64,000 nucleotides of DNA from Thelephora terrestris (lineage: Eukaryota; Basidiomycota; Agaricomycetes; Thelephorales; Thelephoraceae): NCBI GenBank assembly GCA_015956445.1, contig WIUZ02000020.1, positions 558,001 through 622,000 on the forward strand, given 5' to 3'. The stretch's first letter is position 1. The number at the start of each line of letters is the position of its first letter. This document shows positions 1-64,000 of the stretch, piece after piece. The notes under the pieces are model-generated. The model was not told the DNA's origin. It saw only the letters and a list, made by a program, of their open reading frames with translations, and did no database searches. Position numbers and translations under genes: made by a program.

Positions 1-2
1 TC

Positions 3-314
3 ACAACTAATATCCACACCCATTCCCCTGCTATTATCGTCCTTTGGTGGGAAGTCCCAACTGAACTACCTTTCTCTGTCATAGAATACCTCGTCAACTT
101 CGAACGTCTTAGCGACCAAGACTTCGAACCGTTCGTGCATCAACTCAACCAGTTTTGCCAAGACTATCACTCACCCGTTCACCCCTATCAGACCGAGTCA
201 CCCCTCTCTCTTGATATTCCCCCTCCTCTCGTCTCTACGCCCGGAACCCCTTTCAAAACCAGACCCGATACCCCTCATCCATCCGCTAATCCTCTAGCGC
301 CCCACAAACAGTAA
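3..314 (+). CDS. 3' end of an unrecognised protein (partial, runs off the left edge)
   Basis: An open frame runs from the window edge to a TAA at 312-314, about 103 codons. The visible part begins with a Trp/Glu-rich segment (IVLWWEVPTEL) and a stretch rich in Asp/Gln/Phe/His (SDQDFEPFVHQLNQF). It ends in a Pro/Ser/Thr-rich low-complexity tail typical of disordered C-termini. I do not recognise a family. The frame stops about 30 bases before the giant inverted-repeat fragment that fills the next 1.4 kb, so it may be host sequence next to an insertion or the end of another mobile element. Start and exon structure lie outside the window. Confidence 0.35.
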   Translation, partial: TTNIHTHSPAIIVLWWEVPTELPFSVIEYLVNFERLSDQDFEPFVHQLNQFCQDYHSPVHPYQTESPLSLDIPPPLVSTPGTPFKTRPDTPHPSANPLAPHKQ

Positions 315-346
315 GCAGGCCTACAACCCTGACAGTAGCCCAGTTA

Positions 347-1717
347 CATGCTGGTGAGCCAGGTGAGATTGGATTAGATGTTGGTTAGCTAGGGTATATG
401 AATTAAGGTTAGATAAGATAGCAGCTGATTAGATAAGATCAAATCAAGTTGCCTCAGACTGGTCAGGTGGGCCACTTCAGGTTAGGTTGGGTGATCTGTG
501 GTGGACTAATTTAAGTGGACTATGTCATGTTAGGCTAGGCTGGGTTAGGTTTAGGCTGGGTAAGACATGATAAGATAAGATAAGATAAGATAAGATAAGA
601 TAAGATAAGATAAGGCCAGGTTAGGTTTAGATTTAGGCTTTGTGCTAGGTCAGGTTTAGGTTAGGTTTAGGTTTATGTTTAGGTTTAGGTTAGGTTTAGG
701 TTCAGGGTTGTGTTATGTTAGGTTAGGTTAGGTTAGGTTAGGTTAGGTTAGGTTTAGGGCAGGTTAGGTTTAGGGCAGGTTAGGTTTAGGGCAAGTTTAG
801 GTTAGGTTAGGTTAGGTTTAGGGTTAGGTTGGGTTAGGTTAGGTTAGGTTTAGGGCAGGTTTAGGTTTAGGTTTAGGGTTAGGGTTAGGTTAGGTTAATT
901 CTATGACTGGTTTTGGGGGTAGATTATGACCACAAACAGGTCTGTACTCTATGATATAATGAAGATATAAATTTATTTTTTGGGAATTTTTAGGGGCAGA
1001 AAATACATTAATATCGAAATTGTGGGCTATTTAATGGACTAAAAAAATTAGAATAATTTTTATAAAATATTTATACATATTCTGGAATTTTTCAGGATTT
1101 ATCCAGCCAGAAAAACCATTTTTTCGATATTTTGGGAATTAATTGACCATTTTGGGCACTTTCTAGACCTGTGGGAATTTTCTTGTTATTTTTTGGGAAT
1201 TTTCTGGGATTTTTCCGAGCTTTTTAGCATATAATTTCCTTTTTAGGAAATTTCCTTTTTTGGTAATTTTTTGGAAAAGCAATTTTGAGTTGCTTATGTA
1301 AGCCATCAAAATTTCCTTTTTTGGAAAGACTTTCCTAAAAAGGAAATTTCCCTTTTTGGTAATTTTTGCCAAAAGCATTTTTGTGCTGCTTATATAAGCC
1401 ATCAAAACTTTCCTTTTTTGGTAATCCATCAAATATATCCTAAAAAGGAATTTCCTTTTTAGGAAAGACCCCTCCAAAAGCATTTTTGAGACGCTTATGT
1501 AAGCCATCAAAACTTTCCTTTTTTGGTCAATCACATGACCTGATTACATAAGCAATACCCACTTTTTTCAGTCATGTGATCTGCTTATGTAAGCCATCAA
1601 AAATCTCCTTTTTGGTAAGTCACATGACCTCCTTATATAAGCCATCAATTATTATGTAAGCAGCCCCCAATGCCCAGCAGACCCATACTGTCGGCACCAG
1701 CCCAATTTGGAACTACC
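347..1717 (+). mobile_element. Fragment (right arm only) of the giant inverted-repeat element
   Basis: This stretch matches 13,619-15,070, the right arm of the complete inverted repeat, in the same order: the CAGTTAC..GCTGGTGAGCCAGGTGA motif, a GATAA microsatellite (about 568-614), TTAGGT/TTTAGG tandem repeats (about 616-895), an AT-rich part with GACCACAAAC, then repeats of GCTTATGTAAGCCATCAAAA with CCTTTTTAGGAAA. It ends near 1717 in a diverged form of the terminus seen at 15,070. The left arm is missing here. No credible protein is encoded; the 123-codon frame at 1163-1534 is a translation of the short AT-rich repeats. Confidence 0.75.
541..895. repeat. GATAA microsatellite and TTAGGT / TTTAGG degenerate telomere-like tandem repeats
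   Basis: About ten AGATA units are followed by long runs of GGTTA and GGTTTA in a single orientation. Only a few units are the canonical TTAGGG. Identical tracts occur inside both arms of the element at 11.16-15.07 kb, so this is an internal part of that element and not a chromosome end. Confidence 0.8.
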
Positions 1718-1904
1718 CTCTCCAAAACAACGGATCCACCTCAGTCACTGGACCGAGACGATGGGCTATAGGTTGGGTTGGGATTGCACATTTACAATTG
1801 TGGCATGCCACAAGATAACAAATGTAAATCTTAGGCTTAACTGGAAGAAATTTATTTCTGAGGTAGCTTGTTAACTAGGAGAAATATATTTTCTCAGCTG
1901 CAGC
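1718..1904. other. Gap without a recognisable gene
   Basis: About 190 bases between the inverted-repeat fragment and the minisatellite array. It has a short inverted pair around TTTACAATTGTGGCATGCCACAA and AT-rich sequence (GAAATTTATTTC, GAGAAATATATTTTCTC). I see no coding potential. Confidence 0.5.
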
Positions 1905-2757
1905 TATTGCATGGGTAGGGCAAACCCCCGTACGGCGCCGTACGACCCATGGGTCATGGGCACATCAGAAAAGGTGGCACAAGATTATCGAAGTTATGTG
2001 AGGTTATTTGAAGTTATTTGAGGTTATTCCTTACCTAACTTTTTGACCTACATCAAATAATCACGAAATAACCGACGAAAAGGTGAATAAGGTGAAATAA
2101 TCGACAAATAATGTCGCTGCCACCTATTCTGATGCAGGGCATACCACCGTACAGCGCCGTACGACCCATGGGTCATGGGCAGGGCATACCACCGTATGGC
2201 GCCGTACGCCCCATGGGTCATGGGCAGGGCATACCACCGTACGGCGCCGTACGCTCCATGGGTCATGGGTAGGGCAAACCCCCATACGGCGCCGTACGAC
2301 CCATGGGTCATGGGCAGGGCATACTGTCGTATGGTGTCGTACGGTCCATGGGTCATGGGTAGGGCATACCACCGTACGGCGCCGTACGCTCCATGGGTCA
2401 TGGGCAGGGCATACTGTCGTACGGCGCCGTACGACCCATGGGTCATGGGCAGGGCATACCACCGTACGGCGCCGTACGCCCCATGGGTCATGGGCAGGGT
2501 GGATGGCTGTCCAGCACCACCGTACGGCCCATGGGTCATGGGAAGGGCATACCACCGTACGGCATCGTACAACCCATGGGTCATGGACAGGCCATACTGT
2601 CATACAGCACCGTACAACCCATGGGTCATGGGGCCCACACACCATCGTACGGTCCATGGGTCATGGGGATTTGTACCTGTCGTACGGTGACGTATGGCCC
2701 ATGGGTCATGGGATTTTGTCACGCCGTACGGTCCATGGGTCATGGGGAAAAAGTAGC
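1905..2757. repeat. Palindromic 40-50 bp minisatellite array (terminus of a minisatellite-TIR element)
   Basis: Some fourteen units share the core CCATGGGTCATGGG followed by CAGGGCATACCACC and a near-perfect palindrome GTACGGCGCCGTAC. Each unit contains two palindromes (GACCCATGGGTC and GTACGGCGCCGTAC). The last three units toward 2757 have distinct spacers (GGGCCCACACACCAT, GGGGATTTGTACCTGTC, GGGATTTTGTCACGC) and the array ends in GGGGAAAAAGTAGCTGAATGGGCTC. The same ordered units and end occur at 17,247 and 23,190, so this is one terminus of that element family; the other terminus is not present. A 172 bp MITE interrupts the array at 1963-2134. The long open frames here (THGSYGAVRWYALP repeats) are translations of the repeat. 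Confidence 0.85.
1963..2134. mobile_element. 172 bp CATCAG...CTGATG MITE-like insertion
   Basis: Inserted in a minisatellite unit. The ends are CATCAGAAAAGGTGGCA and TGCCACCTATTCTGATG, a nearly perfect inverted repeat. The flanks read GGG-CA before and CA-GGGC after, so the uninterrupted unit (GGGCAGGGC) is recovered with a 2 bp duplication CA. The interior is AT-rich with direct repeats of GAAGTTAT/GAGGTTAT and no coding capacity. Two similar elements are at 13,396 and 15,794. Confidence 0.7.
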
Positions 2758-2779
2758 TGAATGGGCTCACAGTGAAGGA

Positions 2780-3979
2780 AGGTGGCCTGGAGCGACTCGT
2801 TCGCAGCACTACACAGCCGCCGTTGGTCACCGCCTTTGGTTCCTTTTGAGGACGGAACAGAAAGCGGTGAGTCGGTCTGTGCATCCCGCTTGTGGGATAA
2901 CACTGATTGGCTTGTAGAATGAGCGGCGCGAGGTGAAGGAAGCGAAGGATGACGCCCGTAGGATGTACTCGGAGGCGCTGGACACCAAGAAGACACTCCT
3001 CCTTATGAACGATACACTTCGCGTGACGTTTGAGAGCGAGATGCTGGCAATGTGGGAGGAGCATAAGCGGTTGGTTGAGTCGTTGAAGGAACGGGACGAC
3101 ACCATTCAGCGGGACCTGATTGAGGTCGACCGACGGCTTAATCGTCATAGAAGGGCTCTAAACGAGTTGGACACCAAGGTCGGTGTGTCTTACCCTGGTC
3201 TTGTTGAGCAGGTAGAGTATATTCTATACTACTACATGGCGTACTCTAGTTCTTACCTGAGAGGGGAAGATATAGTAATGCAAGTGGGAGAGAGAGAGAG
3301 AGAAGCGATTGATTGATCTATGGACACATGAGGGGTATATATACTATCTACTCTATTATCGTCACATCTATACAGTGTGACTGATACATGGTCCGTGCGG
3401 CGGCTTAAGGCACGCGCGCGTCATACCGATCGATCGGGTCACTGATGTGACACCGTCCCTTCGGGTCGCTTTATTCAGCGCTCTCCAGCATCGGCTCTCG
3501 CACGAAGCGGTAGAGCCGGTTGACCCGTTGCCGGGCACAGACCTTCGGTTCAACAGGTCTTTATCCGAGGGAACTCATTCTGCTTCTAGGTCGATACGTT
3601 GGACGATGCCTTGCTGTTACTGGGCGCTCGGGTCGAGTCCATGAGTGAGCGACTGTGCCACTGTCGCACTCGTTCGGTGGCTGCGGTTTGGGACGAGTCC
3701 GAGGACGAGTCTATTCCTGATAGGATGGCTTCCCCGATAGGTCGGGATGCCGGTTGACATATTTTGACTTGTCCACTGACATCCCCCTTAGCTTCCGATG
3801 GCTCGTATCGTACACCGGCGCGCACAGAGGGCGGGGAGGAGGTCGTCCGTGAGACGTCTGAGGAGACGGCCGTGAACCCGGTTAGTAGTTCTCCCGAGTT
3901 GGAGTACGCGGGGGAGAATGAGGTGGCCGTTCCGGTCCCGCCTCCTTCGATCTCTCCGGTGCGTGGACAACGCTCCATT
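2780..3979 (+). pseudogene. Coiled-coil protein of the TG...CA element, interrupted copy
   Basis: The plus-strand reading ERREVKEAKDDARRMYSEAL...ESEMLAMWEEHKRLVESLKERDD is a heptad-rich coiled coil that aligns with the minus-strand product at 20,400-20,654 (EREVKEAKADVLRLSAEGL...ALEAMVANHQELIAGLKVRDN). An intron-like gap (GTGAGTCGGT...GGCTTGTAG, about 2868-2917) precedes the coiled coil in this copy, and a splice-like gap precedes the homologous stretch in the other. Upstream 2780-2866 aligns with the end of the 20,677-21,021 product. The frame is cut by a solo LTR (3202-3555), continues as a Ser/Pro/Glu-rich segment to 3979, then is cut again by a CACTG element. The function is unknown; it may be a Gag-like or captured structural protein. 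Confidence 0.5.
3202..3555 (-). mobile_element. Solo LTR of the copia family (354 bp)
   Basis: It begins TGTTGAGCAGGTAGAG and ends GGTTCAACA, matching the LTRs at 16,421 and 28,086. The 5 bp target duplication GGTCT lies at 3197-3201 and 3556-3560. No internal retrotransposon sequence accompanies it, so it is most easily explained by recombination between the two LTRs of a former full element. The strand follows the full-length element, whose coding strand is minus. Confidence 0.9.
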
Positions 3980-5010
3980 CACTGGGGGCAAGGGCCCGAA
4001 TACCCACCAGGCACATTGTGATTACATTGTGGTCACAGTCAAAAAGTGACTCCAATGTGCCCAGTGGGTACATTGTGAACACATTTTGAATGTACTCCAT
4101 CATGTGAATCAAATTTTGCCATCACCAAACATGTAGACACTGGGGGCAGGGGCACCTGGAATCGGTGATTACATCTTGATTACATGGTGAGTTCATGTGC
4201 ACTTTTCAATGGTTGTAATCGCCAATTCCAGGTTGATTACATTTCAAATGTTACCTTGACATGTAATCCAACTGTTGCCACCAACTCCATTTGAAATTTT
4301 CTCAAGATGTTCCCAAGCAATGTTTCCTGAATGTGCCCAGTGGGTACATTGTGAAAACATCTCATGTTTTTGAGTGCATTTAGATTACATCTCAGACGAT
4401 TGAAGAACATGCTGATTACATTGCAGTATCATTTTTGCCGACAGGTCAAAAACATCCCAGAAACATTTGTTGAGAACATTCCAAATGGAATTGGTGGACA
4501 TTGGTTGGATTACATGTCAAGGTAACATTTGAAATGTAATCAACCTGGAATCAGCGATTACAATCATTGAAAAGTGCACATGAACTCACCATGTAATCAA
4601 GATGTAATCACTGATTCCAGGTGCCCTTGCCCCCAGTGAGATCACATTCAAAACTTGCCCTAAAAAGTTTTTCAAATGCGATCGACGATCACATTCACAA
4701 TGTATTCAACATGTGGAGGAATTGGTGGGGTACATTGTGAACACATTTTGAATGTCGTCGATTTTACAATGTGAATCGAATGTATTCAAAATATGCCTAG
4801 GACATGCGTTTTGGTGCATTATGGTCACATGACTGGGTACATTGTAAATGCGATCAGTATTTGCCCAGCGGTAATATTAAATTCACATTTTTGGGCACAT
4901 TTTGAATGTACCTGATTTTTACCCACCGGGCACATTGGGATCACTTGTTGACTGTAACCACAATGTAATCACAATGTACCTGGTGGGTATTTGGGCCCTT
5001 GCCCCCAGTG
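3980..5010. mobile_element. CACTG foldback (palindromic) element, outer copy with a nested relative
   Basis: The termini are CACTGGGGGCAAGGGCCCG and its reverse complement. The arms continue as a long inverted repeat (ATACCCACCAGGCACATTGTGATTAC...). The flanks are ATT and ATA, a possible decayed 3 bp duplication. It interrupts the coiled-coil element at a point where the flanking sequence (TAGATTTGCTGGAATAG) continues the homology to 19.46-19.50 kb. Internal motifs alternate CACATTGTGATCACA and TTTTGAATGTA; no transposase is encoded, so it is non-autonomous. CACTG ends and 3 bp duplications elsewhere in the family suggest mobilisation by an EnSpm/CACTA-type transposase (inference). Confidence 0.8.
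4138..4638. mobile_element. Nested 501 bp CACTG foldback element
   Basis: Inserted inside the outer element. The ends are CACTGGGGGCAGGGGCACCTGG and CCAGGTGCCCTTGCCCCCAGTG, with a perfect 3 bp duplication AGA (4135-4137 and 4639-4641). The arms (GATTACATCTTGATTACATGGTGAGTTCATG) are near-perfect inverted repeats around a centre near 4390. It is a distinct subfamily from the outer copy because only the termini are shared. Confidence 0.85.
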
Positions 5011-5169
5011 ATAGCCATGTAGATTTGCTGGAATAGTATGCGCGTGTGTGTGTTTCGAATGATTGATGTGAAGGATAAGGAGTGTGAAGCATTCAACCAT
5101 AAGAAATGGTAAGAAGAGTTCAAAGAAAGAGCGTGTTATAAAAAGTTTAAAAATACCATGTTCCTGACA
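5011..5169 (+). mobile_element. Terminal fragment of the TG...CA element, ends CCATGTTCCTGACA
   Basis: Reverse complement of 19,350-19,500: GGAATAGTATGCG, a GTGTGT run, TTTCGAATGATTG, GAGCGTGTTATAAAAAGTTTAAAAATACCATGTTCCTGACA. It continues the element interrupted at 3980 and marks its end at 5169. Confidence 0.75.
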
Positions 5170-6574
5170 AGCTTATTGAGTACCTCTTTGAACATGTTCG
5201 CTCTCCTCTCTCTCTCGGCCTTGTATCAAGAATCGGTGAACGTTGAACAGGGGCTATGTGTGTTAAGGTCCGATGGGGAGAAGATGGGGTGCCCTGTCAA
5301 TGTCGATGAAGGTGGTCCTTGGTCGTACGATGCCTCCTAGCTCCGTAGGGACACGTAGGGAACTGTAGGGAAATGAAGGGGAACGTCGGGAACGTCGGGA
5401 CGTGTAGGGAGACGTAAATATCAAGAGGGAACTAAAGATAACTAAAGATAACAGAAGGGAATCAATGAAACAGACAAAGGAACGACGAGGGAAAACTTCG
5501 GGACGACGACGAGAACTTCAGGAGGTCGGGATCTTCGGGATGACGACAGGACGCTAGAGACGACGACGAGAACGCAGGGACGCAGGTATGACGACGAGAA
5601 CAATAGGGAAGATGCCGGAGACTATAGGGAGACAACAACAATGAGAGGAGAACGATAGGGAGAGGAAAACATGGGAATCATTCCCCTGGATTGGTCTCTG
5701 GTGAGTCTATTGAATACAGAAGCTTATATACTAATCTAGGAGGCTCTGAGAACGTAGGAAGCAAGAGGGAACGAACCAAATGATGTCAAAAGACCTAATG
5801 ACGAGTCTATGACATAGGGAGGGCAAGGGATCAAAGGGAATGACCAAGGGAAGAGATGTGGTTGAGAAATGAACCAAAAGGGAATGATCGAGCGTAGGGA
5901 TCGAGAGATCGAGGGGGATGGTGTAGGGAGATATTGCAAAGGTATAGGGAAGTCGGGAGAAGTTATAGGGAGGAGTCGCGAATGGTGTAGTGTTGGGAGG
6001 GATATAGGGAGGCTGGGGGGGGGTTAGCGAGAGATAGAGAGGATACCAAAACATTGGGAAAGTCGCGAAGCATCGGGACGAGTAGGTTAGTATAGGGAAG
6101 GGAGTAGTGAGGTGAAGGGAGATATACGGGTATGTAGGGAAGTATAGGGATGCATAGGGAGGGGTAGAGAGGTATAGAGAGTATAGAAACGTCGCGAAAC
6201 GTCGCGAAGCATCCTGAGGGAAAGGGACGTGGGGAATGTTGCTGACGAGTACTCCAGAGAATGGAGGCATGTCAACGCGCTTACGAAAAGAAGTTCCTCA
6301 TCGCTCTTTTGATCAAGCATCAGTTTGAGGCGCCATCCTCAGGCTCTTACATCTGCCCTCAGAAGACGATAGGGATCTGTCAGATAGAGGCTCGGCACTC
6401 CTGCTGTGAATTTGGACAACCTACCGGAGAACACTCGTCCATCGCGTTTTGGACTACGTAGACTTTGGGTGGATATAGGGAAGTTGTTCCCCCTTTGCCC
6501 CATTGTTTCTTGTTGGTTGGAGTTGCGACTCACCAATAGCACTGGTACCTGAAGGGCGAAGAGTGGCCCTGACA
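5170..6574. repeat. Purine-rich degenerate repeat region ending GTGGCCCTGACA
   Basis: Long stretches of GGGA, GTAGGGA and AACGTCGGGA variants (about 5340-6260) form an imperfect minisatellite with no convincing gene; the minus frame at 5731-6270 is a Pro/Ser/Tyr-rich translation of it. The last 180 bases contain GGACAACCTACCGGA and end AGAGTGGCCCTGACA, matching the end of the TG...CA element at 22,520-22,632. The junction at 6574/6575 abuts copia coding sequence, so this is probably an insertion that removed or displaced the 5' part of the copia copy. Confidence 0.45.
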
Positions 6575-9500
6575 GCTGCCGCCCTTCTCAAAGCAATCGA
6601 GAAGGAGTATGGAAAGCCAGGTATCATCGGTATCTACCTGGAATTCAAGTATGCGATGGAAGTCAGAATCCTCGAAGGACAAGACCCCACGCCCGCCTTA
6701 GACAAATTCGCCTCCCACATCAGCCGACTCGAGAGCAACAGGGAAGACGCTGTCATCCCACCATTCATCAAAACGATGATGCTCACGTCGAAGCTACATC
6801 CGTCATACAATAATATCCCTCAGGCAATATGCCAGACGGAGGATCTCGCCAAGCTTGATACGGACGGTCTTCGGCGGTCAATCATCCTCGCATGGGAACA
6901 GACGTCCAACGGTAGGGGAAAGCAACAGGCCCACAGGCTGTCCAACGTGCAGCGCACCCCTGGAAACCCCAATTTCCAACAGCAGCAACAGCAGCACGAC
7001 GGGAACCAACCCCAAGGACAAGGAGGTTGAGGACGTAACCGTTGAGGTCAAAGAGGTGGACGAGGAAAAAACCAGCAGGCTCAGTAGGCAGAAGAGTTCT
7101 CACCTATGCCTGCTCCCCCCCCTCCACAAACTCTGGTCCCCTCCTCCTCCAGCATGTCGGCCACCGATTATGGTTTTGCCTCCATGGCAGCATTCCCTCT
7201 ATGCTCCCTCCCGATCCATCGTGAAGGAACAGGGGCTCCCTCCTTCTACCCCTCCGTTCAGAAGGCAAGGGATCTCTCAGCTCGGATAGGCGTACAGCCC
7301 ACAATCGAGACCCTCAAGAGACTGGAACGCTCCTACAAGCAAACAGTCGATCCTCACCCCCGCAAAAAGGCACGTACCCCGCCAAGCGAGGATGAGGTGA
7401 GCCTAGGATGGTCGGGTGATGAGATGGTCGTCGGGTCCCCCGCGTCGGTTGCCGGTTCGCCTGGCGGAAGGTACGAAACAAGTATTCAGGTGTTGAGTAA
7501 CGATACTAACGACTCCACAGCGGCTGGGGATAAATGTAATTCTTTAGTAGTAGCTTCTGAATGCACTTGTTTGACCCTGTCCACCCTGAGTGAAACTGAG
7601 GCCGTATGGATGCTTGATTCAGGAGCGTCCCAGCACTTTACCTTCGATATGAATGATTTTGTTGAATACAAGGCAATCGAGCCCATTCCTCTGAGGACTG
7701 CGACTACTTTCACAACAATCATCGGTAAAGGAACAGTAATCATCTACATAGACGAAAAAGCCGTTAGACTAAACCCTGTCTACTTTATCCCAGAAATATC
7801 CCATAGGTTATTATCTCTTGGTCAGTTCCTTAAAAGCAGACTCTTCTCGAGGGGGAGTGCTCGCAAAATCTCGCTTTACAAAGAAGAAACTGAGTTTCTT
7901 ACCTTCCACCCTCGAACCGAGGATGACAGTATTATGTCATCAGGACTCTCCTCGGAGCGCAACTTACTGCTGCTAAAATTGAGACCATATACAGTGCTGA
8001 TTTTGAAATCATGCACCGCCGACTGGCTCACCCCTCTAAAGAGGTAACACTGGGGGCAAGGGGTCAAATACCCGGTGGGTACATGCTGAATACATTGTGA
8101 TCACAGTCAAAAAGTGATCACAATGTGCTCAGTGGGGAAAATTTGAATACATTCAAAATGTACCTGGCCATGTGAACCCAATGTGCCCAGTGGGCACATT
8201 TTGATTGTGATCACAATGTACCCATCAATGTGATCACAATGTGCCCACTGGGGACATTTTGATTGCGATCACAATGTACACATCAATGTGAACTCAATGT
8301 GCCTGCTGTGCACATTTTAATTTCTTTCACAATGTCTCCATCAATGTGTTCCCAATGTACCCAGCTCATTACATAATAGTTTCTTTCACAATGTTGTCCA
8401 CAATGTGTCCAGCATGTAGCTGAGCCACTCATTCAAAATTATTTCAAAGATTATCCAGTGATGTGTCCATAATGTCCCCAGGGGGTTCTTTTTGAAGTAA
8501 TCACAATGTAATCTCAATATTGTTCAATTTCATCATGAACTTTCAAAGAAATCACTATGTGTATGGCTGTACACATTCTAGACACATCACTGGATACTTT
8601 GTGAAAGAATTTTGAATGAGTGGCTCAGCCACATGCTGGACACATTGTGGACAACATTGTGAAAGAAACTATTATGTAATGAGCTGGGTACATTGGGAAC
8701 ACATTGATGGAGACATTGTGAAAGAAATTAAAATGTGCACAGCAGGCACATTGAGTTCACATTGATGTGTACATTGTGATCGCAATCAAAATGTCCCCAG
8801 TGGGCACATTGTGATCACATTGATGGGTACATTGTGATCACAATCAAAATGTGCCCACTGGGCACATTGGGTTCACATGGCCAGGTACATTTTGAATGTA
8901 TTCAAATTTTCCCCACTGAGCACATTGTGATCACTTTTTGACTGTGATCACAATGTATTCAGCATGTACCCACTGGGTATTTGACCCCTTGCCCCCAGTG
9001 TAATCCAAAAGGCCGGGAAACATGTCAAGGATTTTCCTCATGTCGAAATCCCAAAAGAGCACCTCTGCACTGGGTGCGTGCAAGGAAAGATGACAAATAA
9101 AACCTTTCCCCCATCCAGCACCAGGGTGGCTGCCCCTTTCGAGCTGATCCACTCGGATCTAAAGTCCTTCCCCATCGAGTCCTATCGCAAATACAAATAC
9201 TCAATTGCCTTCTATGATGACTATACCTCACACGCCTGGACCATGAATTTGCGCACTAAAGACGCTGCACTCATGGCTACTAGGCACTTCCTGGCTATGG
9301 TTGAAACCAAATACCAGAAGAGAGTATGCCAATGGATGTCTGATGCCAGGGGGGGATACACGTCCCTAACATTTACAACAATGCTCAAGGAAAAAGGGAT
9401 CGAGATCCTCCAATCTATCCCGCATGCACACCAACAAAATGGTCACACGGAAAGGATCATTCGAACATTGATGGATAAAGCGGAGTCCATGAGATTGTAG

Positions 9501-11001
9501 GCTTGCCTCCCTCAATCCTGGTGGGAATTTGCCATTGACCACGCAACTCACGTTTACAATCGAACACCGAACCGTCGCCTACACTGGCAGACTCCATTCC
9601 AACTATTGAATGGAAGTAAGCCCTCAATTGACCATCTTCGGGTCCTCGGTTGCGGAGCTTACATCTTCATCCCTGAAGAAGTACGAATAAACAAGCTTGC
9701 ACCTCAATCAGAATTGATGACCTACCTGGGTACCCACCCAGGAGGGAAAGGATGGATCTTCATGCGCAGACCAAATAACATCATCTTCTCCGCTGCACAA
9801 GCCACCTTCGATGAGTTGCACTTCCCAAAGTGCCCAACTGCCAGTACACGGCGCAACACACGGCTGCAATCTACTGCACCACTCCTACCCAGTCATCACT
9901 GTCACGAAGATGGTGACTGCCAGTGTCCCCTTCCAGGAGAACAGGAGGAAAATGACGCAGCACCCTCGGCGCGTCCCAAACCTACCCCTAAGCCTTCCTC
10001 AAAAGGCAAGGAACGTGCTATCGAGCCCGCACCACGGCCGCAGACGCCGGTGCAATCTAGAGCGCCCAGTTCGGAGCCGCCTAGATCACCTACCCCCAGC
10101 TCTAGCTCTGATTCCGGCCCTGAGGATGCACCACCCGCTCCGCCAACGATTGTGCCTCCATCACCAGTCAAGGCTTGGAGGCCTCAGCGTGAACAGAAAG
10201 TACCAGTTAAGCCTGGCAACGTTTACGGAAGTAAACATCCGGTAGAAATCATAAAGTCTACGCGGCGTATGAAGGATTGGAAGAAGGTTGTTGGGGATTT
10301 TTCCGTAGCACCTAGGCGCGGGCGAAGTTCAGGAGCAATTCCCGGACCTAGCACGCAGCTACTTCCTGAGAGAGAATCCTCCGCTGAGGAAGAGACTGAA
10401 GTGGCGTCAGAGTCCGAGGATGAGGTTGAGAAATCCGTTGAACCATCCGGATTTACCACACCTGAGGAGGACACTGACGCCCTTCTAGCTAGGCTATGCT
10501 GGGAAGGGGGAGTAGAACTCCAAAACCTCTTAGTTTCAAAGGCCGTCTCACCAACCGCCAGCGAAAAACTCCAAAAGAATGGAAATACCGAGACATTGCC
10601 ACACTACCACAGGCTGAGCTCGAGGAATGGAGGACAGCTTGCAACGAAGAATTGGAAGCTCTTCGCAAGCGTAACGTATACGACCTGGTAGAGCGCCCCC
10701 GAGGCCGCAAGGTTATTAAAAACCGATGGGTATTCGACCAGAAACCAGATGGTCGTAAGAAAGCCCGCCTAGTAGCAAAAGGCTTCTCACAGGTTGAGGG
10801 AATGGACTACGATGCCGTGTTCTCTCCCGTTGTCCGATTCGAGACAGTGCGCCTAATATTTGCAATGGCCGCCCTCGGAGGATGGGTCCTTAAAGGACTC
10901 AATGTTCGAAATGTGTACCTATACAGCAAACTTGACGAGGAAATCTACATGGAACAACCAGAGGGATTTGTAGCTCCAGGAAAAGAGACTCATGTTCTCC
11001 G
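6575..11001 (+). pseudogene. Decayed Ty1/copia retrotransposon polyprotein (5' and 3' truncated)
   Basis: Collinear with the polyprotein at 23.1-27.7 kb: gag (6575-7030), linker and protease (WMLDSGASQHF, about 7608-7640), integrase (9003-9600, with HSDLK and HAHQQNGH), Pro-rich linker (9880-10,500) and the start of reverse transcriptase (KNRWVFDQKPDG, FSPVV, up to KETHVLR at 11,001). Stops have arisen where the intact copy has CGA (TGA at 7028) and CAG (TAG at 9498), both C-to-T changes, and there are frameshifts near 7040, 7930 and 10,560. A CACTG element splits the integrase at 8048-9000. The first 140 or so codons and everything after the early RT are missing. Not functional. Confidence 0.9.
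8048..9000. mobile_element. 953 bp CACTG foldback element inside the decayed copia integrase
   Basis: The ends are CACTGGGGGCAAGGGGTCAAA and the reverse complement, with a perfect 3 bp duplication TAA (8045-8047 and 9001-9003). Removing the element and one TAA restores the copia sequence around KEVIQKAG. The arms of about 470 bases are near-perfect inverted repeats from end to centre (about 8525). Internal units alternate CACATTTTGATTGTGATCACAATGTAC and CAATGTGCCCACTGG. There is no ORF, so it is non-autonomous. Confidence 0.9.
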
Positions 11002-11162
11002 CTCAGTAGTACTTATTAAAATGATTAAGACTTTGTGATGTTTTGTCTTAAAAGTGAATGATTTTTCTCATGAGTTCCTCAATGCCCCCAAGGGGGCAAA
11101 TTTTACTCATAGAGTATTAATCAAAATTATGGGGGGGACTAGGACCCAGCTGACCAGGCACT
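11002..11162. other. Spacer between the copia truncation and the giant inverted repeat
   Basis: The copia frame ends abruptly after KETHVLR. The next 160 bases are AT-rich with a short palindrome GCCCCCAAGGGGGC near 11,083 and a GGGGGGG run near 11,131. I see no gene. Confidence 0.4.
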
Positions 11163-11718
11163 GGTGTTCCCAATTAGGCAGGTGCCGATGGTGTGGATGA
11201 CCTGGGAGAGTGGATTGCTTATATAATGAAAAATAGACTGTGAGAATTTCCGATCAAAATTTTCCCAAAAGGGAAATTTTGATGGCTGATATAAGCAGGT
11301 CATGTGACTGACCAAAAAAGGAAAGTTTTGATGGCTTACATAAGCATCTCAAAAATGTGTTTGAAGGGGTCTTTCCTAAAAAGGAATTTCCTTTTTAGGA
11401 AATATTTGATGGATTACCAAAAAAGGAAAATTTGATGGCTTACATAAGCGACTCAAAAATGATTTTGACAAAAAATCCCAAAAAGGAAATCACCTTTTAG
11501 GAAAGTCTTTCCAAAAAGGGAATTTTTATGGCTTATATAAGCAACTCAGAAATGATTTTGGCAAAAATTACCAAAAAAAGGAAATTTCCTAAAAAGGAAA
11601 TTATGCACTAGAAAATTCGGAAAAATGCCAGAAAAATCCTAAAAATTTCCGAAAAAATTTTCACAGGTCTAGAAAGTGCCCAAAATGGTAAATCAATTCC
11701 AGAAATATTCAAAAAATT

Positions 11719-12197
11719 ACCTTGCTTGCAAGGTTTCTTCGACCCCCCTAAATTATAAGTGCCGCGTCTGTATTACTGAACATATTTACCGTTGAGATGT
11801 TAAAATAATTTACTCAGGCCAACTCCCAGTCTGACTTGAAAAATATATCAGCCGCAGGAGACTCGAAGAATGCGCCTGAACACGCTCACTCGACGCCAAA
11901 TGGCCACCGGATTGAGTATTCAATTGTACTCACCAGAGAAGCAGTAAAAAATAGGATTCATGTACATGTTATGTCTACAAAGGAACACTGCATCGCTTCG
12001 CCTGCATCCTCAACGCGAGACATGCTTGACCCGGCAGTGGCCGCGCGGAAAGAAAATATTGTCCCACGATGGGACGCGATTTTTGATTGGGCCAGATGCA
12101 TCGGGGATGCATGACCCCTGGAGAAATAAAAATAGGGCATAAATTTTGACTTTGAGCAAGCAAGGTTTCTGCCGACGCAAAGTCGGCATTTTTCTAG
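11719..12197. mobile_element. 479 bp insertion in the left arm, Helentron-like ends
   Basis: Absent from the right arm, where the matching point reads AAAATT-GTTTTTCTGG. It starts ACCTTGCTTGC, has the inverse GCAAGCAAGGT at 12,156-12,166, then a hairpin GCCGAC-GCAAA-GTCGGC (12,171-12,187) followed by ATTTTTCTAG and a host TT. A subterminal hairpin followed by CTAG and insertion next to T is the hallmark of Helitron/Helentron 3' ends. The interior has a 92-codon open frame (11,836-12,114) that I do not recognise. Confidence 0.5.
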
Positions 12198-12439
12198 TTG
12201 TTTTTCTGGCTGGAAAAATCAGGAAAAAATCCGAAAAAATTCCCAAAAATTCCAGAATATAGATAAATATTTTATTATTTATTTAAAATTTGCAAATTTT
12301 TTTGGTCCATTGAATAGCCCATAATTCCAATATTAATGTATTTTTTGCCCAAAAAATAAAAATAAAAATAGGAAAATACAAATATATCTATAACATTCAT
12401 TACACCATGAAGTAAAGACCAGTTTGTGGTCATAAACCA

Positions 12440-12690
12440 GCCCTAAACCTAGTCCTGGACCTAACCTAACCTAACCTAGCCTAGCCTAACCCTAACCCTA
12501 ACCCTAACCTAGACCTAAACCTACACCTAACCTAACCTAACCCCAAACCTAACCTGCTCTAAACCCAGCCTCCCCTAAACCTAACCTAGCACCAAACCTA
12601 AACCTAAACCTAACCTGCCCTAAACCTAACTCTGACCTGGCCTAGTTCGGTCTTATCTTATCTTATCTTATCTATCTTATCCTGTCTTAC
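12440..12690. repeat. CCTAAC / CCTAAA telomere-like repeats and TTATC microsatellite (left arm)
   Basis: Mirror image of the tract at 13,790-14,150. It contains a short run of perfect CCCTAA units near 12,485-12,505 inside otherwise degenerate 5-7 bp units. Confidence 0.8.
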
Positions 12691-13395
12691 CTACCCTAGA
12701 CCAAACCTAACCTGACATAGTCAACTTAACCTAGTCCACCACAGATCACCCAACCTAACCTAAAGTGGTCCACCTGACCCAGACTGATGCAGCTTGAGTT
12801 TATCTCTTCTAATCAGCTGTTATCTTATCTGGCCTTAATCTAAATACCCTAGCTAACCAACATTTAACCCAACCTCACCTGGCTCACCAGCAAGTAACTG
12901 GACTACAGGAACACACTGTGAGCTGCACTATCCCATATCCTGTATCCAACTGTCACTCAAACACAAGAATTGTGGTGGACCTACAAGTTAGTGGACCCAT
13001 AAGCCCACAGACCCACAAGTATAGGCTGCTCACTCAGTGGAGACATTTGTTATCCAACCTCACCCATGTACCACCCTCACCCTGGATTCTGTGCCAGACC
13101 ACAACTTCACCATGGCTCAAGTTCAACCACCTGGCTGAACCCATGTACAATCAGGTCTACAAATCCATGGATCCATAACCAACAGTCTATCAACCTGACT
13201 TGCAGGTTCAGCCAGGTGGTTGAACTTGAGCCATGGTGAAGTTGTGGTCTGGCACAGAATCCAGGGTGAGGGTGGTACATGGGTGAGGTTGGATAACAAA
13301 TGTCTCCACTGAGTGAGCAGCCTATACTTGTGGGTCTGTGGGCTTATGGGTCCACTAACTTGTAGGTCCACCACAGTTCTTGTGTTTGAGTGACA

Positions 13396-13566
13396 CATCA
13401 GTGAAATTTGCGATCACTTTTTGCTTTTTGCACTTATTTGCGCTTATTCCTGTGCTAATTTTTCGGGCGCTAAAATACCCTGGCTTAAATAAGTGTCACT
13501 TATTCACTTATTGGCACTTATTTGCACTTATTTTCACTTATTTGATGAAATCCAGGTTGACTGATG
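13396..13566. mobile_element. 171 bp CATCAG...CTGATG MITE-like insertion in the right arm
   Basis: The ends are CATCAGT and ACTGATG, with duplication CA (13,394-13,395 and 13,567-13,568). The left arm at the mirror position reads CAACTGTCACTCAAAC without interruption. The interior is made of CACTTATT repeats. Same terminal motif and nearly the same length as 1963-2134. Confidence 0.75.
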
Positions 13567-13799
13567 CAGTTGGATACAGGATATGGGATAGTGCAGCTCA
13601 CAGTGTGTTCCTGTAGTCCAGTTACTTGCTGGTGAGCCAGGTGAAGTTGGGTTAGATGTTGGTTAGCTACGGTATTTGGATTAAGGCCAGATAAGATTAC
13701 AGCTGATTAGAAGAGATAAACTCAAGTTGTATCAGTCTAGGTCAGGTGAACCACTTTAGGTTAGGTTGGGTGATCAGTGGTGGACCAGGCTAAGTTGAC

Positions 13800-13844
13800 T
13801 ATGTCAGGTTAGGTTGGGTCTAGGGTAGGTAAAACAGGATAAGA

Positions 13845-13875
<31 letters not shown>

Positions 13876-14150
13876 AGATAAGATAAGATAAGATAAGATA
13901 AGATAAGACAAGGCTGAACTAGGCCAGGTCAGAGTTAGGTTTAGGGCAGGTTAGGTTTAGGTGTAGGTTTAGGTTTAGGTTTAGGTTTAGGTTTGGTGCT
14001 AGGTTAGGTTTAGGGCAGGCTGGGTTTAGAGCAGGTTAGGTTTGGGGTTAGGTTAGGTTAGGTGTAGGTTTAGGTCTAGGTTAGGGTTAGGGTTAGGGTT
14101 AGGGTTAGGCTAGGTTAGGTTAGGTTAGGTTAGGTCCAGGACTAGGTTTA
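13800..14150. repeat. GATAA microsatellite and TTAGGT / TTTAGG telomere-like repeats (right arm)
   Basis: About fourteen AGATA units (13,840-13,911) are followed by degenerate telomere-like units, with about four consecutive GGGTTA units near 14,084-14,108. Internal part of the giant inverted repeat. Confidence 0.8.
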
Positions 14151-15179
14151 GGGCTGGTTTATGACCACAAACTGGTCTGTACTTCATGATATAATGAATA
14201 TTATGGATATATTTGTATTTTCCTATTTTGATTTATTTTTTTGGGATTTTTATGAATTTTTTGGGCAAAAAATATATTAATATTGCAATTATGGGCTATT
14301 CAATGGACCAAAAAAATTGAAATAATTTTTATAAAATATTTATCTATATTCTGGAATTTTTCATGATTTTTCCAGCCAGAAAAACAATTTTCTGGATATT
14401 TCTGGGAGTAATTTACCATTTTGGGCACTTTTTAGACCTGTGGGAATTTTTTCGGTATTTTTTACGATTTTTCTGGCATATAATTTCCTTTTTAAGAAAT
14501 TTCCTTTTTTGGTAATTTTTGCCAAAATCATTTTTGAGTTGCTCATGTAAGCCATCAAAATTTCTTTTTCTGGAAACTCTTTCCCAAAAAGGAAATTTCC
14601 TTTTTCGGTAATTTTTGTGAAAAGCATTTTTGAGCTGCTTATGTAAGCCATCAAAATTTCCTAAAAAGAATTTCCTTTTTAAGAAAGACCCCTCCAAAAG
14701 CAATTTTGAGACGCTTATGTAAGCCATCAAAACTTTCCTTTTTTGGACGGTCACATGACCTGATTACATAAGCAACACCCACTTTTTTCAGTCACATGAC
14801 CTGCTTATGTCAGCCATCAAAATTTCCTCTTTGGAAAATTCAATGCCAAAATCATTTTCAAGTCGCTTATGTAAGCCATCAAAAATTTCCTTTTTTGGTC
14901 AGTCACATGATCTGCTTACATCGGCAACTCCCACTTTTTTCAGTCACCTGACCTGCTTATATTAGCCATCAAAACTTCCTTTTTTGGAAAAATCACATGA
15001 CTCACTTATATAAGCACACCCAGTCACTTGGTGCTACCACATTGTCGGCTCCTGCCTAATCAGGAGTACCGAGCAGCTGGTATTGCAACTGCCACAGGCA
15101 GCATTGCAATGCCATTGAGCATTGTAATCGCTACGAGTTAAAGTATTACAATTTTACGAGATCTGGCAGTAAATTGTAC

Positions 15180-15421
15180 ACAATTATGATAAGGACTACT
15201 GGGAACTGAAGGGTCACTCCATCCGCATTGGCTCCACACTAGAGTATCTCCTACGAGGCCTCCCTTTTGATGTCATGAAGGTGAAAGGGTGTTGGAATAG
15301 CGACGCCTTTCACAAATACATCCGTGATCGCGCGAAGGTCCTCGCGCCATACATGCAATCTTCTCCCCCCGATACAAACGACCAATTCATTCGAATCGCA
15401 ATCCCTTCCACACGCAGTTAA
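15180..15421 (+). pseudogene. C-terminal remnant of a tyrosine recombinase
   Basis: An uninterrupted frame of about 72 codons ends at TAA 15,419-15,421. It contains ELKGHSIRIGSTLEYLLRG, then VKGCWNSDAFHKYIRD and APYMQ. The GHSxRxG box followed about 35 residues later by a W..DAF..Y segment is the C-terminal signature of tyrosine recombinases: the HxxR box and then the nucleophilic Tyr in FHKYIRD. Recombinases of this kind belong to Crypton-like and DIRS-like elements, which are common in Agaricomycetes. The N-terminal part with the first catalytic Arg is absent upstream, because the giant inverted repeat ends at 15,070. A fragment, not a functional gene. Confidence 0.65.
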
Positions 15422-15660
15422 GGTAAGCCCGGTTCAAGCGACTAGGACTTGGGTTGAGCTCAGCTCATGCATCAATTTCTCCTAGAACGCAGGAGCAGCT
15501 GATCTCCCCCTAGTCCACATCACCTGGTCTGAAGGCCCTTCAGGCTTTCACCCAACATCTTACAAACCGCATCTCGTACTGTCTTGTATAGACTCTATTT
15601 TCGCGATTTACAGTCTACTGAAGATTATTGAACTTGATCACCGCAGAGTGATTTGCAAAG
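15422..15660. other. Gap without a recognisable gene
   Basis: About 240 bases between the recombinase remnant and the truncated LTR; likely the 3' flank of the recombinase element. No open frame or repeat is recognised. Confidence 0.4.
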
Positions 15661-16058
15661 TCTATTGTTGTCACAACTATACAGTGTGACTGATGCAGGG
15701 TCCATGCGGCGGCTTAAGGCACACGTGCGTCATACCGATTGATCGGATCACTGATGTGATACTGTCCCTTTGGGTCACTTATTCAGCGCTCTCCATCAGC
15801 AAAAGGGAAATCAACTTATTTTTCCCACCAGCCAAATCTGACAGATTTTGCAGTATAAATGGCAGGGCACTTAGGACATAAACTTATAGAAGTTAGAAAA
15901 TAAGTCTAAAGGTTATGGAAAAGGCAAAAAAAGTCGGAAAAGGCTGAAAAAAGTCTGAAAAAAGTAAAATTCCATGTTGCTGATGCTCCGGCATCGGCTC
16001 TTGCACGAAGCGGTGGAGCCGGTTGACCCGTTGCCGGGCACAGACCTCCGGTTCAACA
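15661..16058 (-). mobile_element. Truncated copia LTR interrupted by a MITE
   Basis: Homology to the other LTRs starts at about TTGTCACAACTATACAGTGTGACTG and runs to the terminal GGTTCAACA at 16,058, with the first 150 or so bases of the LTR missing. A 192 bp insertion lies at 15,794-15,985. No target duplication is visible because one end is lost. Confidence 0.8.
15794..15985. mobile_element. 192 bp CATCAG...CTGATG MITE-like insertion in the LTR
   Basis: The ends are CATCAGCAA and TTGCTGATG. The flanks are CTC on both sides (15,791-15,793 and 15,986-15,988); removal restores the LTR sequence GCGCTCTCCGGCATCGG. The interior is purine-rich (AAAAGTC, AAAGGC repeats). Third member of the family at 1963 and 13,396. 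Confidence 0.7.
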
Positions 16059-16420
16059 TAGACCTGTTAATATAGTCCTTCCTGGCTGGTTGGTGCATAT
16101 AGGGGTGTTGGGCACGCCGCTATGTGTATTTGGAACCATACTAACTTAAGTATTGGACTTCAGTCAGCGCTTGTTGATCATGTAATGGGGAAAAGGTGGC
16201 TTCCCGCAGATCGTTGGCCACATTCGACTTCTATCATGTACTAGTAGATGTAAGGATGATTGATACCTCGTCCACCCATACTTTGCCGGTCAGACCTTCA
16301 GCTTCAGGGCTCATCAAGCGATCCCCGATGACACTTGTGGCTGAGAGGGTTTCAGGCTACCATTCATGGGCCTGGGCAAGGCCCTTTCCCTCCAACTATT
16401 ACCAAAGCAGAAACCAGGAG
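16059..16420. other. Gap between LTR copies, no recognised gene
   Basis: About 360 bases of mixed composition that end in ACCAGGAG, the last five of which are the copia target duplication. The 76- and 64-codon frames here have no recognisable domain. This is pre-insertion sequence continuous with 28,441 onward. Confidence 0.4.
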
Positions 16421-16773
16421 TGTTGAGCAGGTAGAGTATATTCTATACTACTACATGGTGTACTCTAGTCCTTACCTGAGAGGGGAAGATATAGTAGTGC
16501 AAGTGGGAGAGAGAGAGAGAAGCGATTGATTGATCTATTTACACATGAGGGGTATATATATCTTATCTACTCTATTGTCGTCACAACTGTATGGCGTGAC
16601 TGATGCAGGGTCCGTGTGGTGGCTTAAGGCACACGCGCGTCATACCGATCGATTGGATCACTGATGTGATACCGCCCCTTTGGGTCGCTTATTCAGCGCT
16701 CTCCGGCATCGGCTCTCGCACGAGGCGGTGGAGCCGGTTGACCCGTTGCCGGGCATAGACCTCCGGTTCAACA
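16421..16773 (-). repeat. 3' LTR of the copia element
   Basis: 353 bp, TG...CA ends, preceded on the coding strand by a polypurine tract. Contains an AGAGAGAGAG run and TATATATC, which may be the core promoter region. Confidence 0.95.
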
Positions 16774-17255
16774 CTCCCCCTTACTAAGTACAACTCCCTG
16801 TATAACTTCATTGGCGGGAATTGGACTGTAGTAAGTTGGAGGTATATGCTCAGAAGAATTCGAGGCCGAAGGCATCTCTGAATTTTCTAAGCTTGACGAC
16901 TCCAAGGTTCTTTGTTAGAAGGTCCGCGGGATTGTCATCTCCGGGAATGAAATACACGACCACTCGTCCGTCATTGATGACTTCTCGGATGTAGTGGTAG
17001 CGGATGTCGATATGCTTTGACCTCTTTTCAGTGACCAGGTTCGAGGCGATAAAGATCGAGCCTTGATTATCTCCGCAGATTGGGATGGCTTTAAGGTCAT
17101 AGCCAAGCTCCCCCAGAAGGGTATGCATCCAGACTACTTGGCAGCTACAATCAGAGAGCGCCATGTATTCAGCCTCAGTGGACGACAGCGCAATGGTTTT
17201 TTGCGCTCTTGAGGTCCATGAGATAAGTCCTTTTGCCATCCGGACAGAGCCCATT

Positions 17256-17605
17256 CAGCTACTTTTTCCCCATGACCCATGGACCGTACGGTGTGACAAA
17301 ATCCCATGACCCATGGGCCATACGTCGCCGTACGACAGGTACAAATCCCCATGACCCATGGACCGTACGATGGTGTGTGGGCCCCATGACCCATGGGTTG
17401 TACGATGCCGTACGGTGGTATGCCCTACCCATGACCCATGGGTCGTACGGCGCCGTACGGGGGTTTGCCCTACCCATGACCCATGGAGCGTACGGCGCCG
17501 TACAGTGGTATGCCCTACCCATGACCCATGGACTGTACGGCACCATACGACAGTATGCCCTGCCCATGACCCATGGGTCGTACAGTGCCGTACGGTGGAT
17601 TACCT
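17256..17605. repeat. Left minisatellite array (terminal inverted repeat)
   Basis: Eight units with CCATGACCCATGG and variants of GTACGGCGCCGTAC, in inverted orientation to the array at 22,633-23,190. Confidence 0.9.
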
Positions 17606-19235
17606 TGAAAAAAAATTTAATGGATTACCTAATAAGGAACTATATGATGGATTACCTAAAAAAGAAATATTTGATGAATTACCTAAAAAGAAAATATTTG
17701 ATGCATTACCTAAAAAGGAAATATTTGATGAATTACCTAAAAAGGAAATATTTGATGGATTACCTAAAAAGAAAAATTTGCTTGACTGCCTAAAAGAGAA
17801 ATAGTTGATGGATTACCTAAAAAGGAAATATCTGATTGATTCTGGAAAACAGCAACATCCTAACCTAACCTCAAGGCACTGCCAGGTCAGGAATCCATTC
17901 ACCTCTTGCATTATTTTTCTGTTTGTAGTCCTGACTAACCCAAAGTGGTTAAGCTAACATCATCCAATCTAACCTAACCTAACCCTGACCTAACCCTAAC
18001 CCAACCCTCACCTAACCTAACCTAACCTAACCTAACCTAACCCAACCTGAAATAGCCAATCTAACCCATTTCAACCTAACCTAACCTGCAGTGGTCTATC
18101 CAACCTGACTATAGCTTTGCCTAAGCTGACCCATGACAAACAAGTCCTAACTTAAACTTGACCTTGCCTAGCACACCAACATGTATCATGGGTTACAGGA
18201 ATGCAGTGCAAAGTGCATACCCCTTGGGGGACCTCCACCTGTATTTAGCCATAAGCTGGCTATCACTTGAACACACCTACTAAGCTGGACCTACCAGTTG
18301 GTGGACCTGCAAGCCAAAAGGTCCTTGGACTGGTATTCCATAAAAGATCCTGCCACTCAATTACCACCAACCACATTCACAAAACATCTCTTGCCCAGGC
18401 CAAAACTCAGCAACAACTCAAATTTACCTACCTGAACAGACCCAGAATCCAGCTGGGTGTGTTCCTCCACATTACAGGCCCACGGACCTATAGACTTATG
18501 AATTAATGAGTCCACTGGGTCATAGGTTCAGCCAGGTGGATTGGCTTTATTTGTCATCAAGTTAATATCTGGTACAAGAGAGGTGAATATGGTTGGGTGG
18601 CAGGCACAGCTTGTGGAATATAGTCCATGGACCTGTTGGCTTGCAGGTCTACCAACTGGTAGGTCCAGCTTAGTAGGTGTGTTCAAGTGATAGCCAGCTT
18701 ATGGCTAAATACAGGTGGAGGTCCCCCAAGGGGTATGCACTTTGCACTGCATTCCTGTAACCCATGATACATGTTGGTGTGCTAGGCAAGGTCAAGTTTA
18801 AGTTAGGACTTGTTTGTCATGGGTCAGCTTAGGCAAAGCTATAGTCAGGTTGGATAGACCACTGCAGGTTAGGTTAGGTTGAAATGGGTTAGATTGGCTA
18901 TTTCAGGTTGGGTTAGGTTAGGTTAGGTTAGGTTAGGTTAGGTTAGGTTAGGTTAGGTTAGGTTAGATTGGATGATGTTAGCTTAACCACTTTGGGTTAG
19001 TCAGGACTACAAACAGAAAAATAATGCAAGAGGTGAATGGATTCCTGACCTGGCAGTGCCTTGAGGTTAGGTTAGGATGTTGCTGTTTTCCAGAATCAAT
19101 CAGATATTTCCTTTTTAGGTAATCCATCAAATATTTCTTTTTTGGGGAGATCCATCAAATCTTTCCTTTTTAGGTAATTCATCAAACATTTCTTCTTTAG
19201 GTAATCCATTAAATATTCTTTTCGAGGTAATCCAC
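17606..19235. repeat. 1.6 kb long inverted repeat with 29 bp tandem repeats at both ends
   Basis: The outer ends are tandem copies of GGATTACCTAAAAAGGAAATATTTGAT (17,606-17,845 and inverted at 19,098-19,235). Further in come matching blocks: GAAAACAGCAACATCCTAACC, CCTAACCT telomere-like repeats (about 17,960-18,050 versus 18,905-18,965) and a unique block (CACACCAACATGTATCATGGG versus its reverse complement at 18,760-18,785). The arms lose similarity toward the centre near 18.35-18.59 kb. No protein is recognised. Confidence 0.8.
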
Positions 19236-19344
19236 CGTATGGCACTGTACAACCCATGGGTCATGGGCAAGGCATTCCACTGTACAGCGCCGTATGGTCC
19301 ATGGGTCATGGGTAGGGCATACTGTCGTACGGCGCCGTATGCTC
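19236..19344. repeat. Right minisatellite array, first part (interrupted by the TG...CA element)
   Basis: Two and a half units (GTATGGCACTGTACAACCCATG..., GGTAGGGCATACTGTCGTACGGCGCCGTATGCTC). The array stops at CATGG and resumes after the TG...CA element at 22,633. Confidence 0.85.
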
Positions 19345-19516
19345 CATGGTGTCAGGAACATGGTATTTTTAAACTTTTTATAACACGCTCTTTCTGCGAA
19401 CTCTTCTTACCAATTCTTATGTTTGAATGCTTCACACCAATCATTCGAAACACACACACACGCATACTATTCCCAGCGAATCCACAACGAGCTATACAAG
19501 TGCTTATACTACGTCC

Positions 19517-21310
19517 TCAAAAGTCGACTCTATCTACGGCAGGTCTAAAGGTCACCAAATGTCCATCCCGGAGATCGTAGTGCTGGCCCCTCCTCGCTAG
19601 GACCTCCCCGAACATGGCGTCACCATCCTCGGCACTCAGTTGAACGACTAGTTCAAGCCGATAGGAAGAGACTCCTTCGAGCGGACCGATCAGCCTCCCA
19701 GATGTCACCGAACTGCGGAACACCTGGTCCCACATCTCCATCACCGGGTGACTGCTCGACAGTACTATCGACGTAGTCGGCAAGCGACCCTCCGTCTCCC
19801 TCGTCGGACCCCTGGGTGGGATCCTGTCTTGCGAGGCGAAGCTGGTGTCGGAGTTGGATCTCGGACTCGACCTGTCGGTAAGGACGGTGGACCCGATATC
19901 GGAATCCTCGCTCCTCACCTCGACCAGATTGGTCACCATCTGACTCGACTGGTCGAGGGTAGGGGTTAGCCGATGGAGCCATGCGATGAGCAGGACGGCG
20001 TCGAGAGCACTTGCAGCGTTGCCCCTTAGTCACCGGACGTACCTCGGCGACCCTCGGAGCATCTTCAGCTCGGTCAACCTCCATGACCTCGTCCTCGATC
20101 TTCACCAACTGATGGATCGGTTGCAAGACGCAACGCCCACAGTTCTCCTTGTCGGATGCGGCCAATGTAGAAGCCGGAGCCGGAGTCGGAACGGGAACCG
20201 CGTTCTCGATCGGAGGCGTCGCATAGGACGACGGGTTAGGCGATGGGAGTACCACCTCGTCGGCGTACTCCAACTCGAACGGAACGTCGGCAGTCCCCTC
20301 ACCAACCAATTTGGGACCCTCTTTGCAGTTGCAGGTCTTGTCCTGCAAGGACTCGACCTGCGCCGTCAACACCGCCACCACGTTCTCGAGTTCTTCGGTC
20401 TAGGAAATGTCAGCTTCCATCATTTTAAGCAATGATGAAAGAGGCATTACCTTTTCATCCCTCCTGGCCAACGCTCCCTTAATGTTATTGTCCCTAACCT
20501 TCAACCCGGCGATCAACTCCTGATGGTTGGCGACCATTGCCTCCAACGCCTCGTTCGTCCCCTGCTGGAAGGCGGCCAAGGTCTCCTTCATCTGAAGACC
20601 CTCCGCCGACAGACGAAGGACGTCTGCTTTCGCCTCCTTCACCTCACGCTCCAAACGTTCAACCTAGGCAGTCTGATTAGTCGAGAGTCATACTCGAATA
20701 TTCAGACGGAAAACCTACCCGGCTTTCCCCCTCCCGAACGAGCGACCACAAAAGGCTAGTGGAAGCGGTGGCATGGCGGACGGCCCGAGGAACGGTCGCT
20801 CCGTGCTCCAACAGGTCCTGATCGTAGATTCCCCTCTGCAGGGTGTACCAGAGCTCCTTCTTGATCGGATGCTCCAACTCTCCGAACCTACCCCTCATCT
20901 GGAAAGCCACCTTCTCGGCAATGATCGTGCGGACCCAGAGCTCATCGTCCCAGGTCAGCCCCACCAAATGAGGCATCGTCTCCCTGAGACGTTCGGCGTC
21001 CACTTCCGTGACGACCTGCAAGAGCTAGAAGCCGTTAGCTGGACATCAACGCCCAAAAGAACGTTCCTCTACCTAGAGGAAGGCGTTAGTGCTAGCACAG
21101 AAAGCTCTAGGTCTCCCCCATACCTGGTCATCCGTGGTATAGGGAGTCCCAGCCGCACAAGCATAGGTCTTGCGAGCGGCGGCACGACGGTCGATGCGAG
21201 AAATGGTGGAGATACCATTGGCGACTTTGTAGGTATGGTTGTTGGGGAAGGACATGTTTTGGTAAGATGATGGGGAAGTTGCTGGTGTTGCTGATCAAGG
21301 ATGGCTCCAA
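19517..21310 (-). CDS. Coiled-coil, acidic/Pro-rich protein of the TG...CA element (Gag-like?)
   Basis: Several minus-strand coding segments in one order: a short N-terminal piece (KVANGISTISRIDRRAAARK, about 21,073-21,255); a segment with VVTEVDAERLRETMPHLVGL and WVRTIIAEKVAFQMRGRF (20,677-21,021); a coiled coil EREVKEAKADVLRLSAEGL (20,400-20,654); then a Pro/Ala/Asp-rich segment with charged repeats (19,653-20,381) and a tail with LVVQLSAEDGDAMFGEVLARRGQHYDLRDGH (to 19,517). The segments look like exons because splice-like gaps separate them and the coiled-coil boundary is conserved in the copy at 2780-3316. No reverse transcriptase, protease or zinc knuckle is seen, so a role in particle formation is only a guess. 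Whether it is intact is uncertain. Confidence 0.45.
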
Positions 21311-22632
21311 GAAGACGTCCTTCTTATAGCCTAGATCGGTGATCCTTCTCGTGACCTACCTCGACGAACCTCATTGGTCCGGGTCACATCAACTTCCGCC
21401 CCTGTACCATCATCGTCGGCTTACTACATCAAGCTGACACCTCGGCCCGCGGGACGGCCTTGGAAGAACTTCGTTCCGGAACGCCTAGAACGCGCGCGCA
21501 CTAAAAATAGGTCTTAAGACCCTGATGACCCCTTCATGACATCACGACCCCCTTTTACGACCCCTCATGACTTTACGATTACGATCAACCCTGGACCCTA
21601 ATCACACACGTGGACAGTCACATCACAGTCTCCTAACCAGAGGAAGGACTCGCCGCTATTCGGAAGCATCGCCCTAGGATTCTTCTGGTTAGCCCAGCGC
21701 ATGTGGAGTAGCCGTTAGCGTGAAACGCCGGCGAATCTGTAATCCCTCATGTCCCATGAGTCTAGGCCTGACCTCCTCATGTTCGGACGTACGTTGAGGT
21801 TGCCACTAGTCCGTGATGCTGTTACCGCCTACAGACAACAAGGGATGTTTGCATGGCTCTACTCCCGAATCCGCTGGTACAACTATGTAAAGGGAGATTG
21901 CCACCTGACCCTTGGGTGTGATCCCCAGGTACGAACTTTCATGACCTCATGCCCCTTTTTCTTTTAGGACTAGTGTTATCTTTACCCCTATGTTTCATGC
22001 GGACATTCTTTATCTTTTATGCAATCCTTCACACGCTAGTAAGGCCCTTTGTCCTTTATTCTCCCACGCGTCACATTTGTTCGCTTCCCTTACTTAGCGT
22101 TCTCACACTCCTTATCTCCCTTTGTTCTGGACTTGATAAGGGTATATTAGGGTATTGACGTCATGGCCACTCCTTTAGTATAAGTAGCAACTGTGGCTGT
22201 ATCGTAGTACCTTAGTTTTGTTACCTCAGGAAATCCTCTGCCCTTCTCAGCCCAGTTGCAGTTAAGGCCAAGTCAGAGTTTCTTGTTTGATCCAAGACAT
22301 CCCCCATCTGCTCTCCCTCCCGCTCTGCGCGTCGACTGCGCCTCGCAACTATAGACTCCTCGCAGTCATATTAGAATACCTCGAACGTCCAGTCGATCAA
22401 CTGGTGGAGTCATCAATCCTGTTGTAGGGATCAACCCTTGTTTGTTAAACCGAACGAAGTACGGTTTAGGTTGGGTTTCTCTTTAGGATTTCGACCTGAC
22501 TTGCAGTGACCTCGGACAACCTACCGGAAGAATAGAGACGTGATCGTTCTCTCACAAGCTAGTCGGACTAGTGAGTACTCTGCGGAGTCGGCTCAGTGGA
22601 CTGGTAGTTGTTGGGGTAGAGTGGCCCTGACA
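21311..22632. other. Non-coding leader/terminal region of the TG...CA element
   Basis: About 1.3 kb with no recognisable protein. Contains TAGTATAAGTAG near 22,178, pyrimidine-rich tracts, and GACAACCTACCGGA near 22,515 shared with 6420. Likely the long terminal/untranslated part of the element. Confidence 0.4.
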
Positions 22633-23190
22633 CATGGGTCATGGGCAGGGCAAACCCCCGTACGGCGCAGTACGACCCATGGGTCATGGGTAGGGCATAC
22701 CACCGTACGGCGCCGTACGACCCATGGGTCATGGGCAGGGCATACTGTCGTACGGCGCCGTACGCTCCATGGGTCATGGGCAGGGCATACCACCGTACGG
22801 CGCCGTACGCTCCATGGGTCATGGGTAGGGCAAACCCCCGTACGGCGCCGTACGACCCATGGGTCATGGGTAGGGCATACCACCGTACGGCGCCGTACGA
22901 CCCATGGGTCATGGGCAGGGCATACCACCGTACGGCGCTGTACGCCCATGGGTCATGGACAGGGTGGATGGCTGTCCAGCACCACCATACGGCATTGTAC
23001 AACCCATGGGTCATGGACAGGCCATACTGTCATACAGCACCGTACAACCCAAGGGTCATGGGGCCCACACACCATCGTACAGTCCATGGGTCATGGGGAT
23101 TTGTACCTGTCGTACGGCGACGTATGGCCCATGGGTCATGGGATTTTGTCACGCCGTATGGCCCATGACCCATGGGGAAAAAGTAGCTGA
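22633..23190. repeat. Right minisatellite array, main part
   Basis: About a dozen units, most reading CCATGGGTCATGGGCAGGGCATACC and GTACGGCGCCGTAC. Near 22,965 a unit carries GGATGGCTGTCCAGCACCACC, also present in the array at 2500. Ends GGGGAAAAAGTAGCTGAA. Confidence 0.9.
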
Positions 23191-26100
23191 AACCTGTGCC
23201 GGACAAAGTATCCACTTTGGGATTGTCTCTGAGTGGGGTCTGAAGCCCAGTCTGAGTCGGTACAGGCTGAGATACCTTCCCGTGAATCTCCGTCGTAGGT
23301 CAATCGGTATTTTGAAGTTCCGATTAAGTAGCGGCAGATATACAGCGCTTTCTCAACGTGCTCTTTTGATGGGTTTGCAGCATATTGCGCAAGTTTGGTA
23401 ACTGCAAAGGCGATATCTGGTTGGGTACCCAGCATGAGGTATAGTAAGGAACCAATTATGGTTTGGAACCTGCTTCGTCTTTCCGGGCATGCTACCTCTG
23501 TCGACGGAGTCGGCACATACCCGGCCAGGAGAGGGGTTGCTGCAACTTTAGCATTCTGCATCCCACATCGCTCAAGGACCATTTGGAGGTAGGCACATTG
23601 ATCTATGGAGATCTTGCTGCCATGTCGGGTGATCCTCATGCGGAGGAAATCGGTTAGGTCCCCTAAATCCCTGGTTTCCCATATCTTCATGAACTCCCCC
23701 TTGAGCTGCTCCGTAAGCGCTGTGTGGGGTCCGGTAAAGATGGTGTCGTCTACGTAGATTAACGCAATTACGAATCTTCCATCTTTATCCTGGTAGATGA
23801 AGATCCCGGCATCTGAGCTCAAGGATTTGAATCCGAGCTTTTCCATGGACCGTTTCAGGGCTCGCCACCATGCAAGCCCGGCTTGTTTCAGTCCGTAGAG
23901 GGCACGCTTTAAGCGGAGAACATGGGTCTCTTTTCCTGGAGCTACGAACCCCTCTGGTTGTTCCATATAGATCTCCTCGTTGAGTTCGCCATATAGGTAT
24001 GCGTTGCGAACATCAAGTCCTTTGAGGACCCATCCTCCAAGGGCAGCCATTGCAAATATTAGGTGCACTGTCTCGAATTGGACAACGGGGGAGAATACAG
24101 CATCGTAGTCCATTCCCTCAACCTGTGAGAAGCCTTTTGCTACTAGGCGGGCTTTCTTACGACCATCTGGTTTCTGGTCGAATACCCAGCGGTTTTTGAT
24201 AACCTTGCGGCCTTGAGGGCGCTCTACCAGGTCGTATACTTTGCGCCTGCGAAGAGCTTCCAACTCTTCGTTGCAGGCTGTCCTCCATTCCTCGAGCTCA
24301 GCCTGTGGTAGTGTGGCGATGTCTCGGTATTTCCATTCTTTTGGAGTTTTTTTGTTGGCGGTTGGTGAGACGGCCTTCGAAATTAAGAGGTTTTGGAGTT
24401 CTACTCCCCCTTCCCAGCATAGCCTAGCCAGAAGGGCATCCGTGTCTTCTTCAGGGGTGGTAAATCCGGATGGTTCAACGGATTTCTTGACCTCATCTTC
24501 GGACTCTGATGCCTCTTCAATCTCTTCCTCAGCGGAGGATTCTCTCTCAGGAAGATGCTGCGTGCTAGGCCCGGGAACTGGTACTGCTCCTGAACTTCGC
24601 CCGTGCCTTGGTGCTACGGAAAAATCTCCGACAACCTTCTTCCAATCCTTCATACGCCGGGTAGATTTTAATATTTCCACCGGATGTTTACTTCCGTAAA
24701 CATTGCCAGGCTTAGTCGGTACTTTTCGCTCACGCTGAGGCCTCTGAGCCTTGACCGGTGACGGAGGCATAACCGTTGGCGGAGCAGGTGGCGCATCCTC
24801 AGGGCCGGAATCAGAGCTAGGTGATCTCGGCGGCTCCGAACTGGGCGCTCTAGATTGCACCGGCGTTTGCGGCCGTGGTGCGGGCTCAATAGCACGTTCC
24901 TTGCCTTTTGAGGAAGGCTTGGGGGTAGGTTTGGGACGCGCTGAGGATGCTGCGTCATTTTCCTCTTGTCCTCCTGGAAGGGGACACTGGCAGTCACCGC
25001 CTTTGTGACAGTGATGACTGGGTAGGGGTGGCGCAGTGGATTGCAACCGAGTGTTTTGCCGTATACTGGCAGTTGGGCACTTGGGAAAGTGTAACTCATC
25101 GAAGGTGGCCTGAGCAGCGGAGAAAATGACATTGTTAGGTCCGCGCATAAAGATCCATCCTTTTCCTCCTGGGTGAGTACCCAGGTAGGTCATCAATTCT
25201 GATCGGGGCGCGAGCTTATTTGTCTGTACTTCTTCTGGGATGAAGACGTAGGCTCCGCAGCCGAGGACCCGAAGATGATCAATCAAAGGCTTACTCCCAT
25301 TCAATAGTTGGAATGGAGTCTGCCAGTGTAGGCGACGGTTCGGCGTTCGATTGTAAACGTGAGTTGCGTGGTCAAGGGCGAATTCCCACCAAGACTGAGG
25401 GAGGCAAGCCTGCAATCTCATGGATTCTGCTTTATCCATCAATGTTCGAATGATCCTTTCTGCACGGCCATCTTGTTGGTGTGCATGCGGGATAGATTGG
25501 AGGATCTCGATCCCTTTTTCCTTGAGCATTGTTGTAAATGTTAGGGATGTGTATTCCCCCCCGGCATCGGACATCCATCGGCGTACTCTCTTCTGGTATT
25601 TGGTTTCAACCATAGCCAGGAAGTGCCTGGTGGCCATGAGTGCAGCGTCTTTAGTGCGTAAGTTCATAGTCCAGGCGTGTGAGGTATAGTCGTCATAGAA
25701 GACGATCGGGTACTTGTATTTGTGATAGGATTCAATGGGGAAGGTTTTTAGATCCGAATGGATCAGCTCGAAAGGGGCGCTTGCTCTAGTGTTGGATGGG
25801 GGAAAAGCTTTATTTGTCATCTTTCCTTGCGCACATCCAGTGCAGAGGTGCTCTTTTGGGATCTCGACATGAGGAAAATCCTTGATATGTTTCCCGGCCT
25901 TTTGGATCACTTCTTTAGAGGGGTGAGCCAGCCGGCGGTGCATGATTTCAAAATCAGCACTGTAAATGGTCTCGATTTTAGCAGCAGTAAGATGCGCTTC
26001 GAGGAGAGTCCTGATGACGTAAATACTGTCATCCTCGTTTCGAGGGTGGAAAGTAAGAAACTCAGTTTCTTCTTCGTAAAGTATGATTTCGCGAGCACTC

Positions 26101-27686
26101 CCCCTCGAGAAGAGTCTGCTTTTAAGGAACTGGCCAAGAGATAATAGTCTATGGGATATATCTGGGACATAGTAGACAGGATTTAGTCTGACGGCCTTTT
26201 CATTTATGTAGAGGATCACTGTTCCTTTACCGATAATTGTCGTGAAGTTGGTCGCTGTTCTTAAAGGAATGGACTCAATAGCCTCATACTCCACGAAATC
26301 GTTTATGTCAAAGGTAAAGTGCCGGGATGCTCCAGAGTCGAGCATCCACACAGCCTCAGTTTCACTCGGGGCGGAGAGGGTATGACAAATATATTTGGAA
26401 GCAACTACTGAAGAACTACATATGTCTTCAGGTGCTGTGGAGCCGTTAGCTTCGTTACTCAACACTGAATTTGTTTCATACCTTCCGCCAAGGCCAGACG
26501 GGCCGGCAACCGATGCAATATCCATTTCATCCCCTGTCCAGTCCAGGCTTATCTCATCCTCGCCCGGCGGAGTACAGGCCTTCTTGCGGGGATGAGGATC
26601 AACTGTCTGCTCATAGGAGCACTCCAGCCTTTTGAGGGTCTCGATCGTGGGCTGTACGCCTAGTCGTGTCGAGAGATCTCTTGCCTTCTGGACGGAAGGG
26701 TAGAATGAGGGAGTTCCTGCACCTTCGCGATGGAGGTGGAGGGAGCGTTGAGGGAAAGCCACCATGGATGCAAATCCAAAGTCCGCGGTCGACATGCTGG
26801 AGGAGGAGGGAACCGGAGTTTGAGGGGGAGGAGCAGGCATGGGCGAGAACTCTTCTGTCTGCTGAGCCTGCTGGTGTTTTCCTCGACCACCTCGTTGTCC
26901 TCGACGATTACGTCCACGGCCTCCTTGGCCCTGGGATTGACTCCCATCGTGCTGCTGTTGCTGCTGTTGGAAATTGGGATTTCCAGGGGCGCGCTGTACG
27001 TTGGACAGCCTGTGGGCCTGCTGTTTGCCCCTACCGTTGGATGTTTGTTCCCATGCGAGGAGAATTGACCGCCGAAGACTATCCACATCGAGCTTGGTGA
27101 TATCCTCCGTCTGGCATATCGCCTGTGGGATGTTGTTGTATGACGGAGGGAGCTTTGACATGAGCATCATTGCCTTGATAAAGGAGGGGATGACGGCGTC
27201 TTGCCCGTTGCTCTCGAGTCGGCCGATATGGGAGGCGAACTTGTCTAAAGCGGGCGTGGGGTCTTGTCCTTCAAGGATCCTGACCTCCATCGCATGTTTG
27301 AACTCCAGGTAGATGCCGATGATCCCTGGCTTTCCATACTCCTTCTCGATTGCTTTGAGAAGGGTGGCAGCGTTGGTCTCGGCTTGGTACTTGTACTGGA
27401 TATCCGGGACGAGGCGTAGGAGGATATTTCCGAGTGCTTTGTCGTTTGCCTCGGCCCACGCGTCTACTTCGTCTTGGTTATCGGTGCCTTCCTGCGCCTG
27501 AGTTAATAGATTATTCTCGGCGTCATAGGTGGCTTCGACTTTCGGCCATACCTCGAGGGTAGGTTCCTTTTTCTGAATCGTCCTCCACTGTCCTTGCGAC
27601 ATCAAGTATGAGCGCATTGGTCCAGCCCACTGTTGGTAGTTGGGGCCAGAGAGAACAGGGACGAGGGAAGTGAGTTGAGAAGACAT

Positions 27687-28085
27687 TTGTTTTTTTGGGA
27701 GGTGGAAGTCCTGCAACCAAAAAACAAGTTTCATCAGTTATTTAAACGCTTCTTATGCCAAATGCAATGAAAGAGGGAAGAAACAGTCTTTCCCTTTTAA
27801 GGATTACTTTAGCAAAAGGTTTATTGCATATTGCCTCAGCCCACACCGTCGGCAGATGTTAATCGACTACCCTCCCCTGTGGGGTCTACAAATGTGTGTC
27901 GTGCTCAGCTTAGCCAATCACTGTTTCATCCCCTCTTGGGGTTTTGACTTTTCTAAGTCCCCTTCCTGCGCAGTGGATAGCACAGTGGCAGCCTTTTAAG
28001 GCGCACTGAGGTAAGGATAGAGCCTGTCCAAGCGCAGCCACAAGGGCGCAGAATGGAACACAGGGCGTAGCCCGGGCTCATAACC
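27687..28085 (-). promoter_or_regulatory. Copia leader with half-tRNA-iMet primer-binding site
   Basis: The untranslated leader between 5' LTR and Gag. The plus-strand sequence at 28,074-28,085 is GGGCTCATAACC, identical to the anticodon arm of eukaryotic initiator tRNA-Met, so the minus-strand RNA would pair with an internally cleaved tRNA. Drosophila copia is the known precedent for this half-tRNA priming. Confidence 0.75.
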
Positions 28086-28440
28086 TGTTGAGCAGGTAGA
28101 GTATATTCTATACTACTACATGGCGTACTCTAGTCCTTACCTGAGAGGGGAAGATATAGTAGTGCAAGTGGGAGAGAGAGAGAGAGAAGCGATTGATTGA
28201 TCTATTTACACATGAGGGGTATATATATCTTATCTACTCTATTGTCGTCACAACTGTATGGCGTGACTGATGCAGGGTCCGTGCGGTGGCTTAAGGCACA
28301 CGCGCGTCATACCGATCGATCGGATCACTGATGTGATACCGCCCCTTCGGGTCGCTTATTCAGCGCTCTCCGGCATCGGCTCTCGCACGAGGCAGTGGAG
28401 CCGGTTGACCCATTGCCGGGCATAGACCTCCGGTTCAACA
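28086..28440 (-). repeat. 5' LTR of the copia element
   Basis: 355 bp, matching the LTR at 16,421 by eye apart from a few substitutions and one extra AG in the GAGAGA run. The AGGAG duplication follows at 28,441. It lies 230 bp downstream of the stop of kinase-RhoGEF copy 1. Confidence 0.95.
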
Positions 28441-28670
28441 AGGAGGAATCAGGCGCATCCATTAGCCCAGGATTATGAACACCGTTAGAACACTGCACGA
28501 GTGCAAACAACAAACCCAGGAGAGGTGAAATAGCTGCAGTGTAGCACTCCAAAAGGGAGTACTGAGACGAGTACGGTTGGTCGTTAACGAGAGTGGACAA
28601 AGCTAAGGTGAGGGAGAAGGGTAGGGAAAATCCCAAACCCAAAGCTCAGGCTGCGAACTGACCGATTACA
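28441..28670. other. 3' flank of kinase-RhoGEF copy 1
   Basis: Non-coding. Shares words such as GAGAGGTGAAATAGC and GACGAGTAC with the 3' flanks of copies 2, 3 and 5, so it is part of the duplicated unit. No terminator motif is assignable. Confidence 0.4.
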
Positions 28671-31600
28671 TTACGACGCGTGAGAAGGTGAAAGCGATGA
28701 CCCAGAAATTCGAAATGACAACGGAGCCGTCGGGATCAACTCGAACACGTGCTGAGCCGTCTCTCCTATCTTCCCAAGCGGGGGCATTTCCATCTCCATT
28801 ACCCCGTGTACCCTCGGTTCCTGCGAAACTCCCTCATCCAAGGCACCTTCAGAGATGGCCTGAGACGTTCCTCGGCCGTCCCAGCTACATCGCATATCGT
28901 TTCCAGAGATGATTTGGACCAAACGACCAGTCTCTATGTGGCGAATTTCAATGAAGTGGCTATCGAAGAGCAGGACGTAGGGTGGATGCCAGGCGACTCG
29001 CTCCGCCGTGCCTTCCCACTCCACCGTACCCATAGGACGACTTGCGTGTTTGTCGACATATAACCCGAACTCTGTAGCGATCGTCAGGTTCCCCCGGCTC
29101 AGGTCCTTCGGTCAAGAACCCACCATCATAACAGAGTAAGATCTCGTCTTTGTTCGACAGGCTGAACATGCCCATCGGTCTACACGACTCGGCTCTCCTC
29201 GCAAGGCTCTCCAATCGGGGGTCTTCCATCAGGGGATCAGTAAAACTCTCAGAGCTACCTAGATGTTAGCTGAGTCATCCCACTTCCGCAGAGGAGGCGA
29301 CCCACTTTGTAAGGTCCATGATTTCGAAACCCTTGCTGCACAGGATTACGATCCTTGTTTTCAGGAACAGCAAATCATAGGAATCCGAGGGCAAGAAGAA
29401 GTCCTGGGAAGGAAAAGCCTCAGCCTCCCCAATCCGCAGACAGAAGACCGGAACTTACACGATAAACACGGAACCACTCTGACCGTTGAGACCGTAGACT
29501 GAACCTTGACCCGATCGAAGGCTGAGGTTTTGACTTCTCGTTTATCTTTCCGATCACAGGTTCGAAGGCGCGGAACAAACTATCATGCTGGAAGGTAAAT
29601 TTCGGTCAGGAAACTTTGACTCTTCTGGATCAGAAATCACCCACATTCTTCTTCCTCATGTAAATGACCAGCGTCCTGCCGTCGAGATTACCAACGGCAA
29701 AGAACTGGACATCTTTGTTGCCGCTGAGCTTTTGGGGTGTCTGTGAAGTGTTCGCTGCTCCGGGCGAAGAGGGTACGAGCGCTTCAATGTGGTAGGCAAA
29801 GAGGGACTACGATGGCCATCAGCGTCATACAGGCTGCTAAGTTCCTCGTTCCGTACCTTGTCCGCGAGTACGAGGAAGATACCGAAATCTTCCAGCATGG
29901 CGCATTGAGTCACCATTCGTAGGTGCAACACTCGTCGCATGGCTGGACAGACACCCCGAATGAGGAAGAAGCACATCGGAAGCAAAAATGACACATACAC
30001 CGTGAATCATGTCTAAACCCGATCCACACTCCTTCCGTGCATCCTATGGCCACCAGAGCACGACCATCAGGGGTAGCTACAGATCCCGGTCAGCGCAGTA
30101 AATGTGCAGAGGTCCTGCATGACGTACAGAAAGGAACGGAACAAGTGACCTTGCTCGTGAAGTTCCCATCATTATTCCACGATGGTCCCGCATTCGCCAG
30201 AAGTGTAGGAGCGTAAAACGTGTCCATGCTCAACGTCCCCACCTCGAATACCTTATTCGACTCTTGTACAACCTTTCTCAGCCCTATCGCTTCCTCCAGC
30301 TTGGCTTTCCACTCCAGCCGTGCCTGAGAAGTCTCAGCAAACAGAGTGTAAAGACCACCCAATCGACAGTTATGGTGGATTGTACAGGGGTACACCGCTC
30401 GACCGTCGTTAACAGCCTCGGGACTCGTACTCGCAGCGGGGGAACTGGAGTTTTGGGCTTGACCATCCATCTCCCTCTTGTTACTGCCGCCGAAAGGTAA
30501 CAGCCCGCCACCTCGCCGGGTGGGAGGATCTGTGAAGGTTGTTAAGGTGAGCAGGTCCAGTGGAATGGGCTACAAAACGAATGAGAACTTGTAGTCCAAC
30601 CTGAAATGAAAATTGACTTGCCCGTCGGTACACTTGGTACTTTGTAATTCCATCCTTCTCCTTGGATTTCGTCATGACAACTATAAAAGGTTCGTGAGCT
30701 GAGGACACGCCAGATAATCACAACTCCTCCTACGGTAATTGTCGAATAGCAGAACGAACAGTTCCTTCCATTCGTTCCATTCAAATCCTGTATCAGGCTG
30801 TCGCAAGAATTTGCCAGCGTGGATCAATGATCGGTTTTCGTGGAGCAGGTCCATGTCCTACCGAGCTTTAGCGTTGAACGCACATTTTGAAAAGGGAAAA
30901 CAGACGTACAATGTACTCTCCAGCTTTGAAAAACAGATTCTCATAATACTTCAGCAGCTCCACCTTCTGCTTAGCCGCTAAGACTCCAGGTTCTGTCTCC
31001 TTTCCGAAAGCCTCGATTACATCCAAATCGGGAGCTAACTTTAATGGCTTCGGACCTGTAAGGTTAGAGATGTGGGTCAAGCACACACTGCAAAGGTTGC
31101 GAAGCAGATAATTACCATAAGAATCACTAGATATGGTAGGCACGGGGGCCGTCAGGAAATGTTAGATGAGACTAAAAGTTCATGTAGTGGAGCGCTGCTA
31201 GATTTCTACTGACCTGGTAAAAGTTGGTTCCCTATCAATGAAAGTTCCCGATGGTTTGCTTGGGGTTGTTTTTCCATCCACAGAAATCTGGGGGACGGAT
31301 GTAGTGCTTTCCGCATCATACACACTCACCGCAGGTGGAGTTGGAGTGAGCAAATGCAGGTTTGGAGTACATAACCTGGAGCTGCGGAAAGTTGCAGGAT
31401 GTTATAATGTTGCAGTCCCCTGAGTAGACAGAGATACTAGCCATTCGCGTAAAATCCCGACCACGCTTGCCATTATAGGCCTCTGGGCGGGGTCTTGGGT
31501 CCAACAGTGGAGTGTCATGTTCCACACCAAATCGATTAAACCTGGCTCCTGCGGGCGATCCGGGCGTTCACCTGCGATAATCTTTGAAACGGCGACTAGC

Positions 31601-32779
31601 GGCGTGAACTCGCTGAATGGATGTCTTCCGGTAAACACCTTAGATAAGGTGAGGATGTCAGATGAACCATCCGTCGTCCGCACCTAAAACTTGGCCTAGG
31701 GAGGGCTAGCCACTGACCTCTATTACAACCATCCCAAAAGCAAAGACATCTGCCTCTCTTGTGTTTTTATCACCATTCCCAAGAACCTCCGGCGCGGCCC
31801 ACCTGGCAGAATACCCCTGTACTTCGGTTACGAGGACAGAGTTCACCCCACGAACGACCGAGGTGAAGCCAAAATCTGTCAGACAGGCATGTCCGGTCTG
31901 GTCAATTAGGACATTGGGCTAGTCAATGCTTCTGAGCTTTTGAGTCTAAAACAATCAAAAGGAAGCACTTGCCCCTTTCAAGTCTCCATGTGTTGTGTAA
32001 ATTGCATGAAGAAAGGTGAGACCTTCTGCAACATCCAATAACTCGGGATAATTTGTTATCGCTCAATATATGCACCACAGCAAAGAAAGACCCACTAGGC
32101 CGATCCGATTCGCGCCCGGATTCTCAGATAGATATTCTGTTAGAGTCCCCTTCGGCATCCACTCCGATACTAATCGCAGGGGGTTTCGCATGACACCGAT
32201 AAAACCAACGATGTTTGGATGTTTCAACCTCTTCCACATCACCGCTTCCTTGCAGAACGCCTACGTGCCGACAAGCGCCTCTCAGTGAGCGCAAGACGAA
32301 TCAACAGGAACACAAACCTTCTCGATGACCTGGCGAGTTTGCTGGGTGATCCTCAAGCGTTTGATACAGACCTTCTTGCCATCATAGGTGCCTTCCCATA
32401 CATCCGAAAACCCACCAGAAGCGACTGGATCATCGTCGATTATCGTGAGGTCACCAGAAATATTGTACGAGGATGGTAGGATCTTGTGGCGGCCGCAGAT
32501 TGCCTGGAGTTTGTGTAGACAACGTCGAGAAACATCGTCAGTGATCGGAATGACGTCGAGAGCCTGCAGAGTTTGTGTCGTCAGTGGCGGGAAAGAGACC
32601 GAAGGAGAAGGACGCACCCCGTCAAGAAAATCCACAAGCCGAGTCAACTCCGAACCCTGGAGACTGGACACATATTGTTCTTCGTCGTCGTTTTGGATCA
32701 AGTAATAGAGATAGCGCAACAGATCGGGAGAAGAAGTGTCAAGCGTGTAGAGGTGTTGTAAGACCTGGGATGTGGACAT
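28671..32779 (-). CDS. Copy 1: TKL kinase-PH-CNH chimera (DH region lost)
   Basis: Start MSTSQVLQHLY at 32,779 is conserved in copies 2-4; stop at 28,671. Spliced order: helical leader (QGSELTRLVDFLDG, to about 32,610); kinase with ASGGFSDVWEG, VCIK, KEAVMWKRLKHPNIV, HGDLKGPNVLI, DFGFTSV, RWAAPEVL (32,440-31,440); a Pro/Thr-rich linker (VSVYDAESTTSVPQ, about 31,390-31,200); a remnant of the last DH helix (FGKETEPGVLAAKQK, 30,960-31,020); PH (VVMTKSKEKDGITKYQVYRR, RLGGLYTLFAETSQARLEWK, 30,840-30,250); CNH (VVESN..., RVLHLRMVTQCAMLEDFG, WEGTAERVAWHPPYVLLFDS, to the stop). All kinase landmarks are present, so activity is plausible. Without DH it should not act as a GEF. I infer a membrane- or Rho-pathway-tethered kinase. 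Splice sites (GTGAGT/TAG) were placed by eye; integrity is not proven. Confidence 0.75.
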
Positions 32780-33467
32780 CTTGGCTAAATCCACCTCCGT
32801 GATTCCGCTGGCGCACTCACTGAGGGCCAGCACGTGAAGGGGCGTCAGGCGCGGTATCGATTGAATTGCTGTTCTGCAACTTGGCACTTTCGACCATCTA
32901 CAGGGGCTGGATCTATGTTCACTGGAAGATAACTACAGTATCCTACGTTCTGGTTCATCGGCGTGCTCTGCTGGTGAAAGAAAGCGATCCCCAGCCACAA
33001 ACCTAGTTCTGGAAAACTCCACCGTCTTCCCGGTGGTGCGTGGGGGGTCACATTGAGGCCAACAGCTGTGGTTTAACAGCGATAGCCGGCACAGCACTGC
33101 CGTGAGACTCTCGGGATCGCAACAAATCTTTAAATTACCGAAGCAGAAACCCTCAAGAACCGGGCAAATTTATTCGTCCAGGACTATGGAAACAGTCGGA
33201 ATGCTACCCGAGCGCAGGTAAGGAAATCAGGAGAGGCGAAATGCCGCAATGGATCATTCTGAAAAGAAGTGGTGGAACGAGCATCATTCGTTGTTAACCA
33301 GAGAATGAGGGGGGGGGGGCTAAATTGAAGTGGGAAGAGGGCGTGGAAAGCCCCAGATTACGAGCTGCGAGACGAGTATCGTTGACAACAGGGTAAGAGG
33401 GAGATAGAACTAGGTCGAGGAGAGCGGTGGGAATCGAAGACCTTGAGAACTTACATATGACCATCGA
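32780..33467. other. Intergenic region between copies 1 and 2
   Basis: Contains the 5' flank of copy 1 and the 3' flank of copy 2. The 3' part (about 33,170-33,460) matches 39,610-39,860 and 51,610-51,840 in words such as GACGAGTATCGTTGACAACAGGGTAAGAG. No separate gene is seen. Confidence 0.5.
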
Positions 33468-36400
33468 TTACCGAACCGAATATGCCGGGGTCAGCTTCGA
33501 CGAATGGGGGGCCGGATTCGACTGGTTAAAGTACGACGCGTGCGAAGGCGATGCCAAAGACCAGGGCAAAAACAGCGGGCTAGTCGGGATCAACTCAAAT
33601 ACACGCTGAGTGGTCATTCCCCTCTTCTCAGGCTGGGTCGTTTCCATATTCATCACCCCATGTACCCTTGGTTCCTGCGAAACTACCTCATCCCGAGCAT
33701 CTGGAGAGATGGCTTGAGAATTGGTCGTGCCCCGGCCGTCCCAGACGCATTGCACTTCAATTCCGGGGATGATTTGGACAAGATGGCCGGTCTCCACGTG
33801 CCGAATCTCAATGAATTTCGGATCGAAAAGGAGGATGTAGGGCGGGTGCGAGGCGGCTCGGTCCGCTTTGCCTTCCCATTCGACCGTGCCTATGCGCGAG
33901 GGGTCTCCATGTTTGTCTACATACAGCCCGAACTCTGCGGATGGTGTCAGACCGTTCCACTTTCAGGCGCCACGGCCGAAGACATACCGTCGTAGCAGAG
34001 CAAGAACTCGTCCTTGTTAGATTTGAACATGCCCGTGGGCCGACATGACTTAATCCTGTTTGCAAGTTCCTTCAACCGAGGATCGTCGTCCATGGGAATG
34101 GTAACACTCTTGAAACTACCCAGGTGTTAACCAAAGCATCCCACTTCCACATGGGAGGCGACTCACTCTGAGAGGTCCATGATTTCGAAACCCTTGCTGC
34201 ACAGGATCACGATCCTCGCTGTCAGGAACAGCAAATCATACGAATCCATGGGCAAGAAGAAGTCCTGAAAACGGAAAGACTCAGCAGCCTCAATAAACTG
34301 GTAGACAACCAGAGCCTACACGGTAAACACGGAACCACTCTGACCGCTGAGTCCGTAAACCGAACCTCGACCCAGTCGAAGATTGAGGATTCTTCTTCTC
34401 GTTTATCCTTCCAATCACAGGTTCGAGGACTCGAAACACGCTATTGACCTGGAAAGTAACTTTCTATCAGGGGGCGCTGACTCTTCTGTTGTGAAAATCA
34501 CCCACACCCTTCTTCGACATACAAATGACAAATGTCCTGTCGCCAAGATTACCGACGGAGAAGAACTGGACATCCTTGTTATTGCTGAGCCTTTGGGGTG
34601 TCTGTGAAGCATTCGCTACTCCGGGCAATGAGGGTACGAGGGATTCAATGTGGTAGGCAAAGAGTGACTACAAGGATCATCAGCGGCATACAGGCTGAGA
34701 CCCTCATTTCGTACCTTGTCTGCGAGTACGAGGAAGACACCGAGATCTTCCAGCATGGCGCATTGGGTCACCCCTTGTAGATGTAGCACTCGTCGCATAG
34801 CTGGAAGCCACCTGGAATGAGGAAGAAGTATAACGGGAGCCGAAATGACACATACATCGTGAATCACGTCTAGGCCCAATCCACACGCCTTCCGCGCACC
34901 CAATAGCTACCAGAGCGCGACCATCAGGAGTAGCTACAACCTCGGTCAGCATAGAAAAAAAAGTACAGAAACCCAGCATAGCATACCGAAAGACACGGAA
35001 CAAGTGACCTTGCCCGTGAAATTACCACCATTACTCTGGGACGGTCCCACATTCGCCAGAAGCGTAGGAGCGCAAAACGTATCCACGCTCAAATCCACCA
35101 CCTCAAATGCTTTGTTCGACTCCTGGGTTACTTTTCTCATTCTCATCGCTTCCTCCAACTTGGCCTTCCATTCCAGCCGTGCTTGAGAAGACTCAGCAAA
35201 CAGGGTGTACAGACCACCCAATCGGCCGCTGTGTTGGATTGTACAGGGGAACACCGCTCGACCATCGTTAACGGCGGCGGGGACATTGGCGTTTTGGAAT
35301 TGAGCATCCGCCTCCTTTTTACCACCGCCCCCGAAAGGTAGGAGCCTGCCGCCCCGTGAGGTCGGAGGATCCGTGAAGGATGCCAGAGTAAGAAGGTCCA
35401 GTGGGATAGGCTGCGCGGCGGGTGAGAAATTTGCAGTCCAGTCTAGATGGGAAGTGACTTGCCCGTTGGTGCACTCTGTACACCGTGGTTCCATCCTTCT
35501 CCTTGGGTTTTGTCATGACAACTACCAAGGGATTCGTGAGTCGAGGACACACCGAAGCAACCACAACTCCTCCTACGGTAGTTATCGAACAACAAAACGA
35601 ATAGCTCCACCCATCCACCCCAGTCAAATCCTGTCTCAGGCTGCCGCATGAGCGTGCAAGTATAAATCAACTGCCGATTCTCGTGAAGCAAGTCCATGTC
35701 CTATCGAGCGTTAGCGTTAAACGCGTGCTCTGACAAGGCAAAACAAACATACGATGTGCTCTCCAGCTTTGAATTCCAACTTCGCATTATACTCCCAAAG
35801 CTTTTGCTTTTGCTTAGCCGACATGACTCGAGGTTCTATCTCCTTTCCAAGACCCTTGATGACATCCAAGAGGGCAGGTATCGATTCCAAATCCCCGTGC
35901 CCTGCGGATGTTTCCTCGAGAAGGCCCCTCAACAGCAGCTCGTAACGAAGGAGACGATAGACAGGCCTGACGATAAAACTCTTCATATCCATCTTGTGCG
36001 CATCAACATGTCGCACACATCGCTAAAAGGAAACAGGGAAGGGATCAGAAGAACGTGACGAATACGACTGGAAAACTCACATCAACAAAAGCCTTGAACT
36101 GCGGGTTATTTGCTATCTCATCGTCGATCCGATACGCCGCGATAGGGTAATTCGGAGCGTACTTCAGATACGCGTCCCTGAAGGCCAGGACCGCATCATG
36201 CATCGGCGCAGTGATACTCCTGATGATCGGATGCTCCTCTCTCTGAATCTCGAACAACTGGTCCAGGAGTCGCTTGTGATGCGCGTGTAGTTCACCAGAG
36301 TTGCAGAACACGTCTCGGATGAAGCTTTCCAGTCGGTCGCGAGGGATGATTGGTGGGTCCATCGAACGCAACGGTAGGACGTACATCTGTAGTTGGCCGT

Positions 36401-38761
36401 GGAGCTTTCAGTAGGAAACTCGGAAGGCACGCTTCAGACGTACGTATTCGATGCTTTCCAGATCCTTGACGTAGTCCATCTCTCCCTGGATAAGTTCAAA
36501 GATGATACTGCGGAAAACCGTCAGCCAACCTTCCCCGTCATCTCTCACCGTGAGCGAGGAACACTCACGCCTGACGCTTCGCCACCTGCTTTGGAATCCC
36601 ACTCCTTACATCCCCAGGCACCAGGTTGTACCACTGGAACTTCCCTGGAGGACCCTTGCCCATGGCTTGTTGGAAGGCCTTCAGCTGAGGTACACTCAGG
36701 AGATGTATCACGGTCTTAATCGCTCCTTTCAAAGAATCAATGTCAGGGTCCCCCTCTGCTGTCGCCAACCGAATTTTTTCGAAAAAGTCTAAGTATATTC
36801 GCAGGTGCTCCAAAGGGCGGTTGAGCCAATGCTTAAGATCCTTCTTGTTCGCGTTTTCCGGGTGCCAGAGAGATTGCTTGACGAAAATCAGAGGAGGATT
36901 AGTCTCCAATGCTCGACAGTAGTCCGAGAGGACCTAGTTCACACCTCAAGGAAGGCCCTGAATCTGAATTCTCCGCTATTCTCCATCTCCTCCTGCGATC
37001 TCTTCTCTGCCGCCGCCAACTGGCAAATGTACGCAGTATATGCCGGTCGGAACTCAGTCGCAGCGTTGAGGAAGATACCCCCGATCCTCAAAGCGATCAC
37101 GCCCTGCTCCCGTTGCTGACTGTTAATCATCTCCAGAAAGTGACGGTTGCATTCACGTAAATCAAGGATGTTCCCGAACACTTCATCCATAAATTCATGG
37201 ACGCCGCCTCGGATAACGGGAGGATCTGCATTTCGCAGACGGCGAATGTAAGCCTTGCAGAAATACTTGAGCTCCTCGCCCGACATCGGCCAATTTACGG
37301 TACACTACGCACCTCCTCGATAAAGTCCAAGTCTTTAATATACTGCTGTTCCTGCGCAATGAACTCGCGGATGATTCTAGACATCCTAATTTGAGTAGGA
37401 GACATCGCCGGTGGGGAGTGTCATACGTTTGACGCTTGACTTCGCGTAGAGTTACGACCACGCTCTTCATTGCGGGCCTCTGGGCGGGATCTTGGTCCCA
37501 ACAGTGGAGTGTTACGTCCCACACTGCATCTGTTAAACCCGGATCCTGCGGACGATCCGGCCGTTCACCCCCCATAATCTTGGAAGTAGTGACTTCCGTC
37601 GTGAACAGCTTAAACGGACGCCTTCCGGTAAAGACCTTAGATGAGATGTGGAGGTCAAGTGAACCACACACAAACACTAGTTGCAAGGGTCCAGGGACTG
37701 ACCTCTATTATAACCATGGCGAAAGCAAAGACGTCTGCCTCTCTTGTGTTTCTATCACCTTCCACAAGGATCTCCGGCGCGGCCCACCCCGGAGAATATC
37801 CCTGTACTTGGGTGATAAGAACGGAGTCTAACCTACGGACGACCGAGGTGAAACCAAAATCTGTCAGGCGGGCACGACCGTTGTAGTCAATGAGAATGTT
37901 GGGCTAGTGAAAGGCTATTAGTTCAGGTTGAAACGACGAAAAAAGTACCTACCCCTTTCAAGTCTCCGTGTGCCGTGGATCTTCCATGGAGAAAGGCGAG
38001 TCCTTCTGCGACATCCAAGAGCTTGGGAGAACACAGTTATTGGTCGAGCAGCAATTCTCACTGGGGAGAGACCTACAAGAGAAATTCGGTTTGCGCCCGG
38101 ATTTTCACATAAATACTCGGTTACGGTTCCATTCGGCATCCACTCCGAAACGAATTGCAATGGGGTTCGAGTAACGCCAATGAGAGGAACGATATTCGGA
38201 TGTCTCAGCCTTTTCCACATGACTGCCTCCCTGCAGAATCCCTACGTATCGCAAAGCATCGCTTGGTGAGCACAAAACAGACAGACCGACAGATATTACG
38301 AGCCTTTTCAATGGCTTGACGAGTTTGCTGAGTGATTCTCAAGTACTTGATACAGACTTTTTTGCCATCGTAGATGCCTTCCCATACATCGGAAAACCCG
38401 CCGGAGGCAACTGGGTCATCGCCGACTCTGGAGACCTCCCCAGAGATGTTGTGAGAGGATGGCAGGATGTTGTGGCGGCCACAGATTGCTTGAAGTTTGT
38501 GTAAACATCGTCGGGAAACATCGTCAGTGATCGGGGTGACATCAAGGACCTGCAGAGTCTCGTTCGTTAGCTGGGGGCGGGACTAAGAGGGGGACTTACC
38601 TCGTCGAGAAAATCGACTAGTCGAGTCAATTCCGGCCCCTCAAGACTGGTCGAATATTGTTCTTTGTCGTCGTTTTGGATTAAGCGATCGAGACAGTGCA
38701 ACAGTTCAGGAGAACAAATGTCGAGCGAATAGAGGTGTTTTAAAACCTGGGAAGTAGACAT
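33468..38761 (-). CDS. Copy 2: TKL kinase-DH-DH-PH-CNH chimera
   Basis: Start MSTSQVLKHLY at 38,761, stop at 33,468. Order: helical leader (to about 38,600); kinase (ASGGFSDVWEG, VCIK, HGDLKG, DFGFTSV, GWAAPEIL, FTGRRPF...DPAQRPAM; 38,440-37,450); the junction REVKRQT (about 37,440); DH module 1 (REFIAQEQQYIKDLDFIEE, FMDEVFGNILDLRECNRHF, KKDLKHWLNRPLEHL; 37,390-36,565); DH module 2 (ELIQGEMDYVKDLESIEYV, FIRDVFCNSGELHAHHKRL, DMKSFIVRPVYRLLRYELLL; 36,560-35,720); PH (35,690-35,150); CNH (35,000-33,468, RLVQ/HLVQIIPG near the end). Predicted to combine a kinase with a Rho1-type exchange factor. Copy 2 and copy 3 are very similar throughout. About a dozen short introns are needed; every spliced segment I checked is open, but the full splice was not verified. 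Confidence 0.78.
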
Positions 38762-39861
38762 TGTGAGCAAACCCACCACCAGAATTCTGCAGGCAGCAAA
38801 ATCGCTGTCGAAGATAAAGCGACGATACCCTGGGGCGCCATTACACGACAGCGGGCGCGCAACATCGCCAAAACTTTCAAGCTGTCCGAGTCACGTGCAA
38901 CAGGATTGATAGTCTACGCCGCGGGCAGATTGGAACTTTGGAAGAAAATCCAGGTAAGCTACCGAACACATTCCCTATACGTCGCTAGTTCTCATTTCCG
39001 AACACCGAAACTAGACACTCAACGCTGGAAATTGTTTCACGGCTCGCTAAAGCGCGCCAGTTTGGATGCGTTCCGGCTTCGGTACTGGTTCAGGAGCGGG
39101 CCGTGTGTTTTACCTCGACTCGACTGAGCTCACGTGACTCGGGACGCCCGAATCACAGTGACAATGACATGAATCACATCCGAGTCCTAGCTCAAGCCCG
39201 AGGGTTCACAGCAGCCTCATCTCAATCAAGGACTTGCCGGTTATGCTCCACCTCCTGTTCTCATCGAGCAAGTATGCATCCCACCAGGCTTCAGCGCTGG
39301 GCTCGTATTGTCGCGACAAGAGTACTTTGTGTCCAGCTTGAAGTATGCATCGGGGGTATTCGCCTCAGTGAAAAGCTTTCTCTGCAGATTATCAACAGAC
39401 AATTACGCCGGAATAGAGAGCTCCGTTTCTGAGTGGCTCACTTCTTTACCTCGTCGGTTAGAGGCTTCTCGAGCCGTCTCTCGCGATGTTGTAGTGCCTG
39501 AGACGAAGGGATACCCGAAGCCGCGACGGCATCTTTGGGTTCTGCCTGCTTCAAACCACAGCTCACAGACAAGTACAGCTTTCCATCTTAAAAAAGTTAC
39601 CAAACTACACATGCGAAAATAGACATATATATTAGTCCAAGACTGCACCAACGCTCAAAACGGCCAAGACCAGTGCGAACAACGAAATCGAGAGAGGTGG
39701 GTAAACCGTACAGATCACCTTGAAGAAGAAGAAGGAAGTGCGTAGACGAGTATCGTTAATCATTAACAACAAGGTAAAGAGAGGGGGGACAGAACTGGGC
39801 TGAGGAGAGCGGAGGAAACTAAGAACCTCCAGACGTCGAGAACCTATCTATTTTCCTTCGG
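38762..39861. other. Intergenic region between copies 2 and 3 with a duplicated coding relic
   Basis: The 5' flank of copy 2 (to about 39,100), then a relic at about 39,200-39,440 whose minus-strand reading contains SRQYEPRAEAWWDAYLLDENRR and SITGKSLIEMRL, then the 3' flank of copy 3. The relic is repeated at 51,170-51,420. I do not recognise the protein; it is an exon-sized remnant of a gene caught in the duplications. Confidence 0.5.
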
Positions 39862-42800
39862 TTACCGAATCGAATATGCCGGGTTCAGCTTTGGCGAATG
39901 CGGGGGCGAATTCGACTGGTTAAAGTACGACGCGTTCGAAGGCGATGCCAAAGACCCAGGCAAAAACAGTGGGACCGTTGGAATCAGCTCAAACACATGC
40001 TGGGTCGTCACCCCTCTCTTCCCAGGCTGGGCCGGTTCCACATTCATCACCCCATGTACCCTTGGCTCCCAAGCACCTTCAGAGATGGCTTGAGCGTGAT
40101 TCGTGCCCCGGCCGTCCCAGATGCATCGCATATCGTTTCCGGAGATGACTTGAACAAGACGGCCGGTTTCAACGTGGCGAATTTCGATGAATCGGCTATC
40201 GAAGAGCAGGACGTAGGGTGGATGCCAGGCCACTCGCTCTGCCGTGCCTTCCCACTCCACCGTACCCATAGGACGACTTGGATCTCCGTGTTTGTCGACA
40301 TATAACCCGAACTCTGTGGCGATCGTCAGGTTCCCCCGGTTAAGGTTCTCCAGTCAAGAACGCACCATCATAACAGAGTAAGAACTCGTCTTTGTTCGAC
40401 CTGAACATGCCCATCGGTCTACACGACTCGGCCCTCCTCGCAAGCCTTTCCAATCGGGGGTCTTCCCTCTGGGGGATAGTTACACTCTTAAAGCTACCCG
40501 GATGTCAACTAAGTCATCTCACTTCCGCAGAGGAGGCGACTCACTCTGAAAGGTCCAAGATTTCGAAACCCTTGCTGCACAGGATCACAATTCTTGCTTT
40601 CAGGAACAGCAAATCATAGGAATCCGAGGGCAAGAAGAAGTCCTGGAAACGAAAAGGCTCAGCCTCCCCAATCCGCAGACAGAAGACCGGAACCTACACG
40701 ATAAACACGGAACCACTCTGACCGCTGAGACCGTAGACCGAACCTTGACGGCTGAGGTTTCGACTTCTCGTTTATCTTTCCGATCACAGGTTCGAGGACG
40801 CGAAACACGCTGTCAAGCTGAAAGGTAACTTTTTGTCAGGCAACGTTGACTCTACCGATTCAGAAATCACCCACATTCTTCTTCTTCGTGTAAATGACCA
40901 GTGTCCTGCCGCCAAGGTTACCAACGGTAAAGAACTGGACATCTTTGTTGCCGCTGAGCTTTTGGGGTGTCCGTGAAGCTTTCGCTGCTCCGGGCGAAGA
41001 GGGTACGAGGGCTTCAATTTGGTAGGCAAAGAGCGACTACGATGGTCATCAGCGGCATACAGGCTGCTGAAATCGTCATTTAGTACCTTGTCCGCGAGCA
41101 GAAGGAAGATGCCGAAATCTTCCAGCATGGCGCATTGAGTCACCATTCGTAGGTGCAACACTCGTCGCATAGCTAGACAGACACCCCGAATGAGGAATAA
41201 GCACATCAGAAGCAAAAATGACACATACACCGTGTATCATGTCTAAACCCGATCCACACTCCTTCCGCGCATCCTATGGCCACCAGAGCATGACCATCAG
41301 GGGTAGCTACAATCCCGATCAGCACAGGAAATGTGCGGGGGTCCTGCATGACGTACAGAAAGGAACGGAACAAGTGACCTTGCCCGTGAAATTCCCATCA
41401 TTATTCCACGATGGTCCCGCGTTCGCCAGAAGCGTAGGAGCGTAAAACGTGTCCACGCTCAACGTCTCAACCTCAAATACCTTATTCGATTCTTGCACGA
41501 CCTTCCTCAGCCCTATCGCTTCCTCCAACTTGGCTTTCCACTCCAGCCGTGCCTGAGAAGTCTCAGCAAACAGAGTGTAAAGACCACCCGATCGACCATT
41601 ATGGTGGATTGTGCAGGGGTACACCACTCGACCGTCGTTAACGGCCTCGGGACTCGTACCCGCAGCGGGGGAGGTGGCGTTTTGGGCTTGACTATCCACC
41701 TCCCTCTTGTTACTGCCGCCGAAAGGTAACAGCCCACCACCTCGCCGGGTGGGAGGATCCGTGAAGGTTGCTAAGGTGAGCAGGTCCAGTGGAATAGGCT
41801 ACACGACGGGTGAGGATTTGTAGTCCAACCTGAAATGAAAATTTACTTGCCCGTCGGTACACTTGGTACTTCGTAATTCCATCCTTCTCCTTGGATTTCG
41901 TCATAACAACTATAAAAGGTTCGTGAGCTGAGGACACGCCAGATAATCACAACTCCTCCTACGGTAATTGTCGAACAGCAGAACGAATAGTTCCGTCCAT
42001 CCGTTCCATTCAAATCCTGTATCAGGCTGTCGCAAGAATTTGCCAGTGTGGATCAACGATCGGTTCTCGTGGAGCAGGTCCATGTCCTACCGAGCGTTAG
42101 CGTTGAACGCGCATTTTGAGAAGGCAAGACAGACGTACGATGTACTCTCCAGCTTTGAAGACCAAGTTCGCGTTATACCTCCACAGCTCGACCTTCTGCT
42201 TTGCCGACCAGACTCCAGGTTCCGTCTCCTTTCCAAGACCCTTGATGACATCCAAAACGGCAGGTATAGTATCCAGATCCTCATGCCCTGCGGAGGTTTC
42301 CTCGAGAAGGCCCCTCAACAGCAGCTCGTAACGAAGGAGACGATAGACAGGCCTGACGATAAAACTCTTCATATCCATCTTGTGCGCATCAACATGCCGC
42401 ACACATCGCTAAAAGAAAACAGGGAAGGGATCAGAAGAACGTGACGAATACGACTGGAAAACTCACATCAACAAAAGCCTTGAACTGCGGGTTATTCGCC
42501 ATCTCATCGTCGATCCGATACGCCGCGATTGGGTAATTTGGAACGTGCTTCAGATACGCGTCCCTGAAGGCCAGAACCGCATCATGCATCGGCGCAGTGA
42601 TACTCCTGATGAACGGATGCTCCTCTCTCTGGATCTTGAACAACTGGTCCAGGAGTCGCTTGTGATGCGCGTGTAGTTCACCAGAGTTGCAGAACACGTC
42701 TCGGATGAAGCTTTCCAGTCGGTCGCGAGGGATGATTGGTGGGTCCATCGAACGCAATGGTCGGACGTACATCTGCAGTTGGTTGTGAAGGCTTTCAGTA

Positions 42801-45160
42801 GGAAATCCGGAATGCACGCTTCAGACGTACGTATTCGATGTTTTCCAGATCCTTGACGTAGTCCATCTCTCCCTGGATAAGTTCAAAGATGATACTGCAG
42901 AAAACCGTCAGCAGACCTTCCTCGTTATCTCTGGCCGTGAGCGAGGAACACTCACGCCTGACGCTTCGCCACCTGCTTTGAAATCCCGCTCCTCACATCC
43001 TCGGGCACCAAGCTGCGCCACTCGTACTTCCCCGTCGGTCCCTTACCCATGGCTTGTTGGAAGGCCTTCAGCTTGGGGACACTCAGGAGATTTATCACGG
43101 TCTTAATCGCTCCTTTCAAAGAATCAATGTCAGGGTCCCCCTCCGTTGTCGCCAACCGGATTTCTTCGAAAAAGACGAGGTACATCCGCAGGTGCTCCAA
43201 AGGGCGGTTGAGCCAATGCTTAAGATCCTTCTTGTTCGCATTGTCCGGGTGCCAGAGAGATTGCTTGACGAAAAGCAGAGGAGGGTTAGTCTCCAACGGT
43301 CGACAGCAGTCCGAAAGGACCTAGTTCACACCTCAAGGAAGGCCGTGAATCTGAATTCTCCACTATTCTCCATCTCCTCCTGCGATCTCTTCTCTGCCGC
43401 CGCCAACTGGCAAATGTACGCAGTATATGCCGGTCGGAACTCAGTCGCAGCGTTGAGGAAGATACCCCCGATCCTCAAAGCGATCACGCCCTGCTCCCGT
43501 TGCTGACTGTTAATCATCTCCAGAAAGTGACGGTTGCATTCACGTAAATCAAGGATGTTCCCAAACACTTCATCCATAAATTCATGGACGCCGCCTCGGA
43601 TAACGGGAGGATCTGCATTTCGCAGACGGCGAATGTAAGCCTTGCAGAATACTTGAGCTCCTCGCCCGACATCGGCCAGATACCGTTCACTACGTACCTC
43701 CTCGATAAAGTCCAAGTCTTTGATATACTGCTGTTCCTGCGCAATGAACTCGCGGATGATTCTAGACATCCTGAGTTGAGCAGGAGATCTCGCCGGTGGG
43801 GGATGCCATACGTTTGACGCTTGACTTCGCGTAAAGTTCCGACCACACTCGTCATTGCGGGCCTCTGGGCGGGATCTTGGTCCCAACAGTGGAGTGTTAC
43901 GTCCCACACTGCATCGGTTAAACCCGGATCCTGCGGACGATCTGGCCGTTCACCCCCCATAATCTTAGAAATAGTGACTTCCGTCGTGAACATCTTGAAC
44001 GGACGCCTTCCGGTAAAGACCTTAGATGGGATGTGGAAGCCAGGTGAACCGTCTATCCCTCCACACACAGACGCTAGTTGCAAGGGTCCAGAAACTGACC
44101 TCTATTATAACCATGGCGAAAGCAAAGACGTCTGCCTCTCTTGTGTTTCTATCACCTTCCACAAAGATCTCCGGCGCGGCCCACCCCGGAGAATATCCCT
44201 GTACTTGGGTGATAAGAACGGAGTCTAACCTACGGACGACCGAGGTAAAACCAAAATCTGTCAGGCGGGCACGACCGTTGTAGTCAATGAGAATGTTGGG
44301 CTAGTCAGAGGCTATTAGTTCAGGTTGAAGCGACAAAAAGAAAGTACCTGCCCCTTTCAAGTCTCCGTGTGCCATGGATCTTCCATGCAGAAAAGCGAGT
44401 CCTTCTGCGACATCCAACAGCTTGGGAGAACACAGTTATTGGTCGAGCAGCAATTCTCACTGGGGAGAGACTTACAAGAGCAATTCGGTTCGCACCCGGA
44501 TTTTCACACAGATACCCGGTTACGGTTCCATTCGGCATCCACTCCGACACGAATTGCAATGGGGTTCGAGTAACGCCAACGAGAGGAACGATATTCGGAT
44601 GTCTCAACCTTTTCCACATGACTGCCTCTCTGTAGAATCCCTACGTATCGAAAGTCATCTCTTGGTGAGCACAAAACAGATACACCGACACAGAATACAA
44701 GCCTTCTCAAAGGCCTGACGATTTTGCTGAGTGATTCTCAAGTACTTGATACAGATTCTTCTGCCATCGTAGATGCCTTCCCATACATCGGAAAACCCGC
44801 CGGAGGCGACTGGTTCATCGCCGACTCTGGAGACCTCCCCAGAGATGTTGTGAGAGGATGGTAGGATGTTGTGGCGGCCACAGATTGCTTGAAGTTTATG
44901 TAAACATCGTCGGGAAACATCGTCAGTGATCGGGGTGACATCAAGGATCTGCAGAGTCTGGTTCCTTAGCTGGGGGCGGGACTGAGAGGGGGACTCACCT
45001 CGTCGAGAAAATCGACTAGTCGAGTCAATTCCGGCCCCTCAAGACTGGTCGAATATTGTTCTCTGTCGTCGTTTTGGATTAAGCGATCGAGACAGTGCAA
45101 CAGTTCAGGAGAACAAATGTTGAGCGAGTAGAGGTGTTGTAAAACCTGGGAAGTAGACAT
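39862..45160 (-). CDS. Copy 3: TKL kinase-DH-DH-PH-CNH chimera
   Basis: Start MSTSQVLQHLY at 45,160, stop at 39,862. Same order as copy 2: leader; kinase (44,960-43,835, with LDVAEGLAFLHGRSMAHGDLKG near 44,363-44,436); junction TLREVKRQT (43,806-43,850); DH module 1 (43,780-42,955); DH module 2 (42,940-42,097); PH (42,080-41,460); CNH (41,400-39,862). Its last 0.5 kb is almost identical to that of copy 5 rather than copy 2, except for a short in-frame deletion (EGAWEPRVHG in place of EGAWDEVVSQEPRVHG), which points to gene conversion. Role inferred as for copy 2. Splice structure was placed by eye. Confidence 0.78.
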
Positions 45161-46594
45161 TGTGAGCAAGCCCACCACCGGAATGCCACAGGCAGCAAAA
45201 ATGCTGTCGAAGATAAAGCGACGATACCCTGGGGCGCCATTACACGACAGCGGGCGCGCAATGCTGTCCGAGTCACGTGCAACAGGATTCATACGCGGCG
45301 CTACTGGTACTACGCCAAGTGGCTTCGAAGTGGCTCCATCGTGTCGGGGTGCCGAGCCCCAATACCATCAAAAGGTGGACAAAGATTTGGGGCTGTATCC
45401 TACGGAAAACGGTCTATCGTTTTGAAAATAGCTGTACTACCGCTACACCGCGGACAGATTGGAAGAAAATCCAGGTAAGCTACCGAACACATTCCCCTAC
45501 GTCGCTTGTTCTCATCTACGAACACCGAAACTAGACACTCAACGTTGGAAACCGCTTTACGACTCCCTGAAGCGCGCCAGTCTGCATGCGTTCCGGCATT
45601 GGTACTGGTTCAGGCTGGTGCGCGCAGGCGATATCGGTGCCATGATGCGGCTCTGGATAAAACAGTTTCTACGCTCCAGCGCATAGACGACGTCAGCGAG
45701 ACCGTGAAAGCTGACGCTCCTCCACGAACAGCGCCCTGGGGATGATCTTCTGCCACACATACCCGCTTCCGCTTTGGAAATGGCTGGAGAATTAACCCCT
45801 TCTCCGCCCTGGCAGCCCGGCGCTCAGATCTGGAGTTAATCTCGACGCGTTCGAACAGGTCCAGCAGCTCGGGGACATCGGGGACACAACATCGCACCTG
45901 TTCATTGTCTTGTCGGAGAGGAGTTAGCTACACCCAAAAGCCTGGATAGCAATGCTTGACTCCATCGAAAGCGGGCTTCCGGGGACTCAAAGGACCCGAT
46001 ACCGTGCGGTTCTGGTCCAGCGGCTGGATCGGTGGATGACGATCTGTCACGGTCGAAATCAACTTCCCCGGAAGTGTGCGAAAGAGGGTGCAATATGAGG
46101 GGTTCAAGGAGGCGTGGTAGAAGTGACGATAATTATTCGTAACCGTGTCGTGAGTAGAATCTCGTGCATCGTTTTAATTTTACTCAAACCCGAATCATGT
46201 AACCCACCACGAACCCACGAAACTGATGTTCCCGTCAGTGCGTCGGAGCAGACAGTATTCCGTTGAGCAGAGGTCACAGAGCCTTGAGCTTGAAATCGCA
46301 CCAACATATGTCGCGTTCAGGGTACTATCTACTTCAAGTCTAATATCTAGATGCTACAGCAACTCTACTAAAAAAATCGGAGAGTTTACATGAGTGCGGA
46401 TAACGGGCTTTGGTGAGGTGAACGACCTGTGTGGGTCATCGCGAAGAGGTGCGGAGGCGGTCGTCGAACATTAACGTGGGGCGAAAGGGGAGGTGGGAGA
46501 GGAGATCGGAAATCGGGGCCCTTCAGACGGCGGGCTGCGAGCCGACCTTGTTGATCACCGAAACTAATGTGCAGGGTTCACCTTCACAAGGCGT
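45161..46594. other. Intergenic region between copies 3 and 4
   Basis: 1.4 kb holding the 5' flank of copy 3 (homologous to 38,762-39,100, for example GATTGGAAGAAAATCCAGGTAAGCTACCG) and unassigned sequence. The minus frame at 45,610-45,897 contains VPELLDLFERVEINSRSERR but no family is recognised. The 3' flank of copy 4 follows. Confidence 0.4.
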
Positions 46595-49500
46595 TCAGTC
46601 CATCGGATTGAACCACGGTGCAAGCGGAGGCGAAGCCGAAGCCCCAGACGAAGGCGACGAAACCGTCGTCGGTATCAACTCAAACACGTGTTGGATCGAC
46701 ATGTTCCTCATCCCAGGTTGAGGCGCTTCCATATTCATCACTCCGTGTATCCTCGATTCCTGCGAAACGGCCTCGTCCTGAGAACCCTCGAAGAGGGCCT
46801 GGGAACAATTCGCGCCTCGGCCGTCCCAAATGCATTGAAAGTCGTTCCCCATCCCCGGGATGACCTGGACCAGCCGGCCGGTCGCTACGTGGCGGACCTC
46901 GATGAATCGGCCATCGAAGAGGAGGATGTAGGGCGGGTGCCACGCGATTCGCTCCGCCATTCCTTCCCACTCAACTACACCCATACGACGACTCGGCTTC
47001 CCGATTTTGTCGACATAGACCCCAAAGTCTGTAGATAGTGTTAGATCACCCAACTTTCGAGTCTTTTGCCCAAAAGATTCACCATCGTAACAGAGCAAAA
47101 ATTCGTCTTTGTTCGACCTGAACACACCCATGGGCTTGCACCACTTGATCTTCTTCGCGAGCTTCTCCAACCGGGGGTCTTCTACCCGAGGGATGGAAAC
47201 GCTCTTTTCGCTGGGCAGGTGTCAACGAGGGCATCCCTGAGCTTCGAGTCCCCAGCGTAAAGACGGCTCACTCTGAGAGGCCCATAAGTTCAAATCCTTT
47301 ACTGCACAAAATTACGATGCTTGTTTCCAGAAACGTTAAGTCGTGCGAGTCCAAGGGCAACAAGAAGTCCTGGAAAAAAGGCTCAACGTCTCGAAAAGTA
47401 GGGGCTCATGCAGGACCTACACGATAAATGCGAAACCACTCGGACCGCATAGACCGCAGACTAAACCTAGACCCGACCGGAAGTTGTGCTTTTGACTTCT
47501 CGCTTGTCTTCTCAATGATCGGTTCAAGGAACCTGAATAAGCTACCAGGCTAGAAGGTGGCACTTAGTCAGGGGGCGTTGATCCTAAAATGTCAAAATCA
47601 CCCACATTCTTCTTCCTCATATAAACGACCAGCGTCCTGCCGTCAAGATTGCCGACACTAAAGTATTGCACATCCCTGCCCCCGCTGAGCTTTTGGGGTG
47701 CCTGTGAAGCGTTCGCTGGTGCAGGTGATGTAGGCAAAAGTGCCTCGATATGGTAGGCAAAGAGCGACTGAGACAGTCATAAGCATCAAACAGGCTACCT
47801 TAATCCTCATTTCGTACTTTATCTGCGAGTACGAGGAAGATGCTGTAATCTTCCAGCATAGCACATTGTGTCACACCCCGGAGGTGAAGTGCTCGTCGCA
47901 TCGCTAGAAAACACTTGGAATGAGGTAGGGTCGAACAGGAATCAGTGAAGATTGTTACACCGCGAATCATTTCTGGCCCCAATCCAAACCCCTTCCGCAC
48001 ACCCAACGGCCACCAAATCACGGCCATCAGGGGCAACTGTAGCCCCGGAAAAAGTCGACACAGAGAACGTAGGGATGTGCAAGATCGCTTACCGAAAGCA
48101 GCGGAACAAGTGACCTTGCCTGTAAAATTCCTATCGGCGCCCCACGGCAGCCCCGCGTTCGTCGGAGACACCGGCGAAAAGAACGTATCCATGTTCAAGG
48201 TTTTCACCTCAAACACCTTGTTCGATTCCTGTGCGATCCTCCTCAACCTGATAGCTTCCTCCAACTTTGCCTTCCATTCCAACCGCGCTTGGGCAGACTC
48301 CGCGAACAGAGTGGAAAGACCTCCAAGTCGACCTTTGTGGTGGACCGTACAAGGGTATACCACAAGAGTACCATCTATGACTCGGGGACTCCCACCCGCA
48401 GCATTAGGACTCACGGTTTTGTCTTGATCCCCCGCACCCCTCTCATGATCTACATACAGCGGCCCCTCGCCTCCTTTGGTCGGAGGATCTGTGAACGACC
48501 CTAGAGAAAGAAGATCCAAAAGGATAGGCTGCACAACATGTGAGGGATTAGGTGGTTCTGTATGAAGTTTGGTGTGACTCACCCACCGATATACCTGGTA
48601 CTTGATGACCCCATCTTTCTCAACGGGTCTCGTCATAACAACTACCGGGGTTCGTCAGCACGGCCCAAGAAAATAGACCATAAGAACAAGTCCCCACGAT
48701 AGTTATCGAACAGAAAGGCGATAAGCTCCGTCCACCCATTCCATTCGAATCCTGTCTCGGGCTGTCGCCAGAACTTGCCAGTATGGATCAAAGATCGATT
48801 CTCGTTGAACAAGTCCATGTCCTACCCAGAATCAGTGTTGAATATCCAATGGTCATACGGATAAAGCAATTAACAAGCATACGATGTTCTCGCCGGCTTT
48901 GAAGTCCATAACACGCTTCAACCCATCCGATGTAGCTGCGAGGTCCGTCATAACATCCAAAATCGCAGGTGACCTCAATGACGTTGGGTCTGTGCTGCGG
49001 TTAGAGATGTGGACTGCGCACATGTTTTAAACATTGGAAAGCAGATAATCACCGTAAGAGCCGGGGTAGGCACGAGGTTCGTCGGTTAACGGCCCTAACG
49101 ACCAATAACCCTGCCGGCTGGAACGTTTCAAGGCTCGTACTGACCCATTGATACCCGAATCTCCACCCACGGACCACGGGTAAGTGGGTGAGCGGTTCAT
49201 GGCATCATCTGTGCCTGGCGATCGGGTTGGGTGTTTTTTCCCGTCTGTGCAAATCAGCGAGATGGATGCAAAGTTTCCCGTGTTGTACGCACTCTCCGTC
49301 GGCGAAGCAAACAGGGTCAAGTTTGGGTCCGCAATGTAGCGCCGATAACTGCAGAGAGTGGAAGCATGTTATGGTGTTAGTTGCATGAAGGGAAACAACA
49401 CTAACCATTCGCGTAGAGTTTCGACCACCTCCGTCATGGCAGGTCTGACACCAGGTTCTTGGTGCAAACAGCCGAGTGTCATGCCCCACACCTTATCTGT

Positions 49501-50742
49501 TACTCCTGGGACTTGCGGACGACCGGGCCGTTCACCGTCTATAATCTTCGAGATAGTGACTGGACCCGAGAATTCGCTGAACGGACACTTTCCAGTGAAA
49601 ACCTTGAACGGGATATATATGTCAGGGGTGAATCATCCATCCCCTCACCAAAAATAGGCATAGGGAGACGCAAGTACTGACCTCTATCACAACCATTCCA
49701 AACGAGAATACGTCTGCTTCTCGCGTGTTTTTATCGCCACTCTTGAGAACCTCTGGTGCGGCCCATCTAGCGGTATACCCCTGCACCGCTGTTACGAGGA
49801 CGGAGTTCGTCCCACGGACAACCGAGGTGAAGCCAAAATCCGTCAAACGGGCCCGCCCTCTCTCGTCGACAAGAATGTTGTGCTAGTCAAAGGTTATTGA
49901 TACAGCTCAAAACAGCCTAGAGCAAGTACTTGCCCCATTCAAGTCTCCGTGGGTGGTGTAGTTTGCGTGAAGATAGGTGAGACCTTCTGCTACATCCAAT
50001 AACTTTGCAGAGTAATGTTATCAGTCGAGTAGCAATCGTGGAGGGAGAGCTCACCAGACAAGTTCGATTCGCATCCGGATTTTTATCGAGATACTCTGAT
50101 AAAGTCCCATTCACCATCCACTCCGACACAAATTGCAAGGGATCTCGGGTAACGCCGATGAAAGCGACGACATTCGGATGTCTCATCCTCTTCCACATGA
50201 CCGCCTCCTTGCAGAATGCCTACGGTCGACCGGTATCTCCTTGTGAGCGCAGAGCAGATAGGCCAATACCGGACACGAACCCGCTCAACGCCCTGGCGAC
50301 TTTGCTGGGAAATTCTCAAGCATTTGATGCAGACCCTGTTGCCTCCGTACGTGCCTTCCCATACGTCGGCGAAACCGCCGGAGGCGACCGGCTCAACACC
50401 GACTCTTGAGACATCGCCAGGAATGAAGTACGAGGATGGCAGGGTCGTATGGTTGCCACAAATGGTTTGTAGTTTGTGTAGACACCGTCGGGTAACATCG
50501 TCAGCGATCGGAGTGACATCAAGGGCCTACAGAGTCCGGCTCTTCAGCTGGAAAGAGACCGCACAGAAAGTGGTACGCACTTGATCAAGGAAATCCACTA
50601 GCCGAGTCAAGTCCGATCCCTGAAGGCTGGACAAATACTGCTCTTCTTCGTCGTTTTGGAATAAGCAATAGAGATTTCGTAACAGATCAGTAGAAGAAGT
50701 TCCGAGCGCATAAAGGTGCTGCAAAACTCGGGAAGTGGACAT
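46595..50742 (-). CDS. Copy 4: diverged TKL kinase-PH-CNH chimera (DH region lost)
   Basis: Start MSTSRVLQHLYALG at 50,742, stop at 46,595. Order: helical leader; kinase (ASGGFADVWEG, VCIK, WKRMRHPNVV, HGDLNG, DFGFTSV, RWAAPEVL; 50,400-49,400); linker (LTLFASPTESAYNTGN, 49,360-49,150) like that of copy 1; a short DH remnant (VMDFKAGEN, near 48,890); PH (ENRSLIHTGKFWRQPETGFEWNGW, MTRPVEKDGVIKYQVYRW, GRLGGLSTLFAESAQARLEWK; 48,820-48,190); CNH (47,950-46,595, with WEGMAERIAWHPPYILLFDG). The most divergent of the five. The catalytic loop has Asn where the others have Lys (HGDLN), which may weaken catalysis. Shares architecture with copy 1, not with its neighbours. Confidence 0.72.
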
Positions 50743-51843
50743 CGTGGATCGCTCTACTCCCTGGATTCCGCAGGCGGTGCAAAGGCCATCGGATACGGGG
50801 TAACAGCCTCAGCCTCTCCATGATCAAGATAGTACATCACGTGCCACAGGTCGAATTTTTAAGCATGCTCTTCCTTAGGTCTGCATAACACCAGAGTCGA
50901 CCAGAGTGCTTCTCAAAGTTTCTCACCATCGGCTGGTCATTGTACCGCCCAAATCCTCATGGAAAAGTTTGCCCTACGTTGCGGAACACAGCCGGCGGTG
51001 CAACAACTAGCTACATACCGACCCCCGAAGCGAAGACTTACTGCCAACCATTCCACCCGGAGTCCCACTACTCGATAAGTCAACGTGCAAGTATCATCAC
51101 GCACTTGCGGCACATATGATTTCTCCTCGTGGAGCAGATCACCTTTCCTTGTTGGCCAAACATCTGTTCGCGAATGTTGCAGCCTGTTGGCAGCCTCATC
51201 TCAATCAAGGACTTGCCAGTAATGCTCCACCTCCTGTTCTCATCGAGCAAGTATGCATCCCGCCAGGCTTCAGCTCTGGGCTCGTATTGTCGCGACAAGA
51301 GTACTTTGTGTCCAGCTGGAATTATGCATCAGGGGGTATTCGCCTCAGTGAAAAGCTTTCTGCAGATTATCGGCAGACAATTACGCCGGAATAGAGAGCT
51401 CCGTTTCTGAGTGGCTCACTTCTTTACCTCGTCGGTTAGAGGCTTCTCAAGCCGTCTCTCGCGAAATTGTCGTGCCTGAGGCGAAGATACCAGAAGCCGC
51501 GACAGCATCTTTGGGATTCAGAGTGCTGCCTGGCTCAAACAACGGCTTGCAGACAAGTACAGTTCTCCATCTTAAAAAAGTTACCAAACTACACATGCGA
51601 AAATAGACATATATATTAGTCCAAGACCGCACCAACACTCAAAACGGTCAGCACCAGTGCGAACAACGAAATCGGGAGAGGTGGATAAACCGTACAGATC
51701 ACCTTGAAGAAGAAGAAGGAAGTGCGTAGACGAGTATCGTTAATCATTAACAACAGGGTAAAGAGGGGGGGACAGAACTGGGCTGATGAGAGCGGAGGAA
51801 ACCAAGAACCTCCAGACGTCGAGAACCTATCTATGTTCATCGA
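50743..51843. other. Intergenic region between copies 4 and 5 with the second copy of the coding relic
   Basis: The relic at about 51,170-51,420 (minus: SRQYEPRAEAWRDAYLLDENRR) and the following 3' flank (51,540-51,840) match 39,200-39,860 closely, including TACACATGCGAAAATAGAC. It marks a duplication boundary that lies between gene units. Confidence 0.5.
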
Positions 51844-54800
51844 TTACCGAATCGAATATGCCGGGTTCAGCTTTGGCGAATGCGGGGGCGAATTCGACTG
51901 GTTAAAGTACGACGCGTGCGAAGGCGACGCCAAAGACCCAGGCAAAAACAGCGGGACCGTCGGAATCAGCTCAAACACATGCTGGGTCGTCACTCCTCTC
52001 TTCCCAGGCTGGGCCGTCTCCATATTCATCACCCCATGTACCCTTGGCTCCTGTGAAACTACCTCATCCCAAGCACCTTCAGAGATGGCTTGAGCGTGAT
52101 TCGTGCCCCGGCCGTCCCAGATGCATCGCATATCGTTTCCGGAGATGACTTGAACAAGACGGCCGGTTTCAACGTGGCGAATTTCGATGAATCGGCTATC
52201 GAAGAGCAGGACGTAGGGTGGATGCCAGGCCACTCGCTCTGCCGTGCCTTCCCACTCCACCGTACCCATAGGACGACTTGGGTCTCCGTGTTTGTCGACA
52301 TATAACCCGAACTCTGTAGCAATCATCAGGTCCCCTTGTGTCAGGTTCTCCGGTAAAAAACGCACCATCATAACAGAGCAAGAACTCGTCTTTGTTCGAC
52401 CTGAACATGCCCATCGGTCTACACGACTCGGCCCTCCTCGCAAGCCTCTCCAATCGGGGGTCTTCCCTCTGGGGGATAGTGACGCTCTTGAAGCTACCCG
52501 GATGTTAACCAAGTCATCCCACTTCCGCAAAGGAGGCGACTCACTCTGAAAGGTCCATGATTTCGAAACCCTTGCTGCACAGGATCACAATTCTCGCTTT
52601 CAGGAACAGCAAATCATAGGAATCCGAGGGCAAGAAGAAGTCCTGGGAAGAAAAAGGGTCAGCTTCTCCAATCCGCAGACAGAAGACCGGAACCTACACG
52701 ATAAACTCGGAACCACTCTGACCGCTGAGACCGTAGGCCGAACCTTGACCCGATCGAAGGCTGAGGTTTCGACTTTTCGTTTATCTTTCCGATCACAGGT
52801 TCGAGGACGCGGAATACGCTGTCAAGCTGAAAGGTAACTTTCGATCAGGCAACGTTGACTCTGCTAATTCAGAAATTGCCCACATTCTTCTTCTTCATGT
52901 AAATGACTAGCGTCCTGCCGCCAAGATTACCAACGGTAAAGAACTGGACATCTTTGTTGCCGCTGAGCTTTTGGGGTGTCTGTGAAGCGTTCGCTGCTCC
53001 GGGCGAAGAGGGTACAAGGGCTTCAATGTGGTAGGCAAAGAGCGACTACGATGATCATCAGCGTCATACAGGCTGCTAAGTTCCTCGTTTCGTACCTTGT
53101 CCGCGAGTACGAGGAAGATACCGAAATCTTCCAGCATGGCGCATTGAGTCACCATTCGTAGGTGCAACACTCGTCGCATAGCTGGACACACACCCCGAAT
53201 AAGGAAGAAGCACATCGGAAGCAGAAATGATACTTACACCGTGAATCATGTCTAAACCCGATCCACACTCCTTCCGCGCATCCTATGGCCACCAGAGCAC
53301 GACCATCAGGGGTAGCTACAAATCCCGATCAGCGCAGTAAATGTGCAGAGGTCCTGCATGACGTACAGAAAGGAACGGAACAAGTGACCTTGCCCGTGAA
53401 GTTCCCATCATTATTCCACGACGGTCCCGCGTTCGCCAAGAGCGTAGGAGCGTAAAACGTGTCCACGCTCAACGTCTCAACCTCAAATACCTTATTCGAT
53501 TCTTGCACGACCTTCCTCAGCCCTATCGCTTCCTCCAACTTGGCCTTCCACTCCAGCCGTGCCTGAGAAGTCTCAGCAAACAGAGTGTAAAGACCACCCA
53601 ATCGGCCGTTATGGTGGATTGTACAGGGGAACACAGCTCGACCGTCGTTAACGGCCTCGGGACTCGTACCCGCAGCGGGGGAACTAGCGTTTTGGGCTTG
53701 ACCATCCACCTCCTTCCTGTTACTGCCACCGAAAGGTAACAACCCGCCACCTCGCCGGGTTGGAGGATCCGTGAAGGTTGCTAAAGTGAGCAGGTCCAGT
53801 GGAATGGGCTACACAACGAGTGAGGATTTGTAGTCCAACCTGAAATGAAAATTGACTTGCCCGTCGGTACACTTGGTACTTCGTGATTCCATCCTTCTCC
53901 TTGGATTTCGTCATAACAACTATGAGAGGTTCGTGAGATGAGGACACGCCAGATAAGCACAACTCATACGGTAATTGTCGAACAGCAGAACAAACAGTTC
54001 CGTCCATCCGTTCCATTCAAATCCTGTATCAGGCTGTCGCAAGAATTTGCCAGTGTGGATCAATGATCGGTTCTCGTGGAGCAAGTCCATATCCTACTGA
54101 GCGTTAGCGTTGAACGCGCATTTTGAAAAGGCAAGACAGACGTACGATGTGCTCTCCAGCTTTGAAGACCAAATTCGCGTTATACCTCCACAGCTCGACC
54201 TTCTGCTTTGCCGACCAGACTCCAGGTTCCGTCTCCTTTCCAAGACCCTTGATGACATCCAAAACGGCAGGTATAGTATCCAGATCCTCATGCCCTGCGG
54301 AGGTTTCCTCGAGAATACCCTTCAACAGCAACTCGTAACGAAGGAGACGAGGGATAGGCCTGTTGATGAAATTCTTCATATCCAGTCTGTGCGCATCAGC
54401 ATGTCGCACGCATTGCTAGAAGAAAACCGGGAAGGGATCAGAAACACCCGGATGTGACGAAGACAACTGGAAGATTCACATCAACAAAAGCCTTGAACTG
54501 CGGGTTATTTGCCATCTCATCGTCGATCCGATACGCCGCGATAGGGTAATTCGGAACGTACTCCAGATACGCGTCCCTAAAGGTCAGAACCGCATCATAC
54601 ATTGGCGCAGTGATACTCCTGATGATCGGATGTTCCTCTCTCTGAATCTCAAACAACTGGTCCAGGAGTCGCTTGTGATGCGCATGCAGTTCACCAAAGT
54701 TGTGGAACACGTCTCGGATGAAGCTTTCCAGTCGGTCGCGAGGGATGATCGGTGGGTCCATCGAACGCAATGGCCGGACGTACATCTGCAGTTGGTTGTG

Positions 54801-57800
54801 AAGGCTTTCAGTAGGAAATCCGGAATGCACGCTTCAGACGTACGTATTCGATGTTTTCCAGGTCCTTGACGTAGGCCATCTCTCCCTGGATAAGCTCAAA
54901 GATGATCCTGTGGAGGACCGTCAGCCAATCTTCCCCGTAATCTCTGACCGTGAGCGAGGAACACTCACGCCTGACGCTTCGCCACCTGCTTTGGAATTCC
55001 ACTCCTCACATCCTCAGGCACCAGGTTGTGCCACTCGAACTTCCCTGTCGGACCCTTGCCCATAGCCGTCTGGAAAGTCTTCAGCTGAGCGACGCCCTGG
55101 AGGTTCCTCATGGCCTCAACCGCTTCTTTTAAAAAATCGACGTCAGGATTCCCCTCCGCCGTCCCTGACCGGATTGCCTCAAAGACGACGGGGTATTTGT
55201 GTAGGTGCTCGGAAGGGCGATTGAGCCAATGCTTGAGATCCATCTTGTTCACATTGTCCGGATGTCGGGGGCGTTGCTTAAAGAGAAGCACAGGAGGGTC
55301 AGTCTCCAACGGCCCATAACACGTTCAAGGAAATCTAAACATACTTCCAGGAACACCCTGAATTCTCCGTTGTTTTCTATCTCCTCCTTCAGTTTCTTCT
55401 CCGCGTCCGCCAAGTTGCCAATGTAGGTGGGGTAAGCCAATCGGAACTCGGTCGCCGCATTGAGAAAGATATCCCCAATCCTCGAAATAATCTCTCCCTG
55501 CTCCCGTTGCCGAACGTACATTGTCTCGAGCAGGAGACGGTTACATTCACGCAGATCGAGGATATTCCCAAACACTTCATCGATAAATCGATCGACGTCG
55601 TGTTTGATGACGGGAGGGTCCGCGTTTCTCAGGGGGCGAATGAAGACCTTGTAGAAACGCGTGAGCTTCTCGCTCGAAGACGTCGTGGGATCCGTGACGT
55701 ACCTCTTCGATAAAGTCCAAGTCTTTGATGTACTGTTGTTCTTTCGCAATGACCTTCCGGATGATTCTAGATACTCGAGTTAAGCCACATGTCGCCCCGG
55801 TGATCAATGCCATACGTTTGACGTTTGACTTCGCTTTCGGGTAAGGATGCAAGGATTTCTGGTGGTAGCGCTTCTTGCCACTCGATGCTCTGAATGGATG
55901 ATAAGAAATGTCTTTTCAAATCCAGCAAACTCAAGAGAAGGTACATACCGCCCTCGGGGGTGGGACCTCGACCGCAGGTGTCGATAATAGTGACGCAGAT
56001 TGACCCTAAATCCGCAATTCAAATTCCCTGAGCAAAGTCATCGCATCCCTTGGCTGCGAAGCGATGCTTACCCGTCTCGGACACGAATACGCGTAGCACG
56101 GATGTTCATCCACGCAACAAGGAGTGTAACACTTGGTAAGATACGTCACAACTCCGGTCGGGAGTTCCTCCATCTGAATTGGAGCATCTGATCCTCCCTG
56201 CTGGTCGTCCAAGAACATATACACATCCTCCACACCGTCAGTCAGAGCCCTGCCGCCCCACTCCACCTCGTAGAAAAAGAGCTGGCTTTGGAGACTACGG
56301 GCGACTTCGATGGCAGCCCTCCTGTCATTTGTTGAGATGCCATGGTTGATGAGCAGCTCCCGCTGTATCTGGGCTTGAATGGTCGACTGGGTAATGATGA
56401 CCGTTAAGCGCCATGCCACTCTACGACAGCTCGGTGATACTCACCACAATGTCCTTTCCTGTGAAAGCCCTGGGGTACGGAATGCTGCCTTTGACATGAG
56501 TCCCCCGAGGAACGCGATCCCTCAAACGAACAGCAAGATGTGACAGCAGTGCGAGGTTAACGAATAAACTTTCATCTTCCTCAGAGTCTGTGTAAAGCCC
56601 TTCGTCCTCGGCATACTCTACATCGGGGTACTGATCCTGCGAATAGTTGTCCCCAAGCGGAACGGGCATCTTGATATCCGCATAAGGCTGGGGTAAAGAG
56701 CTAACTCTGGAGATAGTGGAATCGCCCCGGTAGAGACTTGTACCCACAGAAGACGAAGGTCCAATAACAATGTGTTCACCACCGGTGTTAGTAGACGTTA
56801 CGGAGCTGTTTCGGTCAAGGTTCACGTGCGAGTACGATGTTGAAGCAGAAGGACCACGAGACAACGTCATGTTTATATTTTCAGTATCTGTGAATCATTC
56901 AAGCCAATGTCAAATGATGCTTTCTCGGAAGAAGAAAAACTCTTACAAGATGGGGAATCCGTGTGGGGATTTACCAGTTTACCGGGCGGATAGGCTTGGT
57001 GAGGCAAAGGCGGTAACACGTAAGAAGTTGAGCTATCGTTTCTGTAGATGGGAAGGCCAACGCCATTGGATTTACTGGAGCCCGGGTAGGGTGGATACGG
57101 ATCTTCAGTAGGTAAGGCGGGTTCAGGCATGTGGGTTATCTGAGTGGGCATTGAGGGAATCTTGGGCGGAAGAGGCGGAGGAGCGGTTTTAGCTCTTGAC
57201 AATGTCGCTTGGTCCCCCCAGCCGTGGATAGGATCAACGTCATCTTGCGGGTACAGCGATGTCTGTGGCATCTTCGGCGACGCGGTCGATCGTGACGACC
57301 CAGGACGGAGGGTGGACCCCAAATGAGAGGGCTGAGAGTTCCTGGGATTAACGGAAAAGTAGTCGTTTGATGGACCTCCGCCGTTATGATATCCGTTCGT
57401 GCCATTAGAATTAGAAGAAGGGGAAGAGATCCTGGGAGGTCTGGAGCTGGGAAGATCGATTCGAGCGGATAAACGGTTTGGAGAGAGAGCATAAGTAGAA
57501 TAGAGTAGCTTACGAGTCTTGACTGCGGGCAGAAGAACGAAATGGATGAGGTTCCGGCATCCCATGACTGCTGGAGGTTGGGGATGAGGGAGTGTTTCCG
57601 GGGATAGGAGGAAGTCGCCTTCTTGCAGCTTGTCCTTGAGATTGAACTGATGAGGATCGTTGAGCGGAAACGGCTGATTGAAGATAGTAAGAGGTTAATG
57701 GACACGGATTAGAGAGATGGAACGAGGCTGGGTGGAAGTTCGCGTACGTTGGGAAGCGATAGTGTAAGATGGTGTTCTAGGCAAATTGGAAGAAGATTCG

Positions 57801-58203
57801 GTGGAATCCTCAATGTAGGAAGAGTAGAGGGAGTCCAGATCGGAGGAGCTGGTCGGGTTATGTGCTACCGGGGTTGGGAACTCTGGAGGGGAATCGTCGC
57901 TGAAACCGGCGAGGACTTCGTCGTACAAGTCCTGCAAGTCCACATCGACCACGGGTTCTTGGGTGAGCATGACTGCGTTAGGAAGGGCGAGTTGAGCTGA
58001 GACACCGTTCGAACGTGCGGAGATGACGGCCTGAGCCAGTTTCGTCTCAGGCTTGCAGCACCTCGTTCACTGGAAGTCGTGGTCGGGGGAGCGGACGAAA
58101 ACAGATCGTGGTTACTTTCTGATCGCACAAGTTCACCCGCGCGTACCGGTCTGATATCTGTTTCCTCTTTTTCGACAAGTTGATACCCAGCCTTACGCAG
58201 CAT
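51844..58203 (-). CDS. ROM2: Copy 5: Rom2-type RhoGEF (DEP-DH-DH-PH-CNH), probable parental gene
   Basis: Likely start MLRKAGYQLVEKEE at 58,203, stop at 51,844. Order: Ser/Pro-rich disordered N-terminus (58,203-56,600, with PPPLPPKIPSMP); DEP (FVNLALLSHLAVRLRDRVPRG, GRALTDGVEDVYMFLDDQ; about 56,570-56,200); a conserved Cys-rich turn (HPCYAYSCPRR); LPESEVKRQT (55,830-55,870); DH module 1 (IIRKVIAKEQQYIKDLDFIEE...DLKHWLNRPSEHLHKYPVV; 55,780-54,965); DH module 2 (IIFELIQGEMAYVKDLENIEYV...LDMKNFINRPIPRLLRYELLLK; 54,960-54,104); PH (54,060-53,500); CNH (53,400-51,844). Fungal Rom2 proteins activate Rho1 at the plasma membrane in cell-wall integrity signalling, and this layout matches. The frame between 57,970 and 58,010 must change through an intron I could not place. 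Confidence 0.85.
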
Positions 58204-58540
58204 TTCCTCTGTCTCAGTGTGACACTCGGGAGTCCACTATGAACTAGTGTGCGAAAACTGGTTTCTCGGGATTCATGTTCACTGCATCCTGCCACTGCCC
58301 GTGACCACCCAATGCGGACTTAGCCTCTCAGTACTTCATAACTGGTGACGCGTGTTACCAGGACAGCCAATTTGCGCCGGTAGGCGGCCATCTTTTTGTG
58401 ATTGAGCCGCCCCTATTTGCGTGGAAGGGGTCCGTTTTGATTATCCGCCCACCGCTTGCGGCCCAGCGTGCATATCCGTCGTGGCTTCTCCAAGCGCAGC
58501 AAGGGATTTCTCTTATGCAAGCAGTCACCTACGTACCGTC

Positions 58541-59512
58541 CTACAGGTCTTTGTGAGGGCGCATATATCTTAAAACCACATCCCACGCATCAGGCCCGGG
58601 GTCACACTTCCCAAGGCTCTCGTAATCGTACCACACCAGCTCACTATCAGACTCCGCCACAACCGCTCGTTGCGAATACGAGTACATCGTCGCTCTGCAG
58701 TGGAAATGGAACCTCGGGTGGGAAAGCGATTGGGGGATGTAGGGTTTGTGCGCAATGAGGAGCTAAACCAACAACGGCGGCTCAGCCCTTGGACAGAGAT
58801 ACTTGGGATGATAAGACCACCGACCGTGTCCGGGAACGTCACCGGTCGCTTGAACTTGATCAACAAGGACTTCAAGATGAGAGAAACACCTTCTCCTTTG
58901 ACCATGGCCTGAGCCCTTCCAGGTCCGCCAATCTCATTCCCCAGCTTCATCATCCACTCGATTCGCGCCTTTTGGCAGAACCACGTGTCAGTCTTGTAAC
59001 CAAATATGACTTGCATACAATCGCATACACTCACACTCTCGAGGTACCTGGCTAGGTCGTCCGAAATAAAACGTGTACACGCATGGCACTGCGAGCAACT
59101 TTACTCACCGTAGCGAGCGTTGTTCACGTGTCTAGCACAGATCAATAATCAATCTCTGAGAAACATGGAGGAAGTAGGAGGCGCACTGGAACGAATCATG
59201 GTCTCCCCACACGACTTTCTGCTCGTAGAACGTATCCGGATCGTACCCCATCCGGCTAAACTCCCGTCTGGCCTTGGCAGCCGCAGACTCATAGCTCGCC
59301 TGTTCCGTCACCGGCGAGCTTGGAACAGGATCGGGTGATTCGGGCCCCTTCTCACCTGGAGCAAGGTAAAACGGGGATAAAGGGTCCTTGAATTTGTTAC
59401 GTAGATCCTACAATGCCCTCAGGTTCATACGGCTGGATGTATGCAACGAGAAACTCACATGTATTGACCTGAGCTGACCCGCCCGTAAGCGGAAGCATCT
59501 GTTGACGAGCAT
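58541..59512 (-). CDS. Hotdog-fold thioesterase (4HBT family) with Arg-rich leader
   Basis: Start at 59,512 gives MLVNRCFRLRAGQLRSIH, an Arg-rich leader without acidic residues that could be a mitochondrial presequence. Exons placed by eye: 59,459-59,512; 59,187-59,407; 59,109-59,131; 59,035-59,051; then from 58,968; stop at 58,541-58,543. The join yields VVWGDHDSFQHVNNARY followed by RYLES and ARIEWMMKLG, the hotdog thioesterase active-site segment (catalytic Asp of HxDxxxHVNN). Later motifs are GEGVSLILKSLLIKFKRPVTFPD, ATMYSYSQRAVVAESDSELVWYDY and GKCDPG. The exon boundary between PDT and the next segment (about 58,700-58,830) is unresolved. Expected to hydrolyse acyl-CoA thioesters; substrate unknown. 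Confidence 0.8.
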
Positions 59513-59623
59513 GAGTCGAAGGCGGGGATACAAATAGGCGCTGGCACCAGGCTCACGTTCAGTCCCCGATCATCGACGTAATCCCCTTCTCAAAAGCTGA
59601 CCCAACCACCGAGAACACTCAAA
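59513..59623. promoter_or_regulatory. 111 bp divergent promoter between thioesterase and tubulin cofactor B
   Basis: The only sequence between two start codons read in opposite directions. Both genes must share it or overlap their promoters. It has CCCAACCACCGAG and pyrimidine-rich stretches; no TATA box is seen. Confidence 0.6.
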
Positions 59624-60626
59624 ATGCGTACCTCGAACCCAGTGTGAGTGCAGAAGCGTGCCGTTACACCCGATCGCTCACCAGGGCGTGTTTAGAACGA
59701 TCACACTGTGGGTGATCTCGCCAGACACACGCTCTGAGCGTAGATTCGATCTCCACATCACTATTGGTCAACTCAAGGTCTGACCCTCGATAACCCGTTC
59801 TGTTGCGATGTTTTGACCTCAGATGCGTGTACATCACAGGACAAGCTCGAGCGGGTCACCGGTATCCCAGTCTCAAATCAAGCTCTCTCCCTTTACAACG
59901 CTGAGGAGGACACCCAACCTGCTGCGACCTTGGAGGACGATGCCAGGCCCCTAGGGTACTACGGCGCTCGTGACTGGCAATTCCTCAAGGTCCATCCTCG
60001 TTTCACCCGGGAAACGTGCTCACTGATTCTGACCTATACTCAGATCACCGACACAAATCCTTCGATAACGCTCACCGGTCAACTAAGTGACGTTTCTCAA
60101 GTCGAAAAGTTCGAGCTGAGCGAAGAAGCGTATGCGCAGCGTAACGGTAACCCGGCCACCTTCCTCGAACTTCTCACATCGTTTTCTCAGATTTTACCCT
60201 CCAGATACGGTTCTCGCTTACAAGCAACGTCAAAAGCTGGGGCGTTTTGCGGAGAAAGCGGATGAGGAACAACAGGAAACCGAAGAGGACGTAAACATCC
60301 AAGTTGGTTCCAGGTGCCAAATCGAATCTACAGAACCAGGTTTCCATAAACGCGGCACGGTGAGATTCGTCGGCAAGCCTAAATTTTCTCATGGGGTGTG
60401 GGTGGGGGTCGAGTACGACGAACCGATTGGGAAGAACGATGGATCGTCAGTGTCGTAGTTCGCCTCCCTCGATTCCAGGATCACTGATGCATGGATATAC
60501 TTGTCCAGAGTCCAAGGAGAGAGGTATTTTGAGTGTCGACAAGGATATGGCGTTTTCGTCCGGCCGAACAAGGTTGAAACTGGGGATTTCCCAGTGGAGG
60601 AGATCGACTTTGACGAGGAAATGTGA
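59624..60626 (+). CDS. TBCB: Tubulin-folding cofactor B (UBL + CAP-Gly)
   Basis: Six exons placed by eye: 59,624-59,643; 59,696-59,777; 59,840-59,989; 60,044-60,146; 60,205-60,445; 60,509-60,626. They total 714 nt (237 codons and TGA), all introns are 51-63 nt with GT...AG ends, and the frame stays open. The N-terminal ubiquitin-like domain has SERRFDLHITIGQLK, KLERVTGIPVSNQALSLY and ARDWQFLK; a linker LAYKQRQKLGRFAEKADEE; then a CAP-Gly domain with VGSRCQIE, RGTVRFVGK, GVWVGVEYDEPIGKNDGS and YGVFVRPNKVETGDFP. The protein ends FDEEM, an acidic tail ending in Met as in other TBCB/Alf1 proteins. It binds alpha-tubulin released from the chaperonin and works with cofactor E in tubulin dimer assembly. 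Confidence 0.95.
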
Positions 60627-63600
60627 TTTTCGGGATCTTTGTAGCTTGTAGGAGGCTCAACCCTCGGAACCATGTTTTGCGGACGCGAGAGTGTTGGTTC
60701 AGTGATATCTGCCAACAGGATGTACAACGTATGGACGATTATCGATTATCCATTACAAAACCCTCAGGAAGCACCACCACCCGAGCACGGCCTTCCAAGC
60801 TTCCTGCGAGCGTACAATCCCATATATGTACCAAGATCCAAGTAGAGTCATGTTTCCGTAATGCTCCCAGGCACTCTCAGGGCCTTGGAATCCCGGGTGA
60901 GTAGATCTCCAAAGGGACACTTAATGGTCCTCAACGGGATTGTACACCGATCTCGTCTCACCCAGCACGATCTCTTGCGAGCACATGCTCCCGAACAAGG
61001 TCAGACAACACGCACAGTGGTTCCGTCAGCGAAGGTTTTGAACCCCCTTGAGGTGCGGGTCCCGAGGACCATATGAGTTGTACCGATGTCGGTAACAAAA
61101 CTTTGGAAGCTGTCGTCTGCGTTTTACTGTTCAAGCAGGATGTGAATCATGGTAACCTAGAGCCGAAATGGCTCGGGATCTACGAATTTTTAGTCGTGGT
61201 GAATCTACCCAGCGCGGTTGTGTGACGCACTCTGAACGCTGGGGTGCGTTTGGGCTCCCTTAGAAAAGGCCTGCGAGTGCAAAGCTGAAACGCGTCCTCG
61301 AAAGGCCTCAGATTCACCGTGGCCGCAGCGCCAGAGCTGAGGGGGTGCGATTTGGGGTGTTCACGGGGGGGCAGCTGCGGGGTCTCAAGGCGGGAAAGAG
61401 CTTTAATTCCTGGAGGAAAAGCGGTGGTGGGGTTCAGCGGGTATGATGAACGGAGGTTGGTCAACAAGGGGTTCTATTCGCGAAGTCGAACAGAATCGGG
61501 AAAATCCCAATCACCGAGATTTTCTTTAACGTGTTCCACCAAGTAGGACAGGCCCCGGAGAGAAAGAGTAGCTTTGTTGGCAAGCCCGGGCCCGCCAAAG
61601 TAACCGAATGCAAAAATGGGACCGGAGAATCAGAAACGGTTCGGAGCACGCGAGATTCCTGTCGGGCGTACTCCCCAGCGGTGGTAAACAGGTCACAGAA
61701 TTGCCGCAACCATCCCGAATCACCTATCGAGAAGCAGGGGGGACAGATAATGGCCAGTTTAGTGCCCCCTCGGTCCCATCCACGGCAGTGATGGTAAGGA
61801 CATGCAAAGATAACTCGTGGTGAGTGAATGCGCTTGGTTGGTCACCAATATCAACAAGAGATAACGGGATACGAACCACAGCTTTCTTTTCCACCGAGCA
61901 GTCCGTCGCGGGGAGCATGGAAACGCATTCACTGTGAAAGAGATTACCCTTCTGCCCCTCCCTGGAATGATGGTGAATCAAGGGAATTTCCAAGAGATAT
62001 AAGTATACCACTGGTGACGATCCCACTCCTCGGAAAAATGTGTTGAATACACCTTGCGCACGGTCCCCTTTCGCTCCTTTCAGGGGATCGGGCAAAACTC
62101 TGTGAATCTTTCCGGCCGTGTGGGCGATCCGCGGGTGGATCGATTCAGACTCGCGTGATGGCGAGTCACATCCACTCCTATCCAGCCATGCGCAGAGCGC
62201 CGAACCATCAACGTTGTCAACTGCAATGGTGTGCATAAATGCTCCAGCCGGTCGCTTCCTCGACTGTCTGCGCGATCCCTAACACTCATCCCATAACGCG
62301 CCTGCATGATTGAACTTTGGAACATCAAAAGGGCATCGTCCGCATCAGTGTTTTAGGTGTTTCCACGGACATTTGGGGATTAGCTGCTCAGCTTGGGCAT
62401 AGGGAAGATTCAAAATCAATTGCGGATGAACCTATCCACAGATGTCCCTGATGACAAGTGGGGAGGTCCATCAAATATCCGCAGTGATGATGTTCGAACT
62501 GGTCGCAATGAGTAATCATCGAATTCTGACCACTGAAATCGTTGACTGTGACCCCAACACGGTGGCTAGGGTCAACTGTTGGCAACTCAGCGAAGTCAGA
62601 ATCCCCAGCGTGAACGAAGGGGGCCGAGGTGAGGTAAACGCGGGAGGGGAGGATTGACATGGCAGGCACACACCAGAACAAAGATCAGAGAAGTCTGGAT
62701 GCACAACGTCAATGTCTATCTGCAACGAAAGGTTCACCCTAGGGTTGAACATTTGAGTGTGGAATCGAGCGATCGTTGCGGGTTTTGATAATCACGTTGT
62801 GCAGTTGCCTGATATTGTGGTTTTACCGAGAGGGGTAAAACCAAGAAGGTGGAGCTGCTGACCCGGCGCATATTGCCACAAACTAACGACAACGGGTTGT
62901 CGTGGGGGTGAAACTAGAGTCTAGCGGTCGTCATGAACCTAAAATTATGAACTTTTTGGTGAGCATCTGGCGCCATGCCCACTAGGAGGCAAGTCCCACG
63001 AGAAGAACAGGGAAGAAGGCACTTGCGGGTCGCTGGATGCACGAAGCCCGAAACTAGCCTGACGTCTCGAAAGCTATGGAGTCACTGGGTCGGTTCTAAA
63101 TGGAAGGAGAGGCTTCTCACGACGGGCCGTCGTGGGGTGGAATCTATAGCAGCTACTGAGGTGCGGGTTAACACATGGCGAGTGGGCGTCCAAATACCAA
63201 CAGAGTTGCTTGCTCCATCCAGTTGTATTCGGACCGTACGATGACCTGCTGACGGTTATTTTCCAGGTCCCAAACATTTGGTAGGTTTTCGGAAGATTCA
63301 CAACAGAACGATTATCGGGTAGCACAGCACGAGTGAAGCCGCGTTCGACGAGATCACTGGGGGACATAGTGGCCCAGAGTAGAAGCCATCATCTGGTTTG
63401 CCTGGTCTCGAGTAGCCCATTTGATGTTGCTGAAGATCGCTGGTGAGGCATATGGGGACTCTCTCGGCACAATGTCGCGAAGTCCGGGGAGACACGCAAG
63501 CTAGTTTTCCGCGGGGCAGAACCTGAACTCGGGGGTGAACTAAGGCGTACAAGTACGCGGGCGAGTGCATGCACCTGGGAAACAACGCGATGAGGGCTGT

Positions 63601-63775
63601 ACCCTGGAGGCAAGTAAGTATGGTCATGGGTAGTCATTGCGATCAGCAACGGACGGTCTAGACTCTGGATTGGCACCTGTGGATGATCGAACCAAAGTTT
63701 GATTCTGAAGCGGCTAAGCGCGGCCGTGACGTTAGCTCTGACATAACGGTCGCACGTGATTTACTGATTACCAGC
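60627..63775. other. 3.1 kb without a recognisable gene
   Basis: Open frames on both strands are short and none shows a known domain. The longest is a 170-codon minus frame at 61,724-62,236 (contains VVRIPLSLVDIGDQPSAFTHHELSLHVLTI), which could be a small lineage-specific gene or chance. No repeats of the families seen elsewhere in the window are present, so this looks like ordinary intergenic or weakly constrained sequence. Confidence 0.4.
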
Positions 63776-64000
63776 CGCGGTCCCGGTCCCTTTCGACTCT
63801 CGAGCCTTACCCGGTACAGCTGGTCCCCTCTTCGCCATTGACTGTGAACCTCACCGACGCAAGATCTACGACCTTGGACAGGTCGCGTGATCCCCAGAGG
63901 TGATAGACCCCGAAGATGCCAGAGAGAAGAGCAAAGCTATCGAGAGGCGTCTCTGCCAGTTCGCTGAGGGAAAGGTTGTCTTCGTTAAGCTCTACTCCTC
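63776..64000 (+). CDS. Possible partial gene running off the right edge
   Basis: After an intron-like end (TTACTGATTACCAG) a frame reads AAVPVPFDSRALPGTAGPLF and on to IDCEPHRRKIYDLG (to about 63,885). A second coding-like stretch from about 63,900 reads EVIDPEDAREKSKAIERRL and continues FAEGKVVFVKLYS to the edge. The charged, balanced composition looks coding, but I could not find a splice that joins the two stretches in frame with a normal-sized intron. Family not recognised. Confidence 0.3.

Follow-up and report, generated by a model that had tools for sequence, protein, structure and literature searches.

Organisation of the array

In the 64,000-nucleotide stretch of Thelephora terrestris DNA analysed here (the window, from whose first letter all positions are counted), five tandem minus-strand genes, G1–G5, extend from 28671 to about 57970, and all of them encode a PH and a CNH domain. 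G1–G4 open with an N-terminal helical leader and a TKL-type kinase, and G5 is a DEP-bearing, Rom2-type gene. Gene models, Pfam matches and conserved DEP sites agree with the original prediction of five such genes, four of them kinase-first and the fifth of Rom2 type. Its description of all four kinase genes as kinase-RhoGEF chimeras held in part: the kinase is present in each, and DH only in G2 and G3, while G1 and G4 are kinase-PH-CNH genes.

28671..32779, minus strand: G1, kinase-tail-PH-CNH, without catalytic DH, 1020-aa model
within 31116..31381, minus strand: G1 kinase tail exons, 31381-31214 and an 11-nt exon 31126-31116; tail also in P0200 (below)
33468..38761, minus strand: G2, kinase-DH1-DH2-PH-CNH, 1373-aa model, 22 exons
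39862..45160, minus strand: G3, kinase-DH1-DH2-PH-CNH, 1371-aa model, 22 exons
46595..50742, minus strand: G4, kinase-tail-PH-CNH, without catalytic DH, 1038-aa model
within 49348-49053, minus strand: G4 kinase tail exons, counterpart of the G1 tail by alignment with G1
51844..57970, minus strand: G5, disordered N-terminus-DEP-DH1-DH2-PH-CNH, 1624-aa model, start uncertain

The G1–G4 models are open from start to stop, and most copy pairs of the array differ by 10–32%. Pfam matches in G2 comprise PK_Tyr_Ser-Thr, RhoGEF (two stretches), PH_5 and CNH, the domain set that had been anticipated for the chimeras. RhoGEF was also found by Pfam in G5 and in P0001, the public model of a further chimera on scaffold C58, and by alignment in G3; the Pfam scan returned no RhoGEF in our G4 model or in P0002, the public model of G1. 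Just the end of the second DH unit remains in G1 and G4, upstream of PH. CNH lies above the Pfam cut-off in all five proteins scanned (G2, G5, G4, P0001 and P0002) and PH_5 in four, that of G4 falling under it (27.2 vs 30 bits); the order PH then CNH is present in the kinase hybrids. Retroelements adjoin the array.

P0002 differs from our G1 model solely by a 4-residue insertion. The best-scoring splice model of the G1 linker was replaced by one that follows the G1/G4 alignment and matches P0002, an agreement that is not fully independent, as the final linker coordinates were set with P0002 already known. P0087, the public model of G4, skips the catalytic-loop exon 50002-49934. P0218, a partial public model of G3, covers the kinase and retains the intron that follows, which takes it out of the DH frame. 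Among the best 120 of 440, 428 and 266 matches in three protein searches, none was recognised as a public full-length model of G2 or G5.

The Rom2-type parent

G5 gave Pfam matches to RhoGEF (two stretches), PH_5 and CNH. Its DEP match is under the cut-off (24 vs 32.7 bits), yet 64 of the 66 sites conserved in DEP are intact, and no other close DEP match turned up in the assembly, the G1–G4 models being without DEP. Together with short branches and few changes at conserved sites, this supports G5 as the parent type, and the PH-CNH parts of all six Thelephora rows form one clade (100/100) in trees that included 27 of 54 Rom2 proteins, every second row. An alignment pairing the Rom2 DEP with the kinase was left out of the results. 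The start at 58203 of the original prediction is also taken by our gene finder; the 11 other Rom2 N-termini examined begin close to their equivalent of the MLTQEP..DLQDLY stretch, and the peptide at 58203 may be the end of the upstream neighbour gene and not the Rom2 start.

A feature absent from the original prediction is that Rom2 itself, in the G5 model, has two tandem DH units, a degenerate DH1 and a better-conserved DH2. Two units were seen in 54/54 aligned Agaricomycete Rom2-type proteins. PMC8488606 describes A. fumigatus Rom2 as having a single coupled DH-PH module, a CNH that binds Rho1 and a DEP termed autoinhibitory.

The kinase clade and its other fusions

PK_Tyr_Ser-Thr outscores Pkinase in G2, G4, P0001 and P0002, and the best 60 of 228 PDB kinase matches include tyrosine kinases, CTR1 and SYMRK, with none named AGC. 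A motif script found the Lys, HGD..N, DFG, APE and glycine loop in all of G1–G4, and the helix-C Glu was located by eye; the kinases are non-RD, and in G4 the catalytic-loop Lys is Asn (HGDLNG). In an AF2 model of P0002 (20 rows), blocks within residues 1–350 mostly reach pLDDT 70–89; PH and CNH are at low confidence (mean pLDDT 52.8), so the model says nothing on these two domains.

In the kinase tree, for which the P0002, P0087 and P0218 rows were replaced by G1, G4 and G3, the kinases of G1–G4, P0001 and P0200 make up a single clade (94/85). The closest relatives found, in the tree and among the matches listed, are T. terrestris kinases, and we read the clade as belonging to an expanded TKL-type family of this fungus. 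Expanded TKL kinases of Agaricomycetes are described in PMC2838846 for Laccaria.

Further members of the clade lie elsewhere in the assembly. A third chimera with the same kinase-Rom2 junction is found on scaffold C58, in keeping with the proposal that chimeras beside their Rom2 parent were fused and then amplified. In this copy the ATG used by G2 and G3 runs into an early stop, and P0001 starts elsewhere. On scaffold C23, P0200 joins a kinase of the same clade, which shares 91% identity with G1 across 1699 nt, to an oxysterol-binding-type (OSBP-type) PH domain. This PH lies in a 704-nt segment with 96% identity to an OSBP-type gene on C34, and the near-identity to the putative donor points to a recent fusion. 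P0092 (Marasmius), considered as another chimera, was read as a merged model, with the kinase C-lobe alone ahead of a whole Rom2. Neither such a chimera nor a Rom2 of T. ganbajun occurs among the matches listed.

An in-frame junction upstream of DH

In G2 and G3, a kinase exon is joined in frame to a Rom2 exon at GCGAA, a 5-nt stretch of identity that lies five codons upstream of the first DH helix; the junction peptide is REVKRQT.

43812..44020, minus strand: G3 chimeric exon, 195 nt kinase (44020-43826) and 14 nt Rom2 (43825-43812), GCGAA at the join
37427..37635, minus strand: G2 chimeric exon, 195 nt kinase (37635-37441) and 14 nt Rom2 (37440-37427)
43762..43811, minus strand: G3 junction intron, 50 nt, gtatgg..tctag, counterpart of Rom2 intron 55815-55767; holds an ATG in frame with DH1
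37377..37426, minus strand: G2 junction intron, 50 nt, gtatga..tctag; holds the same ATG in frame with DH1
55767..55815, minus strand: G5 (Rom2) counterpart intron, 49 nt, gtatgg..tctag, without that ATG
42956..43761 (G3), 37376-36569 (G2), 55766-54969 (G5), minus strand: DH1 exons (gene models, alignment)
42139..42894 (G3), 36507-35753 (G2), 54907-54146 (G5), minus strand: DH2 exons (gene models, alignment)

The GCGAA join and the preservation of Rom2's next intron are common to all three chimeras (G2, G3 and the C58 copy, whose junction region is C58:1809300-1809640); the five identical nucleotides are weak evidence for the joining mechanism. The kinase and DH1 frames differ in G2 and G3. 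Unspliced, the kinase frame stops at 37195 and 43514, respectively; once the 50-nt intron is removed, at a place where Rom2 also has one, each gene has an open frame across 22 exons. The kinase was originally said to run straight into the RhoGEF in these two copies, which is true of the spliced frame and not of the unspliced one; with Rom2's intron taken out, stop codons do not interrupt all junctions. In the part that begins with DH1 and ends at the 47-nt PH exon, exon lengths match those of Rom2 with one exception (309 vs 303 nt). P0001 likewise continues through the junction and splices this intron, placing kinase and DH in one polypeptide at the level of gene models for G2, G3 and P0001. 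The junction intron of the C58 copy also holds an ATG in frame with DH1, and the DH part of the three chimeras could therefore start separately.

Constraint and gene conversion

Relative to a conserved-site baseline of Agaricomycete Rom2-type proteins (P0001 left out), DH1 is changed at 20–23 of 87 sites in the chimeras vs 6 in G5, and it evolves fast in the chimeras in our tree. DH2 is changed at 10–12 of 100 sites vs 3 in G5, leaving 88–90 intact. The CR3-like segment of DH1, poor in the aligned Rom2 proteins, is altered further in the chimeras, and the conserved DH2 segment INRPIPRLLRY is replaced by IVRPVYRLLRY in G2 and G3, whereas the C58 copy has IVRPVYCLLRY. These changes suggest that GEF activity of the chimeras may be reduced. 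The second of the two Pfam RhoGEF stretches is the better one in G2, and the best PDB matches of its DH2-PH piece are the solved RhoGEFs ARHGEF3 and NET1.

Pairwise dN/dS was 0.10–0.36 in 32/32 domain comparisons, with one-sided Fisher p values from 1.4e-3 to 1.6e-35 in the eight tested. For the three pairs among G2, G3 and the C58 copy (its kinase compared without the leader), ratios were 0.28–0.36 in the kinase, 0.24–0.34 in DH1 and 0.28–0.39 in DH2; G2-G3 DH1 has 18 synonymous changes in 146 sites and 17 nonsynonymous in 535 (p 5.5e-5). Between chimera DH1 and Rom2, dS is 0.78–0.79 and dN/dS 0.21–0.22. The G1-G4 pair gave a kinase dS of 1.0 with dN/dS 0.16, and ratios of 0.10 for PH (dS 2.3, near saturation) and 0.20 for CNH. 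By these ratios, the kinase and DH parts of the chimeras appear to be under purifying selection.

39627..42304, minus strand: G3 tract close to Rom2 G5, 90–100% per 150-column window; G3 vs G2 56–87% there

G3 is a mosaic whose 3' half is nearly Rom2, which suggests gene conversion, or a crossover, as the presumed origin; conversion has apparently affected G1 as well, and in their 5' halves G2 and G3 reach 99% identity. Conversion from Rom2 could partly mimic purifying selection in DH2, PH and CNH, and less so in the kinase and DH1.

Alternative explanations

The three chimeras might be kinase genes whose frame ends past the kinase by retention of the junction intron, with DH-PH-CNH made from the intron ATG or not at all. 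P0218 reads through this intron, all three chimeras carry the ATG that Rom2 G5 lacks, and by eye G2 seems to have a weaker branch site than G5. Against these points, the intron sits at Rom2's own intron position and is spliced in P0001, there would be little space for a promoter between kinase and DH, and DH1 is constrained in the G2-G3 pair and both C58 pairs; as it differs from G5 by a dS of 0.78, recent copying from Rom2 does not explain that constraint. We consider this account distinctly unlikely. The chimeras could instead be single, GEF-dead proteins that use DH as a scaffold and act like the kinase-PH-CNH copies. The degraded CR3-like segment, the altered DH2 motif and the example of G1 and G4, which manage without DH, are what this reading has in its favour; it is unlikely given the large majority of DH2 sites kept, the quality of the second RhoGEF stretch in G2, its resemblance to ARHGEF3 and NET1, and the low DH2 ratios among the chimeras.

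Extensive conversion in G3 and apparently G1, faster DH1 evolution, nearby retroelements and the broken leader of the C58 copy would also fit an array of decaying duplicates kept up solely by conversion from Rom2. The open models of G1–G4 and the low dN/dS of the kinase parts, which Rom2 cannot convert, make such pseudogenes quite improbable. Misassembly, to which similar tandem repeats such as the near-identical 5' halves of G2 and G3 are prone, is very improbable: most copy pairs diverge well beyond this, and the junction recurs on a second scaffold with differences of its own.

Discussion

We put at about two in three (0.66) the probability that one TKL-type kinase clade was repeatedly joined to membrane- or Rho-docking modules, the hybrids being predicted as single proteins, and we regard them as genuine kinase hybrids directed to Rho1 sites. 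An older fusion would have placed kinase and tail ahead of the C-terminal region of a Rom2-type protein to yield the kinase-PH-CNH genes G1 and G4; another kinase copy would have recombined with Rom2 at GCGAA, just upstream of DH1, giving G2, G3 and the C58 copy; and a recent event would have given the kinase-PH(OSBP type) gene on C23. The array may then have been shaped by tandem duplication and by gene conversion with Rom2. If transcribed as single units with an active kinase, the hybrids would use CNH and PH to bring the kinase to Rho1 and phosphoinositides at growth sites and cell-wall sites, and in the three chimeras DH2 would probably also load Rho1. Loss of the Rom2 DEP and disordered N-terminus would remove autoinhibition and sensor input, with the kinase taking their place.

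Proteins with kinase and DH, and with kinase, PH and CNH, exist in animals. Trio, Kalirin and BCR combine a kinase with a Dbl-type GEF in one chain, as in the G2, G3 and C58 models, and have other kinase groups, other accessory domains and no known CNH. Citron kinase and MRCK unite kinase and CNH in one chain with presumed Rho docking, as in the hybrids; they are AGC kinases with a coiled coil, whereas the hybrids are TKL-type with a Rom2-derived PH-CNH, and the likeness would be convergent. Sticky/Citron is named in PMC8488606. The fungal Rom2/Rgf1-type Rho1 GEF, with DH, PH_5 and CNH in the same exon structure, is the probable direct parent, from which the hybrids differ by a kinase instead of DEP and the disordered N-terminus and, in G1 and G4, by the lack of a catalytic DH. 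With Agaricomycete TKL kinases they share leader, kinase domain and tail, the C-terminus being replaced by Rom2 or OSBP-type modules. Predicted proteins of Leucocoprinus birnbaumii (P0122) and Termitomyces (P0099) also pair a TKL-type kinase with Rom2-type modules; their kinases fall far from the Thelephora clade in the tree, suggesting independent fusions or merged gene models. In the open-access literature searched (titles, abstract beginnings and passages), we found no description of a fungal kinase-RhoGEF-CNH protein. For T. terrestris itself, PMC8725588 maps to an annotated reference, UH-Tt-Lm1 v1.0. The term 'new class' in the original prediction was nonetheless too strong, with these architectures already in the public predicted proteins P0001, P0002 and P0087 and with animal counterparts.

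A bolder reading, to which we give somewhat less than even odds, is that the kinase clade acts as a plug-in module capturing membrane addresses of its own genome (the Rom2 PH-CNH, the Rom2 GEF half and an OSBP-type PH), so that one fungus would make a kinase-coupled Rho1 activator as well as kinase-only relatives that dock at Rho1, and ongoing conversion from Rom2 would keep overwriting their docking parts. The array and its dispersed copies preserve what appears to be a detailed record of signalling-protein rewiring, with exact in-frame fusion points, an older, a younger and a very recent third fusion, and apparent gene conversion from the parent. If expressed, the chimeras would give this ectomycorrhizal fungus a single protein that combines a kinase with a Rho1 activator of the cell-wall pathway and bypasses the sensor input usual for Rom2.

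Architecture of the gene array

Five tandem genes on the minus strand, as originally predicted, were recovered by a purpose-written gene finder and upheld by hand checks on DNA alignments (G1–G5).

51844–57970, minus strand: G5, Rom2-type, N-terminus-DEP-DH1-DH2-PH-CNH
Minus strand: G2 and G3, leader-kinase-DH1-DH2-PH-CNH, 22 predicted exons
Minus strand: G1 and G4, leader-kinase-tail-PH-CNH

The public model of G1 (P0002) is identical to ours apart from a 4-residue insertion, and that of G4 (P0087) matches with small differences; the public G4 model skips the catalytic-loop exon. A DH (RhoGEF) domain had been predicted in all four kinase genes. It is present in G2 and G3 but missing from G1 and G4, where ~400–500 bases separate the kinase from the start of homology to the end of DH2, and where Pfam detected no RhoGEF in the G4 model or P0002. 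Since G1 and G4 have a common kinase tail with alignable introns, their arrangement probably goes back to one old event. Two tandem DH units, the first degenerate, lie between DEP and PH in 54/54 aligned Agaricomycete Rom2-type proteins (54146–55766 in G5), whereas A. fumigatus Rom2 is described (PMC8488606) with one coupled DH-PH module.

The kinase-Rom2 junction

The kinase of G1 and G4 ends in CGCGAATGG, Rom2 reads AGCGAAGTCAA at the junction position, and the junction in G2/G3 is CGCGAAGTCAA. The chimeric exon joins 195 nt of kinase to 14 nt of Rom2 (VKRQT), and is followed by Rom2’s own intron (49 nt in G5, 50 nt in G2 and G3); over the stretch that starts with DH1 and ends with the 47-nt PH exon, all exon lengths but one (309 versus 303 nt) are those of Rom2. 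Without splicing, the kinase frame departs from the DH frame and hits a stop in both genes. A third chimera, on scaffold C58 (P0001), has an identical junction. There is also counter-evidence: P0218, a partial public model of G3, leaves the junction intron unspliced, and this intron (G3 43762–43811, G2 37377–37426) contains an ATG in the DH1 frame in all three chimeras that is absent from G5. In the C58 copy, translation from the G2/G3 start ATG would soon reach a stop. Kinase introns of several copies have GC donors, and a donor-acceptor pair is shifted in the G2 and G3 kinase introns. The intron after the catalytic-loop exon is GT in G2 and GC-AG in three genes:

44351–44301: G3
49933–49883: G4
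31972–31919: G1

Kinase origin and copies elsewhere

A 45-kinase tree unites G4, G1 plus P0200, and P0001 plus G2 and G3 in a single clade (94/85; 98/97 without G4), which is nested among Thelephora terrestris kinases. P0200 has G1’s tail followed by a PH domain with best PDB matches to FAPP1 (PLEKHA3) and CERT. This PH lies in a 704-nt stretch sharing 96% identity with a C34 gene. Going by motifs, the product predicted for that gene presumably combines ankyrin-like repeats, this PH and an oxysterol-binding-type C-terminus.

C23:1743001–1748000: kinase-PH fusion (L023)
C34:705501–713000: oxysterol-binding-type gene (L024)

Judged from these sequences, P0200 is a very recent third fusion. The kinases of P0122 (Leucocoprinus birnbaumii; predicted kinase-PH-PH-CNH) and P0099 (Termitomyces; predicted kinase-DEP-DH-DEP-DH-DH-PH-CNH) lie far from the Thelephora clade, and these proteins are either independent fusions or merged models.

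We searched the window’s own assembly (40.6 Mb, 60 contigs), scoring the best candidates, so that counts are lower bounds. Close CNH matches comprise at least the five window genes and two adjoining C58 sites, namely P0001 and, directly downstream, a PH-CNH gene (C58:1802590–1805009, L009) in which neither kinase nor catalytic DH was found. Weaker CNH matches occur at least on C12, on C23 and at other places on C58; near 1994800–1996800, C23 carries divergent PH and CNH fragments (L011). Among the best-scored candidates, G5 gave the one close DEP match, with two distant matches on C58.

The array is flanked by the following features, named from motifs; the right-flank assignments are presumptive.

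23136–27737 (minus), ~5600–11000 (plus), 16850–17254 (minus): Ty1-copia-type retroelement and degenerate relatives
Right flank, within ~58541–63903: presumed thioesterase-like gene (minus)
Right flank, within the same interval: gene (plus) with ubiquitin-like and CAP-Gly-like stretches, presumably of tubulin cofactor B type

A repeat at 19804–22633 also adjoins the C58 copy (92% identical).

Probable exchange with Rom2, and selection

G3 and G2 are 99% alike in parts of DH1, while from ~42304 to past its stop G3 is 90–100% like G5 (per 150-column window) versus 56–87% for G2. The PH-CNH region of G1 is mostly 86–96% like G5, yet its kinase-to-PH junction is common to G4, and this likeness would reflect gene conversion, as presumably would that of G3.

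Pairwise Nei-Gojobori dN/dS between G2 and G3 was 0.28 for the kinase (dS 0.10), 0.24 for DH1 (dS 0.135) and 0.36 for DH2 (dS 0.138). It was 0.21–0.22 for DH1 of either gene against G5 (dS 0.78–0.79), 0.16 for the G1-G4 kinases (dS 1.0), 0.10–0.30 for PH and CNH (all 10 pairs each), and 0.12–0.39 in 11/11 comparisons with the C58 copy (Fisher p <= 1.0e-3).

Departures at positions with 90% or higher conservation among 54 Agaricomycete Rom2-type proteins (our selection from search matches)
G5: DH1 6/87, DH2 3/100, PH 4/80, CNH 4/194
G2: DH1 23, DH2 11, PH 8, CNH 18
G3: DH1 22, DH2 10, PH 4, CNH 9
P0001: DH1 20, DH2 12, PH 8, CNH 15
G1: PH 7/80, CNH 15/193
G4: PH 13/77, CNH 28/194

Among the 54 Rom2s, departures by domain have medians of 1.3–3.4% and maxima of 14–33%, which makes the chimeras comparable to the most divergent of these Rom2s. 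The stem branch is 0.41 for chimeric DH1 versus 0.043 for G5. At the sequence level, chimeric DH1 is constrained yet changed.

Possible implications for Rho1 signalling

The public proteins are named merely ‘CNH domain-containing protein’, and the listings of full-text literature searches yielded no description of such proteins. The individual parts are all known; to judge from these searches, the kinase-Rom2 combination has not been described before, nor has its apparent emergence more than once from a single kinase clade or its apparent exchange with Rom2. The A. fumigatus Rom2 CNH, termed a scaffold, binds Rho1 with mid-micromolar affinity, and its DEP is termed autoinhibitory (PMC8488606). 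In fission yeast, regulatory domains at both termini are thought to keep Rho1 GEFs inactive (PMC9697909). On this basis, the architecture of G1 and G4 would set a predicted kinase next to Rho1, and that of the chimeras would add a putative GEF released from DEP control.
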